64,000 nucleotides of DNA, taken from the NCBI GenBank assembly GCA_009784935.1, contig WQXI01000004.1, forward strand, positions 62,001 through 126,000. Direction: 5' to 3'. Source of the DNA: Treponema sp. Its GTDB lineage: Bacteria; Spirochaetota; Spirochaetia; Treponematales; Breznakiellaceae. A program made the position numbers and the translations under genes. A model generated the notes under the pieces. The model did no database searches and had not been told where the DNA came from. It worked only from the letters and a program-made list of their open reading frames with translations. Below are positions 1 through 64,000 of this stretch, in pieces (the first letter of the stretch is position 1; the number at the start of each line of letters is the position of its first letter).

Positions 1-740
1 ACACGAAGCTGATGTGTACGCCCGGTGCGCGGACGCAGTGATAAAAGCGAATACTTCCCCCAGCTTTTGATAACTTTATAAAAAGTAACGGCGGTTTTTC
101 CGTTTGCAGAAACTTTAAAACGCCTGCGATCGTTTGGGTCTCTTGAATGAAGCGTTTCTATTTTGCCTTTTGTTTCTTTTGGAACTCCCAAAACAATTGC
201 AACATATTTTTTTAATGTAACGCGCGCTTTAAATTGTTCTGCAAGAAACGCATGCGCTTCTTCATTAAAAGCGGCGATTATAACACCGGATGTATCTTTA
301 TCAAGACGATGAACTATTCCCGGACGAAGACTGCCGGCGTTAGCGGCGCAGCCCACGTCAGCGGCGCCTTTTTTTAGAATGCGGTAATACAGCGCATTTG
401 CAAGAGTGCCCTGCCTGTTGCCTGCACCCGGATGAACAACCATGCCTTGTTCTTTGTTTACAACAATACAATCTTCATTCTCAAAAATAATATTAAGCGG
501 AATATCCTGCGGAACAATATCCATAGGAGGATTATCTTCCCAGTTTAATTCAAGGCTGTCCCCGTTTTTTACCAGTCTGGAAACTTTAACTTCTTTTCCG
601 TTTACTATTGCTTTAAGGTTTCTTGCTTTGATCTGCGAACGGGAAAGCAAATTAATATTTTCTGATATATACCTATCAAGCCTTAAAGATAGAATATTTT
701 TTTCTTTAATGTCTCTAATGATACAAGAATAACAAGGCAT
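1..740 (-). CDS. RluD-type 23S rRNA pseudouridine synthase (C-terminus cut off by window)
   Basis: This partial gene starts at the ATG at 740 and runs off the left edge, leaving 246 codons. About residues 15-75 look like an S4 RNA-binding domain (LDRYISENINLLSRSQIKA). The pseudouridine synthase core follows with the catalytic motif HRLDKDTSG encoded near 312-286, and RTGRTHQLR near the edge. These are hallmarks of the RluA/RluD family, which isomerises uridines in large-subunit rRNA; the Asp of HRLD is the catalytic residue. The start ATG shares one base with the stop of the upstream membrane-protein gene (TAATG), so the two are probably co-translated. Which member of the family it is (RluD, RluC or RluA) cannot be settled from the fragment. 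Confidence 0.9.
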   Translation of the reverse strand, partial: MPCYSCIIRDIKEKNILSLRLDRYISENINLLSRSQIKARNLKAIVNGKEVKVSRLVKNGDSLELNWEDNPPMDIVPQDIPLNIIFENEDCIVVNKEQGMVVHPGAGNRQGTLANALYYRILKKGAADVGCAANAGSLRPGIVHRLDKDTSGVIIAAFNEEAHAFLAEQFKARVTLKKYVAIVLGVPKETKGKIETLHSRDPNDRRRFKVSANGKTAVTFYKVIKSWGKYSLLSLRPRTGRTHQLR

Positions 741-1240
741 TAACTTTCATCTTCTTCCGGTTCGCCGTAAGGTATTCTTTCGATATCGATAGAGCCGGGA
801 GGCGTGCTTTCTACACGGCGGCGTTCATTGTTTCTTTTTGTATTTGTAATTATTAAATCAATAAGCGCAAGCGTTAAAGAAACGCCGGCGGCTATAAAAA
901 ATGTCCTAAAAATTTCATCATTGGACATTTCGATCGCGCCTGCGGATTTTAACGGCCAAGGAGCATAACGCCGTCCCTGTTCCGAAAAATCCATACCGTT
1001 TGCGTTGTTCCAGCGGATCATGTCCGTAACAAACGAAACAACAAACAATGAAAACGGAAAAGTCCCAAACGCGATTATCTCGAACCGTCTAACATCCCTC
1101 GCCCATTGGGACATTTCTGACGGATCAAATGTTACAGTAGTCGGCTCATTTACGTTTAATCTATTATTTTGGGCATACGTATTATAAACAGATGTAAAAA
1201 AAAGAGAAAACAAAATCAATAAAAAAACAATTCTTTTCAT
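740..1240 (-). CDS. Exported/membrane protein of unknown function, 166 aa
   Basis: I do not recognise the family. The protein begins with a signal peptide or first membrane segment (residues 1-23, likely cleaved after TYA). Two further hydrophobic stretches lie around 55-75 and 110-130, and the C-terminus is charged and acidic (ending EPEEDES). It lies between yggS and the RluD-type gene, overlaps the latter by one base, and follows yggS after 10 bases, so all belong to one minus-strand operon. An AAGGTT upstream of the ATG is a weak Shine-Dalgarno. Confidence 0.75.
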   Translation of the reverse strand: MKRIVFLLILFSLFFTSVYNTYAQNNRLNVNEPTTVTFDPSEMSQWARDVRRFEIIAFGTFPFSLFVVSFVTDMIRWNNANGMDFSEQGRRYAPWPLKSAGAIEMSNDEIFRTFFIAAGVSLTLALIDLIITNTKRNNERRRVESTPPGSIDIERIPYGEPEEDES

Positions 1241-1250
1241 TTACTGTTAT

Positions 1251-1940
1251 TTAACCTTTAAATATCGCGCTGCCGATTCGCAGCAAAGTTGAACCTTCTT
1301 CTATGGCTGTTTCAAAATCATTTGACATACCCATACTTAAACAAGCCCAGTTCTCCGCCGGCGGAAAACGCTTTTGCATTTCTTCCTGCGCTTTTGCAAG
1401 CTGCCTAAAAGAAGAGCGCACCGCCTCTTTATCATCCGTAAAAGGAGCCATTGTCATCAGCCCCGCCGGCTGCAATTTTTTGCAGCTCAAAAGATTTTCT
1501 GCCGCTTTAAAAAGAGCATCCAAATTCTCAAAACCGCTTTTTGTTTCTTCTCCCGTATGCAGTTCCAGCAGAACATCTAACTTTTTGCTTCGCAATTGCG
1601 AATGTTTTTCCAGCTCGGCAATCAGCTCGTTTCTGTCTGCAGACTGAACGCAGTCAAAAAACATTGCGGCGTTTTTTGCTTTGTTACGCTGAAGAGAACC
1701 GATTAAATGAATCTGCGCTTCTTTGCGGTTAATTTTAAAACCTTCAAGTTTTTCTACAGCTTCCTTTACCCTGCTCTCTCCAAAATAACGCACACCCGCG
1801 TTAAACGCCTCCTCGATAAGATTAACCGGAATAAATTTAGAAACACCCATAAGGGTTATTTCTTCCCGCTTTCTGCCTGCCTTATTGCAGGCGTTAAGAA
1901 TCCTCTCTTCTATTTTAGCTATATTGCCTGCAATAACCAT
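1251..1940 (-). CDS. YggS/PLPBP-family pyridoxal-phosphate homeostasis protein
   Basis: This 229-residue protein matches the YggS (PROSC/PLPBP) family in length and motifs. The PLP-lysine segment is in LMGVSKFIP, followed by FGESRVKEAVEK and HLIGSLQRNKAKNA. It ends with the phosphate-binding region CLSMGMSNDFETAIEEGST and LRIGSAIFKG. The family binds PLP and buffers vitamin B6 and amino-acid pools without a known catalytic reaction. I place the start at the ATG at 1940 (MVIAGNIAKIEER), because the longer frame to 2021 adds 27 residues not expected in the family and overlaps rsmA by 74 bases. With this start it follows the rsmA stop by 7 bases. Confidence 0.9.
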   Translation of the reverse strand: MVIAGNIAKIEERILNACNKAGRKREEITLMGVSKFIPVNLIEEAFNAGVRYFGESRVKEAVEKLEGFKINRKEAQIHLIGSLQRNKAKNAAMFFDCVQSADRNELIAELEKHSQLRSKKLDVLLELHTGEETKSGFENLDALFKAAENLLSCKKLQPAGLMTMAPFTDDKEAVRSSFRQLAKAQEEMQKRFPPAENWACLSMGMSNDFETAIEEGSTLLRIGSAIFKG

Positions 1941-1947
1941 TCGTTTT

Positions 1948-2775
1948 CTATTTTCGCATATTATTAATGGTTTTTGCAAGTGATAAAAAAGCGTCAAGCT
2001 CAAGATTTTCTGCGCGTTCATTTTCGTTTATTCCGGTTTCCCGCAGGGCAGCTTCGCAGATTTCTGCCGATGAGACAAATACCTTTAAATTATTTTTAAC
2101 AGTTTTACGCCTCGAAGCAAAAAGAGAGCGTACAAGCGGAAAAAAACCTGCAGGGCACTTAGGACTGTTTTTGCTTTCCAGCAAAACACCCATGCTGTCT
2201 ACATTCGGTTTGGGGTAAAACGAATCCCTTCGTATTAACATTAACGGTTTTACTTTGTAGGCGCTGGCGCACAGTACAGAAAAAGATGAATAATCCTGCG
2301 ACCCTGCGGCGGCTGCCATGCGCAGCGCCACTTCTTTTTGCACTGTAACAACAATGCGCGAAAAAACCCTTTCCTTTTCTATTAGATCTGCCAAAAAAGC
2401 AGCCGCTATATTGTAAGGAAGATTACCAAGTAAAAATTGAGACGGCGGCTGACTCTGCCAAGTTTTCATTACATCGCCTTCTATAAGAGTAAAATTACCA
2501 TTGCTCCCAAACAATTTTTTTAAAACATTTATAAAACCGTGATCGATCTCAAAGGCTTTTACTTTTAACCCCTGTTCTAAAAGCATAGCTGTCATTGCGC
2601 CGATTCCGGGACCAATTTCCCAATCTTCCTCCCCTTCCTTTGAGCCCAACTCGTCTATTAAACTCTTTCTTACATGAGGATTAATTAAAAAGTTTTGTCC
2701 AAACTTTTTTTGCATTCCAAGCCCTTCATTGTCAAGAAAAGACCGTAAAGCCGAAGCCGAATTATAATTAATCAT
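1948..2775 (-). CDS. rsmA: 16S rRNA dimethyladenosine transferase RsmA (KsgA)
   Basis: This 275-residue protein is a standard-length KsgA/RsmA. It uses S-adenosylmethionine to dimethylate two adjacent adenines in helix 45 of 16S rRNA during small-subunit maturation. Visible motifs are KKFGQNFLINPHV near residue 23, the SAM-binding WEIGPGIGAMTAML near 52, the acidic FEIDHGF, and the catalytic motif NLPYNIAAAF near 118. The C-terminal part carries the family helices (VRSLFASRRKTVKNNL). It lies 2 bases after comEC and 7 bases before yggS in the same orientation. Nothing in the sequence looks damaged. Confidence 0.95.
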   Translation of the reverse strand: MINYNSASALRSFLDNEGLGMQKKFGQNFLINPHVRKSLIDELGSKEGEEDWEIGPGIGAMTAMLLEQGLKVKAFEIDHGFINVLKKLFGSNGNFTLIEGDVMKTWQSQPPSQFLLGNLPYNIAAAFLADLIEKERVFSRIVVTVQKEVALRMAAAAGSQDYSSFSVLCASAYKVKPLMLIRRDSFYPKPNVDSMGVLLESKNSPKCPAGFFPLVRSLFASRRKTVKNNLKVFVSSAEICEAALRETGINENERAENLELDAFLSLAKTINNMRK

Positions 2776-2777
2776 AT

Positions 2778-4256
2778 TTAAGATACCCTAAAAGAAAGTA
2801 ATTTTAACATTTTTGTTTTACGCCTGTTTTCCAGAACAACAATCAGAGCGGTTAAAACAGCCGACATCGCTAAAACCAAAAATGAATTTGCAGTAATACC
2901 GGGAACTTTTCCCGCTGCAGCTGCTATCGCTTCCATCAGCTTGTATAAAAAATGAAGAGGAAGATTTAGTAAAACAGAAATAGAAATCAGATCTAATAAA
3001 AGCCATATAATTGAGCCTATCATAAAAACAGCTGTAAGCAAAACAATCGCAAGGCCTGCAATAATGCCGATAGGCGCGATTGTTCCAAAAGTAAAACTGC
3101 AAACACCTGCTGTTGCAAGAAACGCTCCTGACGAAACAGACAGCGGCTGCAAGAGAAAGTTTGGTATTTTACCCTCCAGCAGCATTGAAAGATTTTTTCC
3201 TATTATAAGAATACCGAGCATTGCTAAATACGATAAAACAAACGATAGAGAGCTCCCCGCGGCAGGCGTAATAATAATTTGAATAATAAATGAAAGGGCT
3301 AAAACTGACATTGCTTTATTTGGAAAATTAAAAAGGATTGTGATAACTCCAATAACATACATTAAAGCTGCGCGGTTTAGGCTTGGCATTGGACCTGTAA
3401 AAAGACAGTAAAGCACAATTATTACAGCGCCCGCAATTGCGCACCCTTTAAGACCAAGCGGTTTTTTTAATAAAAAAGAAATGAGCGCGGCGATTATCGC
3501 CAGGTGCATTCCAGAAAGCGCTAAAATATAAGACAAACCGGCTTCTCTGTAAAGCGATGTGTATTGTGAATCAAGGTTATCCCTGATTCCAAAAAGCAAA
3601 GCAAGCGATAATCCGCCGAACTGTGTTTTTTCGAAACGGTTTATAATGTTTAACCTGAGCCTAGTACGCATTTGTTCGATTGCGGGCGCGGGCTCTGTAA
3701 CATGCAATGAATCAGCGCTGAATGATAAACCCCATGCAGTAGAACGCAGAGAGCCTTCTGCATAAATTGCCGCTCCTCTCCCAAATTCTTTTATTCTTGC
3801 AGCGCTTTCTTTTGGAAAAAAAACTGTAATAATACCGTCTGAGCTTACCGTAAATCCCTGCCCTTTGCTTCTGCGCAGAGAAACATCCGCCATTATACTG
3901 CCGCCCGAAACAACAACCGGATCTTCTTTTAATAAACCTTCTATTGCAATTACTTCTTCTATCTTGATTCCAAAATTAATATTATTGGAACCGTTAAAAG
4001 CGGAAAACAATCCAAGTATTAATCCGGCAATTAAAAAACCAGAACATATTGACGTTTTTAAAAATGATTTAAGAATTAATGAAAAAATAAAAAGCCCGAT
4101 CAAGAAAACTATTAATAAAATAACAAAAATATAATGCACATTAAATAAAAAATAAAAACCAACTGCTGTTCCAACAGCAGCCCATATCAAAGGAGGAATA
4201 TTTGTTAAAAATTTTATAAGCGGTTTTACAGAAGATTCTATCAACGAATCTACCAT
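2778..4256 (-). CDS. ComEC/Rec2-family competence membrane protein, short form
   Basis: This 492-residue polytopic protein has an N-terminal pair of membrane segments, then an OB-like soluble part (about 80-200) typical of ComEC N-termini. The Competence domain core follows, recognisable from LSYILALSGMHLAI and GPMPSLNRAALMYV. ComEC forms the inner-membrane channel for DNA uptake. Full-length ComEC proteins are about 700-800 residues and end in a metallo-beta-lactamase-like domain. That domain is absent here: the protein ends in a hydrophobic segment and a short basic tail, and rsmA starts 2 bases later. The ATG overlaps the preceding gene by 7 bases. Whether this form still takes up DNA is unknown. 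Confidence 0.85.
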   Translation of the reverse strand: MVDSLIESSVKPLIKFLTNIPPLIWAAVGTAVGFYFLFNVHYIFVILLIVFLIGLFIFSLILKSFLKTSICSGFLIAGLILGLFSAFNGSNNINFGIKIEEVIAIEGLLKEDPVVVSGGSIMADVSLRRSKGQGFTVSSDGIITVFFPKESAARIKEFGRGAAIYAEGSLRSTAWGLSFSADSLHVTEPAPAIEQMRTRLRLNIINRFEKTQFGGLSLALLFGIRDNLDSQYTSLYREAGLSYILALSGMHLAIIAALISFLLKKPLGLKGCAIAGAVIIVLYCLFTGPMPSLNRAALMYVIGVITILFNFPNKAMSVLALSFIIQIIITPAAGSSLSFVLSYLAMLGILIIGKNLSMLLEGKIPNFLLQPLSVSSGAFLATAGVCSFTFGTIAPIGIIAGLAIVLLTAVFMIGSIIWLLLDLISISVLLNLPLHFLYKLMEAIAAAAGKVPGITANSFLVLAMSAVLTALIVVLENRRKTKMLKLLSFRVS

Positions 4257-5266
4257 CGCAGGCGCGCTACAGCTTCTCTGGCTGCCGTTTGAATATCTTC
4301 GGGATACGCCAAGGTGCCGATGTAAAGAAGATGATCAAACACGGCGGAGAAACCAATATTGCCGAGAGCCTGAACAATTGCCATTGTAATATCCGGATCA
4401 AAAGCGCCTGTGGTCTCTGTTCTGGCGTTAATTAATCCCAGCTGTAAACCAAGCACAAGAGCCGCATCAGAATTTCCAACAGCGCCAAGGCATGCGATTG
4501 CTTCTATAAAGAACTGTTTAGAAACATTGTCATGAAGAAAATCCGACTGCACGCGGTAATAATGCCTGATTGCAAGAGCGTTGGCGCGTGTCCATCTTAG
4601 ACCGGTAAGAGATATAACAGATGCATAACGCAGAGAAAGTAAATACACATTGTCTTCTGTATCTGCAAGGGATTGTTCAAGCGCGTGCTCTGCAAGCTGA
4701 CCGCGTTCGGAAATACTTAAACGCCTGCTGTTAATGCCTGATCTAAAAGCTGCAAATTTTTCTTCTGGCGGATTATTTACCACAACATTTAATAAAAACT
4801 GAAACAGATTCCCGGGAATCTCTTCCATTGCGCCCAATGCTTCATTCGCGATAACTTCGGGATAACCTGCATAGAGAACAGAAAAAAGAGCGGGGTAAGA
4901 AGAACTGTCTCCAAGCTCCATAATTGCAGAAATACATGCAGATACTAATGTATAATGCGCCGCCACTCCGGATCTAAACAAAAGATTTAGCCCCATTAAA
5001 TAATCGTTAAGATTATTTACAATTCTGCGGTTTCCTTTTCCCGTAGTACCGAGAACAGCTAAAATCTCTGTCATTCTTTCTGTATTAGAAGTTAAAAGAA
5101 ATTGTGTCCAAAGAACTTCTGGATCATCGATATCTGCAATCGGCATATCTGCCGCCGGTAGAGCCAATGACACGACTGGCGGCACAGCCGGCTCCTGCTC
5201 TTCTTCGCAAAAAACAAACGAAGAAAATAAAACAATCAAAACAATTAAGAAAAACAATTTACGCAT
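4250..5266 (-). CDS. Exported HEAT-like repeat protein, unknown function
   Basis: This 338-residue protein has an N-terminal signal peptide (MRKLFFLIVLIVLFSSFVFC). The Cys at residue 20 could be a lipid-attachment site, but the lipobox is poor. The body is a series of helical repeats with short alpha-alpha units (for example around LNDYLMGLNLLFRSGV, ISAIMELGDSSSYPALFSVL and VQALGNIGFSAVFDHLLYIG), reminiscent of HEAT/Armadillo scaffolds. The start at 5266 is chosen because the signal peptide begins there and GAGG lies 6 bases upstream; a longer frame would overlap the PilZ gene by 86 bases. It overlaps PilZ by 8 bases and comEC by 7, so translational coupling is likely. No enzyme motif is visible. 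Confidence 0.75.
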   Translation of the reverse strand: MRKLFFLIVLIVLFSSFVFCEEEQEPAVPPVVSLALPAADMPIADIDDPEVLWTQFLLTSNTERMTEILAVLGTTGKGNRRIVNNLNDYLMGLNLLFRSGVAAHYTLVSACISAIMELGDSSSYPALFSVLYAGYPEVIANEALGAMEEIPGNLFQFLLNVVVNNPPEEKFAAFRSGINSRRLSISERGQLAEHALEQSLADTEDNVYLLSLRYASVISLTGLRWTRANALAIRHYYRVQSDFLHDNVSKQFFIEAIACLGAVGNSDAALVLGLQLGLINARTETTGAFDPDITMAIVQALGNIGFSAVFDHLLYIGTLAYPEDIQTAAREAVARLRW

Positions 5267-6314
5267 TCTTAACCTCTTCATCAGCTTCTTCTTCCAATAC
5301 GCGGAACGGAAGCTCATCTTCGTCTTCTTCCGGCAGCATATCAAATACTTCGCAAAGGATATGATTGCGCGTTCCTATGGGAAGCGGATCTGCTTCCATG
5401 CGTACAAGAGAAGAATTTGTTGATTCGTTATACTCTACAGAACGAACAGTAGCCGGAATGCATATAGGTATCCTGTTTAAAGAAAATTGAACTTTCAACC
5501 TAAGCCCTGCAGAAGCCTGACCATGCACCATGAATGCACAGCCTGTATCAGAGATATCTTCCAGCATACACCGAAGCCCAGCCGATTTTTCCAGCCGGTG
5601 AGGATTATCGTCTTCTGCTATAAGATATAAAAACGCCGCCTTCCTAAATTTAACACGAAGCGATTTTCGTTTTTGCGTTCTAAAAAGCGAATCGTTATGT
5701 TCAACTTTTAACGAAGATATCCCCTTAGAAAAAACTTCGTCTATTACTTCGCTGTCAAAAACATAACCTGCATCATCTTCGCGCCAAAAATAAACAGAAA
5801 TCTTAACGCCATGCCACTGCATAGAAGCGGCATTCTTGGTATTGACAGGACGGGCTATTGTTAAATAATTACCAAAATTTTTAACAACTTCGGATTTATA
5901 TACGCCGGTTCCGGCAACCAATACGCGCAGTATCTGTCCTTCGCTTATCTGCCGTGAGTTGGAAATTTTTAATTTATGCTCAGAAGATTCCATTTCAATT
6001 TTTTTAAAATAATCAAACAGCTTGGAAAGAAAATACTGTGTCGCCGGATCATTATGCTCTCCGGACAGCCTTACAGTATTGACCATAGAGCGGATAATAA
6101 TTTCGAACTGTTTTTGAGATTTAAATATGGATATAGGATCTTTTATTTGACAGCTTGCAACCAGCTTTCTAAGCTGCTCCAGATCTTTGATAGTAAAACC
6201 GGCTTCTTTACCCTTAGCAAAAAACTGGAGCCAGTTGCCTGACATCTCCCTGTTTTGCGTAAGGAAAATAGCGATAACGAGAGCTACAGCTGTAAATACA
6301 AGAAACAGTATCAA
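5259..6314 (-). CDS. Membrane-anchored PilZ-domain (c-di-GMP receptor) protein
   Basis: This 351-residue protein has one N-terminal membrane anchor (residues 1-19). A cytoplasmic region of about 190 residues follows, then a PilZ domain from about residue 215. Both c-di-GMP-binding motifs are present: the basic RxxxR motif in RKRKSLR-like context (KRKSLRVKFR) and DxSxxG in EDISDTGCAF. The C-terminus is strongly acidic (PEEDEDELPF and EEEADEEVKNA). PilZ proteins couple c-di-GMP to motility or surface behaviour. A GGDEF enzyme lies at 25018-25929. The gene starts a minus-strand operon, with a GGGGTG Shine-Dalgarno, and runs divergently from the CPBP gene. Confidence 0.85.
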   Translation of the reverse strand: MILFLVFTAVALVIAIFLTQNREMSGNWLQFFAKGKEAGFTIKDLEQLRKLVASCQIKDPISIFKSQKQFEIIIRSMVNTVRLSGEHNDPATQYFLSKLFDYFKKIEMESSEHKLKISNSRQISEGQILRVLVAGTGVYKSEVVKNFGNYLTIARPVNTKNAASMQWHGVKISVYFWREDDAGYVFDSEVIDEVFSKGISSLKVEHNDSLFRTQKRKSLRVKFRKAAFLYLIAEDDNPHRLEKSAGLRCMLEDISDTGCAFMVHGQASAGLRLKVQFSLNRIPICIPATVRSVEYNESTNSSLVRMEADPLPIGTRNHILCEVFDMLPEEDEDELPFRVLEEEADEEVKNA

Positions 6315-6374
6315 TGTTTCACCCCGCCCACATGAACAATTTGATGTTTTTCATTATAATACAAAAATAAAAAT

Positions 6375-7019
6375 ATGGGTATATATATCGAAGCCATTAT
6401 CCTTTATATTCTCCTGTTTTTTTCAGTTTCTGCAGCCCAAATACTGGGCGCGCCTTCGCAAGCGCAGGGCTTTTCTGTATTGGGAGAAGCCTTAAGAATC
6501 GTTCTGAACATAATCCCCTCTCTTGCTTTAATCTGGTACCTCTTAATAAAGACATGGAAGATAGATTACTGGGGCGCAAGACTCGGAAAAAAAGACCTGA
6601 TTTCCGGCTTTATCACTTACCCGTGCCTTTTATTAATAGGCAGCTCAATAACGCTTATCTCTATATATATCGGCGGAACTTCGAAAATAATACTGCATTC
6701 TCCGTCAACAGCCGCAGGGTGGGCTGTACTTAGCCTATCCTGTCTTTTAGCCGCTTACCTCGAAGAAAGCTTTTTCCGCTTTTACCTGCTGTCCAAAAGA
6801 AAAGAACTAAACCTCAGCGCTTCCTCGGCTCTGGCGTTTTCTGTAATATTATTTTCTGTCTGTCACATTTATGCAGGGCCATGGAGTTTTTTAAATGCAG
6901 TTATTTCCGGAACATTCCTTGGGTTCATGTTTTTACGGTATAATTCGCTCCACGGCATTGCGATTGCCCATGGTCTTTATAACATTACTTTATATATTTT
7001 AAACGCAATATTGAATTAA
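6375..7019 (+). CDS. CPBP-family (CAAX/Abi) intramembrane metalloprotease
   Basis: This 214-residue polytopic protein has about six to seven membrane segments. The three conserved CPBP motifs are visible: EESFFRFYLL (the EExxxR motif), a buried His in SVCHIYAGPWSF, and the distal His in NSLHGIAIAHGLYN. These proteins are membrane metalloproteases related to Rce1; bacterial members often process peptides or act in self-immunity, and the substrate here is unknown. A TATAAT at 6355-6360 lies 14 bases before the ATG, giving a very short leader. The gene stands alone on the plus strand between two minus-strand operons and converges with the OMP gene after only 2 bases. Confidence 0.88.
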   Translation: MGIYIEAIILYILLFFSVSAAQILGAPSQAQGFSVLGEALRIVLNIIPSLALIWYLLIKTWKIDYWGARLGKKDLISGFITYPCLLLIGSSITLISIYIGGTSKIILHSPSTAAGWAVLSLSCLLAAYLEESFFRFYLLSKRKELNLSASSALAFSVILFSVCHIYAGPWSFLNAVISGTFLGFMFLRYNSLHGIAIAHGLYNITLYILNAILN

Positions 7020-7021
7020 AG

Positions 7022-7942
7022 CTAAAACTGAAGCCCAATACCAATAAACGGCCGAATACAGCCGCTGTGCGGTTCGCCGAAAATATTGGAGTAATCAAAT
7101 CCTGCTTCCAGCATTAAAAAGTCCGTAAAATAAAATCTGCCGAATGCGCCGAATGCGGCAATTATATCGTCAATGCCTTCGGGCAATACAGGGTAAGCCG
7201 CGCCGATTCTAAAACCAATCGCTATTTTTTCGTTTGGCAGTAACTTGACAGCAAGCAGATTTAACCCTGCAGTTAAAATAGTGTTTTCGCCGGCGTCATA
7301 TGTAACAGACAACTCAGGTCCTAAATGAATATTAAATGGCGTTTTAAAAGCAATGCTTGCCCGCGCGGTAACTCCTGCAACAGAAAAATCTTCGCCAAAA
7401 ACATGTCCGTAAATCGGCAGCATAGGCGACCAAGCCGCGCTTATATTAATTATTGTATCCGATTTTGATACGGGCTTTGGTTCAGGTGCGAGCTCGGGCT
7501 CAGGTGCAGGAGTTGGTTCAGGTATTGGTTCGGGTTTGGGCTCAGGTTCAGGTTCTGTTTCAGGTTCTTCCGGCTCAGGTCTATCATCAAATTCAATTTT
7601 TAGTTCCTGCCCCGGCTCTCCATCAACTCTGCGGATAACTTCGAAGTATTCCCAATCAGAAGGCTCACTTGGCTTTTCGAGAACATCATACGGAATTACC
7701 CTGAACCTGTAGTACCCGACAGGCAGCGAAAGTTCGACAAATTCTTCTTTTGTAGTAATACGTTCAATTTCTATATAACTGTCGTCTTCTATTTCGAATC
7801 TTTCAAAGATAACTTCATACATAAAAGCATTTTCGCTGCTCCATGCAAACCGGTGAACATTTTCATCTTGCGCAAAAAGAGAATGAGTAAAACAAATTAA
7901 AATTGCAATTAATAAATGCAGCTTTTGCCTATTATTGGGCAT
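7022..7942 (-). CDS. Outer-membrane beta-barrel-like protein with Pro-Glu linker
   Basis: This 306-residue protein has a signal peptide (residues 1-24, ending LFAQ) and an N-terminal beta domain of about 85 residues with aromatic strands. A rigid linker rich in alternating Pro and Glu/Lys spans about residues 118-160. The C-terminal half has alternating hydrophobic strands ending in FIGIGLQF; an aromatic last residue is typical of outer-membrane barrels. Pro-Glu linkers often span periplasm or peptidoglycan, as in TonB. It overlaps the upstream FecR gene by 11 bases, so the two are co-translated. The 157-residue protein at 18849-19322 is the counterpart in the second cassette but lacks the linker. 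Confidence 0.72.
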   Translation of the reverse strand: MPNNRQKLHLLIAILICFTHSLFAQDENVHRFAWSSENAFMYEVIFERFEIEDDSYIEIERITTKEEFVELSLPVGYYRFRVIPYDVLEKPSEPSDWEYFEVIRRVDGEPGQELKIEFDDRPEPEEPETEPEPEPKPEPIPEPTPAPEPELAPEPKPVSKSDTIINISAAWSPMLPIYGHVFGEDFSVAGVTARASIAFKTPFNIHLGPELSVTYDAGENTILTAGLNLLAVKLLPNEKIAIGFRIGAAYPVLPEGIDDIIAAFGAFGRFYFTDFLMLEAGFDYSNIFGEPHSGCIRPFIGIGLQF

Positions 7943-9254
7943 ACAATATTCCTGTATCCTCTATATGTACAGGGCCCGGAGAAGGAAAGTCAATAATAAA
8001 TGTGCTCTCGGCTATTCTTCCGCGCTGCTCCACTCCTCTATTTCCCTGTCTTACAGCTTCAACTTGCCAGACAAAAGTTCCCCTGTCTAATACAGGAAGA
8101 TTTTCAAATGTATAATTTGTTCTGTTTAATGTCATTCGGACAATTTGCTGTCTGCCCGAAGGCGCCTGACGATAAAGCGCAAAGTTATAAGCGTTTGCTC
8201 CGCTCACAGGAGACCAGCTAAAGTTTATTGTTCTTTGCGCGCGTAACTCCTCAAGACCAAAGGTTGCATTGTTAACAGGACTTAAAATTCGTGGAGCAGG
8301 TAAGAACGAAGGCTGTGCGGAACGAGCGGGCGTCGGCGCAGGTCTTGGAGCAACAGCTGCCGCTGTTGGCTGTGAAACAACTGGCAAAGCCGCAGGTACT
8401 GCAATGGTCTGAGGCGATTCTGCAGCTAACCATTGGGCAAAACTCAGTCCTTCTGCGTTTAGATTCTCGGTAGTTTTCTCTATTCTAAAAAACGAAGGTT
8501 CTGTAAAATCTGAAAGACCCGAATGAGCAGGAAACATTTTATAATCAGGTCTTACACGCCAATAATACGAACCGTCTTCAAGATCGGAAGCTGTATAAAA
8601 AGCGGTAGAAATATTTTCATTAATTATTCGATTAGAAAAGTTTCTGTCACTGCTGACTTCTAATGTATATAAAGATGCATTTTCGATTTCTGTCCATGTA
8701 AAGTGAACAACAGGGCGATTTTCGTTAAAGCGAATCCTGCTGTTTGCGGCAGGGCTAATTAGACGCGTCTCCTGCGGTACAAAAGGTTCGTTTCTAAAGT
8801 ACTGCCCGTTCTGATAAACAATTAATCCGCCGCTGTTTCCATTTCCTTCTATTTCGATACTTCCCTGCGATACAATAATCATTATACCTTCACCGTCAGG
8901 AGAAGGAACAATACGGATAAGCGTATTTTCTGAAAGATTAATTTTAAAATCGCCGACTTCCAGCGAAGCGTCGGATCTATTTCCAACCTGAATTAAGTCC
9001 CAAAGATAAATCTGCGATTCTTCTCTCATCCTGTCCCACATTACCCTGTCCCCAAGCCGCCGCTGAACAGTATTTTTTTTTGCAGTAACAGTTCCTATAG
9101 ACTTATCATTTATCAATCTAAAACTTTTAAAAAAATCGTTCCTGAATAATTCTACACTGACAATCGCAATAACCAGAAACAAAATTATTATTATTTTATC
9201 GCGTTTTCTATTTTTTTTGGGATTTTCTGAATTATTCTGTATAACATCTGTCAA
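7932..9254 (-). CDS. FecR-domain membrane protein with fibronectin-like repeats (cassette 1)
   Basis: This 440-residue protein has a cytoplasmic basic N-terminus and one membrane anchor (about 22-40). A FecR-like domain follows (about 50-150; GTVTAKKNTVQRRLGDRVMW and LSENTLIRI). Two fibronectin-type modules show the YYWRVRP and FVWQVEAV strands, separated by an Ala-Pro-Gln linker (about 285-315). The FecR region closely parallels that of 19355-20848, so the two are paralogues; unlike that protein it has no LysM. FecR-type domains sense or relay signals in the periplasm. The stop of the cyclase gene is directly adjacent (9255), and the OMP gene overlaps its 3' end. I infer a sensory cassette of OMP, FecR protein and cyclase. 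Confidence 0.8.
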   Translation of the reverse strand: MTDVIQNNSENPKKNRKRDKIIIILFLVIAIVSVELFRNDFFKSFRLINDKSIGTVTAKKNTVQRRLGDRVMWDRMREESQIYLWDLIQVGNRSDASLEVGDFKINLSENTLIRIVPSPDGEGIMIIVSQGSIEIEGNGNSGGLIVYQNGQYFRNEPFVPQETRLISPAANSRIRFNENRPVVHFTWTEIENASLYTLEVSSDRNFSNRIINENISTAFYTASDLEDGSYYWRVRPDYKMFPAHSGLSDFTEPSFFRIEKTTENLNAEGLSFAQWLAAESPQTIAVPAALPVVSQPTAAAVAPRPAPTPARSAQPSFLPAPRILSPVNNATFGLEELRAQRTINFSWSPVSGANAYNFALYRQAPSGRQQIVRMTLNRTNYTFENLPVLDRGTFVWQVEAVRQGNRGVEQRGRIAESTFIIDFPSPGPVHIEDTGILYAQ

Positions 9255-11285
9255 TTAAGAATTTTCCCCGATTTTATATTTTTTTTCGTCAGCATTCAAA
9301 TCAATTTCTTCTAAATCCGGCACATCAACGCCAAGAAGAGAACGGACTTCGTCAATGCTTTGCGGACCCTTTGGTTCTCCTGCAAAATTAATTACCGCAA
9401 ATACTCTAACGGGCTTTGATTTTCCTTTAACTGTGACAGAAGGCATTTCATCTGTTAAGAATAAATCACCAATAAGCCGCCATGTATCTTCTGATATAAG
9501 AATATCTACTCCAAGCGGTTTTGTAAGAGATTCGATACGGGAAGCAAGATTAACAGGATCTCCTATTACTGTATATTCCATACGCTGATCAGAACCAAGC
9601 TGCCCTGCCGTTACAATCCCTGAGTTAATACCGCACCCAATATTTATAAAAGGATTGGCAGGATCGCCCGCTTTGCGTTCTTTGTTCATAAAGTACAAAG
9701 CTTTACGCATCATAAGCGCGGCTTTAACGCAGTTAAAAGCGTCTTTTCGCGCAGAGCCGACTGTGTAGGCAGTACCCCAATGCGCCATTACAGCATCGCC
9801 GATAAATTTATCAACTACGCCGTTTGTTTTTTCTATACAATCGATCATATGAGTAAAATAATGGTTTAGCCAATAAACAATTTTATCTGACGCTTCCGCT
9901 CCAAAGACACTGGTAAAATGTTCGGACTTAGCGGTAAACTCACGAATATCAGAAAAGAAAACAGTTGCGTTCTTTGCAAGCCCGCCCGGTTTAATTTCGC
10001 CGCGCATAGCTTTTACCGCAATTTCCCTGTTTGTAAACTTGCCGAATACCTTTAAGGCAGAACACATTTTTCCGAATGACGAAGCAAGAACTCCGATTTC
10101 GTCACGGTTTTTTAATTGGAACTCAAGATCAAACTTGCCGCCTTCTATCTGCCGAGCGGCAACAGCAAGCGATTTTATCGGCACGGAAATTGATTTTGCA
10201 AAAAACCAGACAAAAATAATCGATATTGCTAAAACTGCAATTGTTAGATAAATATTATGCCGTGTCCTGCGGTCTATGCTTTCAAATATCGTGTCATAAT
10301 CTATGCTGGTAATAACAATTGCGCCTGTGGGATTTAATTTTGTATACGCAACATATTGGCGCGATTTTTTGCCATCCTTTTCGCTAAGATTTAAAACGCC
10401 TATATCTGCAAGGTGATTTATTCCTTTATTAACCAAACTCATAACTTCTTCGATTATTATCACATCAATTTCTTTTTTTTCTATTGGGCGAGGTTTATTT
10501 TCCATTATTCCAAAATCATCTTCTTCACGTTTTTGCCCATCTTTAGCAGGATTTTTTATAATAGAATGAATAAACTCTAAATCTGCAATATTCGGAGCGT
10601 TTCTGACTAACGTTAAATCGGTATGACAGAGAAGATCGCCGTCTACACTTATCATATAAGATTGGTTTACTTCAAACTTAAAATTATGATTAAGATTTTC
10701 TGTAGAAAAAAGAACTCCTCCTACTCCGCCGTTCTGCAACTGGAAAAACATAGCTATTATTGCTTTAGAAAAATTAGGCGCGGCATTTAAAAGAATCGTG
10801 CGTCCACGCACGGCGTCTCCCATCTTGGATTTTATTTCTGCACTGTTAAAATAAGAATTAATCTGCGCACTTGTAATATTCTTGTTTGCAATATACACAA
10901 ATTGATCGTTTACTATAATTTGCTCCGGCCTGCCTGATACTAAATAGAATACTGCGGCGGTGTCAGGGTTTCCTGCCCAAAAAGAAGCTGTAGATTCATT
11001 GATAATTGATGTTTGCGAACCCAAAGCTATACGGGTTTGAATAAACGCCCTTGTATTATTATGTACGTTAGAAAGCAAATTTCCGGCTTCTATCGCAGAA
11101 ATGCGGTTAATATCCATATTATTTGCTACTGCGGTAGTCTCTAAGTCCCAACGAATCAGAAGAGAAACCATAGCAGTTATAGAACCCAGAGATAATACTA
11201 CAATAATAGAGATAATGGTGACCATTTTTGCGCCAATCGAAAAATTAATTTTATCCAGATCGCGCCGTTTCTCTTGTGCTTTCAT
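9255..11285 (-). CDS. Membrane-bound class III adenylate cyclase with large extracytoplasmic sensor (cassette 1)
   Basis: The 676-residue protein has TM1 at about 19-44, an extracytoplasmic sensor of about 300 residues, TM2 at about 344-366, a HAMP linker to about 418, and a class III cyclase domain at about 436-630. All catalytic residues are present: metal-binding Asp446 (FFSDIREF) and Asp497, adenine-selecting Lys493 (VDKFIGD) with Asp576, and transition-state Asn579 and Arg583 (DPVNLASR). It should therefore make cAMP. A charged insert of about 60 residues (around 240-300) in the sensor is absent from the paralogue at 20858-22735. The -10 box lies 6 bases before the ATG and no Shine-Dalgarno is seen. 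Confidence 0.93.
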   Translation of the reverse strand: MKAQEKRRDLDKINFSIGAKMVTIISIIVVLSLGSITAMVSLLIRWDLETTAVANNMDINRISAIEAGNLLSNVHNNTRAFIQTRIALGSQTSIINESTASFWAGNPDTAAVFYLVSGRPEQIIVNDQFVYIANKNITSAQINSYFNSAEIKSKMGDAVRGRTILLNAAPNFSKAIIAMFFQLQNGGVGGVLFSTENLNHNFKFEVNQSYMISVDGDLLCHTDLTLVRNAPNIADLEFIHSIIKNPAKDGQKREEDDFGIMENKPRPIEKKEIDVIIIEEVMSLVNKGINHLADIGVLNLSEKDGKKSRQYVAYTKLNPTGAIVITSIDYDTIFESIDRRTRHNIYLTIAVLAISIIFVWFFAKSISVPIKSLAVAARQIEGGKFDLEFQLKNRDEIGVLASSFGKMCSALKVFGKFTNREIAVKAMRGEIKPGGLAKNATVFFSDIREFTAKSEHFTSVFGAEASDKIVYWLNHYFTHMIDCIEKTNGVVDKFIGDAVMAHWGTAYTVGSARKDAFNCVKAALMMRKALYFMNKERKAGDPANPFINIGCGINSGIVTAGQLGSDQRMEYTVIGDPVNLASRIESLTKPLGVDILISEDTWRLIGDLFLTDEMPSVTVKGKSKPVRVFAVINFAGEPKGPQSIDEVRSLLGVDVPDLEEIDLNADEKKYKIGENS

Positions 11286-11291
11286 AGTTAA

Positions 11292-11320
11292 ATTATAGTA
11301 AAAAAAAGAAAGAAAGTCAT
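11292..11320 (-). promoter_or_regulatory. Putative promoter of cyclase cassette 1
   Basis: On the minus strand ATGACT (11320-11315), a 17-base spacer and TATAAT (11297-11292) precede the cyclase ATG at 11285 by only 6 bases. Transcription would start at or next to the A of the ATG. The -35 matches the consensus at 4 of 6 positions. Confidence 0.5.
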
Positions 11321-11359
11321 GTGTTTTTGGGTTTTAATCGGTATAATTTTGGCAAATTT

Positions 11360-11401
11360 CTCACACGGAGGAAGATTTAACCACAGAGTTACACAGAGTG
11401 T
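11360..11401. repeat. CACAGAG-type dispersed repeat copy (intergenic)
   Basis: Two half-units, tcacacggaggaag and accacagagttacacagag, lie in direct orientation between the cyclase promoter and the 3' end of the beta-helix lipoprotein gene. They belong to the family also seen at 13993, 14333, 31147, 33665, 45501, 46801 and 49702. No opposing arm is present here. Confidence 0.7.
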
Positions 11402-11416
11402 AAGAGACAATTATTG

Positions 11417-13321
11417 TTACTGTTTTTCGTAAATGGGTACATATGTACCTGTATCAGCAGGTACAGTATGTTGTTGTGTAATAGTTCTTGCTAGATGCAA
11501 TGTTAATGGTGGTTCTCTATTAGCAGATAATGCAATAAAACCTAGATTTGTATTATTGTAAAGATCGCCACTACCTCCAAGAAATCCTTTATCGCCACTA
11601 AAAACATAGCCATTTGGATGACTGCCGCTATAAACAGCACTACTACTTCTAGCTGGCGTCCATTGCAAATTTGTATAAGAAACACCGTCACCATCCTGAT
11701 CAACCATAGATAAACTTGTAATATTAATTGTGATTGTATAAGGTTGAAAAATACCTGTTGTTTTCCTCCACGTACCAAAAAAATCCGACGGCAGACAGTC
11801 AACAATTGTTACAGTCACTGTATTAAAAATACTATCCGTTACTGCTGATACAGCTGTTATGGTTACCAGTTTGCCATGATCAGCAGGCGCAACATTTAAT
11901 ATTCCATCATTTATTGTTGTTGCTGCGTTAAGAACCGTTCCGCTGATACTCCAAGTTACTTCCTGATTAGGATTATTTGCACCTTGTACAGTTGCAGTAA
12001 AGGCTGCGCCGCTTCCGTAAAAAGTTCCGCCATTTACAGTTTCTGCAGTACCATTGTTAGTTGCAGGTAAATTTATATTTAAACCTGTGTATGTCGCTGC
12101 AGGCTCATCCCAGCCGCCGGCAGTGCCTTGTGTAATAGTTGTCATGTTTTGATTTGTGTCTGCCGTGTTTGTTCTTGTTTTTGGTTCTGTACTTGCATGA
12201 TATGCTGCATGGCCATTGCCACTGCTTGCAGTGTTTGCGTTAGCGCCGCCGTTTTGGCCATATATAGTTCCGCCGCCAGTTTTAGTAAAAATTCCTGCTC
12301 CTAATATATACACGCCGCCGCCGCTAATTACCGCAGTATTTCCGTTTATTATACCGCCTGACATATTAAAGGTTCCGCTATTGAATACACCGCCGCCGTT
12401 AGTTGTTGTTGAATTTCCGTTAATTGTACCGCCTGTCATACTAAAAGTTCCGCCAATACAAGATAAACCGCCGCCGCTCGGCGCAGTGTTGCCGTTTATA
12501 GTTCCACCGGACATATTAAATGTTCCATTAAAAACATCTACACCACCGCTTGAATTATTTGAACTATTTCCGCTAATTGTTCCTCCTGACATATTAAAGG
12601 TTCCGCCATTATTGACAGCAACACCGCCGCCGGAATTACTCGAAGCATTCCCGGTAATTACTGCTGTACCTTCCATGTTTAATGTGCCTTGAATATTAAC
12701 TGTTACTACTGCATTTGTATTGCCGGTTCTTCCTCGCAATGTTACGCCATTACTCAATGTAAGATTAATATTACTATTCAAAGTGAAAAGGCTTCCATTA
12801 GCAGAAAGCAATACTGTTACATTACTGCTTCGAGCTCTAAGAGTAATATCCTTACCCGGTGCATTACTTGCAGTAAATGGTGACGGCGCAAGAGATTGAT
12901 CTGTTGCTATTTCTATCAAGTAAGCTCCTGCTCCGCTAATATTAACAAATCCAAGCGCGTCATATAAATTATCAAATCCAATTTCCGGCTCGCTATTAAA
13001 CCTAACAAAAACTGTATTTGAGCTTATCCCAGAGTTCGCCCAATCAGCATACAGTGTCATACTTGAGTCAGGAGCAATGTCAAAGTTCCATTCTTCACCG
13101 TCTTTATCAAGCCAGCTGACAAATACAAAACTTGCTCTTGCAGGGTTTGCAGGTTTTGTTATTCTGTCGCCTCTCAACAAAACTTGATTAGAAACAGAAC
13201 TGCCTCCGCCTGTGTCAAAATTTATTATTCTTAAATCTAAGATTTGCTCCATCCATAAATTGGGACAACTTACAATAAAAAGCGAAAAAATAATAATTAT
13301 AAAAAAGATTTTTTTCTTCAT
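11417..13321 (-). CDS. Beta-helix surface lipoprotein with InlB-type B-repeat
   Basis: This 634-residue protein carries a lipoprotein signal (lipobox FIVSC, Cys19). Next comes an InlB/Listeria-Bacteroides-type repeat (about 30-92; LLRGDRITKPANPAR and MTLYADW). A right-handed beta-helix of Gly-Asn repeats follows (about 190-370; repeated NMSGGTISGN and NMSGGTINGN units), then Ig-like and C-terminal beta domains. Such proteins are exported adhesins or surface structures. The first 92 residues are nearly the same as in the lipoprotein at 16495-18852, after which the two differ. TATCAT lies 6 bases before the ATG. It is probably outer-membrane anchored; the ligand is unknown. Confidence 0.82.
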   Translation of the reverse strand: MKKKIFFIIIIFSLFIVSCPNLWMEQILDLRIINFDTGGGSSVSNQVLLRGDRITKPANPARASFVFVSWLDKDGEEWNFDIAPDSSMTLYADWANSGISSNTVFVRFNSEPEIGFDNLYDALGFVNISGAGAYLIEIATDQSLAPSPFTASNAPGKDITLRARSSNVTVLLSANGSLFTLNSNINLTLSNGVTLRGRTGNTNAVVTVNIQGTLNMEGTAVITGNASSNSGGGVAVNNGGTFNMSGGTISGNSSNNSSGGVDVFNGTFNMSGGTINGNTAPSGGGLSCIGGTFSMTGGTINGNSTTTNGGGVFNSGTFNMSGGIINGNTAVISGGGVYILGAGIFTKTGGGTIYGQNGGANANTASSGNGHAAYHASTEPKTRTNTADTNQNMTTITQGTAGGWDEPAATYTGLNINLPATNNGTAETVNGGTFYGSGAAFTATVQGANNPNQEVTWSISGTVLNAATTINDGILNVAPADHGKLVTITAVSAVTDSIFNTVTVTIVDCLPSDFFGTWRKTTGIFQPYTITINITSLSMVDQDGDGVSYTNLQWTPARSSSAVYSGSHPNGYVFSGDKGFLGGSGDLYNNTNLGFIALSANREPPLTLHLARTITQQHTVPADTGTYVPIYEKQ

Positions 13322-13345
13322 TCTTCTATGATATACAGGAACCTT

Positions 13346-13936
13346 TTACTCCGGCGTAAAAAAACTAATAGCGTCAAATGTAATGATGGTTCTGTTTTTA
13401 AAATAGTTAAGTGAATCTAAAGGATCATATATCATATTAACATTTGCATCGCCTTCTAAAAAATGATAGTTAGAAGTAGAAACCGACCCTACCCTAATAA
13501 ATGATGCCTGTGTGCCCGCAGGTATATTGTTTCTGCCGGGAGACGCTGTAACACGCCTGATAAGCTGCGCTCTCTCACTGCTCTCGAGGAGTTCGAGCCC
13601 AATATTAATTACATCTTCCAGCGCATTATTTGACCCTTGAGTCTGCCCGTCTGATCTTCGGATAGTCACCCACCAATTTCTGTTTGTCGTACTGCCGTAA
13701 TACATCTCTCTTGCTTTAATTAATTGTTCCATCGTGAGGTTTTGTCCGACCCTGGTCTCCGCGATACCCAGCAGCACCCTAAATGCGCATGCGCCGTCAT
13801 TATTATTAAATGCTTCCCGCATTGATATTCTTTCATTTAGAACTGTAGAAATTACTGTCCCGTCTTCATTTCCGTATAAAGAAAATGAAAGGGCAAAAAT
13901 TACTATACCCGCTGTTAAAATTTTCTTTATCTTCAT
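13346..13936 (-). CDS. Small exported protein of unknown function
   Basis: I do not recognise the family. The 196-residue product starts with a signal peptide (MKIKKILTAGIVIFALSFSL, likely cleaved after LYG). A region with NWWVTIRR and many Asn/Arg residues follows, then a C-terminal part containing SNYHFLEGDANVNMIYDPL. The start at 13936 is preferred because it begins the signal peptide and lies 7 bases after a good promoter; the longer frame to 13972 would begin with TTG inside that promoter's -35 box. It precedes the beta-helix lipoprotein gene by 24 bases and may be co-transcribed with it. Confidence 0.68.
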   Translation of the reverse strand: MKIKKILTAGIVIFALSFSLYGNEDGTVISTVLNERISMREAFNNNDGACAFRVLLGIAETRVGQNLTMEQLIKAREMYYGSTTNRNWWVTIRRSDGQTQGSNNALEDVINIGLELLESSERAQLIRRVTASPGRNNIPAGTQASFIRVGSVSTSNYHFLEGDANVNMIYDPLDSLNYFKNRTIITFDAISFFTPE

Positions 13937-13943
13937 ACTGATA

Positions 13944-13972
13944 ATAGTATCAGGAATTCCTAAAAATATCAA
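13944..13972 (-). promoter_or_regulatory. Promoter inside direct-repeat copy 1
   Basis: Minus strand: TTGATA (13972-13967), a 17-base spacer containing the perfect palindrome CAGGAATTCCTG in part, and TACTAT (13949-13944), 7 bases before the ATG at 13936. The -35 and spacer are identical to those of the second repeat copy at 14284-14312. Confidence 0.7.
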
Positions 13973-14033
13973 GGATGAATTTGAGCGTTTTTCTCACACA
14001 GAGGCACAGGGAAAAGAAGGGAACACGGAGGAA
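13948..14033. repeat. 86-bp direct repeat, copy 1
   Basis: This stretch is nearly identical to 14288-14373 (same length, only a few differences, such as tttgagcg versus ttttggcg). It contains a palindrome (CAGGAATTCCT), the -35 box TTGATA read on the minus strand, and a CACACAGAGGCACAGGG dispersed-repeat half-unit. The two copies flank the 62-codon gene. Confidence 0.9.
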
Positions 14034-14088
14034 AATAGAAGAAGGTCTACTGCTCTGAGTCTCCCTTATCCAGTAATTCCAGAAATAT

Positions 14089-14277
14089 CTAGCTTTTTGT
14101 TCTGATTATTTTAACAATATGTCTTTGTAATGGTTGTTCAACATCGTATTTCTTACTCAACGAAACTACTTCACAAGTCAACGGCCAAACCATCGACATC
14201 CGTTCTTCTGCGGTACCTTCAACATAACCGGAATTTCTCTTATCTGTTTTATTAATAACAGTAATAGTCTTATCCAT
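14089..14277 (-). CDS. Small protein, possibly toxin-antitoxin associated, 62 aa
   Basis: This short product contains the segment ERMSMVWPLTCEVVSLSKKY, followed by a basic end (QRHIVKIIRTKS). Small proteins with a VWPLT-like segment often sit beside nucleotidyltransferase or toxin-antitoxin genes. That is recalled, not checked, and the function is unknown. A good promoter (TTGATA-N17-TATAGT) ends 6 bases before the ATG and supports expression. The gene sits between the two copies of an 86-bp direct repeat and next to the HigBA module. Confidence 0.6.
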   Translation of the reverse strand: MDKTITVINKTDKRNSGYVEGTAEERMSMVWPLTCEVVSLSKKYDVEQPLQRHIVKIIRTKS

Positions 14278-14283
14278 TGATTA

Positions 14284-14312
14284 ACTATATCAGGAATTCC
14301 TAAAAATATCAA
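14284..14312 (-). promoter_or_regulatory. Promoter inside direct-repeat copy 2
   Basis: Minus strand: TTGATA (14312-14307), 17-base spacer tttttaggaattcctga, and TATAGT (14289-14284), 6 bases before the ATG at 14277. Five or six consensus positions match in each box and the spacer is ideal. No Shine-Dalgarno fits, so the mRNA would be leaderless. Confidence 0.72.
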
Positions 14313-14373
14313 GGATGAATTTTGGCGTTTTTCTCACACAGAGGCACAGGGAAAAGAAGGGAACACAGAGGAA
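14288..14373. repeat. 86-bp direct repeat, copy 2, with extended CACAGAGG tail
   Basis: Second copy of the repeat at 13948-14033. It continues to about 14431 with further units of the dispersed family (cttacgcagaagcgcaaag and cacacagagg). The stretch 14278-14447 contains no gene. Confidence 0.9.
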
Positions 14374-14447
14374 GAAAGTCCGCAGATTTTCGCGGAAAAG
14401 CTTACGCAGAAGCGCAAAGCACACAGAGGAAAAAGAAATGCAGATTA

Positions 14448-14801
14448 CTAGTGAGGTTTACGGGTTGATTTCTTGTTTTTCCTTACAGTATAAACCGCTT
14501 TTTTTTCTGCAACTTCACTATAAGGGATAATCTCATTAAACAGGTATTCTTTTTTTTCTAACTCAAATTCAAGATCATAATAGTTTTGAAGATTAAGCCA
14601 AAATTGAGCCGAATTCCCAAAATACCTAGAAAAGCGTAATGCCATATCTACTGTTATTCTGCGGCTGCCCTTTAGAATCTGACTAACAGCTGTCTGCTGT
14701 ACCTTAATTTCTTTGCTTAATTTATACGCAGAAATTCCCATAGGTTTTAAGAATTCTTCTTCAAGAATTGTTCCAGGTTTTATTAAAGCCAGTTTTTTCA
14801 T
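14448..14801 (-). CDS. higA: HigA-family antitoxin (helix-turn-helix)
   Basis: The 117-residue protein fits the HigA/VapI-like addiction-module antidote family. It has KPGTILEEEFLKPMGIS near the N-terminus and a helix-turn-helix (SAYKLSKEIKVQQTAVSQIL). The conserved segment RRITVDMALRFSRYFG-NSAQFWLNLQ follows. It would neutralise HigB and repress its own promoter through the helix-turn-helix. It follows the toxin gene by 12 bases, in the toxin-first order typical of higBA. The C-terminal tail is basic (VRKNKKSTRKPH). Confidence 0.93.
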   Translation of the reverse strand: MKKLALIKPGTILEEEFLKPMGISAYKLSKEIKVQQTAVSQILKGSRRITVDMALRFSRYFGNSAQFWLNLQNYYDLEFELEKKEYLFNEIIPYSEVAEKKAVYTVRKNKKSTRKPH

Positions 14802-14813
14802 AATTGCATTCTC

Positions 14814-15095
14814 CTAATGATAGTCAATAACAGTTACATCTGTTGCGTTGCTGTCTTTCCATTTAAAAGTAATTCTCCATTGGTCATTTATGCGGATACT
14901 ACAAAGACCTTTTTTATCCCCTTTTAATTTTTCAAAGCGGTTACCAGGAGGTATACGAAGATCATTTTCATCTGTTGCTGCATGAATAATAAGCAATTTA
15001 CTTCTGCCTCGTTGATGAAGCTCAGGAGGGAGACTCTTAATCTTCTCCCGTCTAAATAGTGCTTCGGTATCTTTGTTTCCAAAACTCTGTATCAT
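14814..15095 (-). CDS. higB: HigB-family mRNA interferase toxin (RelE/ParE fold)
   Basis: The 93-residue protein is of typical HigB length and sequence. It begins MIQSFGNKDTEALFRRE, with LPPELHQRGRSKLLIIHAA in the middle and RFEKLKGDKKGLCSIRIND followed by WRITFKW near the end. HigB toxins cut mRNA on the ribosome. It is the first gene of the module; an AAGGAAAG Shine-Dalgarno lies 7 bases before the ATG. A decayed piece that looks like part of a second higB lies at about 15380-15417. Confidence 0.93.
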   Translation of the reverse strand: MIQSFGNKDTEALFRREKIKSLPPELHQRGRSKLLIIHAATDENDLRIPPGNRFEKLKGDKKGLCSIRINDQWRITFKWKDSNATDVTVIDYH

Positions 15096-15115
15096 GTGAA
15101 TACTTTCCTTATATA

Positions 15116-15144
15116 ATACTATTGTATTACAATAGTATTGTCAA
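15116..15144 (-). promoter_or_regulatory. higBA promoter with embedded palindromic operator
   Basis: Minus strand: TTGACA (15144-15139), a 17-base spacer, and TAGTAT (15121-15116). A perfect inverted repeat, ATACTATTGT-N3-ACAATAGTAT (15116-15138), fills the spacer and the -10. It is the obvious binding site for HigA autorepression. Confidence 0.85.
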
Positions 15145-15182
15145 GAGATATTATATTGAAATTTTTCACACAAAGAACCTAA

Positions 15183-15370
15183 GGCGCTGTGTGGTTCTGC
15201 GCTGGATTGCTAAAATATCTTGAAAAACGCAAAACGCTGCCGCAGGCTATGTATGCTGCTGCCCAGAAAAACTCAGGAGGAATTCGTCTACGAGCCTCTT
15301 ACTTCGTTCGGTCTCTTCGACGGTGAATTCCTGAAGATGTTTTTCTGTTCAGCCCATACCTAGCCTGTTG
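15183..15370. repeat. 188-bp direct repeat, copy 1, with internal long inverted repeat
   Basis: It is about 97% identical to 16288-16476. Inside it, arms 15244-15288 and 15319-15366 are imperfect inverted repeats (ggctatgtatg...cagaaaaac against their complement) that could fold into a hairpin of about 120 bases. Most of the gene-free stretch 15096-15441 consists of the higBA promoter, this repeat and a higB-like remnant. Confidence 0.9.
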
Positions 15371-15379
15371 TTAATATTC

Positions 15380-15417
15380 TACATTTAATTTTACAAAGCG
15401 GTTGCGGGGAGGTATAC
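15380..15417 (-). pseudogene. Remnant resembling the middle of higB
   Basis: Read on the minus strand this stretch encodes SIPPRNRFVKLN, matching RIPPGNRFEKLK of the intact HigB. The DNA also aligns (caaagcggtt...ggaggtatac at 14933-14955). No start or full domain remains. It is evidence that a second HigB-type gene was once here or was rearranged. Confidence 0.55.
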
Positions 15418-15441
15418 TCGGTAAGCCTTTTTTCGCAATAC

Positions 15442-15831
15442 CTACATACATTTAATTATCCCCAATACAAATTCCTGAACTTCTCTTGCATATTTTAAGG
15501 CTATTTTCATATCATCACTAGTAATTTCAAGCTCATTTGGGTAACGTGGTATTACCGCATAATTGGTTAAAACAATCAATTTTGATGATAGTACAGAAAA
15601 AGTATTGTTAATTCTTATGCACATTTCTAAGAGTTCTTCTAAATCATGGATTTTGGGCGGTTCAATATTATTTAAATATAAAAAACCTTTTAAATACTTC
15701 TCTGCAGATTGCTGACAATGAAAACAAATTACTTCATCTGGCGTGGGATGATGCATGGTAGAAAGGTATTCTGCCGACCTTAAATCATCATTGGCTTTAT
15801 CAAGCCACTGTTGCAGTAAATCTTTATCCAT
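15442..15831 (-). CDS. HEPN-domain protein (toxin of an MNT/HEPN pair)
   Basis: This 129-residue all-helical protein has the HEPN family hallmarks: WLDKANDDLRSAEYL at the N-terminus, CFHCQQSAEKYLKGFL in the middle, and the NYAVIPRYPNE motif near residue 90 that matches the R-x-P part of the family. HEPN proteins paired with minimal nucleotidyltransferases act as RNase-type toxins. It overlaps the nucleotidyltransferase gene by 8 bases and is translated after it. The strict HepT RxxxxHxY motif is not seen; the family match is to the broader HEPN group, so the mechanism is uncertain. Confidence 0.88.
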   Translation of the reverse strand: MDKDLLQQWLDKANDDLRSAEYLSTMHHPTPDEVICFHCQQSAEKYLKGFLYLNNIEPPKIHDLEELLEMCIRINNTFSVLSSKLIVLTNYAVIPRYPNELEITSDDMKIALKYAREVQEFVLGIIKCM

Positions 15832-16156
15832 AAAGTTTTATGCCCTCCCTTTCAATCTTTCGTTCTAATGTCGCATGCTTCTTTCTAAAAATAAATCTAT
15901 TGTTTTTTAGCCCGATGATATCCATCGGCATTTTTTTAACAGGTTTAATTGCTTTACGAATCTCAATAATTGCTTCGAGTACTCTTATCTGTAAGTTATC
16001 ACTAAATACAATATATAAATCTAAATCAGAATTCTTATGCGGAGCGCCGTACGCATATGAACCAAAAAGATAAATTGCTTCTACAGGGACAGTATTCGTG
16101 ATTATTTTTGTAATTTCATCAAGTTCTCGCTTTATCTCAGAAATATCATTTTTCAT
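15824..16156 (-). CDS. Minimal nucleotidyltransferase (MNT), partner of HEPN
   Basis: The 110-residue protein has the GSX10DXD active site (LFGSYAYGAPHKNSDLDL) with a third Asp in MPMDIIG. This is a complete minimal nucleotidyltransferase of the MNT/MntA type. Such enzymes can AMPylate their HEPN partner and so silence it. It starts with an AGGGA Shine-Dalgarno, lies first in the two-gene operon and overlaps HEPN by 8 bases. The pair is flanked by two near-identical 188-bp direct repeats. Confidence 0.9.
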   Translation of the reverse strand: MKNDISEIKRELDEITKIITNTVPVEAIYLFGSYAYGAPHKNSDLDLYIVFSDNLQIRVLEAIIEIRKAIKPVKKMPMDIIGLKNNRFIFRKKHATLERKIEREGIKLYG

Positions 16157-16195
16157 TTTTTATCCCTAAAAATTATTTACTTTATTATTGATGTA

Positions 16196-16224
16196 ATTAT
16201 ATATCACTTTTGCAAAATTGTAAA
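16196..16224 (-). promoter_or_regulatory. Promoter of the MNT/HEPN operon
   Basis: Minus strand: TTTACA (16224-16219), 17-base spacer, TATAAT (16201-16196), about 40 bases before the ATG at 16156. The fit to the sigma-70 consensus is good. Confidence 0.75.
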
Positions 16225-16287
16225 TAAAAAGTCATCTGTCAATAGGCTTTATTCCCGAAATCCCTCACGCAGAGGCACAGAACTTAC

Positions 16288-16476
16288 GGCGCTGTGTGGT
16301 TCTGTGCCGGATTGCTAAAATATCTTGAAAAGCGTAAAACGCTGCCGCAAGGCTATGTATGCTGCTGCCCAGAAAAACTCAGGAGGAATCCGTCTACGAG
16401 CCTCTTACTTCGTTCGGTCTCTTCGACGGTGAATTCCTGAAGATGTTTTTCTGTTCAGCCCATACCTAGCCTGTTG
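16288..16476. repeat. 188-bp direct repeat, copy 2
   Basis: Near-identical partner of 15183-15370, in the same orientation, with the same internal inverted repeat. It occupies most of the gene-free stretch 16157-16494, preceded by a CACGCAGAGGCACAG unit at 16264. The two copies bracket the MNT/HEPN pair. Confidence 0.9.
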
Positions 16477-16494
16477 AAAATTTTCTACTTGTGT

Positions 16495-18852
16495 TTACGG
16501 CAAATAAGCATTCAAAACCGGTGCATTCGTTCCAAAGATAGCAAGGCAAGCCCGTGCTGCGGCAAGAGTATCATTTGTAATATCTGCGCCATCTATGGTC
16601 GTTGTAGTCTTATTAGGATTCCAAGTTCCATTTAATGTAACAATCATATTGCTTCGCGCATAATTATTTTGAAGTATACCCAATGATGGAGAAATTCGTC
16701 CAATCATTATGCCATTTGCAGCAGTAATACTTTCGTGCAATGCTACACAGTTTTCAACTCTTCCCAATGATGTTGTATTCCATCCAACAATTCCACCAAC
16801 ATTGCTGGATCCATTTATAAATCCGGTAACAAAACAATTTTGTACTCTACCCCTATTTAGTCCAACAATACCGCCAACATATTGTCCGCCAGTAATATTT
16901 ACATTAACTAGTCCAAGGTTTCTTACTGTACCGGTTTCTCCAAGAACTGTAAACATTCCTTGATCCTCTTCTGTATTGGAAAATATTAAACCACTTAACA
17001 CATTTCCGTTCCCATCAAATTCACCTGTAAATTCACCAGGTATTGGAATCCAGTCATTGTTTAACCCAAAACTTGCAATTAATTTATAATAAGCGCTTAG
17101 CGTCCATGCAGAGTATGTACCAGTACCTCTGCCAACTTGCCGCAATTCAGCTTCGTTAGTAACATAAAATGGATTATTTATCGTGCCAAGAGGTGTAATA
17201 TGCAACTCGCCGGCATTATTTGTCGTATTCAAAATTATTGTATGCGTAGCAGCTATAGAACGGGTAGGTTCAACTGTACCAACTGCTACAAAGTTTCTTG
17301 GAGTAAATCTCGCCAAATCTCCCTCTAGCAGAGTATAACCACCGCTGCCCTGTATTACAGTATTACCTACCCAGTAACTTACAACGCTACTCATAACATT
17401 AATACTACCCCTTAAATCAAGGGAATTTACAGTACCCGAATAAGTATCAATAATATTAATTCTTGAACAAACTGAACTACTACTTGCGATTAAAGTTAAA
17501 ACTCCAATATTGGCTGTGCCTGATAAATATAAAGAACTATATACATTGACACACAACTCATTATTTATATTTCCACCGCTTAAATTAAAAACAGCATTTC
17601 CGTCTAAAAATACACCGCTTCCAAGCAGAGCAAAATTTAAACTAATGGTACCATTTGTCATATTAAAAGTTCCGTTTTGATCTACATAAACACCGCCGCC
17701 ATTCATTACTGCATCATTTGTTTGAATAAGTCCGCCATTCATAGTTAAAGTACCGCTGTTAACAAACACTCCGCCGCCGTTTGCTGCCTCATTTCCTAAT
17801 ATGCTACCGTTGTCTATAATAAATGTACCGCCGTTAACAAATACGCCGCCGCCGTTGCCGCTGTTTTTATTATGATTAATTGCTCCGGTAGACAAAGTTA
17901 AAGTACCGCCAGAGTTTATCTGTACCAATGCTGCATTGTTGTTATCTATTCCAAACAGAAAAACATTTGTGTTAAGCGTAAGATTTACACCATCTGTAAT
18001 TGTAAAGAGGCTTCCCGGACTTAAAAGCTGTACTGTTGCCGGACTAAAACCGCTTGCAAGAGAGAATGAAATATCTGATCCATTGGGGAAAGGTCTCGTA
18101 TAAGGCGCAAGAGAGTAAGTGAGAGGATTAGCAAGAGTAACAGTATAATCACCCGCTGTCGTGATTGAATCCAATGCTGTTTTTAGATCAGAAAACGGAA
18201 CATTAGAAGTGCCATGTGTTGGACTAGTAACCCAAACTGTCGGCTCAGGTGTAAAAGTTAAACTCACAGGAATTGTAACAGTAATATCACTGCCGTTTGT
18301 TATCGTTACAGTTGCTGTGTATGTTCCAATTGCGAGACCGGGCAGCACACCGACAATAATGTCATAGCTCTGTCCCGGAAGTAAACTTTGTAAACTACTA
18401 GTAGAAACTGTAAAAGCGTCCGTTGGCGACAAGGAAATTGTTAAATTGCCTGTACTAGAATCACCTATATTCTCAACTGTTACTGCTTGCAACGGCACAG
18501 AATAACCAACCTCTAAAGAACCAAACACAACACTGTTCTGACTCAAACTTATCCCGTAACTCACCCAGTCAGCATACAAAGTCATGCTGCCTACTGGAGG
18601 AATGTCAAAGTCCCATTCATCGCCGTCTTTGTCGAGCCAGTGGGTAAATAAAAAATTTGCTCTTGCAGGATCTGCGGGTTTTGTTATTCTGTCGCCTCTA
18701 AGCAAAACCTGATTAGAAACAGAACTGCCGCCGCCTGTGTCAAAACTTATTATCCTTAAATCTAAAAGCTGCTCCATCCAAACGTTGGGACACGAAACAA
18801 TCAAAAAAGAAAAAATTAAAACTACCGCCGCAGGCGCTAATTTTTTTATCAA
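16495..18852 (-). CDS. Large beta-helix/GLUG surface lipoprotein with InlB-type repeat
   Basis: This 785-residue protein has a lipoprotein signal (lipobox LIVSC, Cys21) and an InlB-type B-repeat (about 32-94). A choice-of-anchor/ASH-like immunoglobulin module covers about 95-205. A beta-helix of Gly-Gly-Val-Phe-Val-Asn units covers about 290-450. Near the C-terminus two GLUG motifs occur (GGIVGLNRGRVQNCFVTG and GGIVGWN...RVENC). These folds are typical of secreted adhesins. It overlaps the small OMP gene by 4 bases, so it is the last gene of the OMP / FecR-LysM / cyclase transcription unit. Its N-terminus is nearly identical to that of 11417-13321, suggesting recombination. Confidence 0.83.
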   Translation of the reverse strand: MIKKLAPAAVVLIFSFLIVSCPNVWMEQLLDLRIISFDTGGGSSVSNQVLLRGDRITKPADPARANFLFTHWLDKDGDEWDFDIPPVGSMTLYADWVSYGISLSQNSVVFGSLEVGYSVPLQAVTVENIGDSSTGNLTISLSPTDAFTVSTSSLQSLLPGQSYDIIVGVLPGLAIGTYTATVTITNGSDITVTIPVSLTFTPEPTVWVTSPTHGTSNVPFSDLKTALDSITTAGDYTVTLANPLTYSLAPYTRPFPNGSDISFSLASGFSPATVQLLSPGSLFTITDGVNLTLNTNVFLFGIDNNNAALVQINSGGTLTLSTGAINHNKNSGNGGGVFVNGGTFIIDNGSILGNEAANGGGVFVNSGTLTMNGGLIQTNDAVMNGGGVYVDQNGTFNMTNGTISLNFALLGSGVFLDGNAVFNLSGGNINNELCVNVYSSLYLSGTANIGVLTLIASSSSVCSRINIIDTYSGTVNSLDLRGSINVMSSVVSYWVGNTVIQGSGGYTLLEGDLARFTPRNFVAVGTVEPTRSIAATHTIILNTTNNAGELHITPLGTINNPFYVTNEAELRQVGRGTGTYSAWTLSAYYKLIASFGLNNDWIPIPGEFTGEFDGNGNVLSGLIFSNTEEDQGMFTVLGETGTVRNLGLVNVNITGGQYVGGIVGLNRGRVQNCFVTGFINGSSNVGGIVGWNTTSLGRVENCVALHESITAANGIMIGRISPSLGILQNNYARSNMIVTLNGTWNPNKTTTTIDGADITNDTLAAARACLAIFGTNAPVLNAYLP

Positions 18853-19322
18853 AATCTCACTCCTGCAAAAACTCCAATACCTGCAAAAAACGGGAACCCT
18901 CCGCGGACTGCCGCTTCTGCAAAAAACTTTTCGGCAAAATTAAAACGCCATCCAAAACACAGACTCGCAGAAAAAGTTCCCGCATACGAAGGAACCGAAA
19001 CCTCTCCGGTACGGTTAAACAGAGCAGGTCCGCCCATCAATTGAACAAAGGGACCTTCATAACTTTCCATGCCAAAAATATAAATTCTAAAAAAGATATT
19101 TAATTCCAAAGTATTGATTACTTCTCCGATAAAAAAATACGAAAGTTTTAATCCAATTGCAGAACCTGTTCCGTATCCTATCGATAAACTTCCGCTGTAT
19201 GCAGGATATGAGTAATCAAAAAAAGCCGCGTCAACGCCCGCGCTCATCCAAAAGTCTTCGTTTGCATAAGCGAAAAGAACGGGCATTAGTAAAAGCAGCG
19301 CAAATAAATGAATCTTTTTCAT
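18849..19322 (-). CDS. Small outer-membrane beta-barrel-like protein (cassette 2)
   Basis: This 157-residue protein has a signal peptide (MKKIHLFALLLLMPVLFAYA) and a body of alternating strands. Gly and aromatic residues are frequent (LSIGYGTGSAIGLKLSYFF, ASLCFGWRFNF) and it ends in GVFAGVRF with a terminal Phe, as in small 8-strand barrels. The start at 19322 is chosen because it begins the signal peptide and lies 7 bases after a consensus -10; the frame could begin 9 bases earlier. It follows the FecR-LysM gene after 32 bases and overlaps the lipoprotein gene by 4 bases. Confidence 0.7.
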   Translation of the reverse strand: MKKIHLFALLLLMPVLFAYANEDFWMSAGVDAAFFDYSYPAYSGSLSIGYGTGSAIGLKLSYFFIGEVINTLELNIFFRIYIFGMESYEGPFVQLMGGPALFNRTGEVSVPSYAGTFSASLCFGWRFNFAEKFFAEAAVRGGFPFFAGIGVFAGVRF

Positions 19323-19329
19323 TAATCTC

Positions 19330-19358
19330 AATATACTTTATAGTACCGATAACTTCAA
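19330..19358 (-). promoter_or_regulatory. Internal promoter before the small OMP gene
   Basis: Minus strand: TTGAAG (19358-19353), which overlaps the stop codon of the FecR-LysM gene, a 17-base spacer, and TATATT (19335-19330), 7 bases before the ATG at 19322. It would give the OMP and lipoprotein genes independent, leaderless expression. Confidence 0.55.
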
Positions 19359-20848
19359 GGAATCAAAAAGACTTGCCCGGGGTATATTAGATCAGGATTA
19401 GTTATATTGTTTGCCTGAGCGATTCTGCTCCATTCCATCGGATCTCCGTAAAATTGCCTCGAAATCCGTCCAAGGGTATCACCGCGCTGTACGGTGTATG
19501 GGTGTCCGCCAGTTATATTCGGTCTGTTAGGAATTGTTACAGGTTCCGGTCTTATCCCGACAACTGACAAAGCACTGCCGGCTCTTGCTCTTTCTATCGC
19601 AGCTTCCGGAATCACAACCGCAGTTTCGGCTGTTACAGTCTCGCTTGTTTGTTCGATCCTAAATGAACCTGTCCGCGAAAAAGTTGATTCGCCATGGTAT
19701 ACTGCTTGATACACTGGTTTTACGCGCCAATACCATGTCCCTTCTCTTAGATCAGATAAAACCAAAGAAGGCGCTGTTGTCTGCCTCGAAATCCGCGGCT
19801 GCGAAAAATCAGGCGTTTCGTTTATTTCTACAAGGTAACGAAAAACTTCCTGTCTTCCTGCCCACTGAAACCGTATCTGAGGAAGGCTTCCCTGATTCTG
19901 AAATCTGTAAACGCTGTCAATAACAGGGCTTATGAGTTCGGGTCCTGATGACTCAATTATTGCAAAAAATCCGCGCCTTAAAACTGTATCTCCGTAAACA
20001 AGCCGCCAATGCCACTGACCTGCGTCAAAAGCCGCCTGCGCAGAATTATCCGTACGATTCTCTCTGTGAACAATTCTGGAAAAATTAGAATTATCCGAAA
20101 CTTCCAGACGCAGGATTTCTCCCGGTTCAATATTTACTCTGCTCCAAATAAAGTTTACATTGTATCTCTCTTGAGTATGTTTTAGATAACGCGCATTTGA
20201 TTGAGGGTGTGTTACAATTACAGAAGACACTCTTCTTTCTTCGCCCCTAGTGTCCAATGCAATCATCGAACCTTCTGTTATTTCTCTCGTTTGCCCTTCT
20301 CTGATAATTTCTGCGGCGCCTTCATTAACTTGAATAGAAATGCCGTCTTCTCCGGCAGCGGCGTCAAGCACTGTACCGGATGTTGTCTGTACTTGGCTTC
20401 CCATTAAATCCAGCATAATACCCTGACTGTCTGCGCCGGATGTTACGCTTATGTTTCCTTCTCTTAGTTCTACGCCAAAAACTCCAAGACCGTCTGTAAT
20501 ATTCGCTATTCTTATAATAGAATTTTCGCCGAGGAAAATTTCGTTATTTGCAATATTAATAGCGGCAGACGAAACATCTGCGGCGCGGATTAAATCGCCG
20601 GGATAGACAGGCGAATTAATAAAAATCCTGTCCCACAAAACGCGGTCGTCATGGCGGCGCTGAACAACATTGTTTCTTAATGTAATAAATCCGACGGGGT
20701 CAGAGTTTTGCATATCAAGACTCTGCAGCAAATTCTGCCGAAACAGATAAAGCCCAAAAATCGCTGTGCAGGAAAAAACTACAATAATGGCAACATCAAT
20801 AAAACGTAATTTACTGGTTGGATATGGTGTTGGGGTTTTTTCGCTCAT
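19355..20848 (-). CDS. FecR-domain membrane protein with C-terminal LysM (cassette 2)
   Basis: This 497-residue protein has a short cytoplasmic N-terminus, one membrane anchor (about 17-37) and a FecR-like domain (about 50-200; GFITLRNNVVQRRHDDRVLW and LGENSIIRI). Two fibronectin-like modules follow (WHWRLVYGD; WYWRVKPVY). A C-terminal LysM domain (about 452-497; YTVQRGDTLGRISRQFYG and LIYPGQVFLIP) completes it. LysM binds peptidoglycan, so the protein likely spans from the inner membrane to the cell wall. It lies 9 bases after the cyclase gene. Together they suggest a wall-linked signal input to cAMP synthesis; this link is inferred. Confidence 0.85.
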   Translation of the reverse strand: MSEKTPTPYPTSKLRFIDVAIIVVFSCTAIFGLYLFRQNLLQSLDMQNSDPVGFITLRNNVVQRRHDDRVLWDRIFINSPVYPGDLIRAADVSSAAINIANNEIFLGENSIIRIANITDGLGVFGVELREGNISVTSGADSQGIMLDLMGSQVQTTSGTVLDAAAGEDGISIQVNEGAAEIIREGQTREITEGSMIALDTRGEERRVSSVIVTHPQSNARYLKHTQERYNVNFIWSRVNIEPGEILRLEVSDNSNFSRIVHRENRTDNSAQAAFDAGQWHWRLVYGDTVLRRGFFAIIESSGPELISPVIDSVYRFQNQGSLPQIRFQWAGRQEVFRYLVEINETPDFSQPRISRQTTAPSLVLSDLREGTWYWRVKPVYQAVYHGESTFSRTGSFRIEQTSETVTAETAVVIPEAAIERARAGSALSVVGIRPEPVTIPNRPNITGGHPYTVQRGDTLGRISRQFYGDPMEWSRIAQANNITNPDLIYPGQVFLIP

Positions 20849-20857
20849 TCCGTCCGC

Positions 20858-22735
20858 CTATCTCTTATCAGTAAAAATATATTTTGGTTCTATCGAATTA
20901 GTATCCAGCTTAAGATTAGAAGGCTCTTCTACACGAAGCACCCGCCGCAGCCTTGTGATCGATTTGGGTCCTTTAGGATTTTTTGCAAAGTTAATAACTG
21001 CAAATATTCTAACCGGCTTGGATTTTCCTTTTACTTTTACAGAAGGCATTTCTACCGTTACGAATCTTCTTCTAACAAGTTTCCATGTGTTTTCTGCAAT
21101 TAAAATATCAGTGCCAAATCCTTTACAAAGCGATTCGACACGAGAGGCGAGATTTACAGGATCGCCGATAGCTGTATATTCCATGCGTCTGTCACTGCCG
21201 AGCTGGCCTGCGGTAACTGTACCTGTATTAATGCCAATGCCGATTTTTATGCGCGGGTTTTCCGGATTTTCTTTTGTGCGCCCTTTATTAAGCCTTTTAA
21301 GAGCAGTGCGCATATACAATGCGGCTTTGACACAATTGTATGCATCCTTTCTCGTACTGCCGGTTGTAAAGGCAGTGCCCCAGTGCGCCATAAGCGCGTC
21401 GCCGATAAATTTATCTACAACGCCGCCTGTTTTTTCTACGCACTCGATCATCTGGGTAAAATATTCATTTAACCAGTGGACAATTTTATCAGAGGCTTCG
21501 TTATTAAAAATATTTGTAAAAGTTTCTGAGATAGAAGTAAACTCGCGTATATCCGAGAAAAAGATTGTAGCTTTTTTTGGAAATCCGCCCGGCTTGATCT
21601 CGCCGCGCATTGCTCTAACCGCGATGTCGCGGTTTGTAAATCTGCCAAAGATATGCAGAGCTTTGCACATACGATGAAACGAAGCTGTTAAAACGCCTAT
21701 CTCATCTCTGGTTTTTGGTTTAAGCGAGATTTCGAAAATACCGCTTTCTATGTCATGCGCGGCAATAGCCAAAGATTTTAGCGGTATAGAAATACTTTTT
21801 GCAAAGAACCAGATTAATATAATAGAAATACTCAATACTGTTATTGTAAGAAAAATATTCCGCAGTGTAGTTGCATCGATATTTTCAAAGACCTTATCGT
21901 ATTCGACATTGGTAATTACAGTTGCTCCTGCAGTTTTTAGCTTGGTAAATGCGCCAAAATAACGGATTCCGTCTTCGCCGGTATGAAGCCTAGCCGACTC
22001 ATCTTCCTGCCTGTCCCTAATATACTTTACAAAACTGCTGTCTGCGGTATTTACAATACGCTGTATCATATCGATATCCGCGTGTATCATAATGTCGCCG
22101 TTATCATTAATTAAATATGACTGGTTTACGCCCTTGCTAAAAAAATTGTGAAGGTCGGCAGTTGAGAATAAAACACATGCTCCGCCGCCTGCCCACGGAA
22201 AAAACATAGCCAGTAATGGAGTTCCAAAAAACGGCGCAGCATTAACAAAAACTGTTTCTCCGGCATCCGCTCTTCTTAAAACCGAAATATACCCGTCACG
22301 GAACAACTGCACAGACCCCAGCGGATCTAAAATCCTTGCGCCGAAAAATTCATTATTAATGAAAATTTCCTGCTGTCCGCTGCCGCTAAAAAATACAGAA
22401 GCGTAATTAGGGTTACGTTCAAAAAAGTAATCGATAGTATCCTGAACAAAATTATTTTGAGCAGCGGATGTTCCGGCGGTTGTTATTGTCCTTATAAGAG
22501 TTACAGAATTAGAATAGACATTTTCAAAATGGGATTCTGCCGCCATAGCAGTACGGCGGTTAATTTCCATGTTATTTTCTTCTGCCAATACCCGCAAATC
22601 GCCGCGGATAAGCAAAGAAGCAAGCGCAATAATGGAACCAAGAGAAAATAGTACAATAAAGGTAATGATGATTATAAGTTTCGCGCCGATAGAAAACCGG
22701 ACTTTAATTAACGCATTATTGTCTTTTTTTGCCAT
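20858..22735 (-). CDS. Membrane-bound class III adenylate cyclase (cassette 2)
   Basis: This 625-residue paralogue of 9255-11285 has TM1 about 20-44, an extracytoplasmic sensor about 45-290, TM2 about 294-313, HAMP to about 365, and a cyclase domain about 385-580. Catalytic residues are complete: Asp395 and Asp446 for metal, Lys442 and Asp525 for adenine selection, Asn528 and Arg532. A cAMP product is therefore expected. The ATG is preceded by a run of seven G (22747-22741) that forms the Shine-Dalgarno, and a strong promoter ends just upstream. It is first in an operon with the FecR-LysM, OMP and lipoprotein genes. Confidence 0.93.
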   Translation of the reverse strand: MAKKDNNALIKVRFSIGAKLIIIITFIVLFSLGSIIALASLLIRGDLRVLAEENNMEINRRTAMAAESHFENVYSNSVTLIRTITTAGTSAAQNNFVQDTIDYFFERNPNYASVFFSGSGQQEIFINNEFFGARILDPLGSVQLFRDGYISVLRRADAGETVFVNAAPFFGTPLLAMFFPWAGGGACVLFSTADLHNFFSKGVNQSYLINDNGDIMIHADIDMIQRIVNTADSSFVKYIRDRQEDESARLHTGEDGIRYFGAFTKLKTAGATVITNVEYDKVFENIDATTLRNIFLTITVLSISIILIWFFAKSISIPLKSLAIAAHDIESGIFEISLKPKTRDEIGVLTASFHRMCKALHIFGRFTNRDIAVRAMRGEIKPGGFPKKATIFFSDIREFTSISETFTNIFNNEASDKIVHWLNEYFTQMIECVEKTGGVVDKFIGDALMAHWGTAFTTGSTRKDAYNCVKAALYMRTALKRLNKGRTKENPENPRIKIGIGINTGTVTAGQLGSDRRMEYTAIGDPVNLASRVESLCKGFGTDILIAENTWKLVRRRFVTVEMPSVKVKGKSKPVRIFAVINFAKNPKGPKSITRLRRVLRVEEPSNLKLDTNSIEPKYIFTDKR

Positions 22736-22740
22736 GGTCT

Positions 22741-22747
22741 CCCCCCC
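22741..22747 (-). promoter_or_regulatory. Seven-G run acting as ribosome binding site
   Basis: On the minus strand the mRNA reads ATGGGGGGGAGACCATGG. The G run lies 6 bases before the cyclase ATG and about at the predicted transcription start. An upstream ATG (22749) is out of frame with seven G but would be in frame with eight. Confidence 0.6.
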
Positions 22748-22755
22748 ATGGCAAA

Positions 22756-22784
22756 ATTATAACATAAATGATAATTTAACGCAA
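22756..22784 (-). promoter_or_regulatory. Promoter of adenylate cyclase cassette 2
   Basis: Minus strand: TTGCGT (22784-22779), 17-base spacer, TATAAT (22761-22756). The expected transcription start is near 22749, immediately upstream of the G run. Confidence 0.78.
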
Positions 22785-22800
22785 TTAGCCAAGCCGCCTG

Positions 22801-23196
22801 TTAGAGAAGCCGGCTAAGCTGCCTATATGCCGATTCCGCAAGTCCAAAACTGGCGTTTTTGGTAAAATCTTTGGCATATTCATCGTAAAGCATATCTTCG
22901 TACATTTTGCCTGCAAAGCTTTCATCTACAAGACCGGATTTCTGCACAGTATTCCGCATGCTAGTTAAAAGATTTTTGACTAGGAAAGTCTCCAGTTCAA
23001 GGCAAAGCTGATAAAGTTTGTCGTCTTTATCGATCCCTTGGCTGTCCCGGCTGCCGTGAGGATTAAATTCATCAGCATTGGACATTCTTTGCGCTGTTCT
23101 TTTTATAACATCTTCAAAGCTCTCAGAACCGCGGTTTACAGACGGAGAAGTAAGACGGTAATCATCTGCATTAAATCCAAATCCTGCTATTTCCAT
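22801..23196 (-). CDS. flgJ: FlgJ-type flagellar rod-binding protein (no muramidase domain)
   Basis: The 131-residue protein consists of an N-terminal linker and the rod-binding domain of FlgJ (about 65-128; LETFLVKNLLTSMRNTV, FAGKMYEDMLYDEYAKDF and FGLAESAYRQL). The domain caps the growing rod in the periplasm. Enterobacterial FlgJ adds a peptidoglycan hydrolase domain, which is absent here as in many other bacteria. It starts 5 bases after flgG, with no flgH or flgI between, which fits spirochaete flagella that lack the L and P rings. Confidence 0.88.
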   Translation of the reverse strand: MEIAGFGFNADDYRLTSPSVNRGSESFEDVIKRTAQRMSNADEFNPHGSRDSQGIDKDDKLYQLCLELETFLVKNLLTSMRNTVQKSGLVDESFAGKMYEDMLYDEYAKDFTKNASFGLAESAYRQLSRLL

Positions 23197-23201
23197 CTAA
23201 A

Positions 23202-24002
23202 TTACCTCTTAAGCGTTGTTGCAGTACCAAGCATACTATCGCTTGTCTGAATCGTGCGCGAATTAAACTCATAGGCGCGCTGAGCGACAATCAAATTAAC
23301 CATTTCCTGTACTATCTGAACATTGGACATTTCTAAAAATTTATGATGAAGAAGACCCATTCCTTCGTAACCGGGAATTCCGGGAATCGCGTCGCCGGAT
23401 GCTTGAGATACTTTAAACAAATTTTCACCGATTGCAGAAAGACCTACAGGGTTAGGAAAACGGTAAAGTTCAAGCTGTCCCACATCAACTTCTACTATAT
23501 CGCCGTCTCTTGGAACCTTTACGCTTACTCTTCCGGATTTAGTTACACTAATCGAATCAACCAAAAATAATTCCGGCATAATAATATCAGGTATAAGCCA
23601 GTAACCGTTGCTGGTTACCATGCGCCCGTCAGAGTCTATTTTAAAGTTACCGTTACGTGTATATGCAAGAGAGCCGTCATACATCTGTACTCTAAAGAAA
23701 CCTTCGCCTTCAATCGCTAAGTCTGTAGAAACATCTGTAGCCTGAAGCGATCCTTGCAGGAAAACCCTTTGGGTGTCGGCAAGTTTTACGCCATGCCCCA
23801 TCTGAATACCGACAGGAGTAACTGTGTCTTCTGTGGCAGGTGTGCCTGCAGTTCTGATTGTTTGATAGAGAAGATCTTCAAAATCCGCGCGCTGCTTTTT
23901 ATAGCCATGCGTATTTACGTTTGCAAGGTTATTGGATATAACGTCAATATTTGCCTGCTGTCCTATCATGCCGGAAGCTCCGGTCCATAAACTTCTTACC
24001 AT
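23202..24002 (-). CDS. flgG: Flagellar distal rod protein FlgG
   Basis: The 266-residue protein has the N-terminal rod signature (LWTGASGMIGQQANIDVISNN and LANVNTHGYKK). The centre is the FlgG D1-type fold (GEGFFRV, AYTRNGNFKID). It ends with the C-terminal helix (EMVNLIVAQRAYEFNSRTIQTSDSMLGTATTLKR). Full family length and no defects. It forms the distal rod of the flagellar basal body. A GGAGAAG Shine-Dalgarno precedes the ATG. It is followed by flgJ and preceded by a related rod gene, separated by a cluster of perfect palindromes. Confidence 0.93.
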   Translation of the reverse strand: MVRSLWTGASGMIGQQANIDVISNNLANVNTHGYKKQRADFEDLLYQTIRTAGTPATEDTVTPVGIQMGHGVKLADTQRVFLQGSLQATDVSTDLAIEGEGFFRVQMYDGSLAYTRNGNFKIDSDGRMVTSNGYWLIPDIIMPELFLVDSISVTKSGRVSVKVPRDGDIVEVDVGQLELYRFPNPVGLSAIGENLFKVSQASGDAIPGIPGYEGMGLLHHKFLEMSNVQIVQEMVNLIVAQRAYEFNSRTIQTSDSMLGTATTLKR

Positions 24003-24018
24003 TTTCTTCTCCTTTTGT

Positions 24019-24129
24019 GCTAATTAAAAACTTCAGTTTTTAATTAGCTTCTCTAATTTAAGGAAAAAGCAGCTTTAGCTGGTTTTTCCAAAGGTTAATT
24101 TCAAACCTAACCGAGGTTTGAAATTAACC
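24019..24129. repeat. Three tandem palindromes between flgF-type and flgG
   Basis: Three near-perfect hairpins follow one another: 24019-24048 (gctaattaaaaact arms), 24062-24089 (ggaaaaa-cagct arms) and 24093-24129 (ggttaatttcaaacct arms). The last covers the stop codon of the upstream rod gene. They could act as transcription attenuators or mRNA stabilisers; no T tract follows on the minus strand. Confidence 0.8.
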
Positions 24130-24975
24130 AAATTTAGTTACTTGATTTATTAAAGTACCCAGCATTGCTTCTTCTGTCTGGATTACTTTTTGATTCGCTT
24201 CATAAGCGCGGTTTACTTCGATCATTTGCACCATTTCTAATACAGGGTCTACGTTAGAAGATTCTAAAAAACCCTGTAAAACTTTTGGCCGTCTTTCGTC
24301 AGTGATTTCGATTGGAGGACCCGATGTTTGACTCTGACGGTAAAGTGATAAGCCTTGTTTTTCCAGATAGCGTTCAAGTTCAAATTCTACTATTCTTAAT
24401 CTATCAAGCAGAACAGGTTCTTCCCATTCATTGGCTCGCCTTGATACCATTACTGTGGGATCATCGGGATAGATCGCATTAATCCAAACATTACCTTCTG
24501 CGTCAACTTTAAAATTATTTTCTCTTACGCTAATCGGACCGTTTTCGCCGAGTAGGGGGTATCCGTCTTTTGTTAAAAGAAAGCCTTCTTTACCAAGAAT
24601 AAACGAGCCGTTTCTTGTATAACGTTCGCCGTACGGAGTGGCAACAACAAAAAATCCATTGCCTTCCAGCATAAGATCAAAATCGCTTTGGGTTTCTTTA
24701 GGTGAGCCCTGAGTAAAAACAGTAAATGATTCATTTAATTCTACACCTGTTCCCATTCTTCCAATAATGGGGGCAGCATCGCCGGAACCAAAGGGGTGTT
24801 TATATACCCCATCGTCTTCCATTCGCCGCAGGAGCAGTTCAGGGAAAGCTTTTAAAGATACCTGATCTCTTTTATAACCGTCTGTATCTACGTTTGCCAG
24901 ATTGTTGGCTACAGCGTCAAGCCGCCATTGCTGTGCTCTCATGCCGGAAGCGCCGGTATATATTCCTCGTACCAT
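24124..24975 (-). CDS. Flagellar rod protein of the FlgF/FlgG type (FlhO-like)
   Basis: The 283-residue protein shares the rod signature of FlgG (IYTGASGMRAQQWRLDAVANN, LANVDTDGYKRDQ), the central GNGFFVVATPYGERYTRNGSF, and the C-terminal helix MIEVNRAYEANQKVIQTEEAMLGTLINQVTKF. It is slightly longer than FlgG (266 aa) and lies upstream of it. By position it is the proximal rod protein (FlgF or FlhO equivalent). Sequence alone does not separate these names. No clear Shine-Dalgarno is visible. Confidence 0.88.
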   Translation of the reverse strand: MVRGIYTGASGMRAQQWRLDAVANNLANVDTDGYKRDQVSLKAFPELLLRRMEDDGVYKHPFGSGDAAPIIGRMGTGVELNESFTVFTQGSPKETQSDFDLMLEGNGFFVVATPYGERYTRNGSFILGKEGFLLTKDGYPLLGENGPISVRENNFKVDAEGNVWINAIYPDDPTVMVSRRANEWEEPVLLDRLRIVEFELERYLEKQGLSLYRQSQTSGPPIEITDERRPKVLQGFLESSNVDPVLEMVQMIEVNRAYEANQKVIQTEEAMLGTLINQVTKFG

Positions 24976-25017
24976 GCTTAGATTTTCGGCGTTTTATTTG
25001 AGCGTCTAAAGAGGGGT

Positions 25018-25929
25018 TTATTTTACAAAAACCGAGATTACCTTGTTTCTGCCGGCATCCTTGGCGGCATAAAGCGCCTTGTCTGCCATTAAAATCAGCT
25101 TATCCGGGCTGCTTTCCTGGCTGGGAATCACCGTAGCGACCCCAATGCTGATCGTTATCGCGAGGTTCGGCTCTCCCAAAATTGGAATTCTAGCCGCTTC
25201 TATTTCGCCGCGGATTCTTTCGGCTACTTCCAAAGCGCCGTCAGACGGGGTGTTGGGCATTAAAACAACAAACTCCTCTCCGCCCCATCTGGCAAGAAAA
25301 TCGTACGGCCGTTTAAAGCACTGTTTAAAAATCTCGGCGACTTTTTGGAGTACAACATCGCCCTGCAAATGCCCGTAAGTATCGTTTATTTTCTTAAATC
25401 TGTCTAAATCCATCATTAAAAGGCTGATCGGCGCCTGATCCCTTAAAGCCTGCTTCCATTCCATATCCATTCTTTCGTCGAAACTTCTGCGGTTAGAAAT
25501 ATTTGTTAATTGGTCGACCATGCTAAGGTGCTGAATAGTACGCATTTGATTCACAATCTGAATCTGGTTGCGAACCCTTAATCTAACAATCGAAGGGTTA
25601 AACGGCTTTGTAATATAATCCGACGCATCAAGCGAAAGCCCTCTTTCTTCGTCTTCTTCGGTATCCAGCGCAGTAATAAAAACAACAGGTGTTTTCTTTA
25701 TTTCGTTATTATTTTTAATTTCGTAGAGTGTTTTATACCCATTCATCCCGGGCATCAGAATATCCAGCAAAATAAGGTCCGGGTGGCATTCGAGGGCTTT
25801 CTTTATGGCGTTTTCTCCGCTTTGGGCGGTAAAAATTGTATAATCCTGACCCAAAATGTTCGTCAATATCTGAATATTAACAACCTCATCATCTACAATA
25901 AGCAGCGAATTCTTCTTGTTTTCCATCAT
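25018..25929 (-). CDS. Response-regulator diguanylate cyclase (REC-GGDEF)
   Basis: The 303-residue protein has a receiver domain (about 8-125; phospho-acceptor Asp in LILLDILMPGMNGY) and a GGDEF domain (about 135-300; active site RWGGEEFVVLMP). An inhibitory I-site RPYD lies five residues before GGEEF, so product feedback is likely. It would make c-di-GMP on phosphorylation, and the PilZ protein at 5259-6314 is a possible receptor. TAGAAT lies 6 bases before the ATG (two ATGs in a row, 25929 and 25926) and no Shine-Dalgarno is evident. It lies upstream of the flagellar rod genes in the same direction. Confidence 0.93.
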   Translation of the reverse strand: MMENKKNSLLIVDDEVVNIQILTNILGQDYTIFTAQSGENAIKKALECHPDLILLDILMPGMNGYKTLYEIKNNNEIKKTPVVFITALDTEEDEERGLSLDASDYITKPFNPSIVRLRVRNQIQIVNQMRTIQHLSMVDQLTNISNRRSFDERMDMEWKQALRDQAPISLLMMDLDRFKKINDTYGHLQGDVVLQKVAEIFKQCFKRPYDFLARWGGEEFVVLMPNTPSDGALEVAERIRGEIEAARIPILGEPNLAITISIGVATVIPSQESSPDKLILMADKALYAAKDAGRNKVISVFVK

Positions 25930-25963
25930 ATCTACATTCTATCATAAAACCAAACATTTGGGT

Positions 25964-25998
25964 AGAAAAAACCCGACCCCAGATACCCGGGATCGGGT
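25964..25998 (-). terminator. Rho-independent terminator of ppdK
   Basis: Minus strand: stem ACCCGA-CCC with GGG-TCGGGT (25998-25971), followed directly by TTTTTT. It separates ppdK from the diguanylate cyclase gene. Confidence 0.85.
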
Positions 25999-26033
25999 CT
26001 TTAATAACTTTTTTTATATATCCAAACCCTGTC

Positions 26034-26396
26034 TTATATCACTACAGGAGCGGGTTTAGGCGCGGCTGGTTTCTTCGCAGCTGGTTTTCTTTTTGCTGCG
26101 GGTTTTTTTGCCGCTGTTTTCTTTGCACCGGTTTTTTTCTTGGTGGTTTTCTTTGCGCCAGTTTTTTTCTTTGCGCCAGCTTTTTTAGCACCAGTTTTCT
26201 TTACGCCGGTTTTTTTCTTGGCGCCGACTTTCTTAGCACCGGTTTTCTTTGCACCGGTTTTTTTCTTTGCGCCAACTTTCTTGGTGGTTTTCTTAGCGCC
26301 TGTTTTTTTCTTTGCGCCAACTTTCTTCGCACCAGTCTTCTTCTTTGCAGCGGTTTTCTTCTTCGCTGCTGGTTTTTTTGCAGATGTTACTGCCAT
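26034..26396 (-). CDS. Possible nested histone-H1-like protein inside the ppdK tail (120 aa)
   Basis: Met917 of the ppdK product (ATG at 26396) begins MAVTSAKKPAAKKKTAAKK and is preceded by AAGGGGG eight bases upstream, a very good Shine-Dalgarno in an otherwise coding context. Translation from here would give a 120-residue, highly basic protein of Lys-Ala-Gly-Thr repeats like bacterial histone H1 homologues. Whether it is made is unknown. The alternative is that the G-rich stretch simply encodes GKGDKK. Confidence 0.35.
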   Translation of the reverse strand: MAVTSAKKPAAKKKTAAKKKTGAKKVGAKKKTGAKKTTKKVGAKKKTGAKKTGAKKVGAKKKTGVKKTGAKKAGAKKKTGAKKTTKKKTGAKKTAAKKPAAKRKPAAKKPAAPKPAPVVI

Positions 26397-29144
26397 CTTC
26401 TTATCCCCCTTACCAGATTTTTTACTGCCTTTCACCTTGGCAGTGGCGGGTGTTGTCTTACCTGACACCCCTCCCTTTATGTCTTTTCCGGAATTGTTGA
26501 TAACAGCCTGCGCTCCCGCAAGGCGTGCTAATGGAACCCGGAATGGTGAACATGATACATAGCTAAATCCCGCTCTATAACAGAAGTCAATAGATGCCGG
26601 ATCGCCGCCGTGTTCTCCGCAGATCCCAATCTTGAGATCCGGTTTGTTCATTCGTCCTTCTAAAATCGCATGTTCTATAAGACCGCCGACCCCATGCTGA
26701 TCGATTGTCTGGAACGGTTCGTCGTCTAAAATGCCCTTTTGCAGATAGATGGGCAAGAAAGACGCAACGTCGTCACGGCTAAAGCCGAAAGTCATTTGAG
26801 TAAGATCGTTTGTTCCAAAGCTGAAGAAATCCGCATAATCGGCTACAGAGCCTGCGCGAATCGCCGCGCGCGGAACTTCTATCATTGTACCGATAGATAC
26901 AGGTACGCTTACGCCCGCCGCTTTAAATACTCTTTCCAGTACTTTTTCTGCATTGGGGCGGAGGAATTTAAGTTCTCTTGGGGTAACAATAAGCGGAATC
27001 ATAATTTCGGGGTTTACAGGGATTTTCTGCTTTGCGCAGTCAGCCGCCGCTAAAGCGATAGCTTCTACCTGCATGTCGTAAATTTCGGGGTAAGTTACCG
27101 CCAAACGGCACCCGCGGTGACCCAACATCGGGTTACTTTCTACAAGAGTGTCGATTTTTGTTGCTAATTTGTTAGCATCAAGCCCTAAATGATTCGCTAA
27201 TTCTGCGATTTCTTCTTTAGAATGAGGTACAAATTCGTGCAATGGCGGGTCTAAAAGCCTGATTGTTACAGGGCGACCGTCCATTGCTTTGAAAATACCA
27301 AAGAAATCCTTTTGTTGTAAAGGAAGAATCTTCTTTAATTCTACTTTTCTTGCCTCTTCTGTTTCGGAGAGGATCATTGCGCGGAAGTGTACCAATTTTT
27401 CTTTTTCGAAGAACATATGTTCTGTACGGCAAAGACCAATACCCTGAGCGCCAAAATCGAACGCGCGTTTTGCGTCTTCGGGCTGGTCAGCGTTGGTTCG
27501 TACATCAAATCCCTTAATTTTTCCGCGAACTGCGCCTTTTCTGACTTCGTCGCACCATTTAAGGAAGGTTTCCATTTCTTTGGAGATTGCAGGCGCTACA
27601 AGCGGCATTTTTCCTTCGTAAACTTCGCCGGAAGAACCGTCAATAGTGATCCAGTCGCCTTCTTTATATGTTTTTCCGCCGATATCGACAGTGCCGTCGC
27701 CCATTAAAAGAACATTTTTTGCGCCGACAATACAGGGAGTTCCCATTCCGCGGGCAACTACTGCCGCGTGAGATGTCATACCGCCTGTCGAAGTTAAAAT
27801 ACCCTGCGCAACAACCATTCCGCCGATATCTTCGGGGCTGGTTTCTTTGCGAACCATCATTACTTTTTCGCCTCTTTCATGCCATGCTTCGGCTTCTTTT
27901 GCTGTGTAAACAATTCTGCCGGAAGCGGCGCCGGGAGACGCATTTAACCCCTTTGTTAAAGGTTTTGCTTCTTTTTGGGCTTTTACATCGATCATTGGGT
28001 GTAATAATTGATCAAGATGACCTGGAGTTACACGTAAAATAGCCGCTTTTTTATCGATTAAACCTTCGTTTACCATGTCGATGGCGCATTTTACTGCGGC
28101 AGTACCGGCGCGTTTGCCGTTTCTTGTCTGCAGAATGTATAAAATTCCCTGCTGAACAGTAAATTCCATGTCCTGCATGTCTTTAAAATGTTTTTCCAGC
28201 CTGTTTTTAATGCCGATTAACTGTTTGTAAATAACAGGATTCTTTTTTTCCAGCGTAGAAATTCTTTCCGGTGTTCTGATACCTGCAACAACGTCTTCGC
28301 CCTGCGCATTCATCAGATATTCGCCGTAGAATTCGTTAACTCCGGTTGAAGGATCACGGCTAAAACATACGCCTGTGCCGGAATCATCGCCGAAATTTCC
28401 GTAAACCATCGATTGAACATTGACTGCAGTTCCTTTTAAACCTTTGATGTTCTCGATCTGACGGTATTTTACCGCTCTTTCGTTCATCCAAGAACCAAAA
28501 ACTGCATTGATAGAACCCCATAATTGATCCATTGGGTTCTGCGGAAAGTCTTTGCCGGTATCTTTTTTAACGATTTGTTTGTATTGTTCAACAAGTTTTT
28601 CTAAATCTGCGGCTGTAAGGCCTGTATCTAATTCTACATTTTTACTTTTTTTAAGCGCTGTAAGAGCTGCTTCGAAGTGATCATGGTCAACGCCCATAAC
28701 AACATCGCCGTACATTTGAATAAAACGCCTGTAAGCGTCCCATGCAAATCTTGGATTTCCTGTTTTATTGGAAAGCCCTTTGACTGCTTTATCACTCATT
28801 CCAAGGTTAAGAATTGTATCCATCATACCCGGTAATGACGCTGCAGCGCCGGAACGAACAGAAACAAGCAGCGGATCATCCGGATCGCCGAGTCTTTTCT
28901 TCATTACTGCTTCTAATTTCTTAAGATTTGCTTCAACTTCTTCTTTTAATCCTGCAGGATACTTATTTTTATTTTCATAATAGGCAGCGCAGACATCTGT
29001 AGAAATTGTAAAACCCGGAGGAACCGGGATTCCAAGATTCGTCATCTCCGCAAGGTTAGCTCCTTTGCCGCCCAGCACTAATCTCATTTTAGCATCTCCT
29101 TCAGCTTTGCCTTTGCCGAAGAAGTAAACTTTTTTATTTGCCAT
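26034..29144 (-). CDS. ppdK: Pyruvate phosphate dikinase with histone-H1-like C-terminal tail
   Basis: Residues 1-888 form a complete pyruvate phosphate dikinase, which interconverts pyruvate, ATP and phosphate with PEP, AMP and pyrophosphate. There is an N-terminal ATP-grasp region (SVRSGAAASLPGMMDT), the phosphocarrier His459 (GGMTSHAAVVARGMGTP), and a C-terminal PEP barrel with Cys842 (GICGEHGGDPAS). The usual family length is about 880. Here a 148-residue Lys/Ala/Gly/Thr tail follows (889-1036), made of repeated KKKTGAKK-type units like histone H1 or bacterial Hc1/AlgP tails. The ATG at 29144 is preceded by GGAGG; a TTG one codon upstream is less likely. A strong promoter lies at 29163-29191. 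Confidence 0.95.
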   Translation of the reverse strand: MANKKVYFFGKGKAEGDAKMRLVLGGKGANLAEMTNLGIPVPPGFTISTDVCAAYYENKNKYPAGLKEEVEANLKKLEAVMKKRLGDPDDPLLVSVRSGAAASLPGMMDTILNLGMSDKAVKGLSNKTGNPRFAWDAYRRFIQMYGDVVMGVDHDHFEAALTALKKSKNVELDTGLTAADLEKLVEQYKQIVKKDTGKDFPQNPMDQLWGSINAVFGSWMNERAVKYRQIENIKGLKGTAVNVQSMVYGNFGDDSGTGVCFSRDPSTGVNEFYGEYLMNAQGEDVVAGIRTPERISTLEKKNPVIYKQLIGIKNRLEKHFKDMQDMEFTVQQGILYILQTRNGKRAGTAAVKCAIDMVNEGLIDKKAAILRVTPGHLDQLLHPMIDVKAQKEAKPLTKGLNASPGAASGRIVYTAKEAEAWHERGEKVMMVRKETSPEDIGGMVVAQGILTSTGGMTSHAAVVARGMGTPCIVGAKNVLLMGDGTVDIGGKTYKEGDWITIDGSSGEVYEGKMPLVAPAISKEMETFLKWCDEVRKGAVRGKIKGFDVRTNADQPEDAKRAFDFGAQGIGLCRTEHMFFEKEKLVHFRAMILSETEEARKVELKKILPLQQKDFFGIFKAMDGRPVTIRLLDPPLHEFVPHSKEEIAELANHLGLDANKLATKIDTLVESNPMLGHRGCRLAVTYPEIYDMQVEAIALAAADCAKQKIPVNPEIMIPLIVTPRELKFLRPNAEKVLERVFKAAGVSVPVSIGTMIEVPRAAIRAGSVADYADFFSFGTNDLTQMTFGFSRDDVASFLPIYLQKGILDDEPFQTIDQHGVGGLIEHAILEGRMNKPDLKIGICGEHGGDPASIDFCYRAGFSYVSCSPFRVPLARLAGAQAVINNSGKDIKGGVSGKTTPATAKVKGSKKSGKGDKKMAVTSAKKPAAKKKTAAKKKTGAKKVGAKKKTGAKKTTKKVGAKKKTGAKKTGAKKVGAKKKTGVKKTGAKKAGAKKKTGAKKTTKKKTGAKKTAAKKPAAKRKPAAKKPAAPKPAPVVI

Positions 29145-29162
29145 CAACGTCCTCCATAATTA

Positions 29163-29191
29163 ACTATACCATCTTTTATTTTTTTATGCAA
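29163..29191 (-). promoter_or_regulatory. ppdK promoter
   Basis: Minus strand: TTGCAT (29191-29186), 17-base spacer, TATAGT (29168-29163), then GGAGG and the ATG at 29144. Confidence 0.8.
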
Positions 29192-29196
29192 GTGTT

Positions 29197-29202
29197 TATA
29201 AT
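29197..29202 (+). promoter_or_regulatory. Putative -10 box of the helicase gene
   Basis: TATAAT lies exactly 6 bases before the ATG at 29209. No Shine-Dalgarno is present and no good -35 is seen. It lies back to back with the ppdK promoter. Confidence 0.45.
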
Positions 29203-29208
29203 TAATTT

Positions 29209-31824
29209 ATGAAAAATATTTTAAACTATATTGATCTTCCTGTCTATAGAAATCAAGAAAAAATTTTATTAATGTTAAAAGAAAATCAAGCTCTCGTTGT
29301 AGAAAGTCCTACAGGTTCAGGAAAAACAACTCAACTGCCGGTAATTTTGCATGAAGCAGGCTATGCTGGAAGCTGCGCTGCGGAGTCATCAAGCGGAATC
29401 ATCGGAGTAACTCAGCCAAGACGCATTGCAGCCGTTTCTGTGAGCGAATTTATCGCGCGTCAGTGCAATACTTCTATTCCGGGAGTGATTGGATACAAGA
29501 TGAGATTCGCAGATCGCACCAATCATGAAACAAAAATTAAAATAATGACCGACGGAATACTGCTTCAGGAGATGAAATTAGATCCATGGTTGTCAAAATA
29601 CAGCGTTTTAGTCGTTGATGAAGCGCATGAACGCAGTTTAAACATTGATTTTATCCTTGGATTGCTTAAAAGAGTGCTGGAAAGCCGCAGAGATTTTAAA
29701 GTAATCATATCTTCTGCGACAATAAATGCAGAAGTTTTCTCCGAATACTTTAATAATTGCCCGATTGTTAAGATAGAAGCGCAGCGTTTTCCTGTTACGA
29801 TGGTGTATGACGCCCCTCTTATCTCTGCAAACAGCGACGCTTCTGAAGCAATCCTAACAAAAATCGAAGCAATAACTACACGATTTATCGATGAAAAGAG
29901 AGAAGGAGACATATTAATCTTTCTTTCCGGCGAAAAAATGATAAAAGAGTGCATGAATCGGCTTACATTCTGTTCTGTAGGAAAAAATTTACATCTCGTT
30001 CCGCTGTACGGCAGATTAGGAAAAGAAGAACAGGAAAAAGTCTTTGAAAAAGCTCCAAACGGCAAAACAAAAGCGGTAATTTCAACAAATATCGCAGAAA
30101 CTTCCGTTACAATTGACGGAATTACAGCAGTAATTGATTCGGGACTTGCAAAATTAAACTGGTATAATCCGCGCACATTCACTTCTAGTCTGATAGAATC
30201 GCCGATTTCCATTGCATCAGCGAATCAGCGCAAGGGAAGAGCCGGAAGAACGCGCGAAGGAACTTGCTACAGACTGTATTCGCGCAAAGATTTTGAACAA
30301 AGATCGCTTTATACAACCGAAGAAATCTTTAGAACAGACTTATCCGAAGTAATTTTGCGCATGGCAGACCTTGGAATAACCAACTTTGAAGATTTTGATT
30401 TCATTGCAGCGCCGGAAAGAGAAGGACTTCTCGGCGGAATCGAAACATTAAAACTGCTTAATGCGCTGGAAAACGATCGAAGTTTATCAAATATAGGCAA
30501 ATTAATGACAGAATTTCCTCTTGCGCCTCGTCAATCGCGCATTATTGTCGAAGCAATAATGCAATATCCAGATGTAATCCGCGAAACAATCATTGCCGCG
30601 GCATTTTTATCGACGCAGAGCCCTTATATACTGCCTCCGGGAGAAGAAACAGACGCAAGACAAGCTCATCATCGTTTCCGCGATGACTTTGGCGACTTTG
30701 TTTCGTATTTAAAACTATTTAAATCCTATAATGATTCGACAAATAAAGTAAATTTCTGCGAAAAAAATTATCTCGATGAGCGCGCGATGTCAGAAATTGT
30801 AAATGTTACCGCTCAATTAGAAGAAATTCTTGCTTCTATGAAAATTCCTGTGCATTACCGCTCTCAACCGTTAACAATCGAAGAAATTGACGATTATTTA
30901 TGCTGTATCGGGCGCGGAAATATTCAATTTGTCTGCACAAGAGAAGGACGCGGTAAAATGGGTTCATATCGAAGCTTAACAGCAGATAAAATCATAATTC
31001 ATCCCGGATCTGTAATGTTCCGTGTCGATCCGCAGTATATTGTCGCCGGAGAAATTGTTAGAACATCAAGAATGTACGCAATGTCGGTTTCTCCGCTTTC
31101 AAAAAATGTTTTAAACCGGCTTGGATTGGGAAGTCATCAAGAATTTATCACACAGAGGCACAGAGGCACAGAGGACACAGAGGAAAGAAAAGAGAAAAGA
31201 GATGGAAGAAACAAGAGAGAAAGCAAGAGAGAGAGAGATTTTACTAATAATATTAAGATTTGCGGCGAAGTGTTCGAGATTACTACTGTCAAAGGAAAGA
31301 AAACTGTTCTATTACCGTGGGAAAATCTTGAACGTATCCGGGAAAAAATTTCCGGTGATATTATGTACAAAGGCATAAAAGGAAAAATTACTTTAAAAAA
31401 ACGCGGATCAAATGCCGAATTTAACCTTCTTGCAGGAGAAAAATTGAATCTTATTCTTTCTTTAACGCCGACTCTCGACGCGCAAGGCGCTTTTTCCCGC
31501 GCGTGGCCACGTAAAGAAAATTTTAACTCAGAGGATAATTTTGGCGCGCTGCTAAAACATCTGGACAGCCTTGTAAAACCAGTAATATGGAAGAAAAACT
31601 CAAAAGATTTAGGATTTCTCGGACTTTTTACTGATGGAGAGGGAAATTACTGGTTTAGAGCTTCGCGGGGCTTTCATACAGCATTAAACGAAAGCCTTTC
31701 GAGCCTTGAGTCACTAATAGATGAATTTCAGCCAAAAACAGGAAATGAAAATACAAAAAATGAGGAAAAACACATTATAAACCAGTGCTACCGCAGATTG
31801 TCTGATTGTCTCGAAAAACTGTAA
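29209..31824 (+). CDS. hrpA: HrpA-type DEAH-box ATP-dependent RNA helicase with in-frame repeat insert
   Basis: The 871-residue protein has all DEAH helicase motifs: Walker A SPTGSGKTTQLP (near 35), QPRRIAAVS, DEAHERSLN (about 140), SSATI (about 168), ISTNIAETSVTI (about 295) and QRKGRAGRTREGTCYRLY (about 341). HA2 and OB-fold regions typical of HrpA/HrpB follow. Full HrpA is about 1300 residues and HrpB about 820; the length fits the shorter form, so the symbol is approximate. At about residues 644-685 a low-complexity segment (ITQRHRGTEDTEERKEKR) is encoded by a dispersed CACAGAGG repeat that does not break the frame. The enzyme likely acts on RNA or ribosome quality control. Confidence 0.9.
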   Translation: MKNILNYIDLPVYRNQEKILLMLKENQALVVESPTGSGKTTQLPVILHEAGYAGSCAAESSSGIIGVTQPRRIAAVSVSEFIARQCNTSIPGVIGYKMRFADRTNHETKIKIMTDGILLQEMKLDPWLSKYSVLVVDEAHERSLNIDFILGLLKRVLESRRDFKVIISSATINAEVFSEYFNNCPIVKIEAQRFPVTMVYDAPLISANSDASEAILTKIEAITTRFIDEKREGDILIFLSGEKMIKECMNRLTFCSVGKNLHLVPLYGRLGKEEQEKVFEKAPNGKTKAVISTNIAETSVTIDGITAVIDSGLAKLNWYNPRTFTSSLIESPISIASANQRKGRAGRTREGTCYRLYSRKDFEQRSLYTTEEIFRTDLSEVILRMADLGITNFEDFDFIAAPEREGLLGGIETLKLLNALENDRSLSNIGKLMTEFPLAPRQSRIIVEAIMQYPDVIRETIIAAAFLSTQSPYILPPGEETDARQAHHRFRDDFGDFVSYLKLFKSYNDSTNKVNFCEKNYLDERAMSEIVNVTAQLEEILASMKIPVHYRSQPLTIEEIDDYLCCIGRGNIQFVCTREGRGKMGSYRSLTADKIIIHPGSVMFRVDPQYIVAGEIVRTSRMYAMSVSPLSKNVLNRLGLGSHQEFITQRHRGTEDTEERKEKRDGRNKRESKRERDFTNNIKICGEVFEITTVKGKKTVLLPWENLERIREKISGDIMYKGIKGKITLKKRGSNAEFNLLAGEKLNLILSLTPTLDAQGAFSRAWPRKENFNSEDNFGALLKHLDSLVKPVIWKKNSKDLGFLGLFTDGEGNYWFRASRGFHTALNESLSSLESLIDEFQPKTGNENTKNEEKHIINQCYRRLSDCLEKL
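31147..31195 (+). repeat. CACAGAGG repeat inside hrpA
   Basis: Tandem units cacacagaggcacagagg, then cacagaggacacagagg, with a purine-rich extension to about 31240, all in frame with the helicase. This is one arm only; no opposing arm follows. Confidence 0.85.
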
Positions 31825-31877
31825 AACGGTTGCACAAATGATAATATTATTGTAATATCTTGGTTAGGAGGACATTT

Positions 31878-32462
31878 ATGTCAGAAAACAAAAAACTTGA
31901 TTTTATCGGCACCTTCAAAGAAGGTATCGGTATCGGACTCAAGAACATCGTTCCAATCATTGTCAATTTTATTTTATTCATCTTGACATGCTGGATCCCG
32001 CACTTTGGCGGCGGTGTTATTATCGGTTTCGTAGTTGGCGTTATGACTAAGGCCAGCAAAGGCGAAACAATCCCAATGACAGAAGTATTTGATGCAAAAT
32101 ACCGCAAGTTCATGGGCGAATACTTCCTTACAAACGGTTTAATGGCTGCAGGAGCAGCTATGGCGTTTACAAATGCGATTTCATTGGTTTATGCATGGCG
32201 CTTTGCTGCAGCAATCGCAGTTGATAAGGGAAAAGGCTCTTCAGAAGCTATCACACTTTCCAATCTTTCAACTTACGGCAGCAAATTTTTGATGTTTATC
32301 ATTGATGTTCTGGTATGTATCGTAATTGGTATTCTCGCAAGTATCTTTATGATGATTCCAGGTATTGGCTGGTTACTTTGTTTATTAGTCATTATCGTTT
32401 TCTGCTGTGTTTATACAGGTATAAACGCATCTATCTACAAACAGCTTACTTCTAACATCTAA
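31878..32462 (+). CDS. Polytopic membrane protein of unknown function, 194 aa
   Basis: I do not recognise the family with confidence. The protein has about four hydrophobic segments (around 20-45, 85-110, 135-160 and 165-185), with conserved-looking GIGIGLKNIVPIIVNFILF and PGIGWLLCLLVIIVFCC. The start at 31878 is set by an AGGAGG six bases upstream; the longer frame begins with TTG at 31860. It stands alone between hrpA and cysS and ends at a rho-independent terminator. Confidence 0.8.
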   Translation: MSENKKLDFIGTFKEGIGIGLKNIVPIIVNFILFILTCWIPHFGGGVIIGFVVGVMTKASKGETIPMTEVFDAKYRKFMGEYFLTNGLMAAGAAMAFTNAISLVYAWRFAAAIAVDKGKGSSEAITLSNLSTYGSKFLMFIIDVLVCIVIGILASIFMMIPGIGWLLCLLVIIVFCCVYTGINASIYKQLTSNI

Positions 32463-32482
32463 GATTTCAAGTTTTAGCAAAG

Positions 32483-32514
32483 AGCGCACAGGGTTTACCT
32501 CGTGCGCTTTTTTT
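32483..32514 (+). terminator. Rho-independent terminator after the membrane protein gene
   Basis: Stem AGCGCAC / GTGCGCT with a 12-base loop, followed by TTTTTTT. Confidence 0.88.
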
Positions 32515-32520
32515 ATGCTT

Positions 32521-32593
32521 TCTTCTTAGCGTTCTCTGCGAACTTTGCGTCTTGGCGAGAGATATTCTATCTTTGCGTCTTGGCGAGAAGTCT
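32521..32593. repeat. Tandem GCGTCTTGGCGAGA repeat before cysS
   Basis: Two units of ctttgcgtcttggcgaga with spacers (32550-32563 and 32572-32589), preceded by tcttagcgttctctgcgaa. They resemble the GC-rich half of the same dispersed repeat family. The cysS -10 box (TATAAT, 32599-32604) lies directly downstream. Confidence 0.65.
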
Positions 32594-32615
32594 TGATCTA
32601 TAATATAATAAACAT

Positions 32616-34079
32616 ATGGGATTTTCATTTTACAACACTTTAACCCGCCAAAAACAGCCGTTTAATCCAATTAACGAAAAAAAAGCTGGCTTTTACGGGT
32701 GCGGACCGACAGTTTATAACTATGCGCATATAGGAAACCTCCGCGCGTATGTTCATCACGATATTCTGGTTCGATCTTTGCGCCGCGCAGGCTACGATGT
32801 AAATCATGTAATGAATATTACCGATGTTGGTCATCTTTCTGATGATGCCGACGGCGGCGATGATAAAATGGTAAAATCTGCCGAAGAACGCGGAAAAAGC
32901 GTTTTAGAAATCGCCGATTTCTACACTCAAGCTTTTTTTAATGACACAGAAAGAATGAATATAACAAAACCAACAATCGTATGCAAAGCAACCGATCATA
33001 TAGCAGAAATGATCAATTTAATGAAAAGAATCGAAAAAAACGGCTTTACATACCTTGCTGGCGGCAATCTCTACTTTGATATATCAAAATTCCCGTCTTA
33101 CGGCGATCTTGCGCTTCTAAAACTAGACGATAAAAAAGCAGGCGCGCAGACAGAATTTGCACGGATCGAACATGACGAAAATAAACGCAATGCAGGCGAT
33201 TTTGTTCTCTGGTTTACAAAAAGCAAGTTTGAAAATCAAGCTCTTATGTGGGACAGTCCATGGGGAAGGGGTTATCCCGGCTGGCATATAGAATGTTCTG
33301 CGATGAGCATTAAATATCTAGGCGAACAATTTGATATTCATTGCGGCGGTATCGATCATATTCCGGTTCATCACACCAACGAAATCGCCCAGAGCGAAGC
33401 TGCGACAGGAAAAAAACCGTGGGTTAACTACTGGCTTCATAATGAATTCCTTGTATTGGATAAAGAAAAAATTTCAAAATCTTCGGGAAATTTTCTCACA
33501 TTGCAAAGTCTTGTAGACGAAGGCTTTGACCCGTTAGATTATCGTTATTTTCTTCTTGGCGGGCATTATCGCAGTCAGCTTCAGTTTTCTTTCGAAAGTC
33601 TGCAGGGCGCGAAAAATTCTCGAAAATCATTAATTGAGAAGGTAAAAAATTTATCAGAAAAAGCCTCACACAAAGACACAGAGGCGCAGAGGACACAGAG
33701 CGAAGAGGAAGAAAAAGAGGGAGAGATAGCCAAGTATATAGAAAGGTTTAATAACGCTATAGAAGACGACCTAAACACGCCGAGGGCGCTGGCAGAACTA
33801 TGGGGTCTTTTAAAGGAATGTCCTGCGACAGAAGAGACGCTGGCGGCTGTCTTCGACATGGATAAGGTATTAGGTCTTGGGCTTGAAGAAGCGGTTAAAA
33901 ATAGTAATACTATAGAAGATATTGAGTTTGCAGAAGAAATCGAAGCTCTAATCAAAAAAAGAGCAGAAGCCAAAAAAGCAAAAGACTTTGCGGCTGCCGA
34001 TAATATAAGACAAAACCTGAAAGATCGGGGTATAATACTAGAAGACGGACCTGCCGGGACTTCTTATAAACGTATGTAA
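32616..34079 (+). CDS. cysS: Cysteinyl-tRNA synthetase with in-frame repeat insert
   Basis: The 487-residue enzyme charges tRNA-Cys. Visible motifs are the HIGH-like AHIGN (about 39-43), the KMSKS-like KISKSSGN (about 284), and zinc ligands in CGPTVYNY, WHIECSAMS and HHTNEIAQSE. The C-terminal helical anticodon-side domain begins near DDLNTPRALAELW. Between the stem-contact helices a Glu/Lys-rich stretch of about 19 residues (SHKDTEAQRTQSEEEEKEGE, 350-368) is encoded by the dispersed CACAGAGG repeat and preserves the frame. A TATAAT lies 11 bases before the ATG, giving a short leader. The cognate tRNA-Cys gene is about 7 kb away at 41184. Confidence 0.95.
   Translation: MGFSFYNTLTRQKQPFNPINEKKAGFYGCGPTVYNYAHIGNLRAYVHHDILVRSLRRAGYDVNHVMNITDVGHLSDDADGGDDKMVKSAEERGKSVLEIADFYTQAFFNDTERMNITKPTIVCKATDHIAEMINLMKRIEKNGFTYLAGGNLYFDISKFPSYGDLALLKLDDKKAGAQTEFARIEHDENKRNAGDFVLWFTKSKFENQALMWDSPWGRGYPGWHIECSAMSIKYLGEQFDIHCGGIDHIPVHHTNEIAQSEAATGKKPWVNYWLHNEFLVLDKEKISKSSGNFLTLQSLVDEGFDPLDYRYFLLGGHYRSQLQFSFESLQGAKNSRKSLIEKVKNLSEKASHKDTEAQRTQSEEEEKEGEIAKYIERFNNAIEDDLNTPRALAELWGLLKECPATEETLAAVFDMDKVLGLGLEEAVKNSNTIEDIEFAEEIEALIKKRAEAKKAKDFAAADNIRQNLKDRGIILEDGPAGTSYKRM
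33665..33710 (+). repeat. CACAGAGG repeat inside cysS
   Basis: cctcacacaaagacacag, then aggcgcagaggacacagag, followed by a purine tract. It is one arm only and in frame. It is read in a different frame from the hrpA copy (SHKDTE versus TQRHRG). Confidence 0.85.
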
Positions 34080-34095
34080 CAATTGGAGTTAAATT

Positions 34096-34677
34096 TTGTT
34101 TAAATTGGTAGAGGATAAGATAGAAGATGAAGCTGTCCCCGTAATGCCTTCGGCAGAATTTAACAGAGAGTTCAAGCGGCTTTACGATTCTACATTCCAG
34201 GTATTGTTTAGAGTAGCTTTTAGGGTTACCAACAATTCAGAAGCGGCAGAAGATCTTTGTCAGGAAAGTTTTTTTCGTCTGTACGAAAAAAATATGGTTT
34301 TTCCAAACCCGGAAGAAGCAAAATACTGGCTTATCCGTGTTGTAAAAAACGCTTCGTTAAATTACGCAAAGCGGAAAGACCGTGAGCGCAAGGCATACCA
34401 GCGGGCGTTTAGAGAGGATCACAGGCAGGAGGAAACAGGCGAGGGAATACTTGTTAAAAAAGAAACAAGCGAAGAAGTTCAAAACGCCCTTGACCGTCTG
34501 CCGGAGAATTTGCGAATGGTGCTGATTTTAAAGGAATATGCCGACATGAACTACAAAGAGATAGGAAAAGTTCTTGGCATTAGCGAAGGAAATGTTAAAG
34601 TACGGGTTTTTAGAGCCCGCGAAAAGCTTGCCAGTCTGCTGGAGAGCATAAGCAAAGGTGGTACGTATGTGTCCTGA
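34096..34677 (+). CDS. ECF-family RNA polymerase sigma factor
   Basis: The 193-residue protein has sigma region 2 (about 35-100; VLFRVAFRVTNNSEAAEDLCQ and YWLIRVVKNASLNYAKR) and region 4 (about 130-185; LPENLRMVLILKEYADMNYKEIGKVLGIS and GNVKVRVFRARE). No region 1 or 3 is present, so it is an extracytoplasmic-function type. It begins with TTG at 34096, 7 bases after GGAG. The 3' end overlaps an anti-sigma gene by 11 bases, the typical sigma / anti-sigma arrangement for envelope stress control. The target genes are unknown. Confidence 0.92.
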   Translation: MFKLVEDKIEDEAVPVMPSAEFNREFKRLYDSTFQVLFRVAFRVTNNSEAAEDLCQESFFRLYEKNMVFPNPEEAKYWLIRVVKNASLNYAKRKDRERKAYQRAFREDHRQEETGEGILVKKETSEEVQNALDRLPENLRMVLILKEYADMNYKEIGKVLGISEGNVKVRVFRAREKLASLLESISKGGTYVS

Positions 34678-35284
34678 CCCTCAACTTTTATCTATTTATG
34701 TAGACGGAGAACTTCCCTCTCCATGGAAGGAAAAAATGGAAGCCCATATAAAAGGCTGTCCTTCCTGCAGGGAAAAATACGAAAATTTTAAACATCTCCA
34801 CGAATTATTCAAAAAAGATAATGTAATAAAGCGAACATACGTTGAACGCGTAGTAGATGATCCAAAAACAGAAAGAACATACACAGAAACAGAACTGCAG
34901 GAAGCAAAAGAAAGGGTTTGGAATAAAATTAACGGCAAACAGCGAAGACCGCATATATGGCGGCGCAGGCTTTCTGTTCCGATACCTGCGGCTGCTGCTG
35001 CAGCGGTTATTATAGCATTTGTGACAGGACTCTGGATCCACAACGGAACATCTGCGCATAACGGATTTGCTTCGTTAGACTTGAGTCCTTCGGATAAAGT
35101 AGATTTTATTTTAGCCGCAGAAAATGAAATGCCGGGTATTATTCCCGCGGCAGACATTAACGGCGTACTTCAGTTTTTATCATCTGACGGCGCTGATATT
35201 ATTATTCTCAGACTGCCGGAAACCAAAAATTTTTCCAGAAGCGGAGAACCTGAAATAATCAGGGCTGCCGATTATAGGAGATAA
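34667..35284 (+). CDS. Membrane anti-sigma factor with zinc-finger domain
   Basis: The 205-residue protein begins with an anti-sigma zinc-binding module (MCPDPQLLSIYVDGELPSPW, then EAHIKGCPSCREKY with the HxxxCxxC motif). A membrane span follows near 105-125 (VPIPAAAAAAVIIAFVTGLW), and a periplasmic region of about 80 residues. The fold should hold the ECF sigma factor at the membrane. The ATG at 34667 is preceded by AAAGGTGG; a GTG at 34658 is possible. It overlaps the sigma gene by 11 bases and lies just before an exported protein gene. Confidence 0.9.
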   Translation: MCPDPQLLSIYVDGELPSPWKEKMEAHIKGCPSCREKYENFKHLHELFKKDNVIKRTYVERVVDDPKTERTYTETELQEAKERVWNKINGKQRRPHIWRRRLSVPIPAAAAAAVIIAFVTGLWIHNGTSAHNGFASLDLSPSDKVDFILAAENEMPGIIPAADINGVLQFLSSDGADIIILRLPETKNFSRSGEPEIIRAADYRR

Positions 35285-35285
35285 A

Positions 35286-35801
35286 ATGATTCGTGCCTTT
35301 TGTCTTGCCAGCGTTTTTTTCTTGTTAAGTCTTGCTTTGCAGGGTAATTTGCAAGCGCAGGAGCAGCAGCAGTCTGGAGGAAGAGCCGGAACAGGCGCAG
35401 GACAAAGAAGGCAGAACCAAAACCAGATCCAATCGTTGGCTTTGGATATAAACGCAAGAGTATTGGCAGACGGTCAAAACGTAATATGGAACGAAAATCA
35501 AAGAAAAACAACGATTCCCGGGTCTCCTGTCGGCATTAGGCTTGTTGGCTCAAATATTGTAGTCGCAGTGCAGTTTACGCCGTTAATCCGCCGTCAGGGC
35601 AATGTTTTAATCGCGCAGGGACAAATTTGGATCGAAGAACCTGGCGGCGGAGTAAGCTATTATACTTCGATACAGACAATTCCTATGGATTTTAACGAGC
35701 CGATTTATTTTTTCCCGCTTGGCTCAGGAACAAATCAACAATTGAATGCTTCGATAGAAATAATTTTGACGGTAAGTCCAAACAGAGCTAATGAAAATTA
35801 A
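35286..35801 (+). CDS. Exported protein of unknown function in the sigma operon
   Basis: The family is not recognised. The 171-residue product has a signal peptide (residues 1-24, ending LQAQ) and a Gln/Gly/Arg-rich low-complexity stretch (about 25-50; EQQQSGGRAGTGAGQRRQNQ). A beta-rich domain follows (LALDINARVL, VQFTPLIRRQG, WIEEPGGGVSYYTS). A GGAG lies 6 bases before the ATG. It follows the anti-sigma gene by 1 base and overlaps the next gene by 11 bases, so it is in the sigma operon and may be an envelope target or sensor. Confidence 0.75.
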   Translation: MIRAFCLASVFFLLSLALQGNLQAQEQQQSGGRAGTGAGQRRQNQNQIQSLALDINARVLADGQNVIWNENQRKTTIPGSPVGIRLVGSNIVVAVQFTPLIRRQGNVLIAQGQIWIEEPGGGVSYYTSIQTIPMDFNEPIYFFPLGSGTNQQLNASIEIILTVSPNRANEN

Positions 35802-37431
35802 ACTAATTTTTTTTTACTTTTTAGCAGTATCAATAATTTTTCTGTCCTGCAGTGCAAAAACGCCTGTAATTTCGGCAATAGATCCCAAAATAGGCAACAT
35901 GGGAGAAATAATAACCTTAACAGGAATTAATTTTGGATCATCGCGCGGTGAATCTTATGTAACAATAGCCGGCGTTTCTCCGACAAGTTCTTCTTACTTT
36001 TTATGGCAGGATAACATGATTCTTGTAAGAGTCCCTGAGCTTGGCGATTCCGGTCTTGTTTATGTTCATGTAAAAGGTAAAAAAAGCAATGCTGTTTTAT
36101 TTTCCAATTCTGCGTCTGTTCCAAGACCAATAGAAGGCGCAGACATGGGACTGGAGCCGAGAATAACTGCGGTAAATCCTCAAATGGGTATTCCCGGCTC
36201 ATTAATTAATATTACAGGAAATAATTTTGGAATATCGCGGGGAAATTCTCTGCAGTCAATGTCGGGAGTGTTTTTTTCGTGGGATTATGAATCTCCTTCA
36301 TTTAATCCATATGTAATCAGAGAACCCGAATATATAGAAGTTTCAGAAATAGAATTTGGCTATGAATTATGGAGCGCGCGGGAACTTCGCGTTCGCGTAC
36401 CTGACGGAGCTGTCGGCGGAAATTTAATTATTAGAACACCTAACGGGGTTTCGCGTCCTGTCTATTTCGAAGTAAGCGGAAAACCGGGATATAAAAATTT
36501 AAAAGAAAGACGCAGTTATGTAATAAGTTATTCGGTTGATATAAGGGTTCAGGATGCAACACGTCCTAATACATTGTATTTGTGGATTCCAATACCTGTA
36601 AGTTCATCATCTCAGAGAAATGTTAGCCTAGTATCAAGAAACATAGAACCTTCGGTCGAAAATCACCGGGGCGTAAGTCTTTTTAAACTGGATAATCTTG
36701 GTTCCGGCGCAAGCAGATCGGTAAATCTTACATATCAGGTAGATGTATATTCGATAGAGTCCGGAGTCAGAGTTTCGCCGATAAGACAGGAAAGAACGCC
36801 GCTTTTTGTTCAATATACTCAAAGTTCTCCGTTAATTCCAAGCGATAATCAGCAGATTAGAAACACAGTAAATTCAATTGTAGGAAGAGAACAAAACCCT
36901 CACGCAAAAGCAAAATTAATATATGATTGGATTCTCGCAAATATTAATATTTCCGGCACTCCGTCAGCTCCAGAATCAAATATTGCCGCGTTATTAGAAC
37001 GAAGAAATACAGATTCTTACGGAGCCGCTCTGCTTTTTACTGCAATGGCGCGCGCTGCGTTAGTTCCGGCAATTCCGTCAGCAGGCATTCTCATTGACAG
37101 AAACGGACAAACATTCAGGCATTATTGGGCAGAATTTTGGATTGACGGACTTGGCTGGCTTCCTGTTGATCCTGCGATGGGTTCGGGTGTTATTACTTCT
37201 GTAGATTCGGCAGCAGTAAATTTTGCAAGTTTTTATTTTGGCAATTTAGATTATCATCGCATAACATTTTCCAGAGGCGAAGTTGCTCTTTCTCAAATGG
37301 AAAACCGCGGCAGAATGGTCTCGAATAAGCAGTCTTATTCGCTGCAGAATATCTGGGAAGAAGCTGTCGGCGGTCTTGAGTCTTATACAAGTCTCTGGGG
37401 AGATATAACCATCAGCGGCATTTATCAGTAA
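35791..37431 (+). CDS. TIG-domain lipoprotein with transglutaminase-like domain (likely inactive Cys)
   Basis: The 546-residue protein has a lipoprotein signal (lipobox IFLSC, Cys20). Two IPT/TIG immunoglobulin-like modules (about 26-105 and 120-230; GEIITLTGINFGSSRGES, GSLINITGNNFGISRG) and a beta domain follow. A transglutaminase-like domain covers about 355-475. The His and Asp of the triad appear in HYWAEFW and GWLPVDPAMG. The expected Cys is replaced: the segment is RNTDSYGAALLFTAMARA, with Ser where R-x-G-x-C-x-x-x-A is usual. The enzyme may be inactive or non-canonical. It is the last gene of the sigma operon. Confidence 0.83.
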   Translation: MKIKLIFFYFLAVSIIFLSCSAKTPVISAIDPKIGNMGEIITLTGINFGSSRGESYVTIAGVSPTSSSYFLWQDNMILVRVPELGDSGLVYVHVKGKKSNAVLFSNSASVPRPIEGADMGLEPRITAVNPQMGIPGSLINITGNNFGISRGNSLQSMSGVFFSWDYESPSFNPYVIREPEYIEVSEIEFGYELWSARELRVRVPDGAVGGNLIIRTPNGVSRPVYFEVSGKPGYKNLKERRSYVISYSVDIRVQDATRPNTLYLWIPIPVSSSSQRNVSLVSRNIEPSVENHRGVSLFKLDNLGSGASRSVNLTYQVDVYSIESGVRVSPIRQERTPLFVQYTQSSPLIPSDNQQIRNTVNSIVGREQNPHAKAKLIYDWILANINISGTPSAPESNIAALLERRNTDSYGAALLFTAMARAALVPAIPSAGILIDRNGQTFRHYWAEFWIDGLGWLPVDPAMGSGVITSVDSAAVNFASFYFGNLDYHRITFSRGEVALSQMENRGRMVSNKQSYSLQNIWEEAVGGLESYTSLWGDITISGIYQ

Positions 37432-37452
37432 TTATCAGTAAAGGAGTAATTC

Positions 37453-38163
37453 GTGGTAACTGTAATTTCTTTGGGCGGCTCGATTGTAGCGCCTGCGCAG
37501 GTAGATGTTGAATTTTTAAAAAAATTTGTAAATCTAATTAATACATTTTTAGAAACAGAGCCTAACAGGCGCTTTATATTTGTTGTAGGCGGCGGCGGTC
37601 CTGCCCGTCTCTATCAAAACGCATACAAAGAAATTACAGCAGGCGGAGAAGGCTGCTTTAAAGACGGCTCTCTGTGTCCTAATGCTGCGGATTGGATCGG
37701 TATAATGGCAACACGTTTAAACGCGCAATTAATAAAAGCATTAATGAGCAAATGGTGCAGCGACGAAGTCGTAACAGATCCGACAAAAGCGGAGCCGCTG
37801 TCAGGTCATGTTCTTGTGGCGGCAGGATGGAAACCGGGATTTTCGACAGATTATGACGCAGTCCTGCTGGCAGAACGCTTTGGCGCTGACATGGTTATAA
37901 ATCTTTCTAATATAGAAAAAGTTTATACAGCGGATCCAAAAACTGATCCGGATGCTAAACCTATCGATAAGATCTCATGGGCAGATTTTAGATCAATGGT
38001 CGGCGATGAATGGACTCCGGGAAAAAATGTTCCTTTTGATCCGATTGCGAGCCGCCATGCAGAAAAAATCGCGCTAAAAGTAATCTGCGCAGGCGGAAAG
38101 GATCTCGATAATTTTAGAAAGATCCTAAACGGCGAGGACTTTTTCGGCACAACGATCTATTGA
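37453..38163 (+). CDS. pyrH: Uridylate kinase (archaeal-like PyrH type)
   Basis: The 236-residue protein is an amino-acid-kinase-fold UMP kinase, which phosphorylates UMP to UDP. It has the N-terminal VISLGGSIV and VVGGGGPARLYQ glycine motifs, AADWIGIMATRLNAQLI, and LSNIEKVYTADPKTDPDAKP (the ATP-site segment). The length and motifs fit the shorter archaeal-like group rather than the classical bacterial PyrH, so the symbol is a family-level guess. It starts at GTG (37453) with AAAGGAG seven bases upstream. The stop is followed by a long hairpin. Confidence 0.88.
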   Translation: MVTVISLGGSIVAPAQVDVEFLKKFVNLINTFLETEPNRRFIFVVGGGGPARLYQNAYKEITAGGEGCFKDGSLCPNAADWIGIMATRLNAQLIKALMSKWCSDEVVTDPTKAEPLSGHVLVAAGWKPGFSTDYDAVLLAERFGADMVINLSNIEKVYTADPKTDPDAKPIDKISWADFRSMVGDEWTPGKNVPFDPIASRHAEKIALKVICAGGKDLDNFRKILNGEDFFGTTIY

Positions 38164-38181
38164 CATAACGCTAATTAAATA

Positions 38182-38290
38182 ACACAAGCTCATTAAATTA
38201 CTTGAGGGGTGTCGGCGGTAAACGTGCTATGCGAAGCCATAGTGCGTTTGACCGGCCGACAGGACCCCAAAAAAATTTTTAAGCTTGTGT
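38182..38290. repeat. 109-bp nested inverted repeat between convergent genes
   Basis: Outer arms acacaagct and agcttgtgt enclose an inner long stem, ggggtgtcggcggtaaacg with cgtttgaccggccgacaggacccc, and a central hairpin ctatg / catag around gcgaag. A TTTTT follows the inner stem on the plus strand. It may serve as a two-way terminator or be a small mobile palindrome. Confidence 0.8.
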
Positions 38291-38302
38291 TTTTACAGTT
38301 GA

Positions 38303-39853
38303 CTAAGGAGTTGTGCCGCCTATAACGGTTAATCTCCCATCGAGAATTGGAGAAATTATCCCGTTCTGCGCTTTAATATATTCTATTACAACATACGAGA
38401 GCAAAAGAGAAGTATTAAACGGCTCAACCGCATTTCTCATTACTGCATAACCGTCTCCGCCGCCCAGAATATAATCATTCGTAATAAAACGATAGGTTCT
38501 GTTTCTGTCTACCGGCTCGCCGCCTATTCTAAGGTCTCTAACAACGCCGTTCCCCTGCGTTTTATCAATTGTAAAGCGCACATCTGCAGAAAACTGCGGA
38601 AAACCTCCGCTGCCCTGCGGAATCGCCGCAATAAAATCAAATAGTTCTATTATTTCTGCGCCGGTCATGTTAACTACATGTAAATAATTATCAAACGGCA
38701 GTATTGTCAAAATTCTTTCCATTGTGATGGGACCGGCAGGAAGTTCCGCGCGGATATTACCGCCGTTATGAAAAGCAAAATCTACCTGTTGATTCATTCT
38801 ACTGCGGAGATACCATACATTTGCGTCTGTAATCATGTTGCCAAGAGCAGTTTCCCTAAAACGGGGAAGGCGGTTTCCAAATTCAAACAGTCCTGCCGCT
38901 TCTCCTATTACTTCTTTTAATGTAAGATTGGCTCTTTCTATATACGGTCTTAACATGTCGTTTATATCTGGATCAGGTCCAATGCGGATCGGAACCCAGT
39001 CAAAATCGGTAAGCCTTCCGTTTCTTACAGTGATCCTTGCAAAGCCAATGTATTTTCCCCATTCATTGGCAGAAACAACCCAAGTATCCCCTGCTCTTCT
39101 TGGCATGTCAAAGAAAGAATGCGAGTGTCCGTCTACTATAATATCAATTCCGATTCCTTCGACCGATTTTGCAAGATCAATCGAAGTCAAATGATCATGT
39201 GATTCTTTTATATCACCCATATGAGTCAAGCCGATAACTATATCGACTTTTTCTATATTACGCAGTATTTCTACAACTTCGCGCGCGGCTTCCAGTTCAT
39301 TTATAAACGTAAGAGAATCACCGGGACTTGATAAAACCTGCGTTCGTAAAGTTGTTAAGCCAAATATACCTACAGAAAAATTTTCGTAATGTTTAACAAT
39401 ATACCTGTTACCACCCAGATACGAGCCGTCACGCATTCTTACATTAGAAGAAACAAACGGAAAATCTGCAAGATCAATCTGCTTATTGAGCCTTTCTAAT
39501 CCGCTGTTAAATTCATGATTCCCAAAAGTAACTGCGTCATAACCTATCATGTTATAGGCGCGGATTACAGGTTCGGCGTCATACATATTAGAAAGAGCGC
39601 TTCCGGTATTTAAATCGCCTGCATCAACAACCAAAACCTGCGGATTAACAGCCCTAACCGCGTTTATAAAAGCGGCAACTTCCGCAATTCCGCCTCTTTG
39701 ATTATTGGGAAGCAAAGCGCCGTGAAAATCATTAGTATGCAGCAATACAAGCTCTCCGCTTCTTCCTACTGCAGAACCTTCCTGAATAGGAGCGGCATAT
39801 AAACCTGCCGTAAAAAGAAAAACAATAAATAGAAAAATACCTAATTTTTTCAT
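38303..39853 (-). CDS. Exported 5'-nucleotidase/2',3'-cyclic phosphodiesterase (UshA-like)
   Basis: The 516-residue protein has a signal peptide (1-20). A metallophosphatase domain follows (about 30-290), with LLHTNDFHGALLP, VDAGDLNTGS, VTFGNHEFNSG, GLTHMGD and VDGHSHSF all present. The C-terminal 5'-nucleotidase domain (about 320-500; NGGNIRAELPAGPIT, LPFDNYL) completes it. It hydrolyses nucleotides in the periplasm to nucleosides and phosphate. It starts 4 bases after the CorC-type gene, preceded by GGAGGATAAG, and is probably co-transcribed with it. Confidence 0.93.
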   Translation of the reverse strand: MKKLGIFLFIVFLFTAGLYAAPIQEGSAVGRSGELVLLHTNDFHGALLPNNQRGGIAEVAAFINAVRAVNPQVLVVDAGDLNTGSALSNMYDAEPVIRAYNMIGYDAVTFGNHEFNSGLERLNKQIDLADFPFVSSNVRMRDGSYLGGNRYIVKHYENFSVGIFGLTTLRTQVLSSPGDSLTFINELEAAREVVEILRNIEKVDIVIGLTHMGDIKESHDHLTSIDLAKSVEGIGIDIIVDGHSHSFFDMPRRAGDTWVVSANEWGKYIGFARITVRNGRLTDFDWVPIRIGPDPDINDMLRPYIERANLTLKEVIGEAAGLFEFGNRLPRFRETALGNMITDANVWYLRSRMNQQVDFAFHNGGNIRAELPAGPITMERILTILPFDNYLHVVNMTGAEIIELFDFIAAIPQGSGGFPQFSADVRFTIDKTQGNGVVRDLRIGGEPVDRNRTYRFITNDYILGGGDGYAVMRNAVEPFNTSLLLSYVVIEYIKAQNGIISPILDGRLTVIGGTTP

Positions 39854-39857
39854 TAAC

Positions 39858-41177
39858 TTATCCTCCGTTTTCTTTAATATTTTTATTAACAGTAATTTTA
39901 ACTTCCATTACTCTTTGTTTTATAACCTTAATTACTTTAATTGTCAAATAATTCCAGGTTAAAATCTCGTTAACATGCGGGATCCTTCCCAGTGTTTCCA
40001 TTATCCAGTTAGCCACTGTTGTATCAGGGATTTCGGCTTCGTTTATACCGGCTTCGTCTGTGCCAGTTTCGTTAGTACCGGCGTTATTTATATTTTCTAT
40101 TATATCCGCAAAACCAGCGCTTCCAAGAGCTGTAAAACTGCCGTCGCTGTCTTTTTTTACAGGTTCGACAACTTCATCATGCTCATCCCAGATTTCGCCC
40201 ATTATTTCCTCTACAATATCTTCGATTGTTACAATCCCAAGAGTACCGCCGTGTTCATCTACTACAACAGCAAGATGTGTTTGTTTTTTCTGCAAAGTCT
40301 TAAACAGTTTTGCTATTTTTATTGTTTTTGTAACAAAAATTACAGGTTTAACAATCTCTTGGATATTTTTTACGCCCTTGCTGACATAACGGTAAAAATC
40401 CTTAAGTAAAATAATTCCTGTAATATTATCGATTGTATCAGTATATACAGGAAGCCTCGAAAAACCCGTTTCTGTAAATTTTTGATCTATTTCTTCTGCG
40501 CTCGAATTAATCGATACTGCTTCGACATCTATCCGAGGGGTAAAAATTCCTGAGACTTTTAATTCGTCAAATCCAATTACATGACGAATCATCTGTTCTT
40601 CCTGAATATTTATTACTCCTTCTTGCCTGACTTCTTCTACATAAATTAAAAGCTCGTCTTCTGTTGTGCCGGAAACATTTTTTACAGGAAAAATCTTCAT
40701 AAGAAACTTTTTCCAGCCGCTCATCACAACATTAATCGGCGTAAGCAGAAAAACAAAAAAGCGCAACAGAGGCGCGTTTCTTAAAGCAACAAGTTCCGGC
40801 GTTTCTTTTGCCAATGCTTTAGGAGAAATGTCGCCGAAAATAAGAAGAAGAAGGGTCATTACAAGCGCGGCAATGCTTACGCCTTTTGCTCCGAACAAAC
40901 CGATAAAAAGAGCGGTCGCCAGAACAGAAGCGGTAATATTTACAATGTTGTTTCCGATTAACACAGTAGAAAGAATCTTATCGTAGGTTTCCAGCATTTT
41001 AAGCGCCAGCCGCGCCCTTTTGCTTTTTACGGCAAGAGCTTTTAATTTAATCCGATTAACAGCAGAAAAAGCCATCTCGCAGGCAGAAAAAAATGCAGAA
41101 AAACACAGTAAGATAACAAGAGCAATTATAAGGATAAAATAATATGATTCCGCAGCCTGCTGCGATGAGTCATTCAT
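39858..41177 (-). CDS. CNNM/CorC-type membrane protein with DUF21 and CBS domains (TlyC-like)
   Basis: The 439-residue protein has a DUF21 membrane domain (about 1-190; FFSACEMAFSAVNRIKLKALA, FGDISPKALAKE). A CBS pair follows (about 210-330; GIFTPRIDVEAVS, SRLPVYTDTIDNITGII, LAVVVDEHGGTLGIVTIEDIVEEIMGEI). A C-terminal CorC_HlyC domain is interrupted by a variable loop rich in Asn/Glu/Thr (NAGTNETGTDEAGINEAEI). Proteins of this type act in magnesium or cobalt efflux; older names call them haemolysins. The ATG lies only 6 bases after the 3' end of the tRNA-Cys gene, so there is no separate Shine-Dalgarno. Confidence 0.92.
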   Translation of the reverse strand: MNDSSQQAAESYYFILIIALVILLCFSAFFSACEMAFSAVNRIKLKALAVKSKRARLALKMLETYDKILSTVLIGNNIVNITASVLATALFIGLFGAKGVSIAALVMTLLLLIFGDISPKALAKETPELVALRNAPLLRFFVFLLTPINVVMSGWKKFLMKIFPVKNVSGTTEDELLIYVEEVRQEGVINIQEEQMIRHVIGFDELKVSGIFTPRIDVEAVSINSSAEEIDQKFTETGFSRLPVYTDTIDNITGIILLKDFYRYVSKGVKNIQEIVKPVIFVTKTIKIAKLFKTLQKKQTHLAVVVDEHGGTLGIVTIEDIVEEIMGEIWDEHDEVVEPVKKDSDGSFTALGSAGFADIIENINNAGTNETGTDEAGINEAEIPDTTVANWIMETLGRIPHVNEILTWNYLTIKVIKVIKQRVMEVKITVNKNIKENGG

Positions 41178-41183
41178 GTTAAA

Positions 41184-41255
41184 AGGCGCCGATCAGATTT
41201 GAACTGATGCATAACGGTTTTGCAGACCGCTCCCTTACCACTTGGGTACGGCGCC
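41184..41255 (-). tRNA. tRNA-Cys (anticodon GCA)
   Basis: A complete cloverleaf: acceptor stem GGCGCCG/CGGCGCC, D arm, anticodon stem GCGGT/ACCGT with loop CTGCAAA (anticodon at plus-strand 41221-41223), T arm ATCAGTTCAAATCTGAT and discriminator T. CCA is not encoded. The 3' end is 6 bases before the start codon of the CorC-type gene. Confidence 0.96.
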
Positions 41256-41256
41256 T

Positions 41257-41324
41257 GGAATAATAAGCAATTCCTTCGAAATTGCTTATTATTCCTTTGA
41301 GAAAACTGCTTTGCAGTTTTCTCA
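41257..41324. repeat. Two tandem palindromes upstream of tRNA-Cys
   Basis: A hairpin with 16-base arms (ggaataataagcaatt, 41257-41295) is followed by a perfect hairpin with arms TGAGAAAACTGC (41298-41324). They sit between PBP1A and the tRNA and can stop or process PBP1A mRNA. A T run lies on the plus-strand side only. Confidence 0.82.
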
Positions 41325-41416
41325 ACATTTTTTTATAGAGCATATCAAAAAAGCTGCAAAGCGACTTTCTTAGCACTTTTACCAAATTAAATAATGAACT
41401 AAAAAAAGTCAAGGTG

Positions 41417-43996
41417 TCAATTTAACTGATTCCAGTTGGGTAAGTGGTCATCTTCCCCTTCATTTCCGGGCAATACAGCCGGTAAATCAATCTCTTCCGG
41501 TAAATTATTGCGGTTATTACCTCTAGGTAAAGCCGGGAGCGGTTCAAAACCTTCCGGCAATACAGGCATTACAAAATCAATATCAACGTTCACTGAACTA
41601 CCGCCCCAACCGCCGTCCCAATTGATAGTTGTTGACGGACCTCTGCTTATATTGTTGTGATCACATCTTGCCGGCACTGTTCCCGAAATGAAAGGAAGAA
41701 AAATCCCTCCGCCGCATGCTTCGGTAGCTAAAAGGCCTGAGCTTCTGCAAACCGCCGCATCAACAACGCCTGACGGCCGTGAGAAATTCCTCTGCGGGAG
41801 TCCCCTGTGAATATCACGCATAAAATCGCCCCAAACAGGTGATGACAACTGCGCGCCGGTTTGCGCTGTACCAAGCGAATTGCCGGGTCTGTCAAAGCCA
41901 AACCAAACAGCTGTTGTGTAATACGGAGAATACCCGACTACCCATGCATCAGCCCAGTTTTGAGTTGTACCTGTTTTACCCGCGACCGGCATTCTAAACG
42001 CTCTGCCTTCGTTGTCAACAAAATTGAATCTTTCGCGCACGCCGCCTGCCATAGTTCCCGATGTGCCGGAAAATTCCATTATTCTCGTCATTACAAACGC
42101 ATTCTGAGGACTTATTAACTGACCGTTATTCGCCATTCTTGCCTGACGCTCCCGCACATCCCTTTCAACATCAAAAACAACCTTGCCGTTTCGATCTTGA
42201 ACTTCTCTGATCGCAATCGGAGTAACAACGCGTCCTTGATTTGCAAAAACCGCAAACGCTCTTGCCATTCTAAGCGGCGAAACAGAACTTATGCCCAATC
42301 CAAGCGGATAATACCGCGGGAAAATACGTCTTATCTGAGCCGGCTCGGTTATATCCAAAAGAAGCGCAGATCTGTTGATTGCCGCGTCAAAACCAATAGT
42401 CTCAAGTATTTTTAACGATGGAATATTTAAAGACAATGCCAGCGCACTGTAAAGCAGAACAGGACCTCTCCATAATCCGCCGTAGTTCTGCGGAACATAC
42501 AAAGTACCGTCTTCGTTATTAAACGCCATCGGAATATCATAAATAAGCGTTCCCGCTGTGTAATGACGGGTATCTAAAGCCGCAGAATAATAAAGCGATT
42601 TAAACGCCGACCCGGGCTGAATACTCGCTTGAGTTGCCCTGATAAGCTGGTTAGATTCTTCGTATTTTGAACCGCCTACAATCGCGGTTATATATCCGGT
42701 ATCGTTTTCTATAGAGATTAACGCGCCCTCTACAACGTTTTGCTCGCTATTTTCCCTAAGCTGGGCAAAAGCAGGACCTGTTATATCTTTTAAATCATCA
42801 ACCCCAAAAGCAAGCGCCGCCATTTCTACAATAGGATTAATCGTTCTGATATAACGAGAATTCGCCCTAAATTGATTTTGATTGGCAGTGGTAACGCGCA
42901 GATCTGACATGTTAAAAGAAAGCGTTAACAGATCTACTACCGGCATTATGGATCTAACAACAGAACTGTTACCCCGCCTGTTTACTGCCGCAAACTCTCT
43001 GTTAGCATTTACAAGTCCTTCTGCCATATACTTATCAGCGGCTGCCTGATGTTGAAGATTCAAAGTTGTGTGAACAATATAACCGTCGCGGTATAAGTCC
43101 ATTCTTCCGTACATCATATTATCAAGTTCTCTGCGTACATATTCACTAAACCACGGAGCTTTGTCTTCGCGGGAAAGATATGCCGAAGAAGCGGCTCTCG
43201 TATAATCAAAATTATCCCAAAAATTATTGTAAGAAGCATCTGCTTCTTCTTTGCTTAAATAACCAAACTGAATCATTCGATCCAGAACAAAACGCTGTCT
43301 GTCTTTTGCTAAATTGGGGTTTCTTATTGGATCAAAACGGTTTGGACCGGACAGCAGAACCGCTAATACAGCCGATTCTGCAACATCAATGTCCCTTGCG
43401 CTTTTATTAAAGAAATACCTGCTGGCAGTTTCGGCTCCATAGGTGTCAGGACCCATAGGTACATAATTAAGATAAATTTCTAGTATTTCGTTCTTTGTGT
43501 AGCGTCTTTCCATCTGGAAAGCCCACCATAATTCTTTAAGTTTACGTTTTATTGTTCTTTCTGCCCTGTTAGTGTACAGCGAACCTGCTACCTGCTGGGT
43601 AATTGTAGAACCGCCGCCGGATCCGGGACCCGGTGTTATCTGCCCCCATACAGCGCGGGCAATGGCGCGGAAACTAAAACCGCGGTGATTATAAAAATCG
43701 GGATCTTCACGGGCAAGAACAGCGTGAATCAAATGCCTTGGAAGCTCGCTCAATGGAACAAGTTCACGTTTTTCGTTAGAAGCAAACTCGGTAATAAGAT
43801 TACCGTTAATATCCAAAAGCCTGGTCGGAAGCGCAGGCGCAAATTCGGTAAAATTTTCGTTATTACTTATATTTGCAGTCTCCGCCAAAGCAAGACCTAG
43901 ACCAATTCCAATCACTATAATAATAATGACTGTAAAAACCGCGATAATTTTTGCAATTAATGCAGAGGCAAAGCCGTTTCCGCCATCGTAACCCAT
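41417..43996 (-). CDS. Bifunctional penicillin-binding protein 1A
   Basis: The 859-residue protein has an N-terminal membrane span (about 15-38). A glycosyltransferase domain follows (about 75-250; EDPDFYNHRGFSFRAIARA and GGSTITQQ). The transpeptidase domain (about 410-740) has SxxK in QPGSAFKSLYY (about 485), SxN in LSLNIPS, and KTGTTQNWADAW. A Pro/Asn-rich C-terminus (LPNWNQLN) ends it. It polymerises and cross-links peptidoglycan and is complete for the class A type. It stands alone on the minus strand, upstream of the tRNA and after the MATE gene with a 50-base gap. Confidence 0.93.
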   Translation of the reverse strand: MGYDGGNGFASALIAKIIAVFTVIIIIVIGIGLGLALAETANISNNENFTEFAPALPTRLLDINGNLITEFASNEKRELVPLSELPRHLIHAVLAREDPDFYNHRGFSFRAIARAVWGQITPGPGSGGGSTITQQVAGSLYTNRAERTIKRKLKELWWAFQMERRYTKNEILEIYLNYVPMGPDTYGAETASRYFFNKSARDIDVAESAVLAVLLSGPNRFDPIRNPNLAKDRQRFVLDRMIQFGYLSKEEADASYNNFWDNFDYTRAASSAYLSREDKAPWFSEYVRRELDNMMYGRMDLYRDGYIVHTTLNLQHQAAADKYMAEGLVNANREFAAVNRRGNSSVVRSIMPVVDLLTLSFNMSDLRVTTANQNQFRANSRYIRTINPIVEMAALAFGVDDLKDITGPAFAQLRENSEQNVVEGALISIENDTGYITAIVGGSKYEESNQLIRATQASIQPGSAFKSLYYSAALDTRHYTAGTLIYDIPMAFNNEDGTLYVPQNYGGLWRGPVLLYSALALSLNIPSLKILETIGFDAAINRSALLLDITEPAQIRRIFPRYYPLGLGISSVSPLRMARAFAVFANQGRVVTPIAIREVQDRNGKVVFDVERDVRERQARMANNGQLISPQNAFVMTRIMEFSGTSGTMAGGVRERFNFVDNEGRAFRMPVAGKTGTTQNWADAWVVGYSPYYTTAVWFGFDRPGNSLGTAQTGAQLSSPVWGDFMRDIHRGLPQRNFSRPSGVVDAAVCRSSGLLATEACGGGIFLPFISGTVPARCDHNNISRGPSTTINWDGGWGGSSVNVDIDFVMPVLPEGFEPLPALPRGNNRNNLPEEIDLPAVLPGNEGEDDHLPNWNQLN

Positions 43997-44046
43997 GCTT
44001 TAAGGTTATTGGATCAAGCCAATTCCGTCAAGAGTCCCTTAATCGG

Positions 44047-45450
44047 TCAGCCGGCTGCCAAATGAGCGCGCCTCAGCTTTCTTAACTCAAAGAATATTAA
44101 TGTTCCTGTTATAAGGAAGGAAATCATATCAGCGGCGGGAGCGGCGGCAATGACTCCCCAAAGACCCCAGAGTCTTCCAAAAATAAGAATACATGGGATA
44201 AGGGCAATGCACTGACGCATCATAGACAAAAATATCGAAATTTTCGGACGGCCGGTAACTACAAAGAAGTTAGTAGAAACAATTTGAAACCCGGCTAGCG
44301 GAAGTAAAAGCAGCATCATTCTCATCGCTTGAGGGGCAAATTCCATTAGAGCATCGCTTCCGCGGGGGGCAAAAAGCCTGACCAATTGAACCGGAAAAAG
44401 CTGAACTATTATAAATCCGGCAAGACAGATCGAAGTCGCGGCGGCAATTGCTCCGATATACGCGCGGAATACCCGGTTATATGACTTAGCTCCGTAATTG
44501 AATCCAAGAATCGGCTGTGCTCCTTGATTAATGCCAAAAACAGGCATAAGAATCAGCATTAAAACCGCTCCGATAATACTCATACCGGAAAGAGCAATAT
44601 CACCGCCGTTTTCTACGCCAAGGGCAGCCGCCCCGTACCAGCCCGCGCTTTTATTGTTTATAAGCTGAACGGCAGACATCAAGAATTGAAGTAAAAATTG
44701 AGCCGAACCAAAAGCCATAATTTGCCTGATAATAGCGGTATCAGGTTTTAACTTGCGAAGATTAAGCCTTACAACCGCCTTTTTACTGAGGATAAACCTT
44801 AGTATATATATAGAAGAAATAAGCTGTGCGGCGACTGTTGCCCATGCAGCGCCTTTTACGCCCCAGTCCAGCCATAAGATAAAAATAGCGTCAAAAATGA
44901 TGTTTAAAACAGCTCCCAAAATCATGCCTATCATTGTTACAGCAGGAAACCCTTGAGCCCTTGTACAATGAGACATTCCAAAACTTACCATAAAGAAGAC
45001 ACTGCCAAGAAGTGTTATACTAAAATAGTCTTTTGCGTATAATAATGCTTCGCTTCCTTTTGCCGCTCCCATCACCGAAAGGAGAGGATCAAGAAAAATA
45101 AAACCGGCGATTGCTATTACAAGCCCTGTTCCAACCAAAAGAAAAAAGCAATGATCCAGCGCGTTTTCGGCTTCGTCTTTTCTGCCCTGCCCCAGACGCA
45201 TAGAAATCATATTTGCAGCTCCAATCCCAAAGAGCATAGCAAAAGCCATGCCAATGGTCATAAGCGGTAAAACAAGAGCAATTCCGCCAAGAGCGATTTC
45301 GTTTACAGCATTACCCACAAAAATACGATCTACAAAATTATAAAGAGCATTACACACCATTCCCGTAATTGCAGGAATAGAAAATTTTAACAGTAATTTA
45401 CCGATAGGTTCAGTCCCCAGCCTGTTTGCGGCATTTTGCAAATTTTGCAT
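44047..45450 (-). CDS. MATE-family multidrug/sodium exporter
   Basis: The 467-residue protein has twelve predicted membrane segments in two halves and the MATE topology (LLKFSIPAITGMVCNALYNFVDRIFVG, GSAQFLLQFLMSAVQLINNKS, GINQGAQPILGFNYGAKSYNRV). Such proteins export cationic drugs using sodium or proton gradients. It is single-gene, with TAAGAT boxes directly upstream of the ATG. An adjacent palindromic repeat separates it from the divergent trpD. Confidence 0.92.
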   Translation of the reverse strand: MQNLQNAANRLGTEPIGKLLLKFSIPAITGMVCNALYNFVDRIFVGNAVNEIALGGIALVLPLMTIGMAFAMLFGIGAANMISMRLGQGRKDEAENALDHCFFLLVGTGLVIAIAGFIFLDPLLSVMGAAKGSEALLYAKDYFSITLLGSVFFMVSFGMSHCTRAQGFPAVTMIGMILGAVLNIIFDAIFILWLDWGVKGAAWATVAAQLISSIYILRFILSKKAVVRLNLRKLKPDTAIIRQIMAFGSAQFLLQFLMSAVQLINNKSAGWYGAAALGVENGGDIALSGMSIIGAVLMLILMPVFGINQGAQPILGFNYGAKSYNRVFRAYIGAIAAATSICLAGFIIVQLFPVQLVRLFAPRGSDALMEFAPQAMRMMLLLLPLAGFQIVSTNFFVVTGRPKISIFLSMMRQCIALIPCILIFGRLWGLWGVIAAAPAADMISFLITGTLIFFELRKLRRAHLAAG

Positions 45451-45500
45451 ATCTTAATCTTACAGGTTGAAAGACGGTAATACCAGCCATCGAACAAGAG

Positions 45501-45632
45501 GTTCACACGGAGGCACAAAGGCGCAAAGAACACAGAGGATATAAGAATGTTAAAGAAAGATATCTAGTCTTAACCTTTCTCCCCCTCCGTGATCTCTGTG
45601 CTCTCCGTGCCTTTGTGTGAACTTCTTCTCAT
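45501..45632. repeat. Full-length palindromic CACAGAGG element upstream of trpD
   Basis: Left arm gttcacacggaggcacaaagg, continuing to about 45538, pairs with a right arm (about 45592-45630) ending gcctttgtgtgaac. The two arms are imperfect complements with a loop of about 50 bases. It is the most complete copy in the window and lies in the 228-base gap between MATE and trpD. Confidence 0.88.
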
Positions 45633-45643
45633 ATCCCCCGAGG

Positions 45644-45672
45644 GTGACAAAAATCTGTAATTCAAGTAAATT
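45644..45672 (+). promoter_or_regulatory. Putative trpD promoter
   Basis: GTGACA (45644-45649), 17-base spacer, TAAATT (45667-45672), ending 6 bases before the ATG at 45679. No Shine-Dalgarno is seen. Confidence 0.45.
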
Positions 45673-45678
45673 ACTACT

Positions 45679-46698
45679 ATGATTAAAGAAGCGATTATAC
45701 AGGCTGCTAAAAGAGAAAATCTCTCCTTTGAATGCGCCGAAGCTGTAATGAACGAAATTATGGAAGGCAAAGCAAGCGAAATCCAGATGGCAGCATACCT
45801 TGCCGCTATGTCAGTTAAAGGCGAAACAATCGACGAAATAACAGCGTCTGCTACCGGTATGCGCAAACATTGCACAAGAATACTGCACGACATTGACGCG
45901 CTGGAAATTGTCGGCACAGGCGGCGATCATTCAAATTCATTCAATATTTCTACTACTTCTGCGCTGGTAATATCCGCAGTTGGGATTCCGGTTGCTAAAC
46001 ACGGCAACAGGGCTTCATCATCAAGAACTGGTTCTGCTGATGTGCTCGAAGCGCTCGGTGTTGACATAACAATCAAGCCGGAGCACAGCCTTTATCTTTT
46101 AAAAAATATCAATATTTGTTTTCTCTTTGCGCAGAATTATCACATATCAATGAAGTATGTAGCTCCTGTCCGCCGAGAGCTTGGCATTCGTACAATTTTT
46201 AATATACTTGGTCCTCTGGTAAATCCGGCGGGCGCAAACATGGAACTTTTGGGCGTGTATGAACCCGAACTTATCGAACCTATGGCAAAAGTTCTTTGCA
46301 ACCTCGGCGTTAAAAGAGGCATGGTTGTTTACGGACACGACGGACTCGACGAGATTTCGCTTGGCGCGCCTACAACTGTCTGCGAACTTAGAGACGGGTT
46401 CATAAAAACCTATGATATCGAACCTGAGCAATTTGGATTTGACCGCTGTAAAAAAGAAGACCTTTTGGGCGGCACTCCTTTGGAAAACGCTGAGATAACA
46501 AAAAAAATTCTAAACGGCGAAAAAGGTCCGAGACGCAATGCGGTTTTGCTTAATTCCGCCGCAGCGATTCATATTGCCAAACCGGATATAAGCATAAAAG
46601 ACGCAGTTGCTGTTGCAGCCGAAGCGATCGATTCTGGAAAAGCAAATGAACAGTTAGAACGGTTTGCCGAATTATCGCAAAAGAAAGACTTGGTATGA
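45679..46698 (+). CDS. trpD: Anthranilate phosphoribosyltransferase TrpD
   Basis: The 339-residue enzyme transfers phosphoribosyl to anthranilate in tryptophan synthesis. The motifs GTGGDHSNSFNISTTSALV (about 78), KHGNRASSSRTGSADVLEALG (about 107) and GPLVNPAGANMELLGVYEPEL are intact. It is a stand-alone TrpD, not fused to TrpG. It overlaps trpC by 4 bases (ATGA). The start is preceded by a -10-like box and no Shine-Dalgarno. Confidence 0.95.
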   Translation: MIKEAIIQAAKRENLSFECAEAVMNEIMEGKASEIQMAAYLAAMSVKGETIDEITASATGMRKHCTRILHDIDALEIVGTGGDHSNSFNISTTSALVISAVGIPVAKHGNRASSSRTGSADVLEALGVDITIKPEHSLYLLKNINICFLFAQNYHISMKYVAPVRRELGIRTIFNILGPLVNPAGANMELLGVYEPELIEPMAKVLCNLGVKRGMVVYGHDGLDEISLGAPTTVCELRDGFIKTYDIEPEQFGFDRCKKEDLLGGTPLENAEITKKILNGEKGPRRNAVLLNSAAAIHIAKPDISIKDAVAVAAEAIDSGKANEQLERFAELSQKKDLV

Positions 46699-47558
46699 GA
46701 ACACCGCCTGCAATACTTGGTAAAATCGCAGAGAGCACACTGGCTCGCGTTGCCAAGGCGAAAGAGATACTTCCGCTCGAAAAACTACTTAAGAATTTAA
46801 AACCACAGAGGTCACAGAGTTTCACGGAGGAAGAAAAGACTTTTGAAGCAAAAACTCCGTGTTCCTCTGTGTACTCTGTGGTAAAAAATATTCTTCCTTT
46901 CGAGAGTGCGCTGGCTGCTCCCGGATTATCATTTATCTGCGAAGTAAAAAAAGCATCTCCTTCCAAAGGCATAATAGCAGAACATTTTCCTTGGCTGGAA
47001 ATCGCAAAAGAGTACGAAGAAGGCGGCGCTGCTGCAATTTCTGTTTTAACAGAACCAGAGTTTTTTTTAGGAAGCGATCAATACCTGCGCGAAATTTCTG
47101 CCGCAGTAGCGATCCCTGCGCTGAGAAAAGATTTTATAATTGATCCGTATCAGATCTACGAAGCAAAACTGTTGGGCGCAAGCGCAGTACTTTTAATCTG
47201 CGCTCTGTTAGAGCCGCAGACGCTTTCTGAATACATGAAACTCGCAAAAGAACTTTCGCTTGACTGCCTTGTAGAGATTCACAGCGAAGAAGAAGCAAAA
47301 GAAGCGGTCGGCGAAGGAGCAAAAATTATCGGCATTAACAACCGCGACCTTACTACATTTAAAGTTGACACAGAACTGACTTCCCGCCTTGTAAAAAAAA
47401 TCCCGGCAGAGATTCTAATCGTCGCAGAAAGCGGAATAAATAATGCAGATGACATCCGCGCTCTTAAAGAAATCGGCGCTGACGCTGTGTTAATAGGCGA
47501 AAGTTTAATGCGAGCAGCCAACAGGAAACAATTACTATCCGATTGGAAGCTTGCCTAA
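46695..47558 (+). CDS. trpC: Indole-3-glycerol-phosphate synthase TrpC with in-frame repeat insert
   Basis: The 287-residue protein is a beta/alpha-barrel with FICEVKKASPSKG, AISVLTEPEFFLGS, LRKDFIIDPYQIYEA, IGINNRDLTTF, VAESGI and DAVLIGESLM. It converts CdRP to indole-3-glycerol phosphate. Typical TrpC is about 260 residues. The extra length is a stretch of about 27 residues (36-63, KPQRSQSFTEEEKTFEAK then TPCSSVYSVV) encoded by a palindromic CACAGAGG element between the N-terminal helices and the first strand. The gene overlaps trpD by 4 bases and lacks an adjacent trpF. Confidence 0.95.
   Translation: MRTPPAILGKIAESTLARVAKAKEILPLEKLLKNLKPQRSQSFTEEEKTFEAKTPCSSVYSVVKNILPFESALAAPGLSFICEVKKASPSKGIIAEHFPWLEIAKEYEEGGAAAISVLTEPEFFLGSDQYLREISAAVAIPALRKDFIIDPYQIYEAKLLGASAVLLICALLEPQTLSEYMKLAKELSLDCLVEIHSEEEAKEAVGEGAKIIGINNRDLTTFKVDTELTSRLVKKIPAEILIVAESGINNADDIRALKEIGADAVLIGESLMRAANRKQLLSDWKLA
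46801..46882 (+). repeat. Palindromic CACAGAGG element inside trpC
   Basis: Left arm aaccacagaggtcacagag (46801-46830 with extension) and right arm ctccgtgttcctctgtgtac, ending at 46882, form an imperfect inverted repeat. It is 82 bases long and in frame. Confidence 0.9.
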
Positions 47559-47562
47559 CTCT

Positions 47563-49194
47563 TTATGAGAATCTCTGCGAAGAAACAATTTCTCTTGCTT
47601 TTTCAAGGAAGTCCATTGCGCTTTCTTCGGCAGTTTTCATTTCTTTTACTTCTTCTGTCAATTCTGCGGTAAGCCCTTCCAGCGTATTCATTTCTTTATA
47701 AATAAATTCGCCTCTTTGGTGAATCATTCCTGTTCCTTCCTGAACTTCTTTACTGGTCTTTTGCACTACTTCCAAAATATCCAGAACTTGAGTTCCGTCG
47801 GCAGCGTGAGCTTCGACAGCTTTGCTTACTTCACCAAACGAAGCGCCCATTTCTTTGATTCCGGAGAATATTTCGTCCATCGAATTTACAGTAGTCTGCG
47901 AAGCGCTGCTTATTTGAGCAATAACTTGTTCCATTTTTTGTATTTCTGCAGAAATAGCATCAGATTCTTTTGTAGAAAGCTCTGCAAGTTTTCTGACTTC
48001 TCCCGCTACAACAGCAAATCCTTTTCCAAGTTCGCCTGCATGAGCCGCTTCGATAGCCGCGTTCATAGCAAGAATATTTGTCTGACCAGCAATTCCTGCA
48101 ATCGTTTTATTTGCGTTCTGGAGAGCAACAGACTGCTCTTCGATCTGTTTAATATCTTCTGTCAGTCTTAACAGCATTCTATGTCCGGCTTCGGAAGAAT
48201 GCATAAGCGTATCAGCGGTTTTTCTTGTTTTTTGCGCAATCGAATGAACCGAATCAACATTAGAAACCATCAGCTCAATCGCTTTTGATGATTGCACAAT
48301 CGATTCTGCCTGCGTATGTACTTTTTTCTGGAACGAATCAACATGCATGTAAATTTCATGCGCCGAGCTTGACGCGCCGCGCATAGATTTCATTTGAGAC
48401 TGAACTTTTGCTTCCATCGCATTAATATGTATTCTGATTTTATCAATCTCATCAAAAGACTCAACAACAACTTCGTTAAGGCGTTTGTTTTTATCCAAAG
48501 TAACAGAAAGATGTTTTTGGTTTGTTTCTTCAACTTCGTTTCTGAGCGCTGTTTCGGATTCTATCATCGAATAAAAAAGCGTTAAACGGCGCTTAGCTGC
48601 AACGCCGGTAATTGTACTTGTAATAATTATACCAACCAGCCTAAAAGCTTCATAGAACAACGGGAAGCGAACAGGCACTTCTTCGCCTTCAAACATAAAT
48701 GTGTGAGGCAGATCAAGCACATCCCTGTTCATAATAATTACTATTAGATATGTGATAAACGCATAATAACCAGATAGATAAGCGCACCGCGGACTGTATC
48801 TGCATGCTCCCCCAACAATTAAAATCGAGTAGAACAACGCTCTAAATGAAAGAAAAGGAAGCGGCGGAGAAAGTACCGGGTAAGTACACCCAACCCAGAT
48901 GATGGCGCTTATAAGCGACATGTCCAAAAATGAACATATATATTTAAATGCGCCGGAGAGCCTTCCTGTCCTTCGCACATAAATAAAGAGATATATTGAA
49001 TAAAACAGCAAAACGCTGGTAACTATATGAGCGCGCCAAGGTATCCATTCATCACCGCCCAAGTACCTGATTACAGCAACACCCGACGTACTGACCGTAA
49101 AAATAATACCCATCAGCAGCCTGACATTGCTGATTACCTTTTCACCGCCATGTTCATCTATCCGAATTCTCTCTTTTATTTCGTTAATTGTCAT
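47563..49194 (-). CDS. Methyl-accepting chemotaxis protein with multi-span membrane sensor
   Basis: The 543-residue protein has about five or six membrane spans in the first 215 residues (for example [28 protein letters not shown] and [14 protein letters not shown]). A coiled cytoplasmic signalling domain follows with the conserved hairpin tip ([39 protein letters not shown]). It lacks a periplasmic ligand domain, so the sensor is likely within the membrane (for example light, redox or membrane state); this is inferred. The ATG at 49194 is 6 bases after GGAG. It runs opposite to and between trpC and trpF. Confidence 0.92.
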
Positions 49195-49333
49195 AATATT
49201 CTCCAAAAATCCCTAAAAATAGCTGATTCACCTATTATGTTAAATTATCGACAATTATTAAAGCCGAAATTATACTATTCTGCGATATTTTTGATACCTT
49301 TTATGAATACAGAAATTATGGTAAATTATACAA

Positions 49334-50056
49334 ATGAGAGTAAAAATATGCGGTTTATTTCGTGACGAAGACATAGATTTTGTGAACGAAGCCCGGCCGG
49401 ACTATGCGGGTTTTGTGTTTGCCAAAAGCCCAAGGCAGGTTTCCACAGCCCTCGCCCAATATCTGCGTTTTCGTATCGCTGACGGCATTGCTCCCGTGGG
49501 TGTATTTGTAAATGCTCCCATCGCAATGGTGACAGAGCTGTACCAAAACGGCATTATTTCTATTGCCCAGCTCCATGGCACCGAAGACGAAAGCTATATC
49601 ACCCAGCTAAAACGGCTGAGTGTGAGCGCAATCAGACAGACCAGAATCCCCGAGATAAAAGTGATAAAAACAATAAATTCGGAATTATTTGAAAAGAATA
49701 TGAAACCACAGAGGACACGGAGGAACACAGAGTTATTAAAACAAAAATCATCCTCTCTCCGTGAAACTCCAAGCAACTTTAGTTGCGGTACTCCGTGGTT
49801 AAATAATATTCCAAATAATGCGGATTATATTCTTCTAGATTCCGGTTCCGGCTCCGGCAAAACTTTTAATTGGGATATGCTTAAATCAATCAAATTCTCC
49901 AAACCCTGGTTTCTCGCAGGCGGAATAAATATCAAAAACATTAATCAAACAAAAGAACTTAACCCGTTCGCCATTGACGTCTCAAGCGGCGTAGAAACAG
50001 ACGGTGTTAAAGATCGCAAAAAAATACTGGACATTGTCGCAGCAGCAAGAGGATAA
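49334..50056 (+). CDS. trpF: Phosphoribosylanthranilate isomerase TrpF with in-frame repeat insert
   Basis: The 240-residue barrel enzyme has MRVKICGLFRDEDIDFVNEA at the start, the core AQLHGTEDESYITQL, and LLDSGSGSGKTFNWDML at the phosphate site. AGGINIKNI and AIDVSSGVETDGVKD follow near the end. It isomerises phosphoribosylanthranilate. Usual length is about 200-210; a 34-residue insertion (123-156, MKPQRTRRNTELLKQK to CGTPWLNN) comes from a palindromic CACAGAGG element placed between two barrel strands. TAAATT lies 6 bases before the ATG. It converges with the chemosensory genes. Confidence 0.94.
   Translation: MRVKICGLFRDEDIDFVNEARPDYAGFVFAKSPRQVSTALAQYLRFRIADGIAPVGVFVNAPIAMVTELYQNGIISIAQLHGTEDESYITQLKRLSVSAIRQTRIPEIKVIKTINSELFEKNMKPQRTRRNTELLKQKSSSLRETPSNFSCGTPWLNNIPNNADYILLDSGSGSGKTFNWDMLKSIKFSKPWFLAGGINIKNINQTKELNPFAIDVSSGVETDGVKDRKKILDIVAAARG
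49702..49802 (+). repeat. Palindromic CACAGAGG element inside trpF, with nested hairpin
   Basis: Left arm aaccacagaggacacggagg and right arm ending ggtactccgtggttaaa are inverted. The right arm itself is split by a second palindrome, AAGCAACTTTAGTTGCGG (49771-49788). The whole element is in frame. Confidence 0.88.
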
Positions 50057-50068
50057 TACAATCTAGTT

Positions 50069-50530
50069 TTAATAAACTATCTTAATTTTGATTTTTATTT
50101 CTTCGTTTCCCAAAACTACAGAAACAATATGCACTCTATTATTACCCGTAATATGCATATTTTGACCTTTAAATAGAAAAGGTGATGTAAGGTTAAATAC
50201 AAAGTCTAATTTACTAAGGCGCAGTTTAGCGCTGCCGGCAGTCATGTTTACGAGTTCACACAGGGTATCTTCTATATCATTTTTGGTGATTTCTTCCTTT
50301 TTAATCCCTGTCATAAATGAACAAATAATTCGTATGGTATTTTCGTCTGCAGAAATTAAAAGCAGTCCATGATTTTTACCATTGAGATTCATTACCCCTG
50401 TTATTTCATCAAAATTACTGTCATCTTCATAAGATAAAATATCTAATGGAAACCCTGTCATTTTTTTGATAATTTCTAACAATGAATCAGCAAAAATAAA
50501 TTTTAAGTTGTCTTTAGTAAAAGCGCTCAT
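50069..50530 (-). CDS. CheX-like CheY-phosphatase/adaptor
   Basis: The 153-residue protein has the CheX/CheC-type fold: VMNLNGKNHGLLLISADENTI and the helix EDTLCELVNMTAGSAKLRL, which carries the E..N motif of CheX phosphatases. CheX dephosphorylates CheY. The start is the ATG at 50530, 7 bases after GGAG; the cheY stop overlaps it by 1 base (TGATG). It is the last gene of the chemosensory operon. Confidence 0.85.
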   Translation of the reverse strand: MSAFTKDNLKFIFADSLLEIIKKMTGFPLDILSYEDDSNFDEITGVMNLNGKNHGLLLISADENTIRIICSFMTGIKKEEITKNDIEDTLCELVNMTAGSAKLRLSKLDFVFNLTSPFLFKGQNMHITGNNRVHIVSVVLGNEEIKIKIKIVY

Positions 50531-50910
50531 CAAATTTCTCCTTCTTCTCCAATACATTCGAGAATTTTTTCTTCTAACTCTACGCCTGTAAACGGTTTAG
50601 TCAGATAATTTACAGCGCCTGCTTTTACGGCGGCAACAATGTTACTTTTTTGCCCCTCTGTTGTAACCATCATTACAGGAATACCCTTGTATTTAGGATT
50701 ATTTTTTATTTCTACCAGTACTTCATATCCGCTTATTTCCGGCATATTCCAGTCCAGAAGAACCAAACTTATTTCATTTTGCATATCAGAAAGTATTTCC
50801 AGCGCTTCTTTCCCGTCTTTTGCTTCTATTGTTTCCATTTTAAGAACATCGATAGAAGCTTTAATTATCTTTCTTATTACAGACGAATCATCAACTACAA
50901 GTATTTTCAT
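50530..50910 (-). CDS. cheY: CheY-type single-domain response regulator
   Basis: The 126-residue receiver has MKILVVDDSS, the phospho-acceptor Asp in LVLLDWNMPEISGY, and MMVTTEG plus KPFTGVELEE. No output domain is present. I start it at 50910, because a GGAG lies 8 bases upstream and the longer frame adds 42 non-conserved residues. It overlaps cheR by 20 bases and cheX by 1. Confidence 0.93.
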   Translation of the reverse strand: MKILVVDDSSVIRKIIKASIDVLKMETIEAKDGKEALEILSDMQNEISLVLLDWNMPEISGYEVLVEIKNNPKYKGIPVMMVTTEGQKSNIVAAVKAGAVNYLTKPFTGVELEEKILECIGEEGEI

Positions 50911-51769
50911 TATTTTTCTCCTTCTTAATGAAATATGTAAAGTTTTCAAAATGATTAGAATCATAACCCTTTTTAAATAAATCATGTATGACATAATTAC
51001 CTGTAAATAACGCACCCTTATCCGACAATGAATCATACATTTTTGCCGCTATCTCTGTTTTTAAAGCATCAGAAAAATATATAAGTATATATCTGCAAAA
51101 AATAATATCAAATGATCCAAATAAATCATAATTGTTTAATAGATTAAAATGCGTAAATTTGACCGTATCACGAATCATCGGATCAATATTCCATACCAAG
51201 CCGTTTGTTGTAAAATATTTTGTTTTATAATATTCATTTAAACCCCTTATTATACTAATATTGTCATATATGCCGGTTTTTGCTTTTTGTATAACATGAC
51301 TGGAAATATCTGTCGCAAAGAATTCAAAGTCCTTTAAACTAACATCTTTAACGTTGTTTTTGTTTAAATAATTGTCTATACACATAACCGTCGAATAAAT
51401 TTCCTGCCCAGTCGAAGCTGCAGCGCTCCAAATTCTTGCCTTTTTTTTTCTTCCTGATACAATATCATCAATAAGTTTTGGAAGCAGTTTTTTTTCTAAA
51501 ACTTTCCACGGGATTTCATCACGAAACCATTTTGTTTCATTTGTTGTAATAGAATTTATTACCTTTTGATTAAGCAATGGATCATTATTTTTAATCAAAT
51601 AATCATATAACTCATCAAAAGAATCAACTCCTGTATCAAGAAGGAATTTGGAAAGCCTTGTTTCGATCATATATGACTTTTCTGCAGGAATAACAATTCC
51701 GCAGTTTTTGGTAATATAGTTACGCAGGAGAAAATATTCGTTATCATTTTTAGGAACAAAGTTTTCCAT
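50891..51769 (-). CDS. cheR: CheR chemoreceptor glutamate methyltransferase
   Basis: The 292-residue protein has the CheR N-terminal helical domain (LLRNYITKNCGIVIPAEK, ETRLSKFL). The SAM-dependent methyltransferase domain follows (ITTNETKWFRD, IWSAAASTGQEIYSTVM, FDIIFCRYILIYF). It methylates receptors in adaptation. No cheB methylesterase gene is seen in the window. It lies 4 bases after the receptor gene and overlaps cheY. Confidence 0.93.
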   Translation of the reverse strand: MENFVPKNDNEYFLLRNYITKNCGIVIPAEKSYMIETRLSKFLLDTGVDSFDELYDYLIKNNDPLLNQKVINSITTNETKWFRDEIPWKVLEKKLLPKLIDDIVSGRKKKARIWSAAASTGQEIYSTVMCIDNYLNKNNVKDVSLKDFEFFATDISSHVIQKAKTGIYDNISIIRGLNEYYKTKYFTTNGLVWNIDPMIRDTVKFTHFNLLNNYDLFGSFDIIFCRYILIYFSDALKTEIAAKMYDSLSDKGALFTGNYVIHDLFKKGYDSNHFENFTYFIKKEKNNENTCS

Positions 51770-51772
51770 AGC

Positions 51773-53779
51773 TTAACTGGTTTTAAAGCTTCTGACAGAC
51801 GCTTCCATCTCGCTGGCAATTCCAAGAATAACTTCGCTGGCATCTTTAGTAGAACTTGCGCTTTGGTTCATTACGGTTGTCTCCTTGTTAATAAGCTGAA
51901 TATTTTTTGATATATCTACAAGCCCCATTACCATTTCTTTTGCAGAACAGTTTATCTCATTTATATTGGAAGAAGCGCGTTCGGAATTCTTTGCGATTTC
52001 CTGCGTACCAATAACAAGCTCAGCTGTTGATTTTGCTATTTCATTAACACCTTCTGCAGATTCTATTACTGTTTTTGTAACAGATTTTGCATTTTCAGAA
52101 ATACTGATTATCTCAGAATTAATTTCGTTTATTTTTTGCGCGGCGGTTGCCGACTCTGATGCAATCTGATCGCTTCTGTCCCTGGTTTGAGTTGTTTCTT
52201 TAACAAACGAACTTATATAATCTGTCATATCATTAATGATCGCTGCAATTTCTGATACAGCATTTACAGCTTCCGGCATATTCTTGAGCATGCTTTCGAT
52301 TTGATCTGCAATTTCATCAGTGGCATCGGCTGTTTGCTTTGCAAGTTCTTTAACTTCGTTTGCAACTACCATAAAACTCTTGCCTGCTTCGCCTGCGCCG
52401 GCTGCTTCTATTGCTGCGTTTAATGCAAGCATATTGGTTTGATCTGCAATATCACTTATAATATTGACTATTTTACCAATTTGCCTGCTGGCAATTTCTA
52501 ACCGGTGAATTATTTCGTTGGTATTTTTTGCTTTTTTATCAGCATCTGATACTTTATTTTTTACATTTCCGCTGTTTTCGCTTACAATGATGATTGATTT
52601 ATTAATTTCTTCAACACTTTTTGCCACACTGTTAAAAACATTTGAAACAAGTTTTACAGAATTCGACGCTTTTCCAATGCTATTTTGAATATCATCTACA
52701 AGAGCGCTTGACTGAGTCACTCTCGTACTTGTTTCTTCTGCTGCAGTTGCAACAGTACCAATGGTAGAATTTATCTCTTCTATAGAAGATGCTGTCGCGC
52801 TTATATGGGTACTTACTGTCGAAAGAGAGTTTACTGACTGGGTCATTCCTGCAGAAAACTCCTCTGTCACACTGCTGACAGCCTCTGTTTTTTCGCTGAG
52901 TTCCTTGCTGTTTACTTCTAATTGAGATGATACGGACAAAAGACTCATCGCTGATTCACGCATTTGTTTCGCTGTTTCTCTGATACCATCTATCATCCTG
53001 CAGCAAAAATCAACAAGATTATTACATGCGGTAAAAAGTTCTCCAAACTCTGCGCCGTATTCATTTGGGAATTTCACACGAAAATCACCTGAGGCTGCAA
53101 TCTTAATCATTTCTGTTCCGATCATTATCGGTTTGCTGTTTGATATAGAAAAATAAATTCCAAAAAATACAATTATCAATAATGCAATTATTGATATTAT
53201 GATGAGGCGTATAACAGCAGCCTTAGAATCATTTTTGTTTTTTAATGTAATTTCCTTTCCAAATTCTATCCTTACCATGTTCATTTCTGATAATATATCC
53301 AAACATCTGTCAGAAACAGGTGAAAGCACTTCTTGAATAAAATCGCCAGGCCTTTCTCCCCTATTCAGCATATCCTGAAAATCATGCATTGATTTATTCC
53401 AGTAATCCAATAAATTTGCAAATTCATTATAAAGCGCGAGAGACTGAGCCAGCTGAAGAGTTCTTGAGAATTTTTCCATATTTTCGCTTATTTCGTCTAT
53501 ATCAGCAAAAAATTCTTCAAATACCATATTTCTTTTTATAGAGTCGTTTTCATAAGTAATGTCACGCCCTTTAATTTTGATATTTCCTATTGCTACTCTT
53601 GCCTCCAATACAAGCTCCAGCGGATCCAGCACCCTTTCGATATTTTCATCGCTTATGTGTACTGTAGCATTCATATTTATGATCGAAAGCAGCGAAGTAC
53701 AAAACATAATAACTGCCATAAACAAAAATGCAAGCAGCAGTTTTGTTCTTATCTTTACCTCTTTAAATAATTTATTCAT
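51773..53779 (-). CDS. Methyl-accepting chemotaxis protein with four-helix-bundle sensor
   Basis: The 668-residue receptor has two membrane spans (about 13-33 and 190-213) enclosing a four-helix-bundle-like periplasmic domain, a HAMP region (about 214-275), and the long cytoplasmic coiled domain. The tip is [38 protein letters not shown]. The C-terminus (VRSFKTS) has no CheR-tethering pentapeptide. The start at 53779 is preceded by GGAGG. It overlaps cheW by 8 bases and sits inside the che operon, so it is likely the dedicated receptor. Confidence 0.93.
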
Positions 53780-54236
53780 TTTCGATTCCTCCATTTAATT
53801 TAAACTTGTTTATTATCGAATCAATATTTATGATCCTAAAAAGAGCATTGTTTACTTCGGCGATCCCGCATATACAAAAATTTTCATCAGCTCCCACAGG
53901 CAGGGAGGGCTGACGGATAATTTTATTATCAATTTCGACAAGGGTGCCTGGTTTGTCTATTAATAGGCCAAATTGTTCTTCGCTGCCAGAGAAAGCTTTA
54001 AAAATAATTGCTTTAGCTGCGCAGGAATCGTATTCAATGTCATGTTTTTTCCTGCCCCCAAGCAATATGCGGAGATTTAAAATAGTGACAACTCTGCCTT
54101 TTAAATTAGTAATTCCAAATACACTATCAGGCGCCGAAGGAACAGGTGTTATTATCATTTTTCTCATAATTTTCTGCACCAGATCTACATCCACGGCAAA
54201 ATATTCATTATTAACAAGAAAGCTAAAACCTTTCAT
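53772..54236 (-). CDS. cheW: CheW-type coupling protein
   Basis: The 154-residue protein is a stand-alone CheW domain ([59 protein letters not shown]-like segment). It bridges receptors and CheA. It overlaps cheA by 4 bases and the receptor gene by 8. Confidence 0.9.
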
Positions 54237-56860
54237 AAAATACTTCCTTGCATGATATTTTTCCTGTTTATCTTTTCATTTTCTACATGCTCGGTTATTG
54301 CGTAAGGATTTAGAAAAATAAGTACTTTTTCGTTATAGACGCCTGTCCCGTAAATAAAATCGCTGTAGATCTGTTTATTGTCAAGAGAAAATTCATCCTC
54401 AGTTTTGTCTATCACATTTTTTACAAGAAATCCTACAGACAGCGCGTTTTTTAAGATTACTAAAAAAAGTTTTTCTTTTGTATAATCCAGTTTTTCTACA
54501 GGTACGAAATTTTCTGGTCTTACAATTCGCCAGGTAATACCGGTAATATTGATAAAACTTTCACCGTTTATTTCCTGAATATCCTTTGCTTTAATTAGTT
54601 CGATCCTTAAAATATCAATCATATCAATAGAATAATATTCTTTTCCCGAACACATAAAAATCAAGATATGTCTTTTATTTCCGGTTTTTTTTGTTTTTTC
54701 TGTTTCCAAAGAGTACTGTTGTATTACATCTTTCTCAATATTTTCAATCCCCATAAATTGCATAATTTCTGAAGCGTTAAGAATAGTAACAGCTTTGCCG
54801 TTACCTAAAACTGTAACGTTCGAATAACAAGGGCAGTTCTTTAAATAAATAGGAAGCGGTTTAACAAGAACCTGTTCTGAATCCAATGCATTGTCTATTA
54901 AAACAGCAAAACGTCTTCCTTCTGCTCTGAGTATAAGGCATTTTGTTACATTGGCAGCAAGATATTTTTCCAGTATTTTGTCCGCAGAGATCGGTTTGGT
55001 GCCCTTTGCTTTTGCTTCTATCTCGTTCATAGTAGTAACCGGGATGATTTGACCGTTATAAATTAAAACAAGAGATTTATTTATCTTTTCGAGCCGTATC
55101 GAAGCATTTTCTTTGTATATACGCACTATATACTCAACATTAGATTCCGGAACCGCATAGGAAATAGAATCAATATTTACAATAAGCGTATTTATTACTG
55201 ACAAAGTAAGCGGCATTTTTAATTGTACAGTCGTTCCAACACCTAACTTTGATTCAATTTCGATTGAACCTCCGGATTTTTCTATATTGTTTTTAACAAT
55301 ATCCATTCCAACGCCGCGCCCCGAAATTTTTGTTACCTGCTTTGCAGTGGAAATTCCGGGTCTAAAGATTAAATTATATATTTCTTTTTTTTGCATTAAA
55401 GCAAGCGTTTCTTCGGTCTCTATTCCCAGTTCAATTGCTTTGCTTTTTAAAGATTCAACATCTAAACCTCTGCCATCGTCAATTACTTCAATAATGGCAG
55501 AACCATCACGCATAGCGGCGTTAAGGGTAATTGTACCTGTTTTTGGTTTACCTGATGCAACACGCTGAGCAGCAGATTCGATTCCGTGATCTGCAGAATT
55601 CTTAACAAGCTGTGTAATAGGATCGGTGAGATCTTCCAGCAAATATTTATCAAGAGTTATGTCGTCTCTTAAAACATTAAGCGCAATATCCTTATTTAAT
55701 GCCTTTGCTGTGTCATGAATTATACGCGGGAATTTATTAAAAATAATGCTTATTGGCTGCATTCTTGTGAACATAATTCTTTCGTGAATTTCACTTGTAA
55801 GATGATTTATATCATGTAAGAGCGGCGCAAATCCTGGAATTGCTTTTTTATATTTTGCTGCAAACGAAAACAACTGGTTACGGGTCAATATTAATTCATT
55901 TGCTAAATCCATTATCCTGTTTATATCCATTATATTCAGGCGGATTGACAGGTTATTGTCCTTTAACAAAGTTTTATTTTTATCAAACTTTTGCTTTGTA
56001 GAATAATATTCCTCTGTATTTTTTATTTTATCAGATAAATTATATATATGCCCTTCATCTACTCCGATTGCTGCAGAAAAAAGATTCAGATCTAAAACAC
56101 TGGTTATAAGCATTTCCAGCGTTGATGTATCATGTTCTTTTAATACATTTACCAATTCATTAGTAAAAGCAGTGTTATCGGAATTCTCCATCTTTTTTTC
56201 TATACTGTTTACAATGACACTGCTTGCCATAATGCCGCAGTCTACAATTGCTTGTAAAATGATACCTATCGAAAAAATATCCTCTATCATTCCCCTGGGG
56301 TTTTTATAGTATTTACCAAGGCTTCTGTTAAAATCAATATTTACATAATATATTTTATGCCCGCGTTTTAATGCGCTCTTAAGAGTTTTTTCTGTCTGCT
56401 CATCATTTAGATTAAAAGGTACATTCGCTTCTTTATTAGGAGTTATCTTGAAAATTTCTGTATCTTCGGCATCACTGTCTTTATTTAATGTATAATTTTT
56501 TAGCGTTTTAATAATATTTTTTATGCATATTTCTTCATCGTTGTGTAAAAAATCCAATAATTCCTTAAGTTTATCTACGCATTGCAGCACAATATCTGCG
56601 ATTTCATCATTAATAATTATAATATCATCTTTAATTTGTGATAAGATATTTTCCAGCTCATGTGTAACTGCAACAATTTTTTCAAGTGACAAGAAACCTG
56701 CTGTCCCTTTAATGCTGTGCGCCGCACGAAAAACAGAATTCATCAATTTAAGATCGTTAGAAAACGTAGAAATGTCCAAAAATGCTGTCTCTATTTTTTC
56801 TATATGTATTCTGGCTTCTGCTTCAAAATCACCAAGAAAAATACTTGAATCAAATTTCAT
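54233..56860 (-). CDS. cheA: CheA chemotaxis histidine kinase with two C-terminal CheW-like domains
   Basis: The 875-residue kinase starts with an HPt domain (phospho-His48 in AAHSIKGTAGFL). A variable region of about 170 residues follows, then the dimerisation helices (about 315-370). The ATPase domain has LVKNSADHGIES (N box), VIDDGRGLD, SGRGVGMDIVKN and GVGTTVQLKMPL. A CheW-like regulatory domain comes next. A further CheW-like region at about 740-860 (ILIFMCSGKEYYSIDMIDILRIE) is extra compared with the usual 650-residue CheA. The ATG overlaps the double-receiver gene by 4 bases. Confidence 0.94.
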   Translation of the reverse strand: MKFDSSIFLGDFEAEARIHIEKIETAFLDISTFSNDLKLMNSVFRAAHSIKGTAGFLSLEKIVAVTHELENILSQIKDDIIIINDEIADIVLQCVDKLKELLDFLHNDEEICIKNIIKTLKNYTLNKDSDAEDTEIFKITPNKEANVPFNLNDEQTEKTLKSALKRGHKIYYVNIDFNRSLGKYYKNPRGMIEDIFSIGIILQAIVDCGIMASSVIVNSIEKKMENSDNTAFTNELVNVLKEHDTSTLEMLITSVLDLNLFSAAIGVDEGHIYNLSDKIKNTEEYYSTKQKFDKNKTLLKDNNLSIRLNIMDINRIMDLANELILTRNQLFSFAAKYKKAIPGFAPLLHDINHLTSEIHERIMFTRMQPISIIFNKFPRIIHDTAKALNKDIALNVLRDDITLDKYLLEDLTDPITQLVKNSADHGIESAAQRVASGKPKTGTITLNAAMRDGSAIIEVIDDGRGLDVESLKSKAIELGIETEETLALMQKKEIYNLIFRPGISTAKQVTKISGRGVGMDIVKNNIEKSGGSIEIESKLGVGTTVQLKMPLTLSVINTLIVNIDSISYAVPESNVEYIVRIYKENASIRLEKINKSLVLIYNGQIIPVTTMNEIEAKAKGTKPISADKILEKYLAANVTKCLILRAEGRRFAVLIDNALDSEQVLVKPLPIYLKNCPCYSNVTVLGNGKAVTILNASEIMQFMGIENIEKDVIQQYSLETEKTKKTGNKRHILIFMCSGKEYYSIDMIDILRIELIKAKDIQEINGESFINITGITWRIVRPENFVPVEKLDYTKEKLFLVILKNALSVGFLVKNVIDKTEDEFSLDNKQIYSDFIYGTGVYNEKVLIFLNPYAITEHVENEKINRKNIMQGSIL

Positions 56861-57711
56861 TTGTGATCACCGTTTTCTTTACAGTATTCAGCAGAAACAG
56901 CAAGAAATTTTTCATAGGATATCGGTTTTACTAAAATATTATTCATACCGGCTTTTAGGCACAATTCAATTTCTTTTTCATCAGTAGATGCAGTTACCGC
57001 AATAATAGGTATTTTGCGGGCATTTTCGCAGGAAAGACGCCTTATGTTTCTTGTTGCCTCTAACCCATCCATAACAGGCATATGTACGTCCATTAAAATA
57101 AGAAAATATTTATTTGGAGCTTTTTCGAATTTTTCCACAGCTTCTTTCCCGTCAGATGCAAACTCAATTGCCAATCCTTCAATTTCGGAAAGCATGGCGC
57201 TAATAATATCCTTATTTAATTCAACATCATCAGCTATAAGAATTGTTTTATTTACCAAAAACGTTTCGGGAACATCTTTGTCAGAAGAAAAATCATCATA
57301 ACTGCCGATAAGTTTTTTTTCATTTTCGCTTGAGTTAATGCGGAGTTTAATTCGATTTATTAATGCGTCAGCAGTACCGGATCTTTTGGCAGAATAATCA
57401 ACAGCGCCGAGTGCAAAAGCGGTGTTTTCGTCTTCATCATTGCCTCTTTCTGTTAAAAACGTAATAGGAATATTTTTACTTTTAGCTAAACCAAATATAT
57501 CAGAAAACACAGAAAATGCCGCCTTACGGTTTTCATAAATATAAATAACGATAGCAGACATTTCATACATTTCCATTGCCGCAAGCGCCGCTTTACTCGT
57601 AGCTGTAATGCTTATGTCAAAATAATCTGTAAGCTCTGATTTTAGTTCTGCCAATACTCGAGGTTCTTCGCTGACAATAAGAATATGTTTTTTTTCCTGA
57701 CTATTATTCAA
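56857..57711 (-). CDS. Double-receiver response regulator (first receiver degenerate)
   Basis: About 284 residues. The first receiver-like domain (about 8-125) lacks the phospho-acceptor Asp: the strand reads SAIVIYIYENRKAA. The second (about 160-280) is intact (ILIADDVELNKDII, ILMDVHMPVMDGLEA, IAVTASTDEKE, KPISYEKFL). This resembles tandem receivers that act as phosphate sinks or hubs beside CheA. The start is uncertain: a TTG at 57711 with AAGGA nine bases upstream is preferred, an ATG at 57756 and a TTG at 57807 being longer alternatives whose translation (FYIIIII...) looks like non-coding AT-rich DNA. It is first in the che operon. Confidence 0.85.
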   Translation of the reverse strand: MNNSQEKKHILIVSEEPRVLAELKSELTDYFDISITATSKAALAAMEMYEMSAIVIYIYENRKAAFSVFSDIFGLAKSKNIPITFLTERGNDEDENTAFALGAVDYSAKRSGTADALINRIKLRINSSENEKKLIGSYDDFSSDKDVPETFLVNKTILIADDVELNKDIISAMLSEIEGLAIEFASDGKEAVEKFEKAPNKYFLILMDVHMPVMDGLEATRNIRRLSCENARKIPIIAVTASTDEKEIELCLKAGMNNILVKPISYEKFLAVSAEYCKENGDHK

Positions 57712-57874
57712 AGCATCCAAATCCTTATTAAAAATGATAATAATTATATAAAACATACCGCCACAAAACAGCAATATTTTGATAGAATACCATACAAAGC
57801 GTACCAAACCCGTACCGCGCTGCTATAAGAATGTTCTTAAATTCTCCGTTTTCCGGCGTAATTTTAATAAATCA

Positions 57875-59383
57875 CTAAAGTATTGCTTTTGGTATTGTAA
57901 TTACTGCAGTTGTCCCTTTGCCTGCTTCACTTGTAATCTCAAGTGTTCCGCCGCATTGTTCTTTTAGCCTGCGTCTTACATTTTCGATACCTATACGCTT
58001 TCGTTCATCCTGATAAAGACTTTCGGTATCATACCCCGCGCCGTCGTCTGATATGATTATGAAAAACTCATGGTCATTCTCCCGGACCGATAACGTTACT
58101 GTACCGCCGCCTTCTTTTTTTCCTATCCCGTGCTTGACGGCGTTTTCGGTAATAGGCTGAATAGTAAGCGGCGGCAGTAAAAATCCTCCGGCTTCTATAT
58201 AATAAACTACATTAAGCGAGTCACCGTATATTGCTTTTTCCAGTTCGAGATAACCTTTAACATGGTTCAATTCTTTTTCTACGCTTATTAATTTTTTATC
58301 ATTCAATGAATCCATATTGTTCCGTAAATATAACGAGAAATCAGCGATTGTTTTTTTTGCTTTTGCCGAATCTTCGTCGCAAAGCATGGCAATTGCCGAC
58401 AGCGCGTTAAATAAAAAATGGGGCTGTATTTGCGTGAGCATAATCGCAATTTTATTTTCTGTCAGCTCAAGCTCTTTAGCGGCGGTTTCGTTTTTTAAAA
58501 AATTATTGGCAATCAAAAGATCGTTTTTTAATACCTTAAGTTCAATATTGTGCTGGAATAAAAAAGCTATAAGTACGCTGATACAAAAACACGCGATTAT
58601 CAAAATCCATGTTTCTGAATGTTCATACCATAAACGCAATGGAAAAATACGAAAGTACCATTCGGCATTATGAATCTTTACAACTCTTTCTACATAAGAA
58701 GCATTTATATCGTGGTATTTACCGGCTCTTGCAATTATCTGCTGCTCTCCTGTATCGGGATTAATCCTCCAAAGATCATACGAAAACCCATGATGCTCAA
58801 GCATTGAAATTCCTGTATTTTCCAGAGCTTGCGGAAAATTTAATGCTACAGAAACAAGTCCCCAGAATTTATTTTTTTCTGTTTCTGTATCTATATATAC
58901 AGGGTATCTTCCTAAAAGTCTCCAAAACCCCTGTAATGCAATAAAAGGACCTGCCATTACAAGTTCTCCTGTGTCCCGCGCAAGAATAGCTTCCCTATTA
59001 CCGACAAAAGATTCGTCAAAAAAATTCAATCCCAAAACGGCTCTGCTTTCTTCTATAGGATAGACATCTGTTACAATGCCGCCGGGAGCTAACAGAACAT
59101 TTGCAATAGCAGGTTCATCTGCTGTAATAACCGCAGCTATCTGCTGAAAATTATCTACAACTCCGTCTCCCTGAATTACCAGCGCTGCCAATGCCTTTGT
59201 TTTATATAATTTTTTTGAAATGTCTTCATGTATTCTATAACTGCTTTCAAGAATATGCTGTTCCATCTGCAGCGCTTCTACGTTCATTTTGTATTCAACT
59301 GTATAGATAATTAAGAAAGAACTAAGCAATAATGACGATAAAAACGAAATTATCGTTTCTCCGTATATTTTTTTATTCGTCAT
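57875..59383 (-). CDS. Membrane sensor histidine kinase with CHASE domain (LytS/YehU-type kinase core)
   Basis: The 502-residue protein has TM1 (about 8-30), a CHASE-like periplasmic domain (about 45-255; LLAPGGIVTDVYPIEE, NFFDESFVGNREAIL) and TM2 (about 258-278). The His_kinase core has QIQPHFLFNALSAI (phospho-His) and ENAVKHGIGKK, with the ATP-binding DDGAGYD. CHASE domains bind small ligands outside the membrane. It is encoded after and overlaps by 4 bases the response-regulator gene, so the two form a two-component pair. Confidence 0.92.
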   Translation of the reverse strand: MTNKKIYGETIISFLSSLLLSSFLIIYTVEYKMNVEALQMEQHILESSYRIHEDISKKLYKTKALAALVIQGDGVVDNFQQIAAVITADEPAIANVLLAPGGIVTDVYPIEESRAVLGLNFFDESFVGNREAILARDTGELVMAGPFIALQGFWRLLGRYPVYIDTETEKNKFWGLVSVALNFPQALENTGISMLEHHGFSYDLWRINPDTGEQQIIARAGKYHDINASYVERVVKIHNAEWYFRIFPLRLWYEHSETWILIIACFCISVLIAFLFQHNIELKVLKNDLLIANNFLKNETAAKELELTENKIAIMLTQIQPHFLFNALSAIAMLCDEDSAKAKKTIADFSLYLRNNMDSLNDKKLISVEKELNHVKGYLELEKAIYGDSLNVVYYIEAGGFLLPPLTIQPITENAVKHGIGKKEGGGTVTLSVRENDHEFFIIISDDGAGYDTESLYQDERKRIGIENVRRRLKEQCGGTLEITSEAGKGTTAVITIPKAIL

Positions 59384-60171
59384 TTTATTCCATCAAATTT
59401 CCATCTAGGCACTTCTGCCCAGCTGTATTGATTCATATACTGCCCTCCGTAGGCGTTTACACAAGCTGTATCTCCTTTTATAAATCCGTAACTGTCACAA
59501 ATAATTTTTTCCGGAAGGATGGCAATATTTTTATATTGTTTTACAATAATATCTTCGGCGCCGATTTTTTTTAACGTCTTTCTCAGGTCGCTTATTAATT
59601 TCCGCAAATATGCCTTTAAGTTTTCTGTGTCCCGTTCATTCTCCCATAACACAGCGCAAAGCTCGTTTATATTAACCGCAGCGCCGTTACGGTCTATCAG
59701 GTATGCAAAGAGTTCTTTGGTTTTACTGCGGTTGAATTTCAACGGCGTTCCGTATGAAAAGACCTCAAAATTCCCAAAAGTCTGCACGTATATATGCGCA
59801 GTTGTCTTTTGATTAATAGGATGACGCAAGTTTTCAATTTCGCGTTCTACAGCTTCTTTCATAACCGGTTTTAAAATATAACCGCTGGGACGGAGTTCAA
59901 ACGCTTCTCTTGCATACTGAGAATATGCTGTCACAAAAATAATATTTATTTTTGGATTAATTTCTTTAAGCCCTTTTGCAACCTCAAGACCGTTCATACC
60001 CCATATTTGAATATCTAAAAACGCGATGTCACAGGGGGTTTCCTTTGCAAACGCAAGCAGTTCTGACGGTTTACTAAACGGAAAAACTTGCGCCGATGGC
60101 CTAACCTCGGTAATAGAGTTGGTTAGCAGTTTTAGAGCTTTTACACTATCGTCTATCGCTAGTACTTTCAT
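59380..60171 (-). CDS. Response regulator with receiver and SARP-like winged-helix output
   Basis: The 263-residue protein has a receiver (about 1-120; MKVLAIDDSV, AFLDIQIWGMNGLEV, FVTAYSQYAREAFELRPSGYILKP). Its C-terminal DNA-binding region (about 128-235) has QTFGNFEVFSYGTPLKFNRSK, ELFAYLIDRNGAAVNINELCA and LRKLISDLRKTL, as in SARP/BTAD-type transcription activators. Pairing a LytS-like kinase with such an output is unusual. The target genes may be nearby (the che operon or trpB); this is inferred. A 305-base gap to the divergent trpB holds the promoters. Confidence 0.87.
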   Translation of the reverse strand: MKVLAIDDSVKALKLLTNSITEVRPSAQVFPFSKPSELLAFAKETPCDIAFLDIQIWGMNGLEVAKGLKEINPKINIIFVTAYSQYAREAFELRPSGYILKPVMKEAVEREIENLRHPINQKTTAHIYVQTFGNFEVFSYGTPLKFNRSKTKELFAYLIDRNGAAVNINELCAVLWENERDTENLKAYLRKLISDLRKTLKKIGAEDIIVKQYKNIAILPEKIICDSYGFIKGDTACVNAYGGQYMNQYSWAEVPRWKFDGIK

Positions 60172-60476
60172 GTTTTATGTCTAATATTCCATTATTTGTA
60201 ACATTTTAAATGATAGAGTGTACCATTAGCGTACTATTTATAAAAAAAAAGTAAAAAAAAATATAAAAACAAAGAAAATTATATAGTCTGACCATAAAAT
60301 TGGATTACCGTACAAAAAAAGCGGCAGTTGTTATCTTTACATCTCTTGGTTAATTAAAGCGTAAACTCAGTTTCTTGCTCCAGACGCTCAACAATCAATC
60401 CATGCCGGCTACTATAAATTTATGTGATTTTATGGTATTTTGGCTCTATGTTTACAATAACAGAGGTAATAAAAAA
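60172..60476. other. Gene-free divergent control region
   Basis: The stretch between the response-regulator gene and trpB has a long A tract (60240-60280) and a candidate promoter for trpB (TTGTTA near 60329, 17-base spacer, TAATTA). No attenuator-like Trp-rich leader peptide with a stop codon is seen: the in-frame leader contains a single Trp codon and no stop before trpB. Confidence 0.5.
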
Positions 60477-61700
60477 ATGAGCAGTGCTGGCACATTTAAC
60501 GGCAGGCACCCTGGAAGCTCCGCTGGGAGGTACGGAGATTTTGGCGGTCAATATATACCCGAGACTCTGATGAACGAAATCATCAATCTGGAAAAGGCCT
60601 ATAACCATTATAAGGAAGAAATCACTTTTAAAACAGAATTGAACGCTCTTCTAAACGAATATGCAGGCCGCCCTTCGCTTCTATATTTTGCAGAAAAAAT
60701 GACAAAAGACCTGGGTGGGGCGAAAATTTATCTAAAGCGCGAAGACCTAAACCACACAGGCTCTCATAAAATTAATAATGTGCTTGGACAAGTTCTGCTT
60801 GCAAAAAAAATGGGAAAAACCAGAATTATTGCCGAAACCGGAGCAGGTCAGCACGGTGTAGCTACAGCAACTGCGGCTGCTCTTTTAGGACTGGAATGTG
60901 AAATTTTCATGGGCAAGGAAGATACTATCCGCCAGGCGCTTAATGTTTACCGCATGGAACTGTTAGGCGCAAAAGTTCATCCTGTTTTATCGGGAACCCA
61001 AACACTTAAAGACGCGGTAAACGAAACTATGCGCGAATGGGTAAGCCGTGTTCACGATACGCACTATGTGCTTGGCTCTGTTATGGGGCCCCATCCGTTT
61101 CCGATGATTGTGCGCGATTTTCAGGCTGTTATCAGTAAAGAAGCAAGAGAGCAAATCCTTGCTGCCGAAGGTAAACTCCCTGCAGCCGTTATTGCATGTG
61201 TCGGCGGAGGCAGCAATGCAATCGGAATGTTTTACAATTTTATAAATGATACCGGCGTAAAGCTAATCGGCTGCGAAGCTGCAGGTGAAGGCGTTAACAC
61301 AGAAAAACATGCCGCTTCTATCACAAAAGGACAAGTAGGAATCTTCCATGGAATGAAATCTTACTTTTGTCAGAACGAAGAAGGTCAAATCGCGCCCGTT
61401 CATTCTATCTCTGCGGGACTTGATTATCCCGGTATTGGACCTGAACATGCATGGCTCTCTGACTCAGGGCGCGCGCAGTATGTTCCAGTCACCGACGAAG
61501 AAGCTGTCTGCGGTTTTGAATATTTATCCCGCGCAGAAGGAATTATTTGCGCGATAGAAAGCGCACACGCAATTGCTCAAGCGCAGAAAACAGCAAAAGA
61601 TTTTTCCCGCGATGAAAGTATTATTGTGTGTCTTTCCGGCCGCGGTGATAAAGACGTAGCGTCAATTGCCAGATATAGAGGAAAAAAGATTAATGAGTAG
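60477..61700 (+). CDS. trpB: Tryptophan synthase beta subunit TrpB
   Basis: The 407-residue PLP enzyme has [13 protein letters not shown], the PLP-lysine motif in [39 protein letters not shown], and LSGRGDKD near the end. It condenses indole with serine. I start it at the ATG at 60477, where the family N-terminus begins; the frame runs open further upstream to 60375 but those 34 residues are not conserved. GAGGT lies about 10 bases upstream. It overlaps trpA by 8 bases. Confidence 0.96.
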
Positions 61701-62484
61701 AATTAATAATGCATTCAAAAACGGCAAAGCATTTATCGCTTTTATCACCGGCGGAGACCCCTCTATAGAAAAAACAAAAGAGTTTGTTTTAGAAATTATA
61801 AAAGCAGGCGCAGACCTTGTAGAAATAGGCATTCCGTTTTCTGACCCGATTGCAGAAGGACCGGTAATTCAAGAAGCTAACAACCGCGCACTCGCCGCAG
61901 GCGCAACAATAGAAAAATTATTTACCCTAGTTGCAGATTTACGAAAAGATCCTGTTTCTGCAAATGTGCCGCTTGTGTTTTTAACTTACATTAACCCGGT
62001 TTTTTATTACGGTTATGATGCGTTTTTTAAAAGAAGCGCCGATGTTGGATTAGACGGCATTATTATCCCCGACGTTCCATACGAAGAACAGCCGCCTGTA
62101 AGAGAAGCGGCAGAAAAATATAATATTGACCTTATCTCGTTAATTGCGCCGACTTCAGAAGCTCGGATTAAAGAAATCGCAAAAAATGCCTCGGGTTTTA
62201 TCTATCTAGTCTCTTCTATGGGTGTTACAGGCATTCGCAGCGAAATCACAACAGATCTTTCTTCGATAACAAAAGCGATAAAATCGGTCACAGACACGCC
62301 TGTCGCTGTAGGTTTTGGGATTCACACGCCGCAGCAAGCGGCAGAAATGTCCAAAATTGCAGACGGCGTTATCGTAGGAAGTGCGATTGTTAAAATAATA
62401 GCGCAGCATTCGGAACATTCTGCACAACAACTGTTCAATTATGTAAAGGAAATGAAAGAATCTGTACTTGGAAAATCCTTCTAA
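61693..62484 (+). CDS. trpA: Tryptophan synthase alpha subunit TrpA
   Basis: The 263-residue barrel enzyme cleaves indole-3-glycerol phosphate. Catalytic Glu is in [16 protein letters not shown] and catalytic Asp in [22 protein letters not shown] and [13 protein letters not shown] form the phosphate site. The start is the ATG at 61693, overlapping trpB by 8 bases, with AGAGGA upstream. The 3' end overlaps the promoter of the GAF gene. Confidence 0.95.
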
Positions 62485-62496
62485 ATATAGTATAAT
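62468..62496 (+). promoter_or_regulatory. Promoter of the GAF-repeat gene with flanking palindrome
   Basis: TTGGAA (62468-62473), 17-base spacer, TATAAT (62491-62496), overlapping the trpA stop codon. The -10 lies in a palindrome, TAGTATA-N3-TATACTA (62488-62504), which may be an operator. Confidence 0.8.
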
Positions 62497-62519
62497 GTAT
62501 ACTAGAAGGAAAAAGAAGA

Positions 62520-64000
62520 ATGAATGATAAAAAAACTCCCTCGGGAGCAGCAGCAGAACTTAGGACACAGGAGTTTATATCAAAATTCTCAGTACCATTT
62601 ACACAGCCGTATGATTTTGACGAATTAATCGAAAATGCACTGTACGAACTGCGCGACTTTACAAAAACCGACAGAGCCATCATTCTAGAACTTCAAAGCG
62701 ACGGTTCTCTTTTATGTACCTACGAGAGCGTTATAAACATGGAAACACCTAAGGTGCTTAAACGCTCGCTTACCTACGAAATGATGAAGCCTATCCTTGA
62801 CGAGGCTGATAACACCGGCTGTTTCTACGAAAAGCAAGCATCACGGTATTTTCAAAGATATCCCACTACCGACTTAAACGAAAAAAGTTTCTGTTATATA
62901 CCATTAAAAATCGGCGGAAACAGAGCCGGATATCTCGTATTTTTTACAATGTTCAAACAGGCAAACTGGGCAGAGGGCGAGTTCAGACTTGCGTCAATGG
63001 CAGGTTCGATAATTGCAGGCGCATACTCCAGAAAAAAAAGCGAAGAGATTCTTCATGCGGCAAACGAAGCGGAACTGCGTACGCAGGAGTTTATGTCAGA
63101 GTTCTCTGTTCCGTTTACGCGCCCTTATAATTTTGATGAGCTGATTAATAACGCGCTGTACGAACTGCGCGATTTTACCAAAACAGACAGAGCAATCATT
63201 CTGGAGTTTCAGCAGGATGGCTCGCTTCTATGCACACACGAAGACGTTATAAACGATGATACGCCGAATGTAACCGGGCGGTCCCTTGCTTATAAAATGA
63301 TGAAACCTATTCTTGATAAAGCGGACAGAATCAGCTGCTTCTACGAAAAAGCGGCTTCCAAATTTTTCCAAAGATATCCGTCAGCTGATTTGGGAGAAAA
63401 AAGTTTTTGTTACATTCCGCTGACAATCGGCGGCAGCAGAGCAGGTTATCTTGTCTTTTTTACAATGTTCGAAGAAGCAAACTGGGCAGAAGGCGAATTT
63501 CAATTAGCCACAATGGCAGGTTCTATCATTGCGAGCGCATATTCCAGAAAAAAGAGCGAGGACTTTTTAATCGCAGCTAACGAAGCGGAATTACGTACAC
63601 AGAAATTCATATCGGAGTTCTCGGTACCATTTACGCAATCTTATGATTTTGACGAATTGATCAATGATGCATTGTACGAACTGCGCGATTTTACAAACAC
63701 GGACAGAGCGATCATTTTGGAGTTTCAATCGGATGATTCGCTTCTTTGTACACATGAAGACGTTATCAACAAACAAACTCCAAAAGTGTTGGGTCGTTCG
63801 CTTAGTTATAAAACAATGAAACCGATTTTTGATAAATCGGACAGAACAGGCTGCTTTTATGAAAAAGCGGCTTCCAAATTTTTTCAAAGATACCCGGATA
63901 CTGATCTAGGCGAAAAAAGTTTTTGTTATATACCACTGACCATCGGCGGCAGCAGAGCGGGATATCTTGTCTTCTTTACGATGTTCGAAGAAGCAAACTG
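62520..64000 (+). CDS. Tandem GAF-domain protein, exact 172-residue repeats (runs off window)
   Basis: The ATG at 62520 follows GAAGGAAAAAG and a strong promoter. At least 493 codons are open to the right edge. After 12 residues the protein repeats a unit with exact 516-base (172-codon) periodicity, with copies beginning at 62556, 63072 and 63588. Each has AELRTQEFISKFSVPFT, YDFDELIENALYELRDFTK, TDRAIILE, SFCYIPL, GGNRAGYLVFFTMF and EGEFRLASMAGSIIAGAYSR, features of a GAF ligand-binding domain with a helical linker. The third copy continues beyond the window, so the number of repeats and the output domain (kinase, cyclase or GGDEF) are unknown. Confidence 0.85.
   Translation, partial: MNDKKTPSGAAAELRTQEFISKFSVPFTQPYDFDELIENALYELRDFTKTDRAIILELQSDGSLLCTYESVINMETPKVLKRSLTYEMMKPILDEADNTGCFYEKQASRYFQRYPTTDLNEKSFCYIPLKIGGNRAGYLVFFTMFKQANWAEGEFRLASMAGSIIAGAYSRKKSEEILHAANEAELRTQEFMSEFSVPFTRPYNFDELINNALYELRDFTKTDRAIILEFQQDGSLLCTHEDVINDDTPNVTGRSLAYKMMKPILDKADRISCFYEKAASKFFQRYPSADLGEKSFCYIPLTIGGSRAGYLVFFTMFEEANWAEGEFQLATMAGSIIASAYSRKKSEDFLIAANEAELRTQKFISEFSVPFTQSYDFDELINDALYELRDFTNTDRAIILEFQSDDSLLCTHEDVINKQTPKVLGRSLSYKTMKPIFDKSDRTGCFYEKAASKFFQRYPDTDLGEKSFCYIPLTIGGSRAGYLVFFTMFEEAN

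Follow-up and report, generated by a model that had tools for sequence, protein, structure and literature searches.

Dispersed palindromic repeats of a Treponema genome share their arms with genes of the GxxExxY nuclease family

Introduction

How does a short palindromic repeat come to lie both between the genes of a spirochaete and, in frame, within its conserved genes, and what could have spread it there? This question is raised by a 64-kb stretch of a Treponema genome, the whole of which is referred to as the window. A first-pass annotation of the window had described a dispersed, often palindromic repeat family that enters hrpA, cysS, trpC and trpF in frame, had named the Rickettsia palindromic elements (RPE) as precedent and had regarded the family as a separate, spirochaetal example. 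Here, we report that units of the same kind form inverted arms around genes of GxxExxY, a PD-(D/E)XK nuclease family (TIGR04256/PF13366), by which the repeat family gains a candidate mobilising protein. In a full-text search the DNA strings of the units were not found, among the matches listed, in accounts of bacterial repeats, the translated unit peptides retrieved no paper, and neither what GxxExxY does nor the arms were found described, most subscription papers lying outside this search; in the passage of PMC8934634 that mentions it, GxxExxY is merely a name.

Results

A genome-wide family of short units

The unit pattern CACAGAGG is found 13 times in the window, where chance would give 0.59 and where none of 100 shuffles attained that number, and paired units have 21 matches, as compared to a mean of 0.1 and a maximum of 1 over 30 block shuffles. 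A search of the source genome (G000; 2.37 Mb, 68 contigs, 94.6% complete) with the unit, as proposed in the first-pass annotation, yielded 130 matches of the two-unit pattern with up to two mismatches and 3 of the reversed control, the match counts per genome given here being pattern matches rather than elements, with the arms of GxxExxY genes included and the patterns of types A and B overlapping. The repeat family is genome-wide in G000, and its earlier description as dispersed and often palindromic holds.

Units are present at every site for which they had been claimed (11360, 13993, 14333, 31147, 33665, 45501, 46801 and 49702), and two subtypes can be distinguished at these sites: A, which starts with TCACAC and has a period of 8-9 bp (hrpA, cysS, 45501, 13993 and 14333), and B, which reads ACCACRGAG..CTCYGTGGT and has a period of 10 bp (trpC and trpF), with both subtypes being found at 11360. 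According to the pattern matches, the latter site is an intergenic array (11361-11408, forward strand) in which TCACACGGAGG represents one A-type start and AACCACAGAGTTACACAGAG the left arm of type B. Single A-type arms form the forward-strand arrays at 13993-14038, within a 91-bp segment recurring at 14288-14378 (95%), and at 14333-14432, which comprise the second copy of this segment and further units at 14407-14429. Arrays built from a further type of unit (CGCAAAG/CGCCAAG) occupy intergenic DNA on the reverse strand at 32527-32587, between an ORF ending at 32462 and cysS. Among the sites named earlier only three are two-armed palindromes, i.e. a complete, intergenic A-type palindrome (45501-45622) and the complete B-type palindromes in trpC (46802-46882) and trpF (49705-49799), with DNA fold z-scores of -6.2, -5.9 and -3.1, respectively.

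Forty two-armed type B palindromes were collected from G000 stretches that were fetched from the matches listed in the genome searches and make up part of the genome. Their ends are fixed as ACCAC/GTGGT, their arms often contain a nested mini-hairpin, e.g. GCAACTnnAGTTGC, and their flanks are AT-rich, GAAT occurring in 38 of 80 flanks vs 10.8% in shuffled flanks. As the loops align poorly, an alignment of type B palindromes was kept out of the pair counts.

In-frame inserts in conserved genes

The in-frame inserts in trpC, trpF, cysS and hrpA were confirmed by alignment with orthologues, for which as many as 30 genus genomes were used (17, 18, 25 and 26 orthologues, respectively). Their palindromic nature stands for trpC and trpF, which contain full palindromes, but not for hrpA and cysS, where the insert is a single A-type arm lacking a long hairpin (DNA fold z-scores of -1.2 and -2.6). 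The trpC palindrome (ORF 46695-47558) is read as PQRSQSFTEEEK..SSVYSVV, adds about 28 residues and is unique to G000, nothing alike being present in the 17 other orthologues, one of which is truncated at that place. The trpF palindrome (ORF 49334-50056), which contains the nested mini-hairpin AAGCAACTTTAGTTGC, adds about 33 residues; none of the 18 other orthologues has a type B insert, the corresponding position in G001 is taken by a palindrome of the CACGAAC type, and G025 has a long segment there in which no repeat was detected. The hrpA arm (31148-31184, forward strand; ORF 29209-31824), read as TQRHRGTEDTEE, recurs in altered form in G010, where the repeat was detected as well, and at the protein level only in G011, G006 and probably G022; since it is common to several species, this insert is old. 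The cysS arm (33666-33701, forward strand; ORF 32616-34079), read as SHKDTEAQRTQS, adds fewer residues than the trpC and trpF palindromes and sits in a linker that varies in length among the 25 orthologues; in G006 and G026 this linker contains arms of the CGCAGAG/CGCAAAG type, unlike the type in G000. Different repeat types have thus struck the same linkers in sister species, both in trpF and in cysS. Equally long, repeat-free inserts in orthologues had been named beforehand as the observation that would speak against insertion, and for cysS this was encountered in part, as the linker of some orthologues (e.g. L249, L250 and L262) is equally long without a detected repeat.

Of the 116 distinct arrays in the G000 stretches that were fetched, 20 fall within open frames of at least 120 amino acids and the other 96 outside such frames. 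All ten repeat-carrying frames outside the window that were scanned have Pfam matches, which identify PrmC, HydF, an ABC exporter, a PP-loop protein, NeuB, phosphoglucomutase (with two inserts), MutL, a methyltransferase, an ATP-grasp ligase and a pyridine nucleotide-disulphide oxidoreductase. Stop-free frames (27, 20 and 32 of 80) are more common than in shuffled palindromes (17-18%), and survival in frame is thereby eased.

GxxExxY genes between inverted arms

G000 has two GxxExxY genes, one flanked by A arms and one by B arms, so that both arm types of the window are represented, and the GxxExxY genes of the other genus genomes likewise lie between inverted arms. PF13366 hits were obtained for 16 of 39 genus and 72 of 296 phylum genomes, and a genome may contain several such genes. 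For a wider comparison we used named loci, i.e. the 80 best among 543 confirmed relatives found with a single query, together with genus, phylum and viral sets. The phylum set includes L188, the GxxExxY domain of which is identical to the one in a Turneriella bin (L143), in keeping with Spirochaetota. The inverted-repeat score was at or above the 99th percentile of 1753 random positions in 58 of 78 named loci (L117 and L155, which lack a flank, being left out), in 14 of 16 genus loci and in both viral loci. By a strict rule, with at least two units required on each side, arms were found at 66 of 122 GxxExxY loci vs 2 of 1253 random positions. The named set contributes 44 of its 74 loci to this number, the genus set 12 of 16, the phylum set 10 of 30 and the viral set none of 2. 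The 56 loci that fail this rule thus include both viral loci and 20 of the 30 from the phylum set; the total of 122 arises as the weak hits L088, L115 and L144 could not be carried through the coordinate step and as the flank of another three named loci is shorter than 100 bp, and the partial hits L072-L075 were excluded from both the score and the strict rule. The 53 named loci with enough units, drawn from these best 80 of 543, span 13 phyla, and their unit varies among copies (CGCAAAG, CGCAGAG, CACCAAG, CACGAAG, CACGAAC, CACAGAT and others). A repeat family restricted to spirochaetes is thereby ruled out, and in this respect the earlier description is incomplete.

Facing arms 180-1600 bp apart were found in 18 rows of the fetched G000 stretches, five of which correspond to GxxExxY or its deleted copy (see below). 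The remaining 13 enclose differing genes or stretches of 191-1368 bp, with one site listed three times as the sole recurrence, and no other gene family seemed prominent among these 13 rows. Carriage by phages was set aside, GxxExxY being found on two viral contigs and a search of phage records with one GxxExxY query giving no match; the eight plasmid records with GxxExxY were too few and too diverse for a comparison with empty sites.

The assignment of the protein is firm, with TIGR04256 scores of 148.1, 142.2 and 133.6 bits (curated cut-off 35) and the Pfam cut-off being exceeded as well. Across 61 sequences the catalytic residues E27, D67, E77-x-K79 and Q91 show no variation, and both G000 proteins have them; the structural model (pLDDT 94.9) exhibits the PD-(D/E)XK fold. 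Structural comparison gave a best Foldseek E value of 2.4e-3 and a best VIA Z-score of 9.5, the latter to 4ic1, a Cas4, with many near-ties below, and a sequence search of solved chains with GxxExxY gave no match at an E value of 1. A role as Holliday-junction resolvase was set aside, Hjc being found only at rank 8 (Z 7.0) among the many near-ties, and so was a defence system, for which PADLOC returned weak matches only (best E 0.0012, to Cas4). With about 125 amino acids and no second domain the protein is short for a transposase.

Arm units and repeat load follow the nuclease

On a tree of the GxxExxY proteins (83 rows, built from few columns by a quick method and with many open forks) the arm letters 2, 5 and 7 change 13, 17 and 2 times, as compared to means of 27.9, 27.7 and 6.9 after shuffling, and none of 500 shuffles was as low; the seven rows with units ending in C or T make up one starred clade. 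Protein and arm similarity are correlated over 1169 cross-phylum pairs (r 0.26), a value reached in none of 1000 permutations. The arm letters track the nuclease lineage, cross-phylum pairs included, and as the correlation holds across phyla shared host ancestry is not the reason for it.

The number of repeats shows a related pattern. The count of CGCAAAG pairs reaches six or more in 14 of the 21 named genomes whose GxxExxY has arms of this type, as compared to 5 of the 29 whose arms are of other types (p 3.5e-4), these 50 genomes having been picked from the 80 named ones to hold most of those with CGCAAAG-like arms, with L113 omitted; the highest count, 165, belongs to L098, a genome classed under other arms. 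In the genus, where copy number ranges from 0 to hundreds of matches, the summed repeat matches are higher in the 12 genomes with full-length GxxExxY than in the 27 without (p 0.0012), and the corresponding tests by type gave p values of 2.4e-4 for A, 9e-4 for C and 0.036 for D, all based on arm types and lists of full and partial genes set by eye, with G004 and G025 entering with partial genes. Type B load, represented by two genomes, is not associated with the GxxExxY arm type in the genus (p 0.26). Some genomes are repeat-rich without a PF13366 hit, namely G036, G001 and the 100% complete G023, in which pattern B has 27 matches and pattern A 117, and G019 (71% complete) has 64 C matches and no PF13366 hit. 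G000 itself has 27 matches to paired CACGAAC, yet neither of its GxxExxY genes has CACGAAC arms.

An internally deleted copy of a gene-bearing element

G000 harbours a second copy of the type B GxxExxY element, in which about 217 bp of the gene are missing at a junction with 8 bases of similar sequence and which is otherwise 95-98% identical to the full copy. This deleted copy is a step towards the gene-less palindrome. The sequence common to both copies extends about 55 and 20 bp past the arms. The full copy (L065) is surrounded by a gene of the Rpn/Transposase_31 kind, the intact paralogue of which, L352, scores 28.5 bits in Pfam (above the cut-off of 21) and 40.9 bits in NCBIfam (below the cut-off of 52.1); relative to L352 the gene around L065 has lost 564 bp and has about 500 bp, including the element, in their place. 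The comparison of the two genes indicates that the insertion at L065 is a replacement and that its doubling did not run from arm to arm. Owing to the common sequence past the arms and to this replacement, the deleted copy is no proof of arm-to-arm movement. The flanks of the type B palindromes revealed neither a clean empty site nor a target duplication, the one paralogue comparison being the replacement just described, and no movement of repeats was seen in the genomes compared.

Discussion

Based on these findings we consider it probable, and the likeliest reading, that the palindromes are related to GxxExxY elements in the manner of MITEs and that the nuclease moves the repeats. GxxExxY would bind and cut the arms and thereby move them. 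In favour of this reading are the inverted arms around GxxExxY, the agreement of arm letters with the protein tree, the association of repeat load with arm type, the internally deleted copy, the invariant catalytic residues and the different repeat types at the same sites of trpF and cysS. Against it are the repeat-rich genomes that lack a PF13366 hit, the lack of association for type B, the top CGCAAAG count in L098, the CACGAAC matches of G000, the 56 loci that fail the strict rule, the replacement at L065, the failure to find a clean empty site or target duplication and the short, single-domain protein. In its gene-bearing form, such an element would consist of one GxxExxY gene between two inverted arms, mostly 430-600 bp overall, each arm being a short run of units C-n-C-n-n-A-(G/C/T) with a period of 8-10 bp that face inwards. 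Each nuclease lineage goes with its own unit (CACAGAG, CGCAAAG, CACCAAG, CACGAAC, CACAGAT or others), as would be expected of a protein that recognises its own arms. Loss of the gene between the arms may leave a short palindrome that is then copied in trans, single arms may be broken copies, and insertions that preserve the frame may be tolerated in linkers, giving rise to the in-frame inserts; movement might involve either a break that is then repaired or a step resembling transposition. A wider view, which we put forward tentatively as its chances seem to fall a little short of even, is that GxxExxY constitutes an unrecognised class of minimal mobile elements, each a small PD-(D/E)XK nuclease gene between inverted arms of tandem units, present in at least 13 named phyla with an arm word of its own in each lineage, that the gene-less palindromes belong to the dispersed repeats commonly met in bacterial genomes and repeatedly add in-frame segments to core enzymes, and that copying is driven by the nuclease, i.e. 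by specific cutting followed by repair, rather than by the chemistry of a known transposase.

GxxExxY could instead be a guest that enters, or is kept in, palindromes spread by other machinery, the arms being its landing site and not its ends. The repeat-rich genomes without GxxExxY, the sequence beyond the arms that the deleted copy has in common with the full one and the hundreds of repeat matches per genome as compared to few GxxExxY genes are all consistent with this idea, whereas the tracking of protein lineage by arm letters across phyla and of the resident nuclease's arm type by repeat load argue against it, and we regard it as unlikely. As a merely homing guest would need the same matching to the arms, however, it lies close to the mobilisation by GxxExxY favoured here. 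The palindromes might also be useful to the host as regulatory, terminator or nucleoid sites, with GxxExxY as a host nuclease regulated by them or acting there; this might be expected from hairpins that fold strongly and from the many intergenic copies (96 of the 116 arrays in the fetched G000 stretches lie outside long frames), but copy numbers that swing from 0 to hundreds of matches in one genus, the insertion into conserved genes and the lack of any Rfam match to the repeats (only a tRNA was matched in the window) render such a role decidedly improbable.

It is more improbable still that the repeats form a REP/REPIN system and owe their movement to a RAYT (Y1/HUH) transposase. The layout described in the passages cited (PMC3116915, PMC3733652) is alike in its dispersed palindromes, its gene between its own palindromes and its matched types, but the gene between the arms encodes a PD-(D/E)XK protein here, and the GTAG..CTAC pair, searched at one exact spacing and in the window only, gave 0 matches (0.33 expected). 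Expansion of tandem units by slippage in the absence of any mobile element, which the short and partly tandem units might suggest, is hardly credible given that the 40 collected type B palindromes have two inverted arms with fixed ends, that the same grammar surrounds one gene family in 13 named phyla and that arms are far commoner at GxxExxY loci than at random positions.

If mobilisation by GxxExxY holds, dispersed repeats from spirochaetes to cyanobacteria would have an origin and a large family of orphan nucleases a function open to testing, and the in-frame inserts would provide a second natural experiment, after Rickettsia, on palindromes turning into protein segments. Moreover, as the arm word is specific to the nuclease lineage, the recognition code of a PD-(D/E)XK nuclease could be read from sequence and tested at the bench.

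Comparison with known systems

The precedent of the RPE holds with respect to behaviour. RPE are described in the passages available as palindromic dispersed repeats that lie in frame in unrelated conserved genes, with several families per genome, and as mostly genic (PMC10969869). The full palindromes in frame in trpC and trpF and the single arms in hrpA and cysS resemble them; however, the units and the encoded peptides look unlike RPE, most arrays collected here lie outside long frames, and a partner nuclease gene is found between the same arms and in many phyla, so that the family is more than a second RPE. A comparison of the four insert peptides with NCBIfam models gave no match at an E value of 10.

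GxxExxY has the fold and the catalytic residues of Cas4, Hjc and other small PD-(D/E)XK nucleases, but differs from them in its genomic setting and is set apart by the best Foldseek E value, the many near-ties and the lack of a match among solved chains given above. As in MITEs with an IS parent, gene-less inverted-repeat copies occur alongside a gene-bearing copy with the same ends, A and B arms being common to the two GxxExxY genes of G000 and to the palindromes, and the deleted type B copy resembles an internally deleted intermediate; in contrast to MITEs, no target duplication was found here, the parent gene is no known transposase and the arms are tandem units.

The passages cited on REPIN/RAYT describe hairpin repeats, a gene between its own repeats, several types each with its own protein, and co-evolution of the two (PMC3116915, PMC3733652). 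Here, too, there are several types of repeats, a gene between its own repeats and a protein for each type, but the protein belongs to the PD-(D/E)XK nucleases and not to the Y1 tyrosine transposases, the arms are runs of 8-10 bp units, whereas REPIN/RAYT have single, GTAG-tagged palindromes of 20-40 bp, and a genome can contain several GxxExxY genes. Taken together, the family appears to work both like RPE, with palindromes in frame in conserved genes, and like REPIN/RAYT, with palindromes that have a matched protein, here a PD-(D/E)XK nuclease as candidate partner.

The arms of type B palindromes often contain nested mini-hairpins, whose position within the arm is constant and whose sequence is variable, e.g. 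GCAACTnnAGTTGC, GGCAACTGTAGTTGCC and GCTGTCCTGCGGACAGC, among others. Examples are found in the window at 49774-49790 and in loci L022, L023, L029 and L353; the letters differ between the copies, but the structure is preserved.

In L065 (1386-2190) a GxxExxY element lies within remnants of an Rpn/Transposase_31-type gene, i.e. one nuclease gene sits in another, and in L070 a GxxExxY gene is followed by a tandem row of several short palindromes (1924-2412) of the same unit type.

hrpA has a second site of variable length around residue 205, where the match is broken in two in many genomes of the genus (loci L288-L302); repeat arrays were looked for at this site and none were detected.

Other repeats in the window include three 516-bp tandem repeats (62552-63883, identity ~71-73%), which extend toward its end, and lysine-rich, degenerate short repeats (26058-26342) in the 3' portion of a minus-strand ORF of 1037 aa.

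A HigA-family antitoxin gene (14448-14801) is immediately adjoined by A-type repeat arrays and a duplicated 91-bp segment. A HEPN/nucleotidyltransferase gene pair (15442-16156) is located between two near-identical direct repeats (15171-15382 and 16276-16488; identity 91-97%), one on each side and spaced by ~1.1 kb, a layout that resembles a toxin-antitoxin cassette framed by direct repeats.

Follow-up and report, generated by a model that had tools for sequence, protein, structure and literature searches.

Rickettsia has long been known for short palindromic elements that sit within conserved genes and keep their reading frame; the available passages of the source on these Rickettsia palindromic elements (RPEs) name no enzyme that spreads them (PMC10969869). 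A palindromic repeat is paired with a protein in the case of the RAYT genes: two inverted repeat copies flank the gene, gene and repeat evolve in step, and the number of repeat copies follows the cognate gene (PMC2817692). A further kind of palindromic DNA with coding potential, the PARCELs, has spread among bacteria (PMC2996958). The trpF gene of a Treponema species carries an in-frame palindrome that can be set beside all three. The analysis presented here indicates that a small hairpin nested in this palindrome is an old inherited module, shows the palindrome to belong to a repeat that looks mobile and is present in many copies, and points to a small protein of the GxxExxY family as its likely partner in mobility.

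The palindrome lies in a window (the whole stretch of DNA that was analysed, 64,000 nucleotides) belonging to a genome of 2.37 Mb that is labelled G000; the coordinates of its features and of related ones in the trp region are collected in Table 1. The trpF records nearest to this gene come from Treponema MAGs, probably of termite-gut origin. The first-pass annotation had placed a palindrome in trpF and a second inverted repeat within its right arm, and the sequence bears out both the coordinates and the description. It had also called the nested piece a perfect inverted repeat: that is correct for the inner 14 bases, which have 6-bp arms and a TT loop, but the outer AAG/CGG is unpaired. The right arm of the trpF element reads ACTCC-AAGCAACTTTAGTTGCGGT-ACTCCGTGGT, and the same arm of a hairpin-free copy (L045) reads ACTCC-GTGT-ACTCCGTGGT. 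Folded as single-stranded DNA, the trpF region reaches -13.8 kcal/mol, against a mean of -7.8 for shuffled sequences (z -2.7, with 3 of 200 shuffles as good). No Rfam family was found for the region at gathering threshold. An AlphaFold model of this TrpF (pLDDT 79.9) keeps the barrel; residues 122-153 are mostly below pLDDT 50, and the insert is placed in a disordered loop.

Table 1. Palindromic elements and their host genes in the trp region, in window coordinates
Feature	Position	Strand	Remarks
Family C palindrome TTCACACGGAGGCACAAAGG...CCTTTGTGTGAA	45502..45621	.	before trpD; tips are those of the second GxxExxY gene (L084)
trpC (indole-3-glycerol phosphate synthase)	46695..47558	+	likewise hosts a family A element in frame
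Second family A element of the window	46802..46882	.	81 bp, without inner hairpin, in a variable linker of TrpC
trpF (phosphoribosylanthranilate isomerase)	49334..50056	+	240 aa with in-frame palindromic element; TrpF of relatives ~206 aa
Family A palindromic element in trpF	49705..49799	.	95 bp tip to tip; imperfect palindrome
Left inverted tip of trpF element, ACCACAGAGGACACGGAG	49705..49722	+	two words, ACCACAGAG GACACGGAG
Inner hairpin of trpF element, GCAACTTTAGTTGC	49773..49786	.	variable module at a fixed place in the element
Right inverted tip of trpF element, CTCCGTGGT	49791..49799	-	minus-strand reading ACCACGGAG

The tips of the trpF element recur far beyond chance: the window contains five matches at three or fewer mismatches, where 0.01 would be expected, and the genome contains 133 at two or fewer mismatches, against one for a reversed control pattern. 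A census of the stretches around the first 100 of the 133 listed tip matches yielded 50 copies with both tips. These counts uphold the earlier proposal that the larger element is repeated and mobile-looking. Plain copies in this sample are mostly 80-84 bp long and the commonest copies with a hairpin are 95 bp, a difference of 15 bp that keeps the reading frame. The tips read ACCAC/GTGGT and stand in A+T-rich flanks, with an AAGAATT-like sequence within 25 bp of the tips in 64% of cases versus a background of 7.5%. The outer right flank in trpF and in folA (AATATTCC, ATTCTTTC) is also found in relatives that are free of the element; at these two sites, then, at least part of the AAGAATT signal reflects a preference for the target and is not a component of the element. 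A search for target-site duplications at trpF, trpC and folA found none that could be read against the nearest relatives, which are too diverged there. Between species of one genus the copy number of family A varies from 0 to more than 100. Related arrangements occur as well: one locus of this genome (G000:C28:8955-9098, L200) has four family A tips in the same orientation at a spacing of 42 bases, a tandem array of half elements, and in two other genomes (G019 and G026) a family with the word TCACACAAAGG is very abundant, at 480 and 190 tip matches. In the window itself, a one-sided run of CACAGAGGCACAGAGG words at 31150-31184, within a long frame (~29209-31824), may be one half of a family C palindrome. 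Gene order at the trp locus also differs between species: here a gene of methyl-accepting chemotaxis type (47563-49206, minus strand) separates trpC from trpF, and in the relative at L053 trpF directly follows trpC and the family C palindrome before trpD is missing.

Eleven of the 50 sampled copies lie in long open frames, ten of the 50 in proteins with recognised domains. The hosts are TrpF, TrpC, dihydrofolate reductase (DHFR, encoded by folA), MutL, a pyridine-nucleotide oxidoreductase, a Gfo/Idh oxidoreductase, apolipoprotein N-acyltransferase (lnt), an ATP-grasp ligase, an ABC exporter and HydF; in MutL, Lnt, the ABC exporter and HydF the insert falls between domains. The trpF and trpC genes of relatives have no family A element. 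Among genomes of the genus in which folA was matched, the alignment of DHFR is gapped or broken at the insert and the family A element is missing. In one of them (G012, L185), a half element of another family (D, CTCCGCGTCCTCTGCGTCTCTGCG) occupies the DHFR loop in which this genome has family A. With two families in the same loop of two species, loops of enzymes can evidently serve as landing sites more than once.

What connects these palindromes with a protein is a unit of 460 bp (G000:C2:22937-23396), in which one copy of the element (L017) immediately precedes a GxxExxY gene, on whose other side stands a second inverted tip. The ends of this family A unit (L068) are the same as those of family A elements. 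The genome has two GxxExxY genes (L068 and L084, at 144.6 and 134.4 bits against a curated TIGR04256 cut-off of 35), and it has a high-copy palindrome family with the tips of each: family A for the one and family C, which includes the palindrome before trpD, for the other. A third family, B, has 31 matches in this genome and no matching GxxExxY gene here. A chimera occurs at L001, where a family C end is joined to a family A end. The surroundings of the two gene-bearing units (L068 1380-2191 and L084 310-1203) are alike: each follows a short gene start of ATGAAAAC type and precedes a similar C-terminal coding piece (EGSTLEFTQKITGLDLETI, EGSTHEFIQKITGLDLETI), which looks as though the two units had inserted into genes of a single family. 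A Pfam search of two adjoining ORF pieces found no family; these pieces may resemble Rpn proteins.

GxxExxY genes of relatives are framed by inverted repeats too. In a sample of PF13366 genes drawn from 60 relatives, each of the 22 complete domains tested has a matching inverted repeat in its flanks, and the framing words differ from gene to gene (ACCACAGAG, CACGAAC, CACGGATTA, CAGGAT, CGCAGAG and TCACACAAAGG). A framing score of at least 17 is reached by 21 of the 22 and by only 2 of 213 control ORFs. Across the phylum, 20 of 29 further GxxExxY loci are framed at p 0.01 or better. Framing is also clear for plasmid genes in Gemmatirosa, Bernardetia, Bacteroides and Sphingomonas, the Sphingomonas unit lying between fabD and fabG. 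Four other plasmid loci (L145-L148) have no clear framing by score; at a further locus, L144, the score failed with the annotated gene end, and the inverted repeat is visible within the annotated 3' end. GxxExxY was absent from the phage collection and the viral contigs searched.

The protein (PF13366/TIGR04256, PDDEXK_3) comes from a family whose TIGR04256 model gives no function name. Residues E27, D67, E77 and K79 (numbered as in L068) are invariant in all 22 sequences and form an E, D, ExK pattern. The predicted structure (pLDDT 94) is nearest to the Holliday junction resolvase Hjc of Archaeoglobus (Foldseek E 2e-3), and other near folds are SSO0001, of Cas4 type (VIA Z 9.9), and lambda exonuclease; a direct sequence search of the PDB returned nothing. 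Pattern and modeled fold together support, through a modest match, a PD-(D/E)XK nuclease fold, with nuclease activity that is putative. In open-licence literature the family is named in passing, and those passages, as available, do not speak of framing repeats; nor was an account found there that links a repeat sequence or palindromes with GxxExxY.

The repeat word goes with the protein. When loci are assigned to word families by eye from their framing repeats, the word needs 7 changes along the protein tree, as few as 8 labels allow; shuffled labels need 14.9 changes on average, and none of 200 shuffles is as low. Where a genome has two GxxExxY genes it also has two words; the word thus tracks the protein rather than its host. 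Copies of a word family are likewise more numerous in genomes that have a GxxExxY gene with the matching word (joint permutation p 5e-5; p 0.023 in a stricter test in which families are permuted among bearers), these p-values being optimistic since the compared genomes are related and shared ancestry is ignored. Three genomes are rich in family A and have no GxxExxY match: G008 with 125 tip matches, G032 with 104 (a genome that is 100% complete) and G017 with 64. The gene is therefore unnecessary for keeping copies, and may not have spread the copies that are found there.

These observations can be accommodated in a single scheme, which we hold with middling confidence: the trpF palindrome would be a short, non-autonomous mobile element, and GxxExxY its likely partner in mobility. 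The element, some 80-130 bp built of inverted runs of ~9-bp words (ACCACAGAG GACACGGAG), would insert into A+T-rich intergenic spots, and into the loops or linkers of genes when the frame allows. GxxExxY would recognise its own word repeat, or the cruciform formed from it, and would cut there or at a matching target; repair would then copy the element to the new site. The inner hairpin would take the place of a segment of one word close to the right tip and be copied along with the element, diversifying by change of the whole hairpin with stem pairing kept. That GxxExxY may mobilise the palindromes is suggested by the framing of its gene and by the agreement of word with clade and of copy number with the presence of the gene; recognition, cutting and copying by repair are conjectural steps. 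A broader proposition, to which we give somewhat less credence than to the scheme for trpF, is that GxxExxY proteins constitute widespread nuclease-driven mobile systems, each recognising its own periodic-word palindrome and spreading it as a short non-autonomous element, in frame into housekeeping genes too, with the same palindrome framing its own gene.

The nested hairpin lends itself to a different history, and it is the one that the first-pass annotation had suggested: a small, independently mobile palindrome landing within a larger mobile one. The copies that would speak for such an event do exist. Element copies with and without the inner piece are both found (22 and 28, respectively, of the 50 sampled, by the criterion of the script used), other genomic copies of the nested palindrome are found also (CAACTTTAGTTG, 15 copies in the 2.37 Mb genome, none for the reversed control), and two copies of the element (L003 and L042) have two hairpins in tandem. 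Twelve of the 15 copies of CAACTTTAGTTG, however, lie within elements of this kind, at a fixed place beside one tip, where the usual form is ACCACGGAGTAC[TGCAACTAAAGTTGCTT]GGAG; of the remaining three, two stand in tandem in a TPP riboswitch and the third falls in unrelated sequence. The small hairpin thus has almost no independent distribution in the genome. What occupies the fixed place also varies: the hairpins there include GCAACTTTAGTTGC, GCAGCTTTAGCTGC, GGAGCTAAAGCTCC, GCTATC..GATAGC, GCTGTC..GACAGC and GGCAACTGTAGTTGCC, and the variants at the same spot in other copies show compensating arms. Among nine stem variants 98% of positions are paired, versus 68% with shuffled 3' arms, and none of 5000 shuffles reaches the observed value. 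The identical hairpin is present at the identical place in three further Treponema species, in four copies in G020, two in G016 and one in G006. The fixed place, the paired stem variants and the recurrence in three other species indicate that the hairpin is an old inherited module that has diversified by whole-hairpin change and is not a recent second insertion at trpF. As the main reading an independently mobile hairpin is rejected on the same three grounds, and we consider it improbable, the tandem pairs notwithstanding. The riboswitch with a pair of its own is located at L014 1399-1570 (G000:C61, minus strand): nothing from Rfam is seen in L014 at gathering threshold, and a permissive Infernal search identifies a TPP riboswitch at E 2.8e-6, under gathering score, with an insertion of ~78 bases in its variable arm that includes two inverted copies of the CAACTTTAGTTG hairpin. 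A likeness of the nested piece to the hairpin at 24062-24089 had also been noted earlier. It proves weak, and kinship between the two is rejected: the common part is just the 12-mer CAGCTTTAGCTG, present at 24070-24081 in a surrounding hairpin without CACAGAG words, and only one of the four genomic copies of this 12-mer lies in an element. That hairpin is in an intergenic stretch (24030-24130) where three unrelated palindromes, GGAAAAAGCAGCTTTAGCTGGTTTTTCC among them, follow one another; they stand outside the CACAGAG families.

The matched stems of the hairpin variants would also be explained by template switching, through which palindromes can grow and change, and this is one of the points in favor of an agent other than GxxExxY: the palindromes might be spread by an insertion-sequence transposase or by host replication and repair, with GxxExxY as cargo that was caught between palindromes or that inserts into them by preference. 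The several family A-rich genomes in which no GxxExxY match is found fit such an account. Against it is the fact that the word matches the clade of the protein and not the host, and that copy number follows the matching gene, an agreement that random capture of GxxExxY genes would not produce; moreover, no transposase of the RAYT/IS200-type Y1 class is found in this genome. We regard spread by another enzyme as unlikely, though it carries more weight than any other alternative considered here. Far less probable still, to the point of being very doubtful, is that the elements are not mobile DNA at all and serve instead as functional RNAs or transcription terminators that selection maintains in place. 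Numerous copies are indeed intergenic and form stable hairpins, but about one fifth of the sampled copies are inside conserved reading frames, those in trpF, trpC and folA are missing in relatives, the trpF region has no Rfam match, and copy number swings over its whole range among species of a single genus. A mobile element with GxxExxY as its candidate partner remains the preferred reading, and it would give the palindromes in conserved genes a candidate enzyme: a small nuclease-fold protein with a repeat-bounded gene, a clade-word match and a link to copy number. A possible role for the GxxExxY family, whose genes are framed in Spirochaetota, Gemmatimonadota, Bacteroidota and Pseudomonadota, would follow as well.

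Neither RPE-like elements nor genes framed by repeats are new in themselves; no account of a pairing with GxxExxY turned up in the open-licence literature. With the Rickettsia elements the Treponema palindromes share short length, the presence of several families in a genome, and sites both intergenic and in frame in unrelated conserved genes, to which they add a few dozen residues (according to the available passages of PMC10969869). The Treponema elements differ in being made of ~9-bp words of CACAGAG type, in their interchangeable inner hairpins and in having a candidate partner, GxxExxY; for the Rickettsia elements the same passages name no partner gene (PMC10969869). The Treponema element is called RPE-like for its behavior, the likeness being one of description only. 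PARCELs are likewise palindromic DNA with coding potential, but consist of tandem 25-residue amphipathic repeats in unassigned ORFs, whereas the Treponema elements are single insertions in conserved enzymes; the two are set apart by description. MITEs, too, are small and numerous, end in inverted tips and have a larger counterpart that bears a gene between such tips; the gene-bearing unit of Treponema differs in that it encodes no known transposase.

In its logic the arrangement resembles the REPIN/RAYT system, whose inverted framing, coevolution of gene and repeat, and correlation with copy number are all found here with GxxExxY in the place of RAYT. The Treponema system would work alike without being a member: where RAYT is a Y1 tyrosine transposase, GxxExxY has the predicted fold of PD-(D/E)XK nucleases, and the Treponema repeats are built of periodic words and have no GTAG head. 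A RAYT or other Y1 transposase is rejected as the mover in this genome, since a search for PF01797 found none in it (the assembly is 94.6% complete) and did find a match in 5 of 14 control genomes. If GxxExxY does mobilise these palindromes, it would represent an independently evolved counterpart of RAYT-REP, and would offer a candidate explanation for palindromic elements that have no known spreading agent.
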